Positions 1 to 35,241 of a stretch of 35,241 bases of DNA are shown here, piece by piece (positions within the stretch are counted from its first letter, which is position 1; each line of letters opens with the position of its first letter). The notes beneath the pieces were generated by a model. It was not told where the DNA came from and did not search any database. It was given only the letters and a program-made list of their open reading frames with translations. The position numbers were made by a program, and so were the translations under genes. Source of the stretch: a virus; the IMG/VR virus record IMGVR_UViG_3300047319_001461, positions 1-35,241 of that record. One strand, written 5' to 3'.

Positions 1-933
1 ATCCGCGCCTTCCACTCGTCGCCGCACGACTTCGAGCGGTTCGACCTGTCGAAGATCGGCACCGGCGAGGGCGCGCAGGTCTACGGCCACGGCATCTACG
101 CCGCAGAGAACCCGGCGGTGAGCGGGCAGGGCGGGCAGTACTGGAACCAGTTCATGTCGCGTATGCCATCTGACGAGCAAGCGGCGGCAGGTGTGCTGCG
201 CAATGAAGGCTTCAACCGCCAGAAGGCAATCGAATACTCGAACTGGAATTTGGATCAGCTGCGGCAAGGTGCGGAGAAGGGTGAACTGGATCCGCACATG
301 ATGAAGCTATACGAGGCGCGCCAGCGGCAGCATGACTTGCTAACCAGCGGCGCGCCTGTCGGCCCGCGCACCTACGAGGTCAACATCAAGGCCGACCCAT
401 CTCAATTTCTGGACTGGGACAAACCGGTTCAGGGACAGCCAGTGTTCGCGTCGGCTGCAGGGTCACGCAACGGACTACTGCGTGACGTGCTTAGTCGCAC
501 GGACACTGGCGAGAATTTATACAAGGCCCTGAGCTACGACACCGGGCTTTGGAAGAAGGGCAGCGAAGCATCCAAGATATTGGCTGGCGAGGGCATCCCC
601 GGCATCAAGTATCTCGACGAGGGATCGCGGATCTCATCGCCCGATCAGATCCAAGCGATACGCGAAAACATTGCACACAGGGAAGCCCTGCTTGCAGAAA
701 GACCCGGCGATCCGACTAACACCAAATGGTTGGCGGAATATCAGGACATGCTAAAACGGGCGGAAAATCCGACCAGCAACTACGTCGTGTTTGATCCTGC
801 CAACATCGACATCCTGAAGAAGTACGGCATTGCAGGCGCCGCGGCAGCGCCAGTGGTTGGTGCCGCGATGGGGTCGACCTACGATCAGGGCACCTATCAG
901 GAGCCGGATCCGATGCAGGGGACGTACCAATGA
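1..933 (+). CDS. ADP-ribosyltransferase-fold (ART-PolyVal-like) phage protein, 5' end outside window
   Basis: The reading frame is open from base 1, so the N-terminus lies upstream; 310 codons are visible. The first residues (FHSSPHDFERFDLSKIGTGE, then YGHGIYAAENP) match the conserved start of the ADP-ribosyltransferase domain found in phage polyvalent proteins. The domain appears to end with IPGIKYLDEGSR and NYVVFDPANIDILKKYG, which are also typical of that family. A short Ala/Gly-rich hydrophobic stretch (IAGAAAAPVVGAAMG) follows. Such domains are usually one module of a large protein packaged in the virion and injected, where they could modify host proteins. Whether this copy is catalytic cannot be judged without the missing part. 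The stop codon overlaps the next ATG (ATGA), so the gene belongs to the late operon. Family assignment is fairly secure; substrate and role are inference. Confidence 0.7.
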   Translation: MRAFHSSPHDFERFDLSKIGTGEGAQVYGHGIYAAENPAVSGQGGQYWNQFMSRMPSDEQAAAGVLRNEGFNRQKAIEYSNWNLDQLRQGAEKGELDPHMMKLYEARQRQHDLLTSGAPVGPRTYEVNIKADPSQFLDWDKPVQGQPVFASAAGSRNGLLRDVLSRTDTGENLYKALSYDTGLWKKGSEASKILAGEGIPGIKYLDEGSRISSPDQIQAIRENIAHREALLAERPGDPTNTKWLAEYQDMLKRAENPTSNYVVFDPANIDILKKYGIAGAAAAPVVGAAMGSTYDQGTYQEPDPMQGTYQ

Positions 934-2573
934 ACCCCTATGAGTACGATCCCGAGCAGGCCGACAGCGTCAACCCTGAAGTCGCGAGGCGGTTCTACGA
1001 CACCGCGACCAACATGGCGATCCAGCCCGGCGCGGCACCGGCTGCTGCTCCCGCGCCGAACGCGCGCTGGATGATGGGCGCGCTCGCCGCGCAGAACAAT
1101 TACAAGCCGGTGCCGGAGGGCGCCTTCCTGCCGGACATAGGACAACCCGCAATATCGGCGGGCAGTTCGCGTATTTCGGAAGGTGCGCCGTGGGCCAATC
1201 GTCTTGTCACGGCGCTGACAACGCCGCGGCAGCCTGAAGAGGGCGACGACGAAGTCATGTACAGGACGGCTGGCGGACCGATCACGAAAGGCGATCTTAA
1301 CCGCGGCATGGACATGGCGATGTCGTTCTCTGCCGGTGGGCTAGCTACCAAGGGTGTCAAGGCCGCACCGAAAGCCGTAGCGCCGGGGGAAGTGCTGAAC
1401 CCCGGTAACATACCGGGAACGATCGACGTGCCCGTTCTCGGTCCGTCCTCGCCGATCAACGCGCCCTACATTTCAAATCCGCAGCGGGTGGCCAACCCCG
1501 GCATTTACAAGCGGCCGGATGTGATCGCGGCCGAGGCCGCGGCAAGGGTCGAGCCGGAGCACGAGGCGCTGAAGCAGCTGTTCGGCGTCACCCGGCAGGA
1601 TCTCTATGACATCAGCCAGCAGGGTCGTCGTCAGGGCAACATGGAGACGGAGCTGTGGCAGCCGAAAAGGCCCGGCGCGCCCAACGAGGCTGCGCTTTCG
1701 GTGATGAACCCGGCCAATGAGCAGCGCATCCTCGATACGCTCGGCGAGGCGCGCAAGCATCCCGGTCTGGAGCAGGGCATGGTGCCTTGGTACGTGATGG
1801 ACCCGATGTATCAGCGCATGGTGCAGCTGGTCGGACCCGAGCGCGCCGCGAAGGAATACATGGACTTCAACATGAGCGTGACGCCGTTCAGCGCAGGCTC
1901 AAGCGTGCCCTCCGAGATCAATCGCGGCACCGCCGCCAACATGATGCGCCAGCGCGGCGAGTACGACATCTTCAAGCAGTATGGCGGCATCGCGGTGCCG
2001 AAACGCGGCCCGGACTTCCCCGAGACGCTGCGCGACGTCAAAGGCATGATGGGGCACCTCAATCAAGCCAACCCGGTGGAACGCTATTTCAATACCGGAT
2101 CTCACGGCTACGGCGACGACAACGTAAAAATCAACTTATACTCCGGCGCCTCGGGCGTGCCGCAGACCGGTTTCCAGACCACCGGCGCCGTGCCTGACGC
2201 ACATTTCACCCGCGCGGTTGGCCTGCCCGATGCCCGCCGGAACCCGAACGACTTCAACGAATACATGCAGGGCACCGAGTATCGCCAGATCGGGCCGTGG
2301 TATCGCAACAAGATTGCCAATCCGCTCGGCATCGAGGCGGTGCCCGCGCAGGCGCTGATGTGGGGCACCTACGGCCCGCAGACCGGCGTCAAGACCAAGA
2401 TCGGTGCTGGCAAGCTGGAGCTGATGTCCAAGCAGATGTGGGAGCGCGCGAAGAAGCTCGGCATCGATCCACAGGACTTCCGCGATCAGGTGCTGCGCGG
2501 CGAGCAGCACTCTGAACTTGAGGACGACAACCGCGGCATGGGAAGCCTTGCCTCGCAAAGCATGTACGGCTGA
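930..2573 (+). CDS. phage structural-region protein of unknown function (547 aa)
   Basis: This 547-residue protein starts at an ATG that overlaps the stop of the preceding gene (ATGA), indicating translational coupling. The first ~180 residues are Pro/Ala/Gly-rich and look disordered. The part from about residue 190 onward is more regular, rich in Tyr, Asn and Arg, with segments such as YMDFNMSVTPFSAGSSVPSE and a C-terminal globular-looking region ending near DPQDFRDQVLRGE. I do not recognise a named domain with confidence. Its place directly after an ART-PolyVal-like protein and before the capsid genes suggests a virion-associated or injected protein. No signal peptide or clear membrane segment is visible. 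Confidence 0.6.
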   Translation: MNPYEYDPEQADSVNPEVARRFYDTATNMAIQPGAAPAAAPAPNARWMMGALAAQNNYKPVPEGAFLPDIGQPAISAGSSRISEGAPWANRLVTALTTPRQPEEGDDEVMYRTAGGPITKGDLNRGMDMAMSFSAGGLATKGVKAAPKAVAPGEVLNPGNIPGTIDVPVLGPSSPINAPYISNPQRVANPGIYKRPDVIAAEAAARVEPEHEALKQLFGVTRQDLYDISQQGRRQGNMETELWQPKRPGAPNEAALSVMNPANEQRILDTLGEARKHPGLEQGMVPWYVMDPMYQRMVQLVGPERAAKEYMDFNMSVTPFSAGSSVPSEINRGTAANMMRQRGEYDIFKQYGGIAVPKRGPDFPETLRDVKGMMGHLNQANPVERYFNTGSHGYGDDNVKINLYSGASGVPQTGFQTTGAVPDAHFTRAVGLPDARRNPNDFNEYMQGTEYRQIGPWYRNKIANPLGIEAVPAQALMWGTYGPQTGVKTKIGAGKLELMSKQMWERAKKLGIDPQDFRDQVLRGEQHSELEDDNRGMGSLASQSMYG

Positions 2574-2595
2574 ACTTCACCCCAAGGAGACTAGC

Positions 2596-3429
2596 ATGGC
2601 TCAAAGCGCAGTAACGGTCACACCGCCCAACCCGACGCCGCCGACCAATTTTGGCACCACCGGCGCCACCGGGCCAAATCCGCCGAACTTCACCCGGCAG
2701 AACTATGCCAACATGGGCAACATGACGGCGGTGGCCGCCGACGGCTCCGGCGGGCGGCCGCAGTCGCCCTACGGCGTCAATCCCAACCCGCCACCTTATT
2801 ATGACGACGGCGCGGCGCTGACCGCGACGGCGTTCGCAGCATCAGTGGCGGCGCTCGCCGGTGGTACCTCCGCCGCCGACAACAATACCGGCACCACGGC
2901 TGGAACCAATGCCGCCGGTGCCGGTGGCGACGGCTTCAACAGCGCGGTCGGCTCCTACCCCGGCGCCGCCAGTGGCCTCGTACCGGCCGCCGCCAGCGCC
3001 ACCGCCGAGGGGCTGGGGACAGAAACAGTAGCGACCGCGAGCTACTCCAGCGCGATCTATGCGCCGATCCCATTGGTGACGGTCGGCGCCGGGCCCGCTC
3101 TCGTCAAGGCCACCACCGACGCAGGCGCCCCGGTTTCACCGAACGCCAACCACGCCTCCAGCCTGTCGCCCGCGACCAACCCGACGCTGACCAGCGTCTC
3201 GGCCGGAGGCGCCTCAGGCGGCGGCACCGCGACCTGCACCGCGACCGGCACAGGATTTACGCGGCAGAGCGTGCTCAACATCAACGGCATCAACTATCCG
3301 ACCACATTTGTCTCAGCGACATCGCTCACCGCGGTGGCGCCGAAGAAGGCGACCTCCGGCAACCTGCCGGTGGTGGTCATCACCGGCGGATCGGTGGTGA
3401 CGGCTCCTCAAAACTGGGTGTTCACATGA
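2596..3429 (+). CDS. IPT/TIG-like phage structural protein (277 aa)
   Basis: The ATG at 2596 is chosen because it follows a good Shine-Dalgarno (AAGGAG at 2584-2589); the frame is open further upstream, but that would overlap the previous gene by more than 50 bases. The first ~190 residues are Thr/Ala/Gly/Pro-rich and of low complexity. The last ~85 residues look like a single immunoglobulin-like IPT/TIG domain: NPTLTSVSAGG, TATGTGF, VLNINGINYPTTFVSATSLT and VVVITGG give the usual strand pattern with the T-G-x-G-F turn. Such domains decorate capsids and tails and often help adsorption to cell-surface sugars. The next gene carries a related domain and overlaps this one by ATGA, so the two may form a decoration pair. 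The exact location in the virion is inference. Confidence 0.6.
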   Translation: MAQSAVTVTPPNPTPPTNFGTTGATGPNPPNFTRQNYANMGNMTAVAADGSGGRPQSPYGVNPNPPPYYDDGAALTATAFAASVAALAGGTSAADNNTGTTAGTNAAGAGGDGFNSAVGSYPGAASGLVPAAASATAEGLGTETVATASYSSAIYAPIPLVTVGAGPALVKATTDAGAPVSPNANHASSLSPATNPTLTSVSAGGASGGGTATCTATGTGFTRQSVLNINGINYPTTFVSATSLTAVAPKKATSGNLPVVVITGGSVVTAPQNWVFT

Positions 3430-3908
3430 CAACGAAAAAGCACGACGACCACGACGAACGCGAGCACGAAGGCAAGCACGACGCCGAGGCCGAGGCCAAG
3501 GCCACGCCCAAGGCCGCTCCGAAGGAGGAAACGGCACAGGCGTTTCCGCATTCCGCCTCGATCAACGAGCCGCAGACGGTCAGCCTGCCGCTGCCGCAGG
3601 GCGTCGTGGTGCCGAAGCCGGTCATCACCGGCTACGACCCCTACGAGTGCATGATTGGCGACCCGGACTTCCAGCTGGTGATCACCGGCGAAAACTTCTT
3701 TAACGACAGCGTGATCCACTTCGCCGGGCACGACGAGCCGACGACGTTCGATGCCGAGGCCAAGACGCTGTCCACAGGCGTGAAGCCAAGCCTGTGGGCG
3801 GAACCGGCCACGGTGCAGGTCCAGATCAAGAACGGGCCGGAGATCTCGGATCCGGTCGAGTTCGCGTTCCTGCCGATCGCGAGGTCATCCACAACGAGGA
3901 AGAAGTGA
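3426..3908 (+). CDS. second IPT/TIG-like small structural protein (160 aa)
   Basis: The ATG at 3426 overlaps the preceding stop (ATGA). The N-terminal ~45 residues are highly charged (a run of Lys, His, Asp and Glu, then Ala/Lys/Pro) and probably disordered. From about residue 65 an Ig-like IPT/TIG pattern is visible: KPVITGYDPYECMIGD, FQLVITGENFFNDSVIHFAG, PSLWAEPATVQVQIKNGPE. It resembles the C-terminal domain of the gene just upstream, so the pair may derive from duplication of the domain. It lies upstream of scaffold and capsid, as small head-decoration or head-completion genes often do. The C-terminus ends in a short basic tail (RSSTTRKK). Function is inferred from fold and context only. 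Confidence 0.6.
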   Translation: MTTKKHDDHDEREHEGKHDAEAEAKATPKAAPKEETAQAFPHSASINEPQTVSLPLPQGVVVPKPVITGYDPYECMIGDPDFQLVITGENFFNDSVIHFAGHDEPTTFDAEAKTLSTGVKPSLWAEPATVQVQIKNGPEISDPVEFAFLPIARSSTTRKK

Positions 3909-4093
3909 GCACGGCGGTCAGGACCGTGGCGAGCGGCGGGCTGGCGGTAACTGACGTTACCGCCTCCACCCCGCTGCGCGGTATGGCGGTCACCGAGAGC
4001 CTGAGCGGCTATGGAATAGCCGTCACAAAAGTCGCCAACGGCATTCCGGTCACCTTTGTTGTCGTGTCCACCATCGGAGGCAACCCGAAGTGA
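3905..4093 (+). CDS. small phage protein with repeated G-x-AVT units (62 aa)
   Basis: The GTG at 3905 overlaps the stop of the previous gene (GTGA), the coupling used throughout this operon. The 62-residue product is rich in Val, Thr, Gly and Ala. It shows a loose three-fold repeat: GGLAVTDVT, GMAVTES, GIAVTKV, then GIPVTFVVV. That suggests a small all-beta protein, and its stop in turn overlaps the next GTG. No charged cluster, cysteine or signal peptide is present. Comparable tiny beta-rich proteins sit near scaffold and capsid genes of other phages, but I cannot name a family. Confidence 0.5.
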   Translation: MSTAVRTVASGGLAVTDVTASTPLRGMAVTESLSGYGIAVTKVANGIPVTFVVVSTIGGNPK

Positions 4094-4407
4094 TCGAACT
4101 GGTCGAGGTCGAGCCGGGCAAGTGGCGGGTCAAGAAGCCGTCACCTAAAGCGGCGCGCTCAAATCTGCCGCTGCCTTACGTCATCTCGGACATCATGGAC
4201 CCGGTCGAGCAGGTCGACGGGCGGTTCTACACCTCCAAGCGCGAGTTCCGCGCAGTCGGCAAGGCCAATGGTCTGATCGAGGTTGGCAACGAGAAGCCGA
4301 AGCCGAGGGCGAAGCTGTCACAGTCCCGCGCCGCATCCGAAAGCAGACGCGCGTCGATCCGAAAGGCCGTCGAGCAGGTCCGTGCGGGTAACGTAAATTC
4401 AAAATAG
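4090..4407 (+). CDS. small basic head-gene-region protein (105 aa)
   Basis: Starts at a GTG (4090) overlapping the previous stop as GTGA. The product is 105 residues and basic. It has a globular N-terminal half (VEVEPGKWRVKKP, LPLPYVISDIMDPVEQ, DGRFYTSKREFRAVGKANGLIEVGNE) and a Lys/Arg/Ser-rich helical tail. The phrase in which a construct is given, then 'fyTSKREFR..gk..g.iEVGNE', is familiar from small proteins encoded just before scaffolding genes in podovirus-like phages. The family has no biochemical role known to me. A 33-base gap with a good ribosome-binding site separates it from the scaffold gene. Confidence 0.55.
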   Translation: MIELVEVEPGKWRVKKPSPKAARSNLPLPYVISDIMDPVEQVDGRFYTSKREFRAVGKANGLIEVGNEKPKPRAKLSQSRAASESRRASIRKAVEQVRAGNVNSK

Positions 4408-4440
4408 CGGCCCAAGGGTCCGCAACGGAAGGAAAAAACC

Positions 4441-5712
4441 ATGTCTGACACGACAGTTACTACTGCGGCACCCTTACCCGCACAGGCGCAGCCTAACCCC
4501 ACCCCTCGCACTGAAGTGCCGATCAACCAGAACCCGATCAACTCGCCGAACCCGGTCGGCCCGCAGACCCCCTCGACCCCTCCTGACGCGGCGGAGGGCC
4601 GCCGCGCGGCCATCCAGCGCGCCTTCGACCGGGCCAATACCCCGCCGCCGAAGGGCGAGCGGCCCGCGCAGCGGACCGCACCAGCCGTCGAGGCCAAGCC
4701 CGGGCACAACCAGCCACCGGAAGAAACCAAGCCGGAGGCCCTCAACCTCCGCAAGCGGCCGCAGGCGGAAGCCGCGGTGCCGTCCGCGGCGCAGCCGCGC
4801 GACCGCGGCCGGTTCGCGCCGCGCACGGCGCCAGCCGCAACGCAAGGTGCGCAAAATGTTGCGCAAGGCGCGCAACCGGGACAGCCGGTCCGCAAACTGG
4901 CGCCGAACGCGCCTTACGCGGTGCCGCCGCAGCGCATGAGCGAGCAGGCCAAGGCTGACTGGCACGGCACGCCCGAGAGCGTGCGCGGCGACGTCGGCCG
5001 GATGCAGGAGGAGTTCGTCAAGGCGTACCGCGTATATAAAGGCGACTTCGACGAGATGACCAAGATCCGCCACTTCCACAAGATGGCGTCGGATCAGGGC
5101 ACCACGCTGCATCAGGCGTTGACCAATTATGTTGGCATGGAACAGAAGCTGCGCGCGGACCCGGTCGCGGGTCTGGATGTCATCGTCAACAATCTGAACC
5201 TGCGCACCCCGGACGGCCAGAAGATCGGGCTGCGCGACATCGCGTATCACGTCCTGTCACAGTCCCCGGACCAGCTCCGCCAGCTGCAGATGGGTAACCA
5301 GCAGCAGGCTGCCTCGCATCAGATTGGCGCCTTGCATCAGGAGATCCAAGGCTTGCGCCAGACCGTGCAGCAGATGCATACTCAGCAGCAGTTCGTCCAG
5401 ACGCGTTCGGCGATCGATGTTTTCGCCGACAGTCACCCGCGCTTTGACGAACTCGGGACCGCGATCGAGCAGGAACTGAAGCTCGGTTTCGATCTCGAAA
5501 CGGCCTACCGGCGGGCAGAGCGTCTCTACCCGGCCACACACGCGGCTCAGACCCGCTCCACATCGGCTCAGACCCGAGAACCGGATCGTTCGATCCACGG
5601 CACCCACGAGATAGGCCCGGCCAACGGGACTTCGAGGCGACCGCGGACGGCAAGTCCAACCCCTCGCGCAGCTGTTGCGAACGCGATCGCGCGTTTGAAC
5701 GGCCAGATCTGA
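4441..5712 (+). CDS. putative capsid scaffolding protein (423 aa)
   Basis: The ATG follows a purine-rich ribosome-binding site (GGAAGG, 4427-4432). Residues 1-150 are Pro/Ala-rich and disordered-looking. Residues ~160-370 are predicted mostly helical: KADWHGTPESVRGDVGRMQE, a DEMTKIRHFHKMASDQGT segment, then a Gln-rich coiled-coil (LHQEIQGLRQTVQQMHTQQQ) and ELGTAIEQELKLGFDLETAYRRAERLYP. The C-terminus ends with a basic segment, the usual capsid-binding end of scaffolds. Immediate location upstream of the major capsid protein, length and helical, low-complexity character all support a scaffold that guides procapsid assembly and is then removed. The family has little sequence conservation, so the call rests on architecture and position. 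Confidence 0.7.
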   Translation: MSDTTVTTAAPLPAQAQPNPTPRTEVPINQNPINSPNPVGPQTPSTPPDAAEGRRAAIQRAFDRANTPPPKGERPAQRTAPAVEAKPGHNQPPEETKPEALNLRKRPQAEAAVPSAAQPRDRGRFAPRTAPAATQGAQNVAQGAQPGQPVRKLAPNAPYAVPPQRMSEQAKADWHGTPESVRGDVGRMQEEFVKAYRVYKGDFDEMTKIRHFHKMASDQGTTLHQALTNYVGMEQKLRADPVAGLDVIVNNLNLRTPDGQKIGLRDIAYHVLSQSPDQLRQLQMGNQQQAASHQIGALHQEIQGLRQTVQQMHTQQQFVQTRSAIDVFADSHPRFDELGTAIEQELKLGFDLETAYRRAERLYPATHAAQTRSTSAQTREPDRSIHGTHEIGPANGTSRRPRTASPTPRAAVANAIARLNGQI

Positions 5713-5731
5713 ACCCTTTGGAGAGGCAACC

Positions 5732-6751
5732 ATGCCCAACGTCACCAGTAATGCGGCCTACCAGCAAATCCTGTCGATGGCGATCGAGGATCGATCGTCC
5801 GGCTATGAGGATCTTGTCTCAAACAACAACGCCCTGCTCGCGGTCATGAGAAGGAAGGGTCTCTGGCAGACCTACTCAGGTCCGAAAATTCGCCAGACCC
5901 TGCAGATAGGAAAACAATCCGCGCAATGGTACAGCGGTTATGACCAGTTGTTGAACCCCGCGATCGATTTGTTCAATGACGCGTTCTTCGATCCGAAGAT
6001 GGTCGTCATTCCGATTATCCTAAGTTATCAGGAGATCCTCAACAACCAAGGCGACAACCAGCTGATGGACGTCTACGAGAGCTACATCTCCGCCGCGGAG
6101 AAAGCCCTCGAAGATGCGATGGATCAGGGCATCTACTCGGACGGCACCGCCAACGGCAACAAACAAATTACCGGGCTGGCAACCGCAATCCCGATCGCGA
6201 ACACGACAGGCGTCTATGGCGGCATCGATCGCGGCAGCGCAATCATCTGGCGCACCGCGACCTTCGATGCCAACAGCTTCCTCTCGGGAAGCACGCAGGT
6301 CTCGTCTACCACGATCCGCCCGATGCTGAACTACGTCATGACGCAGCGCAGCCGCGGCCGCGACTACGCGGATCTTCTCCTTATGTCGCCGGAGCACTAC
6401 GCGGCCTACGATGCCGCGACAGTGGCGATCCAGCGCCAGCAGAACGAGACAAGCCTCGGCAAGCTTGGTTTCAGCGCGCTCGAATACATCGGCGGCGGCA
6501 AGCGCGCCGAGATCGTGCTCGACGGCGGCATCGGCTCCAACATGCCAGCGAACACGACGTTCGGCATCAATACCGACACGCTGCGGCTTCGCTACAACAG
6601 CGCCAGAAACTTCGACAAATTGTTCGACGGCGACGGTCAGATGCCGATCGACAAAGATGCGATCGCCCAATTTATCGGCTGGATGGGTGAACTCACGATG
6701 ACCAATCCACTGTTCAACTGGCGGATGTACGACAGCAACCCGGCCGCCTAG
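5732..6751 (+). CDS. major capsid protein (339 aa)
   Basis: A Shine-Dalgarno (GGAGAGG, 5721-5727) precedes the ATG. The 339-residue protein has the look of an HK97-fold capsid subunit: an N-terminal helical arm (ILSMAIEDRSSGYEDLVSNN), the strand and spine-helix region (MDVYESYISAAEKALEDAMD, ending in GIYSDGTANGNKQITGLATA), an A-domain-like stretch (LLLMSPEHYAAYDAATVAIQ), and a C-terminal GWMGELTMTNPLFNWRMYDS. It follows the scaffold and precedes head-to-tail genes. There is no obvious N-terminal prodomain, so a separate protein acts as scaffold. It should be one of the most abundant proteins of infection. The unusual leader of the gene that follows may set the capsid-to-downstream ratio (see 6782-6857). 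Confidence 0.85.
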   Translation: MPNVTSNAAYQQILSMAIEDRSSGYEDLVSNNNALLAVMRRKGLWQTYSGPKIRQTLQIGKQSAQWYSGYDQLLNPAIDLFNDAFFDPKMVVIPIILSYQEILNNQGDNQLMDVYESYISAAEKALEDAMDQGIYSDGTANGNKQITGLATAIPIANTTGVYGGIDRGSAIIWRTATFDANSFLSGSTQVSSTTIRPMLNYVMTQRSRGRDYADLLLMSPEHYAAYDAATVAIQRQQNETSLGKLGFSALEYIGGGKRAEIVLDGGIGSNMPANTTFGINTDTLRLRYNSARNFDKLFDGDGQMPIDKDAIAQFIGWMGELTMTNPLFNWRMYDSNPAA

Positions 6752-6781
6752 CGCCGAACAACGCAAAGGCTGTCGCGTACA

Positions 6782-6857
6782 CCGGGCCGCTGACGTGTAG
6801 GTCGTTCTGCCTTCCTTCCACGAAGGCGGCCCGGACCGTTTCAACAAGGAAGGAAGG
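6782..6857 (+). promoter_or_regulatory. mutually exclusive hairpins masking the next gene's Shine-Dalgarno
   Basis: The 113-base gap after the capsid gene holds two strong helices that cross. Helix A pairs CCGGGCCGC (6782-6790) with GCGGCCCGG (6826-6834), nine perfect base pairs. Helix B pairs CCTTCCTTCC (6810-6819) with GGAAGGAAGG (6848-6857), ten perfect base pairs, and the latter is the ribosome-binding site of the gene at 6865. The 5' arm of B lies inside the loop of A, so the helices form either alternatively or as a pseudoknot. No U-run follows helix A, so a simple rho-independent terminator is unlikely. The base pairing is seen; regulation is inferred. Confidence 0.6.
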
Positions 6858-6864
6858 ACTACCC

Positions 6865-7581
6865 ATGCCCGTTCAAGATCCTGATGATTTACTCGTCGTG
6901 CTGTTCAAGCATCTCGCAACCGAGAACAAGGCGAAGTCGCTGGCCGAGGGACGGCCGATCTTCGACGATCAGGAGATCTGCGAGATCCGCGCACCCGGCT
7001 CGAAAGACGTCAAAGTGTTTCCGGCCAACGCCTTCGCGCGCTGGATCGACGATCCCATGACCGGCGAGCAAACCAAGCAGAGCTACGCCGAGCGTTTCTC
7101 GCATCAATATCGCCAGTTCAAAGCCAAGGCCTCGCAGACCAAGACCGGCACGCCGCTCGACTTCGCGCTTTTCCTGTCCGAAGGTCGCCGCTCCGAGCTG
7201 AAGGCGCAGAACATCTACACCATCGAGCAGCTCGCCGCAGTCGAAGGTGCCGAGCTGAAGAACCTCGGACCCGGCGGCAGGGAGATGAAGAACGCCGCCG
7301 AGGCCTTCATCGAAGAGGGCCGTGCGTCCGCGCCGAACAGGCAGATGGTCGAGGAGCTGGCGGCGCTGAAGGCGCGCAACGCGGTTCTTGAGGAGGACAT
7401 GAAGATCAAGAAGGCGCGGCAGGAGGCCGAAGCCTCCACCGACGACGAGTTCGACGAGATGTCGCTGATCGAGCTGCGCGCGTATATCACTGAACAAACC
7501 GGTCAGGCACCGCTCGGCGCGTTAAACCGCAACGCGTTGCGCCGCATGGCCAAGAACTCACGGCCGGACAAGGTCGCATGA
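6865..7581 (+). CDS. head-gene-cluster protein with C-terminal SAP/LEM-like motif (238 aa)
   Basis: The ATG at 6865 lies seven bases after an extended Shine-Dalgarno (GGAAGGAAGG). The 238-residue protein has an N-terminal globular region that repeats the operon theme of a phage head accessory protein (VVLFKHLATENKAKSLAEGR, KQSYAERFSHQYRQFKAK). Next comes a helix-hairpin-like segment (IYTIEQLAAVEGAELKNLGP) and a coiled-coil (~150-190, MVEELAALKARNAVLEEDMK). A C-terminal ~35-residue motif (MSLIELRAYITEQTGQAPLG ... NALRRMAKN) resembles SAP/LEM-type helix-turn-helix nucleic-acid-binding ends. It sits between the capsid and adaptor genes, a usual place for head-completion or connector proteins. 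The family is common in podovirus-like phages but its role is not known to me. Confidence 0.6.
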   Translation: MPVQDPDDLLVVLFKHLATENKAKSLAEGRPIFDDQEICEIRAPGSKDVKVFPANAFARWIDDPMTGEQTKQSYAERFSHQYRQFKAKASQTKTGTPLDFALFLSEGRRSELKAQNIYTIEQLAAVEGAELKNLGPGGREMKNAAEAFIEEGRASAPNRQMVEELAALKARNAVLEEDMKIKKARQEAEASTDDEFDEMSLIELRAYITEQTGQAPLGALNRNALRRMAKNSRPDKVA

Positions 7582-7582
7582 C

Positions 7583-8449
7583 ATGACGCTGTTGAGCGTA
7601 ATTCGCGACGTCTGCGCCGTCGTCGGCGTTCAACAGCCCGCGTCCGTCACCACCAACCTCGTCGCCAACCGCACCATGCAGGAGATGCTGGCGCTGGCCA
7701 ACGAGATGGCGCAGCGCATCGCCTACGACACCCGCGACTGGACGCTGTTTCGCAAGGTGAACACCTTCACCGGCGACGGTGTAAAGACTTCGTTCAATCT
7801 TCCAGCCGACTATCAGCGCATGCTGCTGACCAGCAGTGTCTGGCGCTCGACGCAGACGCTGTACCCGATGCTGTTCGTGCCGGACACCGACCAGTGGCTG
7901 AACCGCCGCGCGCGTAATTACTACGACGCCGCCGGAGAGTGGACGATCCTCGGCGGCCAGATGCTGATCGCACCGACAATGGACAGCGGCATTCCATTGT
8001 GGACGATCAATACCGTGTTCGGCGCGAACATTACGTTGCGCGATCCGGCCGACAATTCGTTGTGGCGTAGCACAGTGGCTACCACCAGCGGCTCAGGCAC
8101 GTTTGCGGCCGATCGCGCCGCCAATCCGGGCTATTGGATTTCCGTGCCTCATACCAGCGTCTACTTCCCGTATCTGGAAAAGAACTGCGTCAGCCTCGCC
8201 AGTGGTGGCTACGGCAATGCCTTCATGGCCGACACTGACAGCTTCCGGCTCGATGAGCGGCTTCTGAAATTGGGCATGGTATGGCAGTGGAAGCAAAATA
8301 AAGGCACCTCCTATGCCGAGGACATGGGCACCTACTCCGACGCGCTGTCGATCGCGATGGGGCATGACAGCCCGGCACCGATCATCATCGGCCGCAGGCC
8401 AATGGGCGGTGGCGTTCGCACCGCCTATCCGTTCCCGGTGCCGACATGA
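7583..8449 (+). CDS. head-to-tail adaptor protein (SU10-adaptor-like, 288 aa)
   Basis: Start ATG at 7583 lies two bases after the previous stop. The N-terminal helical part (LLSVIRDVCAVVGV, MQEMLALANEMAQRIAYDTR, DWTLFRK) and the following LPADYQRML strand region match the pattern of the podovirus adaptor that docks under the portal (T7 gp11 / SU10 adaptor type). The C-terminal helix (FRLDERLLKLGMVWQWKQNK) is also typical. Residues ~164-190 form an inserted module (TSGSGTFAADRAANPGYW) that reappears in the nozzle-like protein encoded next. It should form a ring between portal and tail. The next gene overlaps it by ATGA. Function is well supported by position and pattern, but not by a close homologue. 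Confidence 0.7.
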   Translation: MTLLSVIRDVCAVVGVQQPASVTTNLVANRTMQEMLALANEMAQRIAYDTRDWTLFRKVNTFTGDGVKTSFNLPADYQRMLLTSSVWRSTQTLYPMLFVPDTDQWLNRRARNYYDAAGEWTILGGQMLIAPTMDSGIPLWTINTVFGANITLRDPADNSLWRSTVATTSGSGTFAADRAANPGYWISVPHTSVYFPYLEKNCVSLASGGYGNAFMADTDSFRLDERLLKLGMVWQWKQNKGTSYAEDMGTYSDALSIAMGHDSPAPIIIGRRPMGGGVRTAYPFPVPT

Positions 8450-10305
8450 ACGTCGCCGCCTACCAAGGCTTCAGGCGGCAGGCAGTACCGGCTCAGGTCG
8501 CGCAGCAGCTGCAGACCGTGACGCTGCCCGCGCCGACGCGCGGGCTGATTTTGAACGAGAACGAAAGTTTCATGCAGCCCGGCGGGGCGCTGGTGCTCGA
8601 TAACTGGATGCCGACCATGAAGGGCATCCGGCTGCGCGGCGGCACCAAGACATGGGCGCAGCTGCCGGAGACGACGCCTGTCGTATCTATGTTCAACTTC
8701 ATCAGCGGCAACCAGCAGCGGCTATATGCAGGCAACGCCACCAAGCTGTACGACGTCACCGCGTCGACGCCGGTGTCGATCAAGACCGGTCAACTGTCTG
8801 GCAACTACGTGGCAAGCCAGCTGGCGAACCAAGCTGGCGACCACATGCTGGTCGCCAACGATGCTGGTGACTTCCTGCTTCACTTCGACGGCACGACGTG
8901 GACGACGCTGAACGCCAGCCAGATCAACGCGGATCCCGCCATCACGCCGCCGCCGTCCTGCGTGGCTGGGCACAATTTGACTTACGTGTGGAAATACCGC
9001 GGCCGCTACTTCTTTGTGGAAGGCGGCACCATGAACGCGTGGTATCTGCCGACCAACGCCTTTCAGGGCCGTATTTTACAAATACCTCTTGCCGGTGCCG
9101 CCACGAAAGGCGGCAAGCTGCTGTGCGGCTTCACGTGGAGCATCGACGCCGGGGATGGAATTGACGACAAGTGCGTTTTCATGACCGATCAGGGCGAGCT
9201 GCTGATATTCACCGGCAGCGATCCTTCGACGGTGGCGAACTGGCGGCAGGAAGGCCGTTACGCTACCTCGTTCCCTCTTGGCATGAACTGCTGGCAGCCG
9301 ATCGGCGGTGATGTGCTGATCGCCACCGTGGACGGCATCATCCCGATCAGCGCGTCGATCCAGAAGGATAGTTCGCAGCTCGAACTGGCCGCGATCACCA
9401 GACCAATCAAACCACAGTGGCGCGACGAGGTGAATGCCAAGCGCGCGCTGCCGTGGACGATGTGCAAATGGGACGAGTACGGCGGGCTGTTCGTCACCTA
9501 CCCCGGCGGCATTCCCGGCAGTTACACGATGGGTGCAGTCAACGTCGCCACCGGCGCGTGGTGCAGATTTACGGGTCTGGACGCGATGTGCTTCGGCAGG
9601 CTGCGCGCCGATGCGTTCTTCGGCACGCAAGGCGGAAAGATCGTCCAGTTCGAGCGCACCGGCACCGACGACGGCACGCCCTACACCGCGGTCATGGTCG
9701 GCGGCTGGGAGATGTTCTCCTCGCAGTCGGCGACGATCGTGTGGCGACAGGCGCGCGCTTCGTTCAGCGCGCGGGCGGGCGAGCCGTTCCAGCCGCAGCT
9801 CAGTGCGACGACGGACTATGTGATCGTGATCCCGCCGCCGCCATCGGCGGCGCCGGATCCCGGCCCGCTCGATGTCTGGGATCAGGGGCTGTGGGGACCG
9901 TCAGCGTGGACGCCGCCGGTGCTATGGGCGAACAGCACGGCGTACACGGTCGGCAATATTCGCTACGACGGACCCGGAGGCACTTACTGGACCGTTGCGG
10001 TGGCACACACCAGCGCCGCTACCGGCGTGTTCGCCGATGATCGAACCGCGCATCCAACATTCTGGACCGCTACCGCTGCGCCGGGTCCGCCCGCACCGTC
10101 TGCGCCGGACGTTCTGCAATACGCGCAATGGGACCAGCCCGCTCCGGCAACCGCGACCGTGCGCAATACGATGTGGGTGTCCATTGGATATACGGGCTTT
10201 TCGCACGCGCCGATCTGTCAGGTGACGATCGCGCAACAGGCGTTGCCGAGCGTCGAACTGATCTCGATCGCGGCGACCTATGACGCGGCGGGGGTTAACG
10301 TATGA
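8446..10305 (+). CDS. tail nozzle-like beta-propeller protein (619 aa)
   Basis: The ATG overlaps the adaptor stop (ATGA). The 619-residue protein is beta-rich with repeated blade-like strands: GGALVLDNWMPTMKGIRLRG near residue 45, RLYAGNATKLYDV, HMLVANDAGDFLLHFDGTTW, LTYVWKYRGRYFFVEGG, VFMTDQGELLIFTGSDP, and CWQPIGGDVLIATVDGIIPI. This is the pattern of the tail hub/nozzle proteins of podoviruses (P22 gp10 and SU10 nozzle type). Around residues 495-545 an inserted Trp/Tyr-rich module (STAYTVGNIRYDG, ATGVFADDRTAHPTFWTA) resembles small carbohydrate-binding modules and the insert of the adaptor. Together with the adaptor it would complete the short tail tube. The structural role is inferred from order and fold pattern. 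Confidence 0.7.
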   Translation: MNVAAYQGFRRQAVPAQVAQQLQTVTLPAPTRGLILNENESFMQPGGALVLDNWMPTMKGIRLRGGTKTWAQLPETTPVVSMFNFISGNQQRLYAGNATKLYDVTASTPVSIKTGQLSGNYVASQLANQAGDHMLVANDAGDFLLHFDGTTWTTLNASQINADPAITPPPSCVAGHNLTYVWKYRGRYFFVEGGTMNAWYLPTNAFQGRILQIPLAGAATKGGKLLCGFTWSIDAGDGIDDKCVFMTDQGELLIFTGSDPSTVANWRQEGRYATSFPLGMNCWQPIGGDVLIATVDGIIPISASIQKDSSQLELAAITRPIKPQWRDEVNAKRALPWTMCKWDEYGGLFVTYPGGIPGSYTMGAVNVATGAWCRFTGLDAMCFGRLRADAFFGTQGGKIVQFERTGTDDGTPYTAVMVGGWEMFSSQSATIVWRQARASFSARAGEPFQPQLSATTDYVIVIPPPPSAAPDPGPLDVWDQGLWGPSAWTPPVLWANSTAYTVGNIRYDGPGGTYWTVAVAHTSAATGVFADDRTAHPTFWTATAAPGPPAPSAPDVLQYAQWDQPAPATATVRNTMWVSIGYTGFSHAPICQVTIAQQALPSVELISIAATYDAAGVNV

Positions 10306-12395
10306 CACAGGAAGAACTGCAACAGCTGCTCACTGGCACGGCGCCTCCGATTGACATGACGGAGGGGCAGTTCAAGTTACTGCCGGATCCGCGGACGCGG
10401 CAGGCGCTGGAGCGCACGTTCGGCAACCAATTTACCATGCCTGTAATAGATCCGATGAAGTTTGACCGTTCCAAGAGAACGGCGACAGAGCAGGGACTTC
10501 GCCCTCCTGACACTATTCCTCCGCCCAAGTATTCTCCCGAGCTGGGGTTTGGATCTCCTGATTACCCCTTGATCCAGCAACCCGATGGAAGGCAGGGGTC
10601 CAACGGCAGCGGAGTTCCGCGCTATGTCAATCAGTCCGTTCCTGACGTCGGGCCTTACGGCACCGCGACCAACCGCGCGCAGCCGTCGACCGGCTACGAC
10701 ACCGGCGCGCCGATGGGCGGGCTGTTCAGCCAAGGCTTCATTCCATCGAGCAACCCGCCGCTGCCATCCTATGTGCCGCCTCCGGCGGCGCCGGGGAAAA
10801 AAGAGGATCCGGTCCGCGACGCCATTGCGCGCGAGGTGATCCGCAACGCGGCCTACGAGCAGGGCTATGGTGGCGGCTACACCTCGCTCGGCCTCGGCGA
10901 CCCCGACAATCCGACACCCCCGGCGCAGGAGCAAGCCGTACCTTACGCCGCACCGCCGGAGGACACGCCAGCGCCGCCGGTAGCGGTGCCGCAGGCGCCG
11001 CCGGATGCCAAGGCGCCGGTAGGTCTCACGCAGGACGAAGTAGAGCACGGCGTGGTCGATCCGGCTGTGGAGAACGAGGTCGATGTCAATTCGCAGCCAC
11101 CCGCCGATCCACATGCGGAAGATCCGGCCACCGTGAACCAGCCGAGTGTAGTAGCGCCGCCTGCTCCGACACCGCCGCAAAAAGGCGAACCTACGGCGGA
11201 AGAAGATGCGGCGGCATTGGCAGAAGCTAATGCCCAAGCCGTGCAGCAAGGTTACATGAGCCCGGAGGGCGTACCGGGGAAAGGCGTTACTACCACCGCG
11301 GAGAACGCCAACGCAGCTGTGGCAGCCGCGGCAGCCGCTGCGGCAGCGCCGTCATCAGTCGCGCCGTCGCTGGGTCAGGCTACCGTAGGCCAGTCCGGTC
11401 AGGCCGCGCCCGGCGCGCCCGGCTTCGGCGGTAGCGACAGCGGCGCTGCACTGGGCAATCCGGGTGGCCTTGGGCTGGCTTCCGGCGCGCCCGCATCGGT
11501 AGCCGGTCCCGGCTTCGGGCCGAACGTCGGCTTCGGGCCCCCCGGCGGAACGGTCAGCGGGTTCGGTATCGGCACGGTTGGCCAGCCCGGCTCGATCGCA
11601 GGCTTCGGCACCAACGCCACCGGCGTGCCCGGCCTGACGGGCCAGACCGACGCGGTGACCGCGAACGCGGCTCCGGCGGCGCCCGCGGCACCGGCCGCGC
11701 CGAGCGCGCCGGGCGCGCCGGGCGCGCCGGGCCATTCGGTGGGAGCGGAGGCGGCAGCGGCTGTTGCGGCTGCTATCGCCGCTGCGCCTCCGGCGGCGGC
11801 ACCACAAACCGCACCGGAGAATGTTACGCAGGCGCAGGTAGACGCGCTGGCAGCCGCTGCGGTGGCCAACCAGCAGGCCCAGCAACAGACGGCGCCGATG
11901 TCGCCCGCGCAGATGGCGACCGCGCTGGCCAGTCCGACTGCGGTGAGCCTCGCCAGCCAGATGGCAACGCCTGTCGGAATATCGGTGACGGATCAGGCGC
12001 AGATGAACCAGATGGGGCTGAACCAGACGGTTGCGGACAGCATCGACCCATCGGTTCAGGCGGCGATGGAGGATATGGCGAACCAAGCCGAGACCGATGC
12101 GGCACAGACCTCCGCGTTTGGTGCACAACTGGGGCAGGCCATGGCGGATCAAGCTGCCGAGGGCGTACCGGGCGCTCAAGTGGGCGCCCCCGAGGGCGAT
12201 CCCGGAACTGTCGGCTTCGGCGGTACCGCAACCGGCCCATCGGGAGAAACGGGCGAGGCCGGAAGCATCGGTGGCGGTGTGGCTGGCGCAGTAGGGGCGA
12301 CAGCGGCTGGTGACACTGGCACACCCGGTTCGGCAAGCGCAGATGGCGGTTCCGGTATTGGCGATGGCGTCGGCGGGGGAGGCATCGGATGGTGA
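10302..12395 (+). CDS. Ala/Pro/Gly-rich protein with collagen-like stretches (697 aa)
   Basis: ATG overlaps the nozzle gene stop (ATGA). The first ~60 residues look globular (MTQEELQQLLTGTAPP, RTRQALERTFGNQF). The rest is dominated by Ala, Pro, Gly and Gln. Residues ~330-350 are an almost pure Ala run, ~365-440 is Gly-Phe/Gly-Pro rich (GFGPNVGFGPPGG), and ~450-475 alternates AAP, then GAPGAPGAPG, which is short for a collagen triple helix. Residues ~500-620 contain Gln/Ala helices with recurring QMATxxAS, QMNQMGLNQ and QAxMEDMANQ units. The C-terminal ~60 residues are again Gly-rich. Proteins of this kind in this position are probably tail or ejected proteins. I cannot assign a function. Confidence 0.55.
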   Translation: MTQEELQQLLTGTAPPIDMTEGQFKLLPDPRTRQALERTFGNQFTMPVIDPMKFDRSKRTATEQGLRPPDTIPPPKYSPELGFGSPDYPLIQQPDGRQGSNGSGVPRYVNQSVPDVGPYGTATNRAQPSTGYDTGAPMGGLFSQGFIPSSNPPLPSYVPPPAAPGKKEDPVRDAIAREVIRNAAYEQGYGGGYTSLGLGDPDNPTPPAQEQAVPYAAPPEDTPAPPVAVPQAPPDAKAPVGLTQDEVEHGVVDPAVENEVDVNSQPPADPHAEDPATVNQPSVVAPPAPTPPQKGEPTAEEDAAALAEANAQAVQQGYMSPEGVPGKGVTTTAENANAAVAAAAAAAAAPSSVAPSLGQATVGQSGQAAPGAPGFGGSDSGAALGNPGGLGLASGAPASVAGPGFGPNVGFGPPGGTVSGFGIGTVGQPGSIAGFGTNATGVPGLTGQTDAVTANAAPAAPAAPAAPSAPGAPGAPGHSVGAEAAAAVAAAIAAAPPAAAPQTAPENVTQAQVDALAAAAVANQQAQQQTAPMSPAQMATALASPTAVSLASQMATPVGISVTDQAQMNQMGLNQTVADSIDPSVQAAMEDMANQAETDAAQTSAFGAQLGQAMADQAAEGVPGAQVGAPEGDPGTVGFGGTATGPSGETGEAGSIGGGVAGAVGATAAGDTGTPGSASADGGSGIGDGVGGGGIGW

Positions 12396-12661
12396 CAGGC
12401 AAGCATACGCAAGCCGAGGCCAATTACGGCAAGGGCGATCCAATCGATCACTGCGGCATCTGCAGGTTCTATCGAACCCCCGGCGGCTGTTCGGCGGTGA
12501 TGGGCGCCATCAGTCCGTTTGGCGTGTGCGATCTGATGCGCGCGGTGCCCAGCCCGTTCCCCAAGACAATGTCGCCCGCCGAGATGAACGCGGTCAGGGC
12601 GATGGCGGCGGACGCCACCGATCGCAGTGGTCAGGTCATGGGAGGGCAGCAGGGTGCTTGA
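12389..12661 (+). CDS. small four-cysteine, HiPIP-like protein (90 aa)
   Basis: The ATG overlaps the previous stop by seven bases. The 90-residue protein has four cysteines at 22, 25, 34 and 47, with the context HCGICRFYR, PGGCSAVMG and ISPFGVCDLM. This follows the high-potential iron-sulfur protein arrangement: C-x2-C, then Cys, then a final Cys preceded by a hydrophobic-x3-G pattern (PROSITE-type C-x6-9-[LIVM]-x3-G-[YW]-C, here with Val in place of the aromatic). Similar small proteins occur in the tail gene clusters of other phages. It could bind a [4Fe-4S] cluster or zinc; the sequence alone cannot decide. No signal peptide is present, whereas cellular HiPIPs are exported. Confidence 0.55.
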   Translation: MVTGKHTQAEANYGKGDPIDHCGICRFYRTPGGCSAVMGAISPFGVCDLMRAVPSPFPKTMSPAEMNAVRAMAADATDRSGQVMGGQQGA

Positions 12662-13133
12662 TTACGTCTATGGACACGACCAGCTGGTCGCCGACTTCGT
12701 GGCGGTGCTGATCCCGTCCGTGCGTGAGCGCGGCTTCCCGAAGGCGTCGAAAGCGATAGGAATTATCGAGGATAACAAGCTGATCGCGGGCCTCGTCTAT
12801 CACAATTTCGACCCGGCCGCGGGCGTGATCGAGATGTCGGGTGCTGCGCTGCCCGGCAGGTACTGGCTCACGTCGGAAACACTACGCCGGATCTATGATT
12901 ACCCGTTCCTCGATGTCGGCTGCCAGATGGTGCTGATGCGGGTCGAGGAAAAGAACACGTCCCTGCTGCGCGTGCTGGCTGCGATCGGCTACGGCTTCAT
13001 CCTCGTGCCGCGGTTGCTCGGGTCGACCAAGAATTGCGTCCTCTGCACGCTGACGTTCGAGGCGTGGCATGACAACAAGTTCAACAAGCGCGACCGGCGG
13101 CAATACTCGCTGGAGAAAGCAAAGGCCGCCTGA
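12654..13133 (+). CDS. phage GNAT-like acetyltransferase (159 aa)
   Basis: The GTG at 12654 is preferred: it follows a GGAGG ribosome-binding site (12640-12644) and overlaps the preceding stop by eight bases. Features of a small GNAT fold are visible: a central strand pair (AIGIIEDNKLIAGLVYHNFD, GVIEMSGAALPGRYWLTSET), then RRIYDYPFLDVGCQMVLMRV and EKNTSLLRVLAAIGYGFILV, the last resembling the C-terminal helix-strand of the fold. It belongs to a family regularly found in tail clusters of podovirus-like phages beside Pro-rich and ejection genes. The substrate is unknown, and the canonical Q/R-x-x-G-x-G/A acetyl-CoA loop is not obvious. It may therefore be a structural or degenerate member. Confidence 0.6.
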   Translation: MLDYVYGHDQLVADFVAVLIPSVRERGFPKASKAIGIIEDNKLIAGLVYHNFDPAAGVIEMSGAALPGRYWLTSETLRRIYDYPFLDVGCQMVLMRVEEKNTSLLRVLAAIGYGFILVPRLLGSTKNCVLCTLTFEAWHDNKFNKRDRRQYSLEKAKAA

Positions 13134-13468
13134 TGCCTCCCTATCTGCCGCCCGGTATCGACAACCAGCGCAACAGCATCACCTCGGCGCTGATGAACAT
13201 CTCCAGCCCGCCGCCGAGCGTGGCGCCGCAGTTCCCGCAGGGGCCTGCGCCGATCCCGCAACAGGGCCAGCCGATGCCGCCGCCCTACTCGCCGCCGGGC
13301 ATGCCCGGCGCGGGCACGCCGCTACCGGGCGCCGCCCCGATGTCACTGCCGATCGTGCCTCGGCAACCCGGCGCGATGGCGCCGCAGCCGATGGCATCGC
13401 CGGGCGCGGCGCCGATGCCCGGCGCGGCACCGCAAGGCATGCCGCCGCCGCAGGGACAGGGATACTGA
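13133..13468 (+). CDS. proline-rich phage protein (111 aa)
   Basis: ATG overlaps the stop of the previous gene (TGATG). The product is about one third proline with Met, Gln, Gly and Ala, and has recurring units such as PPPYSPPGMPG, PLPGAAPMSL and PGAAPMPGAAPQG. No globular domain, cysteine or membrane segment is seen, so it is likely intrinsically disordered. It lies between the GNAT-like gene and the S74-ending protein and is part of the same coupled operon. Function unknown; a virion-internal or linker role would fit the setting. The frame is supported by the tight overlap and by codon use like its neighbours. Confidence 0.45.
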   Translation: MPPYLPPGIDNQRNSITSALMNISSPPPSVAPQFPQGPAPIPQQGQPMPPPYSPPGMPGAGTPLPGAAPMSLPIVPRQPGAMAPQPMASPGAAPMPGAAPQGMPPPQGQGY

Positions 13469-13471
13469 GAA

Positions 13472-14884
13472 ATGGGAAGCATATTCGGAAAAGGTGATGC
13501 GCCAACCCCTCCCGATCCGCAGGCGACCGCGCGCGCACAGACCGGCACCAACGTGTCCACCGCGGTGGCGAACGCGTATCTGGGCAACGTCAATCAGCAG
13601 ACGCCGGATGGCTCACTGTCCTATAACCAGAGCGGAAGCTATGGCTGGACCGATCCGACGAGCGGCCAGACCTATAACATCCCGACCTTCACGGCGACGC
13701 AGTCGCTGTCGCCGACCCAGCTCGACCTGAAGAACACGCAGGACGCCACCAAGCAGCAACTTGCCAACATCGCCAACCAGCAGACCAACCGCGTCGGCAA
13801 CGTGCTGTCGACGCCGTTCAACCCGAGCGGCGGGCCGCAGGCAGGCGACAGCTCGACGATCTCCAACATTCCGAAGGCGCTGACCAGTTTCAATCCCGGC
13901 ATCCCGCTGCAGACCGGCTTCGACAGCGGCGGCCAGATCACGCAGGACTACGGGCCTGCAGATAACTATTCCGCCGATCGGCAGCGCGTCGAGGACAGCC
14001 TGATGGCGCGGATGAACCCGTCGCTGCAGCAGGAGGAGAGCCGGGTTCAGCAGCAGCTGTCCGATCAGGGCATCCGCTACGGCAGCCAAGCCTACAACGA
14101 CGCGATGCGGACCTACCAGCAGCAGGCGAACGATGCGAGGTACGGCGCGATCTCGCAGGCTGGTCAGGAACAGCAGCGCATGGACGCGATGGCGGCGCAG
14201 CGCGCGGCGTTCCAGAACGCGGCGCAGGAGCAGGGCTACCAGCAGAACCTCGGCCAAGGCACTTTCTACAATCAGGCCGCCAACCAGCTGTTCACCCAGA
14301 ACGCGGCGCAGGCGGCGTTCGCCAACGCTGGCCTCGCGCAGCAGACCAATCAGGCGCAGGCGGGCTTCAACGCGGCGGAAGCCGCGCGAAATCAATGGCT
14401 GCAGGAGCAATACGCCAACCGCAACCAGCCGATCAACGAGATCTCCGCGCTGATGAGCGGCAGTCAGGTCAGCCAGCCCAACTTCGTCAACGCGCCATCC
14501 ACGCAGATCCCGACCACCGACGTCGCAGGCATCACCCAGCAGGGCTTCCAGAACCAGATGGGTCTCTACAATACCCAGATGCAGCAATCCAACGCCCTGA
14601 TCGGCGGCGTGCTCGGCTTGGGGGCTGGCGCGTTGAGGTCGGACCGCCGCGCCAAGGAAGATATTGACAAGATCGGCACGGTGTTCGCCGCCAACAGCGA
14701 TGGCGCGCGCAAGAAGCTGCCGATCTACCAGTACAGCTACAAGGACGACCCGGCCTCGACGCGTCATATCGGCCCGATGGCGCAGGACGTGGAAAAGATT
14801 ACGCCGGAAGCCGTCGAGGAGCACGGCGGTACCAAGTATATCCGACCCCGCGAGGTGATGGGGTCCATCATCAGGGCAGGCTAG
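13472..14884 (+). CDS. Gln/Ala-rich candidate ejection protein with short C-terminal S74-like segment (470 aa)
   Basis: The ATG lies four bases after the preceding stop. The N-terminus (MGSIFGKGDAPTPPDPQATA) is typical of virion proteins of short-tailed phages. Residues ~75-340 are rich in Gln, Asn and Ala with long helices (LDLKNTQDATKQQLANIANQ, DAMRTYQQQANDARYGAISQ, QNAAQEQGYQQNLGQGTFYN). The last ~80 residues begin SDRRAKEDIDKIG at 390 and contain YQYSYKD and HIGPMAQDVEKITPEAVEEH, the signature of the peptidase S74 intramolecular chaperone, which trims itself from phage fibres after trimerisation. Here the segment is shorter than usual and lacks the terminal coiled-coil. It could be an ejected protein or a tail-tip component; the S74-like match is clear. 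Confidence 0.6.
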   Translation: MGSIFGKGDAPTPPDPQATARAQTGTNVSTAVANAYLGNVNQQTPDGSLSYNQSGSYGWTDPTSGQTYNIPTFTATQSLSPTQLDLKNTQDATKQQLANIANQQTNRVGNVLSTPFNPSGGPQAGDSSTISNIPKALTSFNPGIPLQTGFDSGGQITQDYGPADNYSADRQRVEDSLMARMNPSLQQEESRVQQQLSDQGIRYGSQAYNDAMRTYQQQANDARYGAISQAGQEQQRMDAMAAQRAAFQNAAQEQGYQQNLGQGTFYNQAANQLFTQNAAQAAFANAGLAQQTNQAQAGFNAAEAARNQWLQEQYANRNQPINEISALMSGSQVSQPNFVNAPSTQIPTTDVAGITQQGFQNQMGLYNTQMQQSNALIGGVLGLGAGALRSDRRAKEDIDKIGTVFAANSDGARKKLPIYQYSYKDDPASTRHIGPMAQDVEKITPEAVEEHGGTKYIRPREVMGSIIRAG

Positions 14885-14888
14885 GGAG

Positions 14889-15152
14889 ATGGTCAACGTG
14901 CCAAAAGATGTCGCGGCGCTGGGCTACCAGCAGCTTGAACTGCGCAAGCGCATTGCGCAGCAGATAATGGCGCAGAAGATGGCGGCGCAACGCCAGCGCG
15001 CGGTCGCGCCGCCGCCTGTTGATCCGACGGGGCTGGCCCAGCAACAGCAGCCGCAGGTCGATCCACAACAGCAGATGCTACTCCAGCAACAGGCGGACGA
15101 AGCCGAGCGGCAGCGACAGGCCGCCCTGATGCAGCAAGGGATAGGTGTGTGA
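14889..15152 (+). CDS. small Gln-rich helical protein (87 aa)
   Basis: The ATG follows GGGAG (14884-14888) with very short spacing, four bases after the upstream stop. The protein is 87 residues and strongly helical, with about one quarter Gln. It starts with ALGYQQLELRKRIAQQIMAQ, passes a Pro-rich linker, and ends with QQQMLLQQQADEAERQRQAA. It lies between two large candidate ejection proteins and overlaps the next gene (TGATG). Small coiled-coil proteins in this location are common in podovirus-like genomes, but no family is recognisable. It may be a partner or chaperone of the neighbouring virion proteins. Confidence 0.5.
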   Translation: MVNVPKDVAALGYQQLELRKRIAQQIMAQKMAAQRQRAVAPPPVDPTGLAQQQQPQVDPQQQMLLQQQADEAERQRQAALMQQGIGV

Positions 15153-17014
15153 TGGCAGGACCGTTCGACGATCTGGTGACTGGCAACGTGCCCATAACCC
15201 CGGAAGGCATGGCGCTGCGCCAGCGCATGGCGCTGGCGATGATCGGCCGCGACCGCAAGGGCTACCCCAAGAACCCCGGCGAGGGCCTGACCGCGATCGG
15301 CGATGCGCTCGGCGAGCGATCGCAGATGAACCAGCTGGTGGCGCAGATGTCGCAACTCGAGCGCGCCAGCGCCAACCGCGGCGTGCGGCCCGCGGTGCTG
15401 CCTGCGGCTCCGGCCGCCGTACCGGGCAGCAACGATCCGTCGACGGGGCAGCAATCGGCAGCGCCTGCGCCGGTGCAGACCGCGGATGCCGCGCCGTGGC
15501 TCACCGGCGGGCAGGTCAGCCTGCCGCCGCCACAGGCTTCCGCCTCCGGCTCGCCGTTCCCTGACGTCGCGCAGGACACCGCGGATGCTTCCCCGCAGCT
15601 GCCGCCGACAGCGCCGCCGGTGCAGGACGCCAGTGTGTCGCCGCCGCAGCAGGATCTGAGCTATCCGCAGACGGCCGCGAACATTCCGTCCGACATCGTC
15701 TCGGATGTGCCCGACCCCGGCGTGCAGCGCGCCTCGCTGCCGCCGCCGGATCCCAACATCCGCGCGCGAATAGCCGGGGCGCTACAGGCGCGGCAGGGAG
15801 GGCCGCAACAAAACCCTATGTTGGCGGGGCAATCCCCCGCCTCCATACCCTCAACTTTCAGCCCGGACGACCTTGGTTCCCCACCTGACCTGAACAACCG
15901 GCCGATCGAGATGCCGAACATTCAGCTGGCACAGGCGCAGCCGCCGTACCAGCGCGGCAGCTTACGCGAGGTGCCCATCACCGGCATCAAGCCGTCCGGT
16001 GCACCGTCCGAGCCGGTGCCCGAGGCGCCGAAGCAGCCGCGCACCGAGGAGATGCCCTACGTCCCGCCGAAGTTCGAGAAGCCGCCCCGGATGGCCGATC
16101 CGGGATCGCAGGAGATCGACTACATGAAGGCGGCCAATGATCCCGGCGTGCTGCCGTCCTACCAGAAGCAATACGCCGCCGAGGCGCTGCGGATGGCGGA
16201 GAAGCGCAAGCTCGATCACGATCAGGCGATGAAGGCCTACGAGAGCCGCGACTTCATGCTCAAGCAGGCGCAGGAGCGGGCGGCGAAGGATGCCGAGACC
16301 AAGCTGAACCTGCAGAAGCTGGAAGATGAGAAACAGCAACGTCAATACACCGAGCGGATCCAGCGCCATCTCGGCGGCCGCAACCCGGCGACGATCGAGG
16401 AGAACCTCTACAAGAGCCGCGCCAGCGTCGCGAATATCCCTGCCATTACGCAGTCGCTGCAGCGGGTCAACGCAGTGGTCGACAAGATGTATACCGGTCC
16501 GACCGCCGATGTGAACACGTTCCTGTCGCAGCTGCTGCCGACTTTCCCCGGCGGCTTCGACCCGGCCAAGGGCACCGCCACCCAGCAGTTCAGGACCGCG
16601 ATGACCGACATCATGGCGGCGCACCGCGCCGCCGTGGTCGGCCCCGGCTCGCAGTCCGGGCCCGAGCTGGCGCTGCTGCAGAAGTCGACTGCTTCCGACG
16701 CCAAGCTGAACATCGACACCATCAAGGAGAGCCTGCAGGCTGCCGAGCGGCTGATGATCAAGACCGCGATCGCGCACCAGCAGGAGGTTCACAACTACGC
16801 GGGCAATTTCGACGCCGATCGCACCCGCTCGGTGTTCGGCAGCTTCGGCGTGCCCGGCATGATCGACGTGGTGCCGCCGCGCACTGTCGGCAAGCTGATG
16901 CAGCACGCTGACGACAAGCAGGCCAAGGACGATTTCGATGAAACCTATCACACGCCGGGTCTGGCCGATCGGCTGATCCAGCGCGAGCTGATGCGGCAGG
17001 GGGCGCGCAGGTAA
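15152..17014 (+). CDS. large internal virion/ejection protein candidate (620 aa)
   Basis: ATG at 15152 overlaps the preceding stop as TGATG; a GTG one codon upstream is an alternative start. Residues 1-75 look globular and helical (PITPEGMALRQRMALAMIGR, GLTAIGDALGERSQMNQLVA). Residues ~80-330 are a Pro/Ala/Gln-rich, probably disordered region. From ~345 a long helical section follows: LDHDQAMKAYESRDFMLKQA, AKDAETKLNLQKLEDEKQQR and IQRHLGGRNPATIEENLYKS. A folded C-terminal domain contains VDKMYTGPTADVNTFLSQLL and GPELALLQKSTASDAKLNID. This architecture and position, before another such protein and the tail fibre, match proteins stored in the head and released through the tail to help DNA cross the envelope. 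No catalytic motif is recognised. Confidence 0.55.
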   Translation: MAGPFDDLVTGNVPITPEGMALRQRMALAMIGRDRKGYPKNPGEGLTAIGDALGERSQMNQLVAQMSQLERASANRGVRPAVLPAAPAAVPGSNDPSTGQQSAAPAPVQTADAAPWLTGGQVSLPPPQASASGSPFPDVAQDTADASPQLPPTAPPVQDASVSPPQQDLSYPQTAANIPSDIVSDVPDPGVQRASLPPPDPNIRARIAGALQARQGGPQQNPMLAGQSPASIPSTFSPDDLGSPPDLNNRPIEMPNIQLAQAQPPYQRGSLREVPITGIKPSGAPSEPVPEAPKQPRTEEMPYVPPKFEKPPRMADPGSQEIDYMKAANDPGVLPSYQKQYAAEALRMAEKRKLDHDQAMKAYESRDFMLKQAQERAAKDAETKLNLQKLEDEKQQRQYTERIQRHLGGRNPATIEENLYKSRASVANIPAITQSLQRVNAVVDKMYTGPTADVNTFLSQLLPTFPGGFDPAKGTATQQFRTAMTDIMAAHRAAVVGPGSQSGPELALLQKSTASDAKLNIDTIKESLQAAERLMIKTAIAHQQEVHNYAGNFDADRTRSVFGSFGVPGMIDVVPPRTVGKLMQHADDKQAKDDFDETYHTPGLADRLIQRELMRQGARR

Positions 17015-18726
17015 TGGCTGGCATCTGGGACGACGATCTCAGCGCAACGCCGGAGATGCCGCCGCCCGCCACCGGGCGCCCGGCGAAGCCGCTCGGGCAG
17101 GCGATGCCCGCGGTGCCCTATGTGCCCGGCACCTTCAGCGAGGATCTGGCGCCGCCGCCGGTAAAGGTGGCAGCGCCGCCCGCGGCCGACACCCGCCCGT
17201 TCCTGACCCGCGCCGACGAGGCCGTGGGCGACGCCATTCGCGGCTTCACCAACGCGGTGACGTTCGGCCACATGGACCGGCTGGCCGGAGCAGGAGAGTA
17301 CGCCGTCGGCCGCGCGCCGAGCTATGACGCGGGAGTGAACCAGCAGGTCAAGCTGTCCGAGGAGGCGCAGAAGCGCAGTCCCTACGCCACCCTTGGCGGC
17401 GAGCTGGTGGGCGGCGTGGCGCTGCCCGGCTTCGGCGCCGAGGCGCTGGCCACGCGCTGGGGCAATACCGCGCTCAATACCGCGCGCGAGGCCCGCAACG
17501 CCCGCTTGGCCGCGTATGGCACGGTCGGTGCTGCCACCGGTGCGGCTCAGGGCGCGGGCAATACTTACACCGGCAACGCTGCCGACTATGGCGCAAACGC
17601 CTTGATCGGCGGTGCGTTCGGTGGTGTGCTGGGCAGCGCGCTGGGCGGCGCGGTCGGGCCTAGACCAAGAGTTTCTGCGGCCAAGACACCAACCACGGAC
17701 GAGACCTATGCCGCGCGCGATTTTGCCTACGACAAACTTCGCGCAAACCAAGGCTTCTATGAAAACCCGTACCTCGCCACCCGTGCCGATCGACTTGCAA
17801 CTGATCTCGGCACCTACACACCCACTGACATCCCGACGTCACTACGGGCTGTCGAAAGCATGCGAGCCTCCACTGCCGTTCCCGGTGGCGGTAACACTCC
17901 GGCAGAGATTGAGCGCATTCGCGCAAGCATTAACAAGATCCCGAAAGGACCGGAACGATCGGCGGATCGCCAAGCTGGCTACGAGGTCAAAAAAGCCATC
18001 GATGACTTTTATACAAACCCTCCGCTGGGCGCTGTCCGAGCTGGCACTGAAGCCGAGGCTGCCGCTGCCGGGGAAACTGCGGACCTTGCCCGGAAACTGC
18101 ACGGCGCAGGTCGGCGCGGCGAGATCTACGATAACATTCTCGGCGACGCCCGCCTTGCGGCCGCCAACCCGCGCGGCGGCACCAGCTATGAGGACGCTGT
18201 CTGGTCCGGTGTCAGGGGCCTAGAGAAATCCGATCGTCCCGGCGCGATGCCCAAGCTCGCGGGCTACAGCGACGCCGAGAAGGCGGCACTGGAGAGGATC
18301 GCCTATCCCGGCTTCGGACAGCGTTTCCTGCGCGAGGGCAGCAAGTATCTCGGCGCCGACCAGCAAGGTTTTATCAACCCGATCACACTGGCTGCTGGAG
18401 GCGCCGGTGTGGTCGGAACCGCCGGGAGCTATCTCGGGGCTGACCCGACAACGTCAGCCGTCGCCGGTGCCGCCCTTCCATTGACCGGCCTTGCGATGCG
18501 CTCCGGCTCGACCCGACTGGCGCGCAAGGCGATACAGGATGCCTACGACGTCATCCACCAGAGCAATCCACTCTATGATGCGCGTGTCATGACGTCTGGC
18601 ACCAAGTCCGGCGGCGGCCTGCCGCCGACCGCCAATAACGCGGTGCGCAACGCGATCGCCACAGAGATGGTGCGGCGTAACCCGCAGATACTACCGCCAA
18701 TCACGGTCGACGAGGAGCAACGCTAA
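17014..18726 (+). CDS. ejection protein candidate with glycine-rich hydrophobic segments (570 aa)
   Basis: The ATG overlaps the previous stop (TAATG). Residues 1-70 are Pro-rich. About 70-135 is a conserved-looking domain (FLTRADEAVGDAIRGFTNAV, FGHMDRLAGAGEYAVGR). Residues ~165-215 form a Gly/Ala hydrophobic stretch (VGAATGAAQGAG, ALIGGAFGGVLGSALGGAVG) with glycine-zipper spacing, and ~450-490 a second (ITLAAGGAGVVGTAGSYLGA, AVAGAALPLTGLAM). These could insert into or span the inner membrane. The middle is charged and helical (AEIERIRASINKIPKG, VKKAIDDFYTNPP). Gly-zipper hydrophobic regions in a late gene next to the tail fibre fit a DNA-ejection conduit protein. The role is inferred from architecture and place in the operon. 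Confidence 0.55.
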   Translation: MAGIWDDDLSATPEMPPPATGRPAKPLGQAMPAVPYVPGTFSEDLAPPPVKVAAPPAADTRPFLTRADEAVGDAIRGFTNAVTFGHMDRLAGAGEYAVGRAPSYDAGVNQQVKLSEEAQKRSPYATLGGELVGGVALPGFGAEALATRWGNTALNTAREARNARLAAYGTVGAATGAAQGAGNTYTGNAADYGANALIGGAFGGVLGSALGGAVGPRPRVSAAKTPTTDETYAARDFAYDKLRANQGFYENPYLATRADRLATDLGTYTPTDIPTSLRAVESMRASTAVPGGGNTPAEIERIRASINKIPKGPERSADRQAGYEVKKAIDDFYTNPPLGAVRAGTEAEAAAAGETADLARKLHGAGRRGEIYDNILGDARLAAANPRGGTSYEDAVWSGVRGLEKSDRPGAMPKLAGYSDAEKAALERIAYPGFGQRFLREGSKYLGADQQGFINPITLAAGGAGVVGTAGSYLGADPTTSAVAGAALPLTGLAMRSGSTRLARKAIQDAYDVIHQSNPLYDARVMTSGTKSGGGLPPTANNAVRNAIATEMVRRNPQILPPITVDEEQR

Positions 18727-20258
18727 TGCCGCGCGATGGTCTGAGCCAATACGCCCCGCCGCCGGGCACCAACGGCATCACCAACTACACGATCGAAAGC
18801 ACGAAATATAACGGCTTCGTCGCCGACGTGACGCAGGACCTCAACCTGCCCAGACCTATTGTTGCAGGCGGCACCGGCGCCAACAACGCGCGCGATGCGA
18901 TGACATCCTTGCAGGGCGATGTCGCCTATCAGGTCGTCACCAACTACGACACCTACGCGTTCGTGTCGGGGTCGTTCTATTCAGCAGCCGGTGCGACGTC
19001 CGCACCGACCGGCAACGCCTTCATCGGACAATGCTACACCTCCGACCCGGCGGTGGTGCCGCCTGCGGTGCCTGCCGGGCAGAATATGTTCATCGAGGCG
19101 CGCGATGTCACGACGGGCCTGAAGTACGTCAGGCAGAAAGTGGCAGGCGTATGGATCAACAGTGGCGCGTGGGCGCAGCAAGCTGGATCGGTTACCGACA
19201 CCGACACCCGCTACGTCAATGTGACCGGCGACACCATGACGGGAGCGTTGACGGTTTCGCTCACCGCCGCTCCAACCACCGGCTCCTACTATTTCGGCAA
19301 TACCGGTGGCAAGTTTCTGGGCTACGACGGCACCAACTATCTTTTCACCGGCGGCAATGTTTCCGCGCCGAATTTTATCGCGACCGGCTTTGTCACATCA
19401 GGAGGAGCAGGCACCACCGGCTTTCATTATTTCGGCAATACCGGCACCAAGTCGCTGAGTTACGACGGCGCCAACTTCAATCTGGCGGGCGGCAGCTTAA
19501 ATCTGGTTGGCGGAAACCTTGTTGCTTCCGGTGCCATTAACGGAACCAGCCATCAATCTGCCTTAACCGCAACCACTGGCACTTATTATTTTGGCAACAG
19601 CGGCACCAAGTATCTGACCTATGACGGGACCAGTTTCACTTTGCTTGGCGGCAATCTGCTGGTCAATTCCAGTGGCATCGTGGCCGGTAACGGCGGCCTG
19701 CCCGCCGCGTACTATTTCGGCAACAGCGGCACCAGATATTTGACCCATGACGGCACTCTTTTCACCTTGGCGGGCGGCAACCTGCTTATTGGCCCCGGCG
19801 GGCAGATACCTGCCGTCAACGCTCCGCTGCAGATCGCCTACACTGGCGGCGCAACCCAGTACGGCATCGGGTTTCGGCCCTCGAATGATACCACCACCTC
19901 GCTGTATTTCTACAGCGCCGGTGGCGCGAACATCGGCTCGATCTCACACACCACAACCACCACTGCCTATAACACTGCATCCAGCGCCGATCTGAAGGAA
20001 GACCTGAAGTCATTCGACGCAGGCAACATCGTTGATCAGACCAACGTCTATGACTTCAAGTGGAAATCGAGCGGCGAGCGCGCCTATGGCGTGATCGCGC
20101 AGCAGGCGATTGACGTCTACCCGACTGCCGTCACGCACAGCAAGCAAGATGGCATGGAGGATGATTTCTGGGGCGTGGATTACTCCAAGTATGTTCCGGT
20201 GCTGCTGCAGGAGATCAAGGCGCTGCGGGCGAGGGTCGCGGCGCTCGAAACAAAATGA
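18726..20258 (+). CDS. tail fibre with four internal repeats and C-terminal S74 chaperone (510 aa)
   Basis: The ATG overlaps the previous stop (TAATG). The N-terminal part (MPRDGLSQYAPPPGTNGITN, PRPIVAGGTGANNARDAM) resembles fibre attachment regions. About residues 188-355 contain four copies of a ~25-residue unit, YYFGNxGTKxLxYDGTxFxL followed by GGN, starting near 188, 234, 287 and 329. They probably form successive turns of a trimeric beta shaft. From ~417 the peptidase S74 intramolecular chaperone is clear: SSADLKEDL with the predicted cleavage Ser at 418-419, YGVIAQQAIDVYP, VDYSKYVPVLLQEIKALRAR and a terminal coiled-coil. It should assist trimerisation and then cut itself off. This is the probable receptor-binding protein. 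Confidence 0.8.
   Translation: MPRDGLSQYAPPPGTNGITNYTIESTKYNGFVADVTQDLNLPRPIVAGGTGANNARDAMTSLQGDVAYQVVTNYDTYAFVSGSFYSAAGATSAPTGNAFIGQCYTSDPAVVPPAVPAGQNMFIEARDVTTGLKYVRQKVAGVWINSGAWAQQAGSVTDTDTRYVNVTGDTMTGALTVSLTAAPTTGSYYFGNTGGKFLGYDGTNYLFTGGNVSAPNFIATGFVTSGGAGTTGFHYFGNTGTKSLSYDGANFNLAGGSLNLVGGNLVASGAINGTSHQSALTATTGTYYFGNSGTKYLTYDGTSFTLLGGNLLVNSSGIVAGNGGLPAAYYFGNSGTRYLTHDGTLFTLAGGNLLIGPGGQIPAVNAPLQIAYTGGATQYGIGFRPSNDTTTSLYFYSAGGANIGSISHTTTTTAYNTASSADLKEDLKSFDAGNIVDQTNVYDFKWKSSGERAYGVIAQQAIDVYPTAVTHSKQDGMEDDFWGVDYSKYVPVLLQEIKALRARVAALETK
19287..19784 (+). repeat. four imperfect ~75-bp direct repeats inside the tail fibre gene
   Basis: Units begin near 19287, 19425, 19584 and 19710, each about 75 bases. 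They share TATTTCGGCAA, then GGCACCAAG, ACGACGGCACC and GGCGGCAA. Units 3 and 4 are the closest pair. The spacers differ in length (63, 84 and 51 bases), so the array is in phase at the protein level but not a uniform tandem repeat. Confidence 0.75.
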
Positions 20259-20470
20259 TCCCGCTGCTGGTGATGATCATCCTGCACTCAGGCTCTGGCA
20301 CCGAGATCGATCTCCAGACCGACAGCATCACCAATCTGCGCAACCCGGAGCCGCACAACCAGTTGTTCACCGGCAACGTCAAGTGCGTGGTCAACATGAG
20401 CGACGGCAAGTACGTCACCGTCAAGGAAACCTGCGCCGAGGTGCGGCGATTGATGGAGGTTAACAGGTAG
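20255..20470 (+). CDS. small protein with hydrophobic N-terminus and two cysteines (71 aa)
   Basis: ATG overlaps the tail fibre stop (ATGA). The 71-residue protein begins with a short hydrophobic run (MIPLLVMIILHSGSG) that could be an uncleaved or cleavable export signal. A compact domain with two cysteines follows (TDSITNLRNPEP, NVKCVVNMSDGKYVTVKETC, AEVRRLM), which could form a disulfide in the periplasm. It lies between the fibre and the putative holin, so a role in lysis or envelope modification is possible but unproven. I recognise the pattern as recurring in this kind of phage without a known function. Confidence 0.5.
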   Translation: MIPLLVMIILHSGSGTEIDLQTDSITNLRNPEPHNQLFTGNVKCVVNMSDGKYVTVKETCAEVRRLMEVNR

Positions 20471-20479
20471 GAGGCCACA

Positions 20480-20701
20480 ATGGCCGCAATGGCAATCAAC
20501 GTACTCTGGTTCCTGATCGGTCTGATTGTGCTGGCAGGCGTGATCTATCTCGCGATATGGGTGATCGAGAGCTTCATCTGGCCGATCCCCGAACAGGTCA
20601 AAAAGGGGATATGGGTCATCGTGCTGCTGCTGGCCCTCATCGCGCTGATTACCGTCTTGGTAGGTGGCGGCTCCAATCCCTTTCACAGCCTCGGGCATTG
20701 A
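20480..20701 (+). CDS. two-TM membrane protein, putative holin (73 aa)
   Basis: Start ATG follows AGGAGG (20469-20474). The 73-residue protein has two membrane helices: about residues 6-31 (VLWFLIGLIVLAGVIYLAIW) and 43-62 (GIWVIVLLLALIALITVLVG). A short polar loop (IPEQVKKG) separates them and a Gly/Ser/His tail follows. Size, two-helix topology and position just upstream of the amidase endolysin fit a class II holin that triggers release of the endolysin. A generic small membrane protein is the alternative. No antiholin dual start is obvious. Confidence 0.6.
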   Translation: MAAMAINVLWFLIGLIVLAGVIYLAIWVIESFIWPIPEQVKKGIWVIVLLLALIALITVLVGGGSNPFHSLGH

Positions 20702-20754
20702 TCCGATGCCTCCACTGGACACCGGCCAGCCCAAGATATGTCGCGGCTGCTGAC

Positions 20755-20844
20755 GTGATACAGCGCAGCGACTGGTGGCTGGTGCTGATGGCTGTTACAA
20801 CGATCGCACTGCTGGCGCTGCTGGTGCAGATATTGTGGGGATAG
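20755..20844 (+). CDS. possible tiny one-TM protein between holin and endolysin (29 aa)
   Basis: A GTG-initiated frame encodes 29 residues (VIQRSDWWLVLMAVTTIALL, then ALLVQILWG), essentially one membrane helix with a polar N-terminus. The frame is open further upstream, and a TTG at 20698 overlapping the holin stop as TTGA would give 48 residues. No convincing ribosome-binding site precedes either start. The 146-base gap in an otherwise gap-free operon, and the membrane-helix character beside the lysis genes, are the only support. It could be a second lysis-timing protein, or chance. Confidence 0.3.
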   Translation: MIQRSDWWLVLMAVTTIALLALLVQILWG

Positions 20845-20847
20845 ATC

Positions 20848-21807
20848 ATGCGCATCTGTATTTCTTCGGGCCACTCCACCGAGTGCCAAGGCGCCTCCGG
20901 CATCCTCAACGAAGTCGCCGAGGCCACCCGCGTCGTCAACCAGCTCGCCATCGACCTGCGCGATCGCGGCCATGAAGTGATGACCTACCATGACACGGTC
21001 AGCACATCCCAGAACGAAAACCTCAATCGCATCGTCGACTGGCATAATGGACAGACGCGAGATCTGGACATGAGCGTTCATCTGAATGCCTATGTCGAGA
21101 CCGCCAAGCCGATGGGTTGCGAGGTGCTCTACTACAGCCAGCAGGCGCTGGCCGCCAAGCTGTCGGAAGCGATCGCCTCCTGCGGCTTCATCGATCGCGG
21201 CGCCAAGAAGCGCACTGACCTGTTTTTTCTCAATAACACGGCAATGCCCGCGGTCCTGCTGGAGATCTGCTTCGTCGACAGTCTTGCCGATGCGGAAGTG
21301 TACCACGCCAATTTCGAGGAGATCTGCGACGCCATCGCCGACGAGGCTGGCGACGAGGGCGAGGACATCTTCGCGCCGCCGGGCGGCGAGGCGCTGTTCC
21401 ACGCGATCGGCTCCTGCTCGGAGTTCGGCGGCCCGGAGGACATCGGCGTGACATCGGACGAGGGGCTGGCGCTGCACTTCGACGTCACCGCCGACAACCA
21501 GCATCTGTTCCTGCCCTACCAGCCATCCGGCAGCTCAGGTCTGGCGCGGCGGCTCAATCCTTACGTCCACTACATCGCCTGCCGCTGGAACTACGACATC
21601 ACGTCGAAGGAGATGCTGGCGGACGGCATCGCGCTGGTGCGGGTGCCCTCGACAGGGCAGGAGCTGGCGGCCTTCCCGGCCGACTGGGGGCCGCATGAGG
21701 ATACGGGCCGGATCGCGGATCTGTCGCCCGGCCTGCTCGCCGACCTCGGGCTGGAAACGGACGACGAGGTCGAGATCATCTTCCCGCACCCTAGCGCATC
21801 CGGTTGA
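20848..21807 (+). CDS. endolysin, N-acetylmuramoyl-L-alanine amidase (Amidase_3), 319 aa
   Basis: The N-terminal ~175 residues form a zinc-dependent Amidase_3 domain. It has the four expected zinc and catalytic positions: His9 (ICISSGH), Glu22 (ILNEVAEA), His78 (DMSVHLNAY) and Glu139 (PAVLLEICFVDS). It would cut the bond between N-acetylmuramic acid and the peptide stem of peptidoglycan at the end of infection. The C-terminal ~140 residues (from FGGPEDIGVTSDEGLA to GLETDDEVEIIF) form a separate beta-rich domain, perhaps double-psi barrel-like; its function is not known to me. There is no signal peptide, so release depends on a holin, probably the gene at 20480. The 3' end overlaps a convergent gene by 17 bases. 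Confidence 0.85.
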   Translation: MRICISSGHSTECQGASGILNEVAEATRVVNQLAIDLRDRGHEVMTYHDTVSTSQNENLNRIVDWHNGQTRDLDMSVHLNAYVETAKPMGCEVLYYSQQALAAKLSEAIASCGFIDRGAKKRTDLFFLNNTAMPAVLLEICFVDSLADAEVYHANFEEICDAIADEAGDEGEDIFAPPGGEALFHAIGSCSEFGGPEDIGVTSDEGLALHFDVTADNQHLFLPYQPSGSSGLARRLNPYVHYIACRWNYDITSKEMLADGIALVRVPSTGQELAAFPADWGPHEDTGRIADLSPGLLADLGLETDDEVEIIFPHPSASG

Positions 21808-22033
21808 CCCGCCACGCCCTGTTGCCCGGCTGCGGCACCTTGTAGTGGGCGGCGCAGCGGGCGCAGACCGCGTCGTCGGGCTGCTCTACTTCGATCCACT
21901 CCGGCGGCGTAAGCCCGCACACCGGGCATCTTTTCTTGACCAACCGGTAGAGGTTCTCCGGTGTCGGGTTGGTCAGATAGGGTTCGTCCACCTCCAGAGG
22001 TGGACGAAGTTTTCGCTTAAGCCATCGCAGCAT
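21791..22033 (-). CDS. small zinc-ribbon-like protein (80 aa)
   Basis: Minus-strand gene whose start overlaps the end of the secreted-protein gene upstream by 17 bases, so the two form a small operon. The product is basic and has two Cys pairs, CPVC (36-39) and CARC (57-60), which would make one zinc ribbon. The N-terminus is MLRWLKRKLRPP. Function is unknown; nucleic-acid or protein binding is usual for the fold. Its 3' end overlaps the endolysin gene on the opposite strand. Codons near its start also encode a strong hairpin that could stop transcripts arriving from the late operon (21983-22008). Confidence 0.55.
   Translation of the reverse strand: MLRWLKRKLRPPLEVDEPYLTNPTPENLYRLVKKRCPVCGLTPPEWIEVEQPDDAVCARCAAHYKVPQPGNRAWRVNRMR
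21983..22008 (+). terminator. probable terminator of the late operon, inside an opposing gene
   Basis: TTCGTCCACCT (21983-21993) pairs perfectly with AGGTGGACGAA (21998-22008) over 11 bases with a CCAG tetraloop, and GTTTTCGCTT follows on the plus strand. It is 175 bases past the endolysin stop and would end plus-strand late transcription before it runs far into the opposing genes. On the minus strand it lies within codons 9-17 of the zinc-ribbon gene. The U-run is short, so strength is uncertain. Confidence 0.6.
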
Positions 22034-22694
22034 GGAAACCGCCGTCGCGCTTGTTGCGGCGGTAGCGGTTCAGCATGAACAGGCCGAAGGCGGCGGCCAG
22101 AAGGCCCGGAAGGCCCGCGCCGACGACAGGACCCGGCACGGCGAGGGTTGGCGCGACGTCGATGCGGTAGTGCTCGAAATCGGTGATGGTGCCGCCCTGA
22201 TCCAAGAGCCGCAGCGAGGTCATGACCTCGCCGTTGATGGCGGTGAAGGTGAAGCCGTTCTGGCCCGGCCCGAGCGCGCCGAACAGCGTGGTCAGGTCGA
22301 AGGCCTGAATGGCCTCCGGGTTGCCGAACTGGTCATTGGCCTGCACGAACGCAAACACGTCGCCGGTGCCGGTGATGGAAAACACCTGCGTGGTGGTGCC
22401 GAGTACGTTGGTGTTGGTCGCGTCCATCACTTGGATGAACAGGTTCTGCGAGCCTACGATCTTGATGTCGTTGCCGTTGGCGGACGCACCGAAAGTCGTG
22501 CTACCACTTAGATCGCGAAAGTCGACGATACCGGTGTGCTGCCCGTTGAGCAGGGCGGTCGCCAGATCGCCGCTGATCGAGTTGAAGATCACGTTGTCGC
22601 CGGTACCGCTCAGGTTGTTCTGGACGATGACGTCGGCGCGCGCCAGTCCAACCGTCGCAAGCAGGGCGGCGGTAGCAATCAACAGCTTTTTCAT
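22017..22694 (-). CDS. secreted protein with PEP-CTERM-like sorting tail (225 aa), moron candidate
   Basis: The ATG at 22694 follows GGAG with suitable spacing and starts a clean Sec signal peptide (MKKLLIATAALLATVGLARA, cut likely after residue 20). The mature part is a beta-rich, Asn/Gly/Thr-rich domain (VIVQNNLSGTGDNVIFNSIS, IVDFRDLSGSTTF, VMTSLRLLDQGG). At 186 comes VPGPVVGAGLPGLLAAAFGL, then a basic cluster RYRRNKR. This motif, membrane helix and basic stop resemble PEP-CTERM sorting signals; cellular forms end just after the basic cluster, while this one has nine more residues. It would be exported and anchored or sorted at the envelope. On the strand opposite to the late genes, it looks like a lysogenic-conversion gene. 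Host surface change or superinfection exclusion is inference. Confidence 0.65.
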   Translation of the reverse strand: MKKLLIATAALLATVGLARADVIVQNNLSGTGDNVIFNSISGDLATALLNGQHTGIVDFRDLSGSTTFGASANGNDIKIVGSQNLFIQVMDATNTNVLGTTTQVFSITGTGDVFAFVQANDQFGNPEAIQAFDLTTLFGALGPGQNGFTFTAINGEVMTSLRLLDQGGTITDFEHYRIDVAPTLAVPGPVVGAGLPGLLAAAFGLFMLNRYRRNKRDGGFHAAMA

Positions 22695-22815
22695 GGGAGG
22701 CTCCGGTGCAATTGTGATGAACCAATGACGCCAGCCTACGCCTCCCGGTTCCCCTAGTCCATCCGACAAATTTGGGGTACAGTGCTCCCGCTTGTTGTGA
22801 TGGACGAGCAACCCC
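22695..22815 (-). promoter_or_regulatory. upstream region of the secreted-protein gene
   Basis: This 121-base gap separates the moron from the early genes. It contains two copies of CATCACAA on the minus strand (at 22712-22719 and 22795-22802), each followed by a GGAG-type sequence, the second just before the real ribosome-binding site. No sigma-70 promoter with good -35 and -10 boxes is apparent. A promoter is expected here because a strong hairpin lies upstream, but I cannot place it. Confidence 0.3.
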
Positions 22816-22857
22816 AAGCGCCCGGCGGCCAGCACCCCCTGCCCCCGCCGGGCGCTT
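22816..22857 (-). terminator. 13-bp GC-rich hairpin after the early minus-strand genes
   Basis: AAGCGCCCGGCGG (22816-22828) and CCGCCGGGCGCTT (22845-22857) pair over 13 bases with a 16-base loop. Read on the minus strand it starts two bases after the stop of the 87-residue gene and is followed by a weak T/G stretch. Read on the plus strand it is followed by CTTTATT, the better U-run. It probably insulates the moron from the early operon and may work in both directions. Confidence 0.65.
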
Positions 22858-22859
22858 CT

Positions 22860-23123
22860 TTATTGGGTGCGACGTGGTGCCTTGCGCCGCGCGCCTGCGT
22901 GGCGCTGGTGGGCCAGCTCGGCCAGCTTCAGGAAATCTTCCTGTGACATGCGGAACGCCGAGCAGGTTTGCGCCAGATGCGCCGCCACGACGCTGGCGAC
23001 CATCGCCTTGGCGTCCTTGTAGGGCACGTCCATGCGGCGACAGCTGTCGAGCGTGTCGACGATCAGGTCGGTGACGCGGTCGGAGAAGTGGTCGCCGATG
23101 TCCTCCAGCATCCGGCTTCTCAT
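22860..23123 (-). CDS. small early protein of unknown function (87 aa)
   Basis: ATG at 23123 overlaps the stop of the tiny membrane-protein gene upstream (ATGA). The 87-residue product is helical: MLEDIGDHFSDRVTDLIVDT, LDSCRRMDVPYKDAKAMVAS, then FRMSQEDFLKLAELAHQRHA and a basic tail (RRKAPRRTQ). Two cysteines are present but not in a metal-binding pattern. It is the last gene of the leftward early operon. No family is recognised. Confidence 0.5.
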   Translation of the reverse strand: MRSRMLEDIGDHFSDRVTDLIVDTLDSCRRMDVPYKDAKAMVASVVAAHLAQTCSAFRMSQEDFLKLAELAHQRHAGARRKAPRRTQ

Positions 23124-23218
23124 GGCGCCCTCAATTCGGCGATGACGCAGGCGTAGATCATGATCAGGCAGGCCACTGTCAGCGTGGCGGCGACGATATA
23201 AATGAGGTCGTAGTTCAC
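23120..23218 (-). CDS. tiny one-TM protein (32 aa), translationally coupled
   Basis: A GTG at 23218 overlaps the stop of the upstream gene as GTGA, and its own TGA overlaps the downstream ATG as ATGA. It is therefore locked between two genes with four-base overlaps, which strongly supports translation although it has only 32 codons. The product is nearly one membrane helix (VNYDLIYIVAATLTVACLIM, then IYACVIAELRAP). Function unknown; tiny early membrane proteins of phages often affect host division, exclusion or stress, but nothing here shows which. Confidence 0.55.
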   Translation of the reverse strand: MNYDLIYIVAATLTVACLIMIYACVIAELRAP

Positions 23219-23583
23219 TTGATGCTCCCGGTGACGAGGTAGTGCGCGGCGGCCACCTTGCGAGCCGTCTCCGGATCCGTACTCCCGATCGGACGCGCGT
23301 CGAGATCGCGCTTCAGCGATGCCCGGTAGTCGTCGGCCGATTTGTAGGCGGCGGTCTCGACCGGGCAGGCAATCTTGGGCGGGTCCGGTTCCTTCAGGAT
23401 CGCATTGATGGCATCGGCGATGCGCTCGATCCGGGCAGCGTCGATCCGCAGGTAGAAGCTGATCTGCATGCCGCCGTGCTCGCCGTCAACGGTCAGGATC
23501 AGCGGCGTGTCGATCGACTGCATGGCGGTGGCCTTTAGGGTCGTGATGTCGTGCAGCGAGAGGTAGGTGGTAGGGATCTGCAT
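23215..23583 (-). CDS. small early protein of unknown function (122 aa)
   Basis: The ATG at 23583 follows CCGGAG with good spacing. The 122-residue protein has a beta-rich N-terminal half (TYLSLHDITTLKATAMQ, TPLILTVDGEHGGMQISFYL) and a helical part (RIERIADAINAILKEPDPP). A charged C-terminal section contains SADDYRASLKRDLDARPIGS. It is coupled to the next gene by GTGA. No known domain is recognised. As part of the leftward early operon beside a repressor-like gene, it may act soon after infection or in the lysogen. Confidence 0.5.
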   Translation of the reverse strand: MQIPTTYLSLHDITTLKATAMQSIDTPLILTVDGEHGGMQISFYLRIDAARIERIADAINAILKEPDPPKIACPVETAAYKSADDYRASLKRDLDARPIGSTDPETARKVAAAHYLVTGSIK

Positions 23584-23595
23584 GTGATGCTCCGG

Positions 23596-23634
23596 TTAAA
23601 CGTCAAGTTCAAGTTCGGTAATTTCAGGCTTCAT
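23596..23634 (-). CDS. possible 12-residue micro-ORF in the early operon
   Basis: An ATG at 23634 overlaps the preceding gene's TGA (ATGA) and opens a frame of 12 codons (MKPEITELELDV), ending just before the ribosome-binding site of the next gene. The four-base overlap is the pattern of every real junction in this operon, and GGAG occurs shortly upstream. It could be a genuine micro-peptide, or a re-initiation device that carries ribosomes to the next start. With only 12 codons, chance cannot be excluded. Confidence 0.3.
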   Translation of the reverse strand: MKPEITELELDV

Positions 23635-23813
23635 GCTTCGGCTCCCACCAGTGCTTCGACGAGGTCGGCGATCGCCGACATCTCGGTGTCGCCGGTTCCA
23701 AACTCCGGCGAGGTCTCGCCGTCGTCCAGAATGAGGCGGGCGACGTAGGTGCCGAGCGCGGTGCGGTCCATCTGGACCGTGTCGCCGCTGTCGGGGAAGT
23801 GGATAATGCTCAT
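23631..23813 (-). CDS. small acidic early protein (60 aa)
   Basis: ATG at 23813 overlaps the previous stop (TGATG) and follows GAGGAGG (23820-23826). The 60-residue product is acidic: MSIIHFPDSGDTVQMDR, TYVARLILDDGETSPEFGTG, SAIADLVEALVGAEA. It resembles, loosely, small phage proteins with a strand pair and a terminal helix. Small acidic early proteins can be DNA mimics or inhibitors, but no evidence for that is visible. The frame is open upstream, yet the overlap and ribosome-binding site define this start. Confidence 0.5.
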   Translation of the reverse strand: MSIIHFPDSGDTVQMDRTALGTYVARLILDDGETSPEFGTGDTEMSAIADLVEALVGAEA

Positions 23814-24100
23814 CAGATGTCCTCCTCGGGGTGGCACCAGTCGCAGTCGGGATCGGTGCAATCCTCGACGCCGTGGTGCATGCGGTTCATGAGATCGGCG
23901 TAGTCCGGCTTCCACGGCCGGTTGCTGCAGTCGATCATCTCGTGGATGAAGTCCGACTTCCAGACCTTGCCCTTCGGCGCCTCGATCCGGCACTCGTGGG
24001 TCTGGCCGCTGCGGTCGTCCTCGACCTTGGCGCCGATCAGGGCGGCGTGCGCCTTGACGTGGCGCAGGGTGATTTCCTTTGGTTCCTTCGGGTACTTCAC
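23813..24100 (-). CDS. first gene of leftward early operon, Cys/His-containing protein (95 aa)
   Basis: The GTG at 24100 is preferred over an ATG nine codons upstream because AGGAG (24109-24113) lies eight bases before it. The 95-residue protein reads VKYPKEPKEITLRHVKAHAA, VEDDRSGQTHECRIEAPKGK, then IHEMIDCSNRPWKPDYADLM. It ends with CTDPDCDWCHPEEDI, a cluster that could bind one zinc (three Cys and one His, plus a His-His upstream). It is transcribed from the leftward promoter of the control region, with a predicted leader of about 20 bases. Early location suggests a regulator or host-takeover protein; the function is unknown. Confidence 0.5.
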   Translation of the reverse strand: MKYPKEPKEITLRHVKAHAALIGAKVEDDRSGQTHECRIEAPKGKVWKSDFIHEMIDCSNRPWKPDYADLMNRMHHGVEDCTDPDCDWCHPEEDI

Positions 24101-24127
24101 TGGGGTGGCTCCTGTTGTGATGAACAT

Positions 24128-24156
24128 AACCTAGCACATCAATGGGTCTTTGTCAA
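24128..24156 (-). promoter_or_regulatory. leftward early promoter
   Basis: On the minus strand TTGACA (24156-24151) is a perfect -35 box. Seventeen bases later TAGGTT (24133-24128) is an acceptable -10 box (three of six consensus bases). Transcription would start near 24121, about 20 bases before the GTG at 24100. The -35 box lies inside the candidate operator 24141-24157. Confidence 0.55.
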
Positions 24157-24194
24157 TTGTTATTTTTACATTGACTTATTGAGATTTGCCCATT
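24141..24194. promoter_or_regulatory. paired operator-like sites of the divergent control region
   Basis: AATGGGTCTTTGTCAAT (24141-24157) and, on the other strand, AATGGGCAAATCTCAAT (24194-24178) share AATGGG-N6-TCAAT, that is 11 of 17 bases with identical spacing. The first covers the leftward -35 box and the second touches the rightward -10 box. A further dyad, GTCAAT (24152-24157) with ATTGAC (24170-24175), joins the two. The HTH protein encoded at 24207 is the likely ligand. The pattern is seen; binding is inferred. Confidence 0.5.
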
Positions 24195-24199
24195 ATACC
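24171..24199 (+). promoter_or_regulatory. rightward promoter for the repressor-like gene
   Basis: TTGACT (24171-24176, five of six consensus) and TATACC (24194-24199) are separated by exactly 17 bases, a strong sigma-70-type promoter. The start of transcription is expected at about 24206-24207, which coincides with the ATG at 24207, so the mRNA would have no leader. No Shine-Dalgarno precedes the ATG. Confidence 0.65.
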
Positions 24200-24206
24200 C
24201 TGCCGG

Positions 24207-24452
24207 ATGGCAAAACTTCACCCCATTGCAACGAAGTTGCTCGCTGACATCGAGGCGTATCGCGCGCGGGTCGGCATCGATCGCACCGCCTTCGGCGTCA
24301 AGGCCGCGGGCGACGGCCATTTCATTTCCCGTGTAGAGGAGGGCAAGATCCCGAGAATAACCACCATCGACCGCGTCTACGCCTACATGGACGGCAAGAC
24401 CAAGGCCGTCCGCGTCAAACCCATCACAACGATAGAGAGACGACCGAGATGA
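24207..24452 (+). CDS. small HTH DNA-binding protein, candidate phage repressor (81 aa)
   Basis: ATG at 24207 starts an 81-residue basic protein. An N-terminal helix (HPIATKLLADIEAYRARVGI) is followed by a helix-turn-helix at about 26-61 (DRTAFGVKAAGDGHFISRVE, then GKIPRITTIDRVYAYMD). This is an XRE-like arrangement recurring in alphaproteobacterial phages and chromosomes. It has no C-terminal dimerisation or self-cleavage domain, unlike lambda CI. It lies next to the divergent promoters and operator-like sites, which suits a repressor or Cro-type switch protein. The mRNA is apparently leaderless, as for lambda cI made from PRM. The next gene overlaps by ATGA. Confidence 0.65.
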   Translation: MAKLHPIATKLLADIEAYRARVGIDRTAFGVKAAGDGHFISRVEEGKIPRITTIDRVYAYMDGKTKAVRVKPITTIERRPR

Positions 24453-24949
24453 CCATCAAGAACCCGATCGCGACAGGGGTGTCGCTGATAGCCCTTGGAA
24501 TATTCCTGTTGATAACTACCCACGCCCGCGGCCAGACCACCAACGGCCTGACCGCGGCCCAGAAGGCGCAAATCGCCGATCCCAAGAACCCGCAGTTTGA
24601 ACCGATACCGCAATACCAGTTTCCTGACGCAGACAAGAGCGCACCAGACGAAGCCACCAAGGCGTGGGCGCTGCAACGCGCCTACCAGCTCAACGGCAAC
24701 AGCATGGTCGGCAACGATCATATGATCGACCTGTCGAAGGAGACGCCGTTCTCGACCGTGGTCAAAACCGAGCGCATCCTTCCCGTGGCCAGACCAGACA
24801 TCAAAAACGAACTGGACGAGCAGGCCGACCTCAACATGGATGACCTGCGCAAGTTTTCGCGTCGGGCCAACATGAAGATCGACATCTGTGCGCGCTACCA
24901 CAAGAGCAAGGTCAGTATTAACGGCGGCAAGTCGTGGAGGTGCAAATGA
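24449..24949 (+). CDS. secreted small protein of unknown function (166 aa)
   Basis: ATG overlaps the repressor stop (ATGA). The N-terminus is a signal sequence: basic start (MTIKNP), hydrophobic core (GVSLIALGIFLLITTHARG), cleavage probably near residue 28 (ARGQ). The mature part is charged: TAAQKAQIADPKNPQFEPIP, FPDADKSAPDEATKAWALQR, IDLSKETPFSTVVKTERILP. The C-terminus has two cysteines (ICARYHKSKVSINGGKSWRC) that could pair in the periplasm. No family is recognised. Being co-transcribed with the repressor-like gene, it could be expressed in the lysogen; that is inference. Confidence 0.5.
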   Translation: MTIKNPIATGVSLIALGIFLLITTHARGQTTNGLTAAQKAQIADPKNPQFEPIPQYQFPDADKSAPDEATKAWALQRAYQLNGNSMVGNDHMIDLSKETPFSTVVKTERILPVARPDIKNELDEQADLNMDDLRKFSRRANMKIDICARYHKSKVSINGGKSWRCK

Positions 24950-25209
24950 GCGATCCCAAATACGACTTTGCCGAGATCGGCAAACAGATCGTCGCCACGC
25001 TGACCAAGGCGGCCGAGGATCAGGTCACCGAGGCCAACAACCTGCTCGCCAGTGTCAAGGTGCTGGCCGAGGGCATCGACGCCCAGCTCGCCGAGCACGC
25101 CAAGCTGCTCAACAGCATGGACGAGCGGCTGAACGCCTTTGGCCTCGACGTGGTCACCGCCCACAAGAAGTTTATAAATGGTGGCAAGCATGAAAACCCC
25201 AGCCCGTAA
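24946..25209 (+). CDS. small helical coiled-coil protein (87 aa)
   Basis: ATG at 24946 overlaps the previous stop (ATGA) and follows GGAGG (24935-24939). An in-frame ATG four codons upstream is less likely. The product is almost entirely helical with heptad spacing: FAEIGKQIVATLTKAAEDQV, EANNLLASVKVLAEGIDAQL, AEHAKLLNSMDERLNAFGLD. It is probably an oligomeric coiled-coil. Function unknown; it lies in the rightward small-gene block with the GcrA-like gene. Confidence 0.5.
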   Translation: MSDPKYDFAEIGKQIVATLTKAAEDQVTEANNLLASVKVLAEGIDAQLAEHAKLLNSMDERLNAFGLDVVTAHKKFINGGKHENPSP

Positions 25210-25390
25210 ACTGATGTTCACGCTGGAGCAGATCCAGTCCGCGGACGAGGATCAGGCTGGCTTCTGCCTCGCCTGCGGCAACGAGCAGTATGGCTGCGAG
25301 CCAGATGCCAGACGGTATCGCTGCGAGGCCTGCGGCGAGAAGCAGGTGTTCGGCGCCAGCGAGCTGGTGTTCATGGGTCGCGTCAAATGA
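25190..25390 (+). CDS. zinc-ribbon protein (66 aa)
   Basis: The ATG at 25190 follows GGTGG; an in-frame ATG at 25178 is an alternative. Two Cys pairs (GFCLACGNEQYGCEPD and YRCEACGEKQVFG) make a classical zinc ribbon, preceded by a short helix (LMFTLEQIQSADEDQA). This type, with FTLEQI at the start and SELVFMG at the end, recurs in alphaproteobacterial phages. It may bind nucleic acid. It overlaps the preceding gene by 20 bases and the GcrA-like gene by ATGA, so it may be co-expressed with that regulator. Confidence 0.6.
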   Translation: MKTPARKLMFTLEQIQSADEDQAGFCLACGNEQYGCEPDARRYRCEACGEKQVFGASELVFMGRVK

Positions 25391-25839
25391 GGGACGGCAT
25401 CCACGACTGGACCGCGGACATGATACTCGCCTTCACCAAGCTGCACCGCCAGCAGCCGCCGATGTCGTTCGGCAAGATCGCCGCGGAAATGTCCGCGGCG
25501 TTCAACATCGAACTGACAAAAAATGCCTGCATCGGCAAGGCCTCCCGCCTCGGCCTGCCGACGCGGCAACAGTCCGACACACCGCGCAAGAACAGGGGGA
25601 AAGCCAAGATGATCAGGATCCGCGTCGACGCGCCGATCGCAGCCGAGATCGCGCCGCGCAATACCGAGGCCGGGCTGGACATCTACCAGCTCGGCTGGGG
25701 CGACTGCAAATGGCCGCTCGGCAAGGTCGACGACCGCCCGCCCTACCGCTACTGCGGCGGTCCGGCGCTGCTCGGGCGACCCTACTGCAACAAACACACT
25801 GAGACGGCGACTGGAAACACCAAGGTGAAATGGACATGA
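25387..25839 (+). CDS. gcrA-like: GcrA-family transcription regulator homologue (150 aa)
   Basis: Residues 7-57 match the GcrA DNA-binding helix-turn-helix: WTADMILAFTKLH, MSFGKIAAEMSAAF, then LTKNACIGKASRLGLP, which corresponds to the conserved N-A-V-I-G-K-x-x-R-L-G-L. A basic linker (RKNRGKAKMIRIRV) leads to the conserved C-terminal end: CKWPLG at 107, YCGGP at 122 and YCNKHT at 133. In Caulobacter and relatives GcrA binds the sigma-70 factor and activates cell-cycle genes at promoters with CcrM-methylated GANTC. The typical cellular protein is slightly longer (around 170 residues). The window has no GANTC at all, so this copy probably does not act on phage promoters by that route. It is coupled by ATGA to both neighbours. 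Confidence 0.85.
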   Translation: MRDGIHDWTADMILAFTKLHRQQPPMSFGKIAAEMSAAFNIELTKNACIGKASRLGLPTRQQSDTPRKNRGKAKMIRIRVDAPIAAEIAPRNTEAGLDIYQLGWGDCKWPLGKVDDRPPYRYCGGPALLGRPYCNKHTETATGNTKVKWT

Positions 25840-26081
25840 AGAAATGGGAGAGATCGGCCGCCGAGCGCACCATGACCTTCAACCACAGGCAAAGCACCAC
25901 GGTGCCAATCCGCGATTTGCACAACGACGGCCGTATCGTCTTTCTGGTGGACATCTACGGCTGGACCGGAGCCGACGTTTGCGCCATTCCAAGCGGCAGC
26001 GATCCGCTGGTTAAGGCGGTGCAGCGGCTCGGCCTCGACCCGGACCGCTACCAAGCCGTGCTGTGGGATGTACAATTATGA
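25836..26081 (+). CDS. small protein of unknown function (81 aa)
   Basis: The ATG at 25836 overlaps the GcrA-like stop (ATGA) and has AGGTG eight bases upstream. The 81-residue protein has a charged start (MKKWERSAAERTMTFNHRQS), a strand pair (VPIRDLHNDGRIVFLVDIYG) and a helix (DPLVKAVQRLGLDPDRYQAV). No cysteine pattern or signal peptide stands out. It overlaps the next gene by ATGA. Function unknown; its tight linkage to the GcrA-like gene may mean a joint role. Confidence 0.45.
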   Translation: MKKWERSAAERTMTFNHRQSTTVPIRDLHNDGRIVFLVDIYGWTGADVCAIPSGSDPLVKAVQRLGLDPDRYQAVLWDVQL

Positions 26082-26263
26082 AGGTGTTTCTGCTCGTGAT
26101 GGCGACGCTCGGCCCGCTTTACAGTGGCGACCAGATCGTGCCCGCCTCGATACAGGAGCTGCCCGACATGGCGGCCTGCGAGGCGGTCGCCAAGGCCGCG
26201 CGCGAGGCTTCCAAGAACCGCGTGGTGGTACGCTGCGTTATCGCAGAGAAGGACACCGAATAG
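26078..26263 (+). CDS. small exported protein (61 aa)
   Basis: ATG overlaps the previous stop (ATGA). The first 20 residues (MKVFLLVMATLGPLYSG) look like a signal peptide. The remainder is a short domain (PASIQELPDMAACEAVAKAA, SKNRVVVRCVIAEKDTE) with two cysteines that could pair. Such short secreted domains are common in Bradyrhizobium-type genomes and their phages. The stop is one base from the stop of the helicase gene on the opposite strand, which leaves no room for a terminator. Confidence 0.5.
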   Translation: MKVFLLVMATLGPLYSGDQIVPASIQELPDMAACEAVAKAAREASKNRVVVRCVIAEKDTE

Positions 26264-26264
26264 C

Positions 26265-27650
26265 TCAGGCAGCCTTGTTTCGCGTCTGTCTGCGGCGCAG
26301 GTAAGCCTCGAAGGCTTCCTGCGCCGTCATCTTGTTGTAGACCCGCGACAGCTTCAGCTCATCCACAGTATTGGTGGCGACGCAGACGCGGACCACGACT
26401 TGCCTCTTCTGGCCGGAACGATTGATCCGCGCGATGGTTTGCTCCCAATACTCCGGCGACCATGTCGGCGACAGCCAGCACATGTCTGCCCCGCCATGTT
26501 GTAGATTTAGTCCATGGCCGCCGGAGGCCGGGTGCAGCGCCATGAACGGCAGCTTGCCGAGGTTCCATAGTTCTATGTTTGCCGCCGACTGCCTGTCGCT
26601 GACGCCGTCGCCGAGGTAAGGCAGATCGATACCGAGTATCGAGCGCAGCATCTCAAGGTCGTGTATGAACTCATAGACCAGCAGCATCGGACCGGTTGCG
26701 CTCTCGATCAGATCCTCCACCCACTCACGCTTGGCGTCATGGACAAACTGCGCGACCTCGTCATTGCCGTAGACAAAGCCGTTGGCCAGCTGCGCGAGCT
26801 TGCCGGTGGCTACGCCTGCGCTGGCGGCGATAACATCGCCGGACACCAGCTTCTTTTCCATCTCGTCGTAGCGCGCTCGCGCCTCGCGCGGCAGCTCGAC
26901 CTTGTCGAACACGATCGTCGGCTCGGGCTGGATCAGCTCACCCTCCGCGACCGTTGCCACATAAGGCGCGATCGCGGCGTTCAGCTTGTCCTCTGCACCG
27001 GGAAAAGGCGCCCAGTTATACTGGTTGAAATCGGTCGGGTAGAAGTGCTCCTTCTGCCACTTGTAGAACGAGCGACCCCAGAGCTTGCCGCGGGTAACGA
27101 CGCGGGCGGGCATGAACAGGTCCTGCGCAGAGTTTGGACGTAATGTGCCGGTCAGTCCCCAGATCATCCTGAAGCGCGACGCCTGTTTGGCCAGCGCCGC
27201 GGCGCGCTTGCTTTTCGGGTTGCGCAGGCGCGAGATCTCGTCGATGACCAGCAGGTCGAACAGCGGACTGTCGTCGTCCTGTAGCGCCAGTTGCTCGCAG
27301 AGCCACTGGGCGACATCCAGCCCGACGATGGCGATGTCGCGGCTGTGGACACTGGCAGCAAGCAGTCCCAGCTCACGATGCATCGGTCCGCCGTCGAGCA
27401 CGGTGTAGCGCAGCCTAGTGGTGTGCTTCCACAGCTCGATCTCGTCCGGCCAGACCACGCGCGCGACGCGTTTAGGAGCTATGACGAGGGCGTGGCGAAT
27501 GACCTTGTCCCTGATCAACTCCTCGATCGCGGTCAGCGCGGAAACGGTTTTTCCAGCCCCCGGCCTGAGTACAGCCATTGCTTCGTCGTGCTCGTACAAA
27601 AATCCGGTAATGCGATCCTGATAGGGCCGCATCTCTTTTTTCTGTCTCAC
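26265..27650 (-). CDS. SNF2/superfamily 2 helicase (461 aa)
   Basis: The GTG at 27650 is preferred: it overlaps the upstream stop as GTGA and follows an AGGA site. Helicase motifs are intact: motif I at 31-35 (RPGAGKT), motif II at 137-140 (LLVIDEIS), motif III at 165-169 (WGLTGT), and motif VI from 404 (QTIARINRSGQKR). Motifs IV-V include LVYEFIHD and LHPASGGHGLNLQHG. This is the short SNF2-type helicase of phage replication modules, usually beside a family A polymerase and a VRR-NUC nuclease. It would use ATP to move on or remodel DNA, or restart forks. The enzyme class is secure; its exact role in replication is inferred. Confidence 0.85.
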   Translation of the reverse strand: MRQKKEMRPYQDRITGFLYEHDEAMAVLRPGAGKTVSALTAIEELIRDKVIRHALVIAPKRVARVVWPDEIELWKHTTRLRYTVLDGGPMHRELGLLAASVHSRDIAIVGLDVAQWLCEQLALQDDDSPLFDLLVIDEISRLRNPKSKRAAALAKQASRFRMIWGLTGTLRPNSAQDLFMPARVVTRGKLWGRSFYKWQKEHFYPTDFNQYNWAPFPGAEDKLNAAIAPYVATVAEGELIQPEPTIVFDKVELPREARARYDEMEKKLVSGDVIAASAGVATGKLAQLANGFVYGNDEVAQFVHDAKREWVEDLIESATGPMLLVYEFIHDLEMLRSILGIDLPYLGDGVSDRQSAANIELWNLGKLPFMALHPASGGHGLNLQHGGADMCWLSPTWSPEYWEQTIARINRSGQKRQVVVRVCVATNTVDELKLSRVYNKMTAQEAFEAYLRRRQTRNKAA

Positions 27651-28120
27651 TTGTCCTGCTCCAGTGTGTAGCGGGCGATGGACTGCATGGCAGGACCGGC
27701 GGTCCAAGGCTGCCGCAGGATGGCGCGCAGCGCCTCCTCCAACTTGTGTATGCGCGCCTTCAACATCTTGGCGGTAACGCGCCGCTGATCGAACGGCGTC
27801 ATGTCCGGCGAGGTGTCAGTCTCAAGGCGTGGCCGGAAGGCGATCATCTTGGTGATCTTGCCTGCGGCGTTCGGCACCAAGCGGTAGCCGTCCTGCACGA
27901 TCAGTTTTTTCTTCTTCAGTGAACCGGGCCGCGGGGAGAAGCTGTCGCGTTCCATGCGGTGAAAGCGCGCGACCTCGGTGGTCGTCAGCGATCCGCGGGC
28001 CGCCAGTGCCTCGCAGAACATCCTCTCCAGCATGGTAGCGTCCACCAGCGCCGCCGCGATATGCGACGTCACCGGGTCGGTGCTGCGGACTGGCGCGTCG
28101 TCGATCGGGGGATATTTCAT
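27647..28120 (-). CDS. winged-helix DNA-binding phage protein (157 aa)
   Basis: ATG at 28120 overlaps the polymerase stop (ATGA) and follows GGGAG. The N-terminal half has a common phage winged-helix pattern: DPVTSHIAAALV, LERMFCEALAARGSLTTTEV and SPRPGSLKKKKLIVQDGYRL, where the Ser-x-Pro-Arg segment precedes the wing. The C-terminal half is helical (RRVTAKMLKARIHKLEEALR). Such proteins sit in replication blocks and probably bind DNA at an origin or promoter; the target is unknown. It is co-translated with the helicase and polymerase. Confidence 0.55.
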   Translation of the reverse strand: MKYPPIDDAPVRSTDPVTSHIAAALVDATMLERMFCEALAARGSLTTTEVARFHRMERDSFSPRPGSLKKKKLIVQDGYRLVPNAAGKITKMIAFRPRLETDTSPDMTPFDQRRVTAKMLKARIHKLEEALRAILRQPWTAGPAMQSIARYTLEQDK

Positions 28121-30276
28121 AGTCCGTGGCTCCCTTCGTGCTTGGTGTAGTAGTACGCCATTGTCTCCTCGCTCATGACCGGCAGACCTTCGCTCCAGTC
28201 GAAGCCGCGGCGCATGGTGCGGCCGAGCATGAACACCGCCTCGTGGGCTTCGGCAGCGGTCGTCTCCACAAGTATCTCGTCATGGGTGTGCAGCCGTACC
28301 GGCATCCACGCCGCCTCCTCGGCCTCCAGTCGAACCAAGGTGCCGCGCAGGAAGTCCGCGGCGGTCGCCTGCGTGACGTTCTCGACAAAGATCCCCGGCC
28401 ACAGCTTCTGGCGACCATAGGACCGCGCGTAGGTCCACTCCAGCTTGCGGTCGATGACATTGTCGTCGTCGTCGAGGATGTCGATCCACTCGCGCTTGAG
28501 CGCGCGGTAGATCAGGCGACGGCCGGACGGCAGCGTGCAGGATAGCGTGCCGCCAAGGTACCTGCTGTGGAACATGAACGTCACCCGTCCTGCAGGCTGC
28601 GGGTGGCCCGGCATCAGCACTGCCTTGTGCATGCCGTCCCATAATTCCTGACCGTAATTTACCGCCCAAGGATTGGCGGCGCGCCACTGCTCGACAATCG
28701 TCTTGGCCTCGATGTCGTCGATGTGCATGCCGTAGGCGGCCGCCATCGCCTGCAGCGCGTTGACGCCGCCGCCGAAGCCCAGCGCCAGCTCGGCGACCTT
28801 GCCGCGCTGCCGGATCGGTTTTGTCACTTCCTCGATCGGGATGTGCGACAGCACCGCTGCCGTGCGGGTGTAGAGATCAGGCACCGAAGGATCCTCGTCG
28901 ACGTCGCGGAAGATCTGCAGTCGCGTCGCCGCACCGGCGTAGTGGTCGCACAGCCAAGGCAGCACTCTTGCTTCAATCTGGCTCCAGTCCGACCAGACAA
29001 AGACGTTGTCGCCTTTCGGGATAAAGGTCGGCCGGATCAAGAGCGATAGTTTTCTCGCCACCGGCGCACCGTCGCCAAGGGCTGCCACTTCATCGTACTT
29101 GGCGCCATCGAGGATGGCGTCCAGCGCCTGCTGCTCGTAAGGCAGCGGATCGCGCGCGAGGTTATGCACCTGCACGCCGCGGCTACTGGCTCGGCCGGTC
29201 TGCGCCGCGCCGTTGAACACGTACTGCCCGTAGAGCACGCCGTCGACGTGGCTTTGCTCGATCTTTTTGAACTTGGCGGGCGTTTTAGATCCGCCATAGA
29301 GCCGCAGCTCCAGCACGCGGATGACATCCGCGGCCGCAGGATACTTGGCCTGCATCAGAACCAGCAATTTTTGCACCTGTGTCCGTGTCAAGGTGTTTAA
29401 AGCGGGCCTTTTAACCACCCCAAATTCGTCCTTTTCCTCCTCACGCTTCTCCAGCACCTTGCGACCATCCTGCGGCAGCTTGGAGAGCAGCCATTTGGTC
29501 ATGACCGCGACTTGGTCGACGGTCTCGACCACGCCACCGGTGAGCTGCTTCAGCTCCACGCTGGAGCGCACCTTGTCCTGCTCGGCCAGTACGACAGCGC
29601 GCCTCACCAGCTTGAGGTCGACATTGGCGCCGCGCTCGTTGATCGTCTCCATCGCGAAAAACTCCTGCCATTCCGCCTTGGAGAGCTGGAAGGTGGCCCT
29701 GAACACGGCGCGCATGGCGTCGATGTCGGTGGTTGCGTAGGCGTTGCGGAACAGCGACCAGTCGGAGGGGCGCGTCAGCGGCGTCGCGGCGGTCTTGTGG
29801 CCGGGAATGCAGAACATCGGGATCAGGGTTTTGCCCGCGGTGTCCTTCTTGGCGCGGCCAATAATTCTGGACGCCATGTCCAGATCCGGCGGCAGGCCAG
29901 ATGCGACCGCCTGCGCCATCACGTCGATGACATGATGCGGCTCCAGCTTGGGAAAGCCGATTGTGCTGAAGTTCCAGACCGCGCGGTCGAAGCCGCTATT
30001 CCAAGCGGCCCAGATCGCCTCGCCGCGCATCACGCGTTGATGGTGGTTCATGATCTTCGCTGGCATGTCGGTCCATCGAAGGGGTATGCCGTCGAAATCG
30101 TAGACCGCGCGGCTGTCGGCGGCTTCATCGCCGATCGCGAAGGCCAGCACGATCGCATCCGCCTCGGTGGCGTAGCGGTAGGCGCCGGACTTGATGTCGG
30201 TGGCGCTACGGGTCTCGAAGTCGATATACCCTACGTCAGCTGGCGCAAAGGTCTGGCCGTACTCCCGATCGTTCAC
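28117..30276 (-). CDS. family A DNA polymerase with 3'-5' exonuclease (719 aa)
   Basis: Starts at a GTG (30276). Proofreading motifs are intact: Exo I D19-F-E21, Exo II N93-x3-D97 and Exo III Y180-x3-D184. Polymerase motif A is WSDWSQIEAR (D430). Motif B is R489-x3-K493 with L497 and F501 where E. coli Pol I has Phe762 and Tyr766. Motif C is LHTHDEILVE (D666, E667). There is no 5' nuclease domain. It is the replicative enzyme of the phage module. The RQRGKVAELALGFGGG wording is typical of the Leu762 group of phage polymerases. Downstream genes are translationally coupled to it; a hairpin at 30299-30326 lies just upstream of its start. Confidence 0.93.
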   Translation of the reverse strand: MNDREYGQTFAPADVGYIDFETRSATDIKSGAYRYATEADAIVLAFAIGDEAADSRAVYDFDGIPLRWTDMPAKIMNHHQRVMRGEAIWAAWNSGFDRAVWNFSTIGFPKLEPHHVIDVMAQAVASGLPPDLDMASRIIGRAKKDTAGKTLIPMFCIPGHKTAATPLTRPSDWSLFRNAYATTDIDAMRAVFRATFQLSKAEWQEFFAMETINERGANVDLKLVRRAVVLAEQDKVRSSVELKQLTGGVVETVDQVAVMTKWLLSKLPQDGRKVLEKREEEKDEFGVVKRPALNTLTRTQVQKLLVLMQAKYPAAADVIRVLELRLYGGSKTPAKFKKIEQSHVDGVLYGQYVFNGAAQTGRASSRGVQVHNLARDPLPYEQQALDAILDGAKYDEVAALGDGAPVARKLSLLIRPTFIPKGDNVFVWSDWSQIEARVLPWLCDHYAGAATRLQIFRDVDEDPSVPDLYTRTAAVLSHIPIEEVTKPIRQRGKVAELALGFGGGVNALQAMAAAYGMHIDDIEAKTIVEQWRAANPWAVNYGQELWDGMHKAVLMPGHPQPAGRVTFMFHSRYLGGTLSCTLPSGRRLIYRALKREWIDILDDDDNVIDRKLEWTYARSYGRQKLWPGIFVENVTQATAADFLRGTLVRLEAEEAAWMPVRLHTHDEILVETTAAEAHEAVFMLGRTMRRGFDWSEGLPVMSEETMAYYYTKHEGSHGL

Positions 30277-30298
30277 GGTGTTCCCCGTCTGGTGATGG

Positions 30299-30326
30299 CA
30301 CCGGCAGGCTTAATTGCCCGCCGGTG
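30299..30326 (-). other. hairpin upstream of the DNA polymerase gene
   Basis: CACCGGC (30299-30305) pairs with GCCGGTG (30320-30326) over seven bases. Past one mismatch the stem continues with GGC/GCC, leaving a six-base loop (TTAATT). It lies in the 77-base gap between the polymerase start and the upstream gene's stop on the minus strand. No T-run follows, so it may be an RNA-processing or partial attenuation element rather than a terminator. Only the pairing is seen. Confidence 0.4.
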
Positions 30327-30353
30327 GTAACGATGGCCCGGTAATTCGCGTAT

Positions 30354-31121
30354 TTAGCGGGCCGCCGGGCGGCGGCGCTGGCCGACGTGGACCTGCTGGG
30401 TAGGCTGCGGCTCCTCGGCCGCTGGAGCAGCCTGCGCGGGCGCTACAGGGGCCTTGCGCTGCCGGGCGGGCTTGGGCGGCTCAGGCGCGACTGTTGCCTG
30501 TGGCGCCGCCACGGCGGCCTTGGGCGCGGACCCTGCAAGATTGCCATCCGCGTCCGCCCACGCCACGATCTTGAGGATCGGGTTGTAGATCAGGCCGTAC
30601 TTCTTGTGGTCGTAGCTGTCCATCTCCAGCTCGACCACCGGCCAGTAGTTGACGCGGTCCATCGCGTAGCGGGCGCGGACCTTGCCCATCAGGTCGGCGA
30701 ACGCGTTTTTGAAGCCAAGGCTGTTGTTTTTATACAGCACCAGCGTTCCGGCATCGTCGCCGTGGATGCAGGTCAGTTCCATGCTGTACTGCTCGGCAAA
30801 ACCCTGACCGTTGATTGGAGGGGGGCACGGCGGCCTCGGCACTTGGATGCTGTCCATGACCTGACCGAGCAGCTGCCCGTCATTCCAGCAGCACCAGCCG
30901 CGTTGTAAGGACATGAGATTGATCGCCCACTGCGAGCCTTCCTGCACCTCCTCGTTGGACTGGCCGAACACCCATTCGCCATTCCTGAGCAGGCGCAGCA
31001 GCGGCTTGCCCATGTCGCTGGTCGACATCCCGGCGCGGACGTCCTCGACGCCGCGCATCAGTGCGTCGCCGAGTTCGGTCGACGGCATATGCTCGTTTGC
31101 CCTCATCAGATCGTCAGCCAT
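30354..31121 (-). CDS. replication-module protein of unknown fold, in the place usual for an SSB-like DUF2815 protein (255 aa)
   Basis: ATG at 31121 follows AGGAAA. The 255-residue protein has a mixed N-terminal region (LGDALMRGVEDVRAGMSTSD, LLRLLRNGEWVFGQSNEEVQ, WCCWNDGQLLGQV). A central beta-rich part includes YSMELTCIHGDDAGTLVLYK, NNSLGFKNAFADLMGKVRAR and YWPVVELEMDSYDHKKYGLI. The tail, from ~205, is Pro/Ala/Lys-rich (PEPPKPARQRKAPVAP). A globular domain plus a flexible tail fits a single-strand DNA-binding type protein. In comparable modules the gene between the DUF2800 nuclease and the polymerase is a DUF2815 SSB-like protein. I do not see enough similarity to assert that family. Confidence 0.5.
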   Translation of the reverse strand: MADDLMRANEHMPSTELGDALMRGVEDVRAGMSTSDMGKPLLRLLRNGEWVFGQSNEEVQEGSQWAINLMSLQRGWCCWNDGQLLGQVMDSIQVPRPPCPPPINGQGFAEQYSMELTCIHGDDAGTLVLYKNNSLGFKNAFADLMGKVRARYAMDRVNYWPVVELEMDSYDHKKYGLIYNPILKIVAWADADGNLAGSAPKAAVAAPQATVAPEPPKPARQRKAPVAPAQAAPAAEEPQPTQQVHVGQRRRPAAR

Positions 31122-31175
31122 TTCGTGTTTCCTGTCATAGTGAGGTCTGTCATCGGCCGACCTCTTTTCGCCGTT

Positions 31176-32426
31176 TTAAGCCAGCCGCTTCAGCGCGCTG
31201 GCAAACTCTTCAATGGCCACGCGCCGCTCCACCGGCGGCGCCGGATCATCAGTCCGGCACACCGTCGTCTCGGTTGTCGGAGGTGCGACGCGCAGATGGT
31301 CGGGGATCTCAACGCCAAGGCGTTTTGCGGTGGCGTCGACCGAGGCGAAGGTCTGCAGCTGGCTGCGCCAGATCTCGCCAACTTCAAAACCAAGATCGCG
31401 CAGCGCCTGCTCGACTTCGTCCTCGTCGATCCACTGGCGGTTCCTGACCTTGTCTTTCAGCCGCCAGCCCGGCACCTCGCCGCCTGCTTCGAGGTAAGCA
31501 TGCAGCTGATCGTTGACTTCCTTGGCGAACATGCCGAGCAGGTCGACCAGCGTCTTGGCGCGTGACAGATACTGGCCATAGGGTGTCGCAACGCCGAGCA
31601 GGGCCGGGTCATCGGCGCGCATAGGCGACACCGGCTTCAGCGCCGCGATCTCCAGCATCGGCGCGGTCCACAGCGGGCAGTCCAGCTTGCAGGGCGCGAA
31701 CCGGCACCACTCGCCTTTTTGCCGCACCGGATCGTAGTCCAGCGCCTTGGCCACGGCGTTCTGCAGATCCTCGATGAACCACTTCACCTCCTTGCGCGTG
31801 ACGACCGTGTGTGAAAGTGGGACGTCGCTGCGCGGCTGGATGATGGCGAGCGCGATCGACTTGCGCCCGGCGTAGAGCTGCTTCAGCGTCTGCATGCTGG
31901 CCGCGGTGTAGAACATCAGCTGCGCATTGACGGTATCGCTGTCGCCGTGATCGTAAACCGCCTTAACGCCGACGCCCTGTCCGAACTTCCAGTCGACGTG
32001 CAGCACCATCTTTTCATTGCTGAGGATCAGGTCGCAGGTGCCGTGGGCGCCGGGGATCCCCGGAAAATCCACGCCCTGCTCGACGGCGACGACCACGAAG
32101 CCGCCGCCATATTCGTCCTCGAGTTTCGCCAGCGCGTCGAGCGCGGGCAGGATCATGGTGTCGAGATGCTCCTGCGTCAGGTCGCGATCGTAGAACTTGG
32201 TGCCGACGATCTTGCGCGCGTAGTCGTACTCTGGAGCGGCGACGCCGCTGTACTGGCGACGCTGCATCAGGTGCGTCATCACCTCGTGCATCGCGGTGCC
32301 TTCGTCAGCGTACTCTGATGAAACATCTGCGCTGGGCGGCAGCTTCAGCGTGGCCTGATAGGAGCCGGGGCAATTGAGCAGACGTGCAGCGGTCGAGCCG
32401 CCAACAATGGAAGAATGCTTGGCCAT
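31176..32426 (-). CDS. DUF2800/Cas4-like PD-(D/E)XK nuclease (416 aa)
   Basis: The RecB-type nuclease motifs are visible: GTAMHE at 43-48, Asp132 (TCDLIL), D145-W-K147 (HVDWKFG), and Q169-x3-Y173 (QLMFYTA). Four cysteines are arranged as in Cas4 and AddB, one near the N-terminus (C19, LLNCPGSY) and three near the centre (C241, C246, C250). They probably hold a [4Fe-4S] cluster. The family occurs in phage replication blocks with a family A polymerase. It would trim DNA ends or process recombination intermediates. The ribosome-binding site is weak (GGA), and its leader resembles that of the gene downstream. Family assignment is good. Confidence 0.8.
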   Translation of the reverse strand: MAKHSSIVGGSTAARLLNCPGSYQATLKLPPSADVSSEYADEGTAMHEVMTHLMQRRQYSGVAAPEYDYARKIVGTKFYDRDLTQEHLDTMILPALDALAKLEDEYGGGFVVVAVEQGVDFPGIPGAHGTCDLILSNEKMVLHVDWKFGQGVGVKAVYDHGDSDTVNAQLMFYTAASMQTLKQLYAGRKSIALAIIQPRSDVPLSHTVVTRKEVKWFIEDLQNAVAKALDYDPVRQKGEWCRFAPCKLDCPLWTAPMLEIAALKPVSPMRADDPALLGVATPYGQYLSRAKTLVDLLGMFAKEVNDQLHAYLEAGGEVPGWRLKDKVRNRQWIDEDEVEQALRDLGFEVGEIWRSQLQTFASVDATAKRLGVEIPDHLRVAPPTTETTVCRTDDPAPPVERRVAIEEFASALKRLA

Positions 32427-32486
32427 TACAGTGTATCCGGTTTCGTGTCATAGGTTCTGTGGCCAGATTGAGGGAGACCCATCACA
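32427..32486. promoter_or_regulatory. divergent intergenic region between nuclease genes
   Basis: These 60 bases separate the leftward replication operon from the rightward VRR-NUC gene, so both promoters must lie here or in coding sequence. It contains a copy of GTTTCGTGTCATAGGTTCTG (32440-32459), similar to 31127-31149, and GGGAG plus CATCACAA before the rightward ATG. I see no convincing sigma-70 boxes. Confidence 0.3.
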
Positions 32487-32768
32487 ATGTCAAGGGGACC
32501 GCGCGAGGACACGGTCGAGGAGGAATTAGTCCGCCGCGTCCGCGCGCTCGGCGGGCGCTGCGAGAAGATGTCGATGAAGGGACGCCGCGGCTTTTTCGAT
32601 CGCCTCGTCGTGCTGCCGGGCCGCGTGATCTTCTGCGAATGCAAGCGGCCGCACGGTGGCGTGCTGTCGCCGCACCAGATGTCGATACACGCCGCCTACA
32701 GGGCACTAGGGGCTGTGGTTGCCAACATCAAAAATTCGGCAGACATTGACGACCTGCTGAAAAAATAG
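32487..32768 (+). CDS. VRR-NUC domain nuclease (93 aa)
   Basis: ATG at 32487 follows GGGAG (32472-32476). The 93-residue protein is a minimal VRR-NUC domain, as found alone in many phages: Glu11/12 in the first helix (VEEELVRRVRALGG), G35FFDR with catalytic Asp38, the E51-x-K53 pair (IFCECKRPHG) and Gln64 (LSPHQ). The family includes Holliday-junction and structure-specific nucleases. Here it probably resolves branched replication or packaging intermediates. It is the first gene of the rightward replication block; a strong hairpin begins at its stop codon. Confidence 0.85.
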   Translation: MSRGPREDTVEEELVRRVRALGGRCEKMSMKGRRGFFDRLVVLPGRVIFCECKRPHGGVLSPHQMSIHAAYRALGAVVANIKNSADIDDLLKK

Positions 32769-32799
32769 AGGCCGCACGGTGGGGGCACCGCGCGGCCTC
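32768..32799 (+). other. strong hairpin between VRR-NUC and primase genes
   Basis: GAGGCCGC (32768-32775) pairs with GCGGCCTC (32792-32799). After one mismatch the stem continues CGGTG/CACCG, closing on a GGGG loop. The hairpin starts at the last base of the VRR-NUC stop. No T-run follows (GGTCACACATCC), so it is more likely a partial terminator or an RNA-stability/processing element that separates expression of the two genes. Confidence 0.55.
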
Positions 32800-32835
32800 G
32801 GTCACACATCCCACCCAAACGTAGGAGCAGACCCT

Positions 32836-35241
32836 GTGCCGCATCATGACCGGTCCAAGACCAAAACGCAACACGAGGCCTTAACACAATCCAGATTGAC
32901 TTTGTTCCATAATGGCTACCACCCGATCCCGACCAAGGGCAAGATGGCCTTGGTCAAGGGCTGGCCGTCGCAGGATTTCCTCGACCGCGAGATGGACGAA
33001 AAGCGGATCGCGAGTTGGTCCAGACGTTACCCTGAACTACAATCAACCGGGGTGCGCGTCGACCAAGGGCTGGTGGTGATCGATGGCGACGTCGACGACG
33101 AGGAGCTGGCGGAGCTGGCGTGGCGGGCGATCGAAAAGATTGCCCTCGATGCCGCGGAGGCTGGCCCGACGCGCTACGGCAAGAGCGAGCACAAGTTTGC
33201 GCTGTTTGCGCGGCTGAAAGGGCCTGAGACCTTCCGCTACGAGGCCAGCCACGGCTACGTGCGGCCGCTGGAATTGGCCTTGTGGCAGTCCGCCTTGGCA
33301 GGCGCCGCCAAGGGCGAGCGCGTGCCTGAACCTACAACGCATCGCCTTGAGATCTTTGGCAGTTACGCTGGCGGTCCGTGTTCTCAGCACTTTGGCGTGG
33401 TCGGGCCGCACAGCTACAACGACGATGGCTCAATCGCGGCGGAGTATCGCTGGGGCGAGGGGCCGACGCTGGAGAATACGCCGCTTTCGGACCTGCCAGT
33501 CATCAGCCACGCGCAGGCGGTGGAAATTCTTGTGCTGTTCGAGCGGCTCGCCACCGAGGCTGGCTGGGTGCCGCTCTCCGAGCCGATCGGCGCCAACTCG
33601 ACGGTAGCCTACGACATCACCGAGGCGACGCGTTTTGATACGAACAAGGGCGGCGAGCAGATCGATTACGAGGAGCTGTGCGCGGATTTCTACGCCTGCG
33701 GCAAGGACTTGAAGTGCTCCGCCAGCTTCATTCCCGGCCGTGGCGAGGGCGGGCGGCGCGACCACGGCATCGTGGGCGATGACAACCGGCACCAGTGCGT
33801 GGCTGTGCATGTCTATGGCGATGGCGTGACCCACTTTCCGGCCTACCTCGCCAAGCCCGGCGACACCATCGAGGAGGAGATCGAGGCGGTCGGGGCAGCG
33901 GTGAAGAGCGACAAAAAGGTGCTGCCGTTCGGCGTCAGCATTAGCGACTTCTATGCCTTCATGCCCAAGCACCTCTACATTTTCGCGCCGACCGGCGACC
34001 TCTGGCCCGCCGCCAGCCTCGATGCGAGGCTGCCCAAGATCCCGATCGTCGACGCCCGCGGCCAGCCGGTGCTGGACAAGAAAAAGAACCCCAAGACGAT
34101 CCCGCCGCACCTCTGGCTCGATCGTAATCGCCCGGTCGAGCAGATGACGTGGGCGCCGGGCGAGCCACAGGTCGTCAGCGGCAAGCTGGCGGTCGAGGGT
34201 GGCTGGGTAGCGCGCAAGGGCGTGGCGGCGTTCAATCTTTATCTGCCGCCACAGGTCAGGCCGGGAGATCCGGCCAAGGCCGATCGATGGGTGCATTTAA
34301 TTCAGCGTATTTATCCGGACCATTGGCGGCACATCGTGGCGTTCTGCGCCCACCGGATCCAGCGCCCGGCCGAGAAGATCAACCACGCGCTGGTGCTGGC
34401 GGGTTCTCCCGGCATCGGCAAGGACACCATACTGGAGCCGCTGGTGCACGGCGTCGGACCGTGGAATTTCGGTGAGGTATCCGCGCATGACGTCATGGGC
34501 ACCTACACCGGCTACGCTCGCAACGTGGTGCTGCGGATCTCCGAGACACGCGACCTCGGCGACGTCAGCAGGTACGATTACTACAACAAAACCAAGACGT
34601 TATCGGCGGCGCCGCCGGACATGCTGCTGGTCAATACCAAATACGTGCCGCAGTTCTACGTCCCCAACGTGCTCGCCATCATCGCCACCACCAACCACGA
34701 GACAGACGGGCTGTATTTGCCCGCCGACGATCGGCGGCACTACGTCGCCGGGACCGACATCACCTACAAGGACCACGCGGAGGGTTACCTGCCGGGGATC
34801 TGGGACTGGTACGCCGCGGGCGGGGTCTGGGACGTCGTGGCCTATCTGGCGTCCTTCGACCTGTCCGCCTTCGACGCCAAGGGACCGCCCGTCAAGACGC
34901 CCGCGTTCTGGCGCATGGTTGACGGCGGGGCGGCCTCCGAACTGCCTGAGTTCAGGGACGCGCTGGAGAAGGCCGGGGAGAAAGGCGAAATGCCCGCGGT
35001 GGTGACGGTGGCGACGGTAGCCATGCACGCCGAGTTCGAGCTGAAAAAGTGGATGAGCGACCCGAAAAACAAACGCAACATCGCCCGTCGACTGGCCGAC
35101 TGCGGCTACGTTCCGGTGCGCAATCTGGACACGAAAGATGGCAGGTGGAAGATCGATGAAATCAAGCATACAATCTACGGTAGGCGTGACCTGTCGGGAA
35201 CGGATCGCTATCGGGCGGTCGAGAGCATGCGCGACAAGGTG
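32836..35241 (+). CDS. primase-polymerase / DUF5906-like helicase, 3' end outside window (802 codons visible)
   Basis: GTG at 32836 is chosen because GGAG (32824-32827) lies eight bases upstream; the frame is open further up. The first ~150 residues resemble a bifunctional primase-polymerase domain: LVKGWPSQDFLDREMDEKRI, then VVIDGDVDD with the metal pair D83 and D85, and TRYGKSEHKFALFARLKG. A long middle part follows. From ~515 a P4/D5-like superfamily 3 helicase is clear: Walker A at 523-531 (GSPGIGKDT), VVLRISETRD, LAIIATTNHETDG (sensor Asn) and LPADDRRHYV (arginine). The protein would unwind and prime DNA for the polymerase. The frame is still open at base 35241, so the C-terminus is missing. 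Confidence 0.8.
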   Translation, partial: MPHHDRSKTKTQHEALTQSRLTLFHNGYHPIPTKGKMALVKGWPSQDFLDREMDEKRIASWSRRYPELQSTGVRVDQGLVVIDGDVDDEELAELAWRAIEKIALDAAEAGPTRYGKSEHKFALFARLKGPETFRYEASHGYVRPLELALWQSALAGAAKGERVPEPTTHRLEIFGSYAGGPCSQHFGVVGPHSYNDDGSIAAEYRWGEGPTLENTPLSDLPVISHAQAVEILVLFERLATEAGWVPLSEPIGANSTVAYDITEATRFDTNKGGEQIDYEELCADFYACGKDLKCSASFIPGRGEGGRRDHGIVGDDNRHQCVAVHVYGDGVTHFPAYLAKPGDTIEEEIEAVGAAVKSDKKVLPFGVSISDFYAFMPKHLYIFAPTGDLWPAASLDARLPKIPIVDARGQPVLDKKKNPKTIPPHLWLDRNRPVEQMTWAPGEPQVVSGKLAVEGGWVARKGVAAFNLYLPPQVRPGDPAKADRWVHLIQRIYPDHWRHIVAFCAHRIQRPAEKINHALVLAGSPGIGKDTILEPLVHGVGPWNFGEVSAHDVMGTYTGYARNVVLRISETRDLGDVSRYDYYNKTKTLSAAPPDMLLVNTKYVPQFYVPNVLAIIATTNHETDGLYLPADDRRHYVAGTDITYKDHAEGYLPGIWDWYAAGGVWDVVAYLASFDLSAFDAKGPPVKTPAFWRMVDGGAASELPEFRDALEKAGEKGEMPAVVTVATVAMHAEFELKKWMSDPKNKRNIARRLADCGYVPVRNLDTKDGRWKIDEIKHTIYGRRDLSGTDRYRAVESMRDKV

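Follow-up and report, generated by a model that had tools for sequence, protein, structure and literature searches.

Absence of GANTC and several other palindromes from a podovirus-like soil phage, and the purging of GANTC across most of its clade

The window analysed here, i.e. the whole stretch of 35,241 bases, constitutes the entire IMG/VR virus record IMGVR_UViG_3300047319_001461 (classed as linear) and belongs to a tailed, podovirus-like phage from soil; it is probably a fragment from a phage of alphaproteobacteria. The record is incomplete, covering approximately 35 of the approximately 42 kb present in relatives, with about 7 kb of the genome absent: the terminase and portal genes lie outside the window on the left, and the primase gene is truncated on the right. 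The truncated left end carries an uncharacterised gene (118–933, + strand) which tblastn identified as homologous to portal-adjacent genes in the full relatives G003, G023 and G027. It is followed on the same strand by genes for a virion structural protein (4441–5712; phrog_25516, E 2e-16), the major head (capsid) protein (5732–6751; phrog_9953, E 2e-76; 63% to that of Rhizobium phage RHph_I3_18), a tail or adaptor protein (7583–8449; phrog_6013, E 6e-37, with a weak match to the SU10 adaptor Pfam family), an acyl-CoA N-acyltransferase (12627–13133; phrog_4470, E 2e-31), a second virion structural protein (13472–14884; phrog_6121, E 2e-120), a tail protein with an S74 endosialidase-type chaperone domain (18726–20258; PF13884, E 3e-9) and the endolysin, an N-acetylmuramoyl-L-alanine amidase (20848–21807; PF01520, E 2e-19). 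The − strand encodes an SNF2-type helicase of the replication module (26265–27707; PF00176, E 2e-14), a family A DNA polymerase (28117–30276; PF00476, E 2e-16) and a DUF2800/PD-(D/E)XK nuclease (31176–32426; PF10926, E 9e-47; PF12705, E 1e-12), and a primase/helicase (32779–35241, + strand; PF09250, PF19263, phrog_1156) is truncated where the record stops on the right. The SNF2 helicase is similar to the defence-system helicases DrmD and DpdE, a likeness which probably reflects the common helicase fold only. Megablast of positions 1–25,000 against named phages returned no match, and neither an integrase, a resolvase nor an adenine methylase was found in the window, outside of which approximately 7 kb of the genome lie.

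An exact count over the whole window confirmed the claim of an earlier note, made from the sequence alone, that GANTC is absent (0 in 35,241 bases). An order-2 Markov model predicts 107 sites, close to the approximately 100 which that note had anticipated, and a maximal-order model predicts 39, a conservative value because sub-words such as GAAT and GATT are also depleted. Among all 256 patterns of the form xxNyy, i.e. the 5-mers with a free middle base, GANTC displays the lowest ratio of observed to expected occurrences. In 500 synonymous-codon shuffles of the 37 predicted genes (34.3 kb), the coding part was expected to hold 67.3 ± 6.6 sites and never held fewer than 48. Synonymous choice could create GANTC at 867 positions within these genes; nevertheless, all 33 serines that follow Asp or Glu are encoded by AGC or AGT and none by TCN, as opposed to 371 TCN codons among the 592 serines overall. 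Individual losses can be seen in pairwise alignment with relative G003, where the window reads GAACC at 24460–24464 (+ strand) against GAATC, and GACGC at 13742–13746 (+ strand) against GACTC; the GANTC sites left in G003 are scattered rather than limited to one foreign segment. GATC is present, as had also been claimed, with 338 occurrences in the window; within coding DNA it is over-represented (327 against a shuffle mean of 215, sd 10), opposite to the other palindromes.

If composition, codon bias or mutation bias were responsible, no selection on GANTC would be required, and it is true that the reversed control CTNAG also falls below its order-2 expectation (32 against 77) and that host genomes are themselves GANTC-depleted. 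However, CTNAG persists at 32 copies in the window, the shuffles did not descend below 48 sites, and relatives of similar GC content (G032, G036 and G057) retain 40–80 GANTC sites, rendering this explanation very improbable. The codon shuffles and the serine-codon bias therefore establish, in agreement with the earlier note, that the absence is real and not a product of composition.

GANTC had previously been regarded as a lone anomaly, a view that does not hold since at least three more palindromes are at zero. Codon shuffling predicts 162 ± 10 copies of CCWGG, 53 ± 6 of GCCGGC and 10.6 ± 2.9 of AGCGCT, none of which occurs, and 27 ± 4 of CCCGGG, which occurs once; the purge is therefore not specific to GANTC. 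CTCGAG is found twice in the whole window, and CCSGG is common (156 copies). Four palindromes (GANTC, CCWGG, GCCGGC and AGCGCT) thus present the pattern of Type II avoidance, with an observed/expected ratio (O/E) below 0.1 beyond codon usage and composition, and their zeros are independent of amino-acid and codon composition. The close relatives G002 and G003 are likewise purged of CCWGG and GCCGGC, but G007, whose capsid protein is 97% identical, has seven CCWGG and ten GCCGGC sites left. At the window positions aligned to these G007 sites, site-destroying substitutions or gaps are found, as is typical of restriction-site avoidance.

The major head protein (5732–6751, + strand) served as the query for collecting the phage family and for the tree. 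The search of viral contigs yielded 511 relatives, 80 of which were kept, and across these approximately 80 records most of the close relatives have next to no GANTC, whereas the more distant ones have 0.17–0.6 of the order-2 expectation. The window falls in a capsid clade of 54 records with a support of 98/100, in a tree whose run was not fully settled. When an avoider is defined by an O/E below 0.1, a cut-off chosen after the data were seen, and with records that are partly fragments (for many, 40 of approximately 43 kb were read), 42 of the 54 clade members avoid GANTC and 12 tolerate it; outside the clade G083 is the only avoider. GANTC is purged in more records of the clade than any other palindrome; CCWGG (19/54) and GCCGGC (16/54), both of which are patchy, come next among the common sites. 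Selection has thus eliminated several palindromes, and GANTC from the largest part of the clade, and the strong selection against GANTC proposed by the earlier note agrees with the codon shuffles, the serine-codon test and this family-wide pattern. An assembly or library artefact, for example the loss of fragments with HinfI sites, has next to no probability: nothing was found in its support, the same pattern recurs in many independent records from different samples, others keep GANTC, and the isolated and cultured Caulobacter phage Cd1 displays the pattern too. In some members, such as G019 and G016, some 20–30 palindromes are purged at once, including GANTC, CCWGG, CGATCG, RGATCY, GCCGGC, GGCGCC and CCGCGG, possibly because these phages infect a very wide range of hosts; in G019, the terminase match (L088:10434-11810) contains an in-frame stop codon on read-through.

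GANTC is the methylation site of CcrM, a cell-cycle regulator of alphaproteobacteria. Large-terminase relatives in GTDB genomes were located mainly in Alphaproteobacteria, including a Rhizobium (59% identity), and the nearest named phage is Rhizobium phage RHph_I3_18. Among 20 sampled genomes with terminase relatives, 17 alphaproteobacterial ones (one of them titled just Proteobacteria) carried a CcrM-type PF01555 gene (E 1e-63 to 1e-71); an Aureimonas genome contained only a PF01555 fragment at a contig end, and two betaproteobacteria produced weaker matches only. A capsid-alignment search for prophages in 84,980 genomes detected no relative, neither a prophage nor an isolate of the clade; we therefore infer the host from sequence, and it probably lies among the CcrM-encoding Alphaproteobacteria. 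As for candidate enzymes directed against the other sites, the EcoRII-C family (CCWGG) is represented in the Rhizobium order, a possible host group, by 12 of 297 genomes, and the NaeI family (GCCGGC) is rare there (1/297).

The chromosomes of candidate hosts contain 572 GANTC sites against 1382 expected (a ratio of 0.41, i.e. approximately 2.4-fold depletion), in line with a published survey which found host genomes to be at least two-fold depleted (PMC3973325). Since the ratio ranges from 0.10 to 0.73 in 20-kb stretches, a host-like level would still leave approximately 11–78 sites in the window. Tolerant phages thus resemble their hosts, and avoiders fall far below them, the depletion in the clade (O/E below 0.1 in 42/54) being both clade-wide and below the host mean of 0.41. 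The approximately two-fold depletion of the hosts themselves, together with the role of GANTC as the CcrM/GcrA site and its family-wide purging beyond any ordinary restriction site, is what would be expected if methylated or hemimethylated GANTC carried a regulatory or replication cost, by attracting GcrA or disturbing cell-cycle methylation, with no nuclease needed. We consider such a cost unlikely to be the cause, as a zero throughout coding DNA requires it to be strong at each site, where GcrA effects are expected at promoters, and as ordinary Type II sites are equally purged in the same genome.

The distribution of methyltransferases bears on the same question. Adenine methyltransferases of phrog_799 are encoded by G026, G055, G057, G069, G081 and RHph_I3_18, and phrog_67 enzymes by G054 and G081; all of these phages tolerate GANTC, and no avoider carries either type. 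Within the clade, a methyltransferase was detected in 0 of 42 avoiders as against 4 of 12 tolerant records (Fisher p=0.0016), an association based on three lineages and a post-hoc threshold; three of the four carriers, in two lineages, possess phrog_799. This PHROG includes phiLM21_p027 (E 3e-61), an enzyme shown experimentally to methylate GANTC (PMC5537653), with low pairwise similarity between it and the phrog_799 enzymes of the family. The window has no match to phrog_799 or phrog_67, its Pfam scans returned no methylase, and CcrM-type PF01555 methylases were not found in 48 relatives; moreover, no methyltransferase was detected in about half of the tolerant clade lineages or in most tolerant sister phages. 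The 'methyltransferase' EVC14_020 of RHph_I3_18 was rejected as a DNA methylase, being a Methyltransf_23 enzyme. In the tolerant G081, phrog_799, phrog_67 and phrog_56 DNA methyltransferase genes lie close together. That carriers of a likely GANTC methylase do not avoid GANTC is a better fit to protection from cutting than to a regulatory cost.

A division by lifestyle, in which strictly virulent phages purge GANTC and temperate phages tolerate it since the host methylates prophage DNA, was attractive at first, as integrases are frequent in the tolerant sister lineages and stronger elimination in non-temperate phages has been published (PMC6286503). This division broke down when serine recombinases were counted and the clade was taken into account: an integrase or large serine recombinase was present in 5 of 18 near-complete avoiders and in 4 of 8 tolerant clade records (p=0.38), and G063 possesses an integrase and yet retains 0 of 145 expected GANTC sites. 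Lifestyle is accordingly an improbable explanation.

Restriction-site avoidance is established for dsDNA phages (Rusinov et al. 2018, PMC6286503), and the window shares with the phages of that study the almost complete loss of short palindromic Type II sites and, in its family, relief under another anti-restriction mechanism. It differs in that the most purged site of its clade belongs to the orphan host methylase CcrM, and in that avoiders and tolerant phages of the clade could not be told apart by lifestyle. GANTC depletion has likewise been described in about half of 33 pelagiphages, where evasion of a defence was suspected without an identifiable restriction-modification system (Seong et al. 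2022, PMC9516812). Those phages infect CcrM-type Alphaproteobacteria, as the phage of the window probably does, and are likewise depleted clade by clade; the window represents another lineage, of high G+C content, with an absolute zero in 35 kb and more sites purged, and its family includes methylase-bearing tolerant relatives. The CcrM-like methyltransferases of Sinorhizobium phages (phiLM21_p027 and others, PMC5537653) target GANTC, the very site that is purged in the window; tolerant relatives carry phrog_799, the PHROG of phiLM21_p027, whereas the window has neither the gene nor the sites. RHph_I3_18 resembles the window in its syntenic structural module and in its 63% identical capsid protein, but is temperate (integrase, C repressor), encodes a phrog_799 methylase and retains 61 GANTC sites against 174 expected. 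Cd1 (GU393987), with GANTC at 0/109 and CCWGG at 1/157, belongs to another phage family, the Autographiviridae, and is thus a convergent case; as a published and cultured phage it offers a system for tests of mechanism. The pelagiphage HTVC011P is a further convergent case among unrelated alphaproteobacterial phages (GANTC 1/84), and also lacks GATC (0/80). Roseobacter phage SIO1, on the other hand, retains GANTC (50/116). In Myxococcus phage Mx9, GATC is almost gone (4/74 under the maximal-order Markov model) and GANTC is at expectation.

The earlier note had offered two readings, escape from restriction and escape from the CcrM/GcrA promoter switch. The former is favoured because several classical Type II sites have been eliminated from the genome as well and because carriers of relatives of a proven GANTC methylase tolerate GANTC, and the latter has lost ground because the purge reaches the last coding site and because a methylase would bring no relief from such a switch. 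The best reading of the data, and in our judgement probably the correct one, is thus escape from restriction at unmethylated GANTC, by avoiding or by methylating the site; we infer that sites left unmethylated are cleaved and that this drives the purge. Restriction activities met across the host range would select against GANTC, CCWGG, GCCGGC, AGCGCT and, almost to completion, CCCGGG. As the hosts would methylate their own GANTC sites by CcrM, a putative nuclease cutting unmethylated GANTC would do them no harm but would be lethal to incoming phage DNA. Phages may respond by one of two routes, either deleting GANTC, as the window and 41 other clade records may have done, or possibly protecting it with an adenine methyltransferase of their own, as predicted for the phrog_799 family (three clade records, in two lineages). 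Some tolerant relatives display neither avoidance nor a detected methylase. Because CcrM keeps host GANTC methylated, a putative GANTC nuclease would be cheap for many hosts to keep, and this cheap upkeep would account for GANTC being the site that the purges have in common.

Avoidance of restriction sites by phages and the depletion of GANTC in pelagiphages are known, and the window is a fresh and unusually complete instance. What sets it apart is that GANTC, and no other site, has been purged from most members of a large phage clade; in the literature consulted, the family-wide scale and the split between purgers and methylase bearers are apparently undescribed. That GANTC is purged more widely than any ordinary restriction site, and that methylase carriers keep it, suggests that phages entering these hosts are endangered by GANTC sites that lack methylation. 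CcrM counts as an orphan methylase, and we know of no cognate nuclease. A more far-reaching proposal, which we advance tentatively and regard as rather doubtful, is that a widespread alphaproteobacterial defence destroys DNA with unmethylated GANTC, so that CcrM would also supply the modification in a restriction-modification system whose parts are dispersed, and phages would either delete GANTC or carry a GANTC methylase. The clade pattern makes testable the old question of why phages of alphaproteobacteria often carry CcrM-like methylases and, if the proposal were true, cell-cycle methylation would be tied to phage defence.
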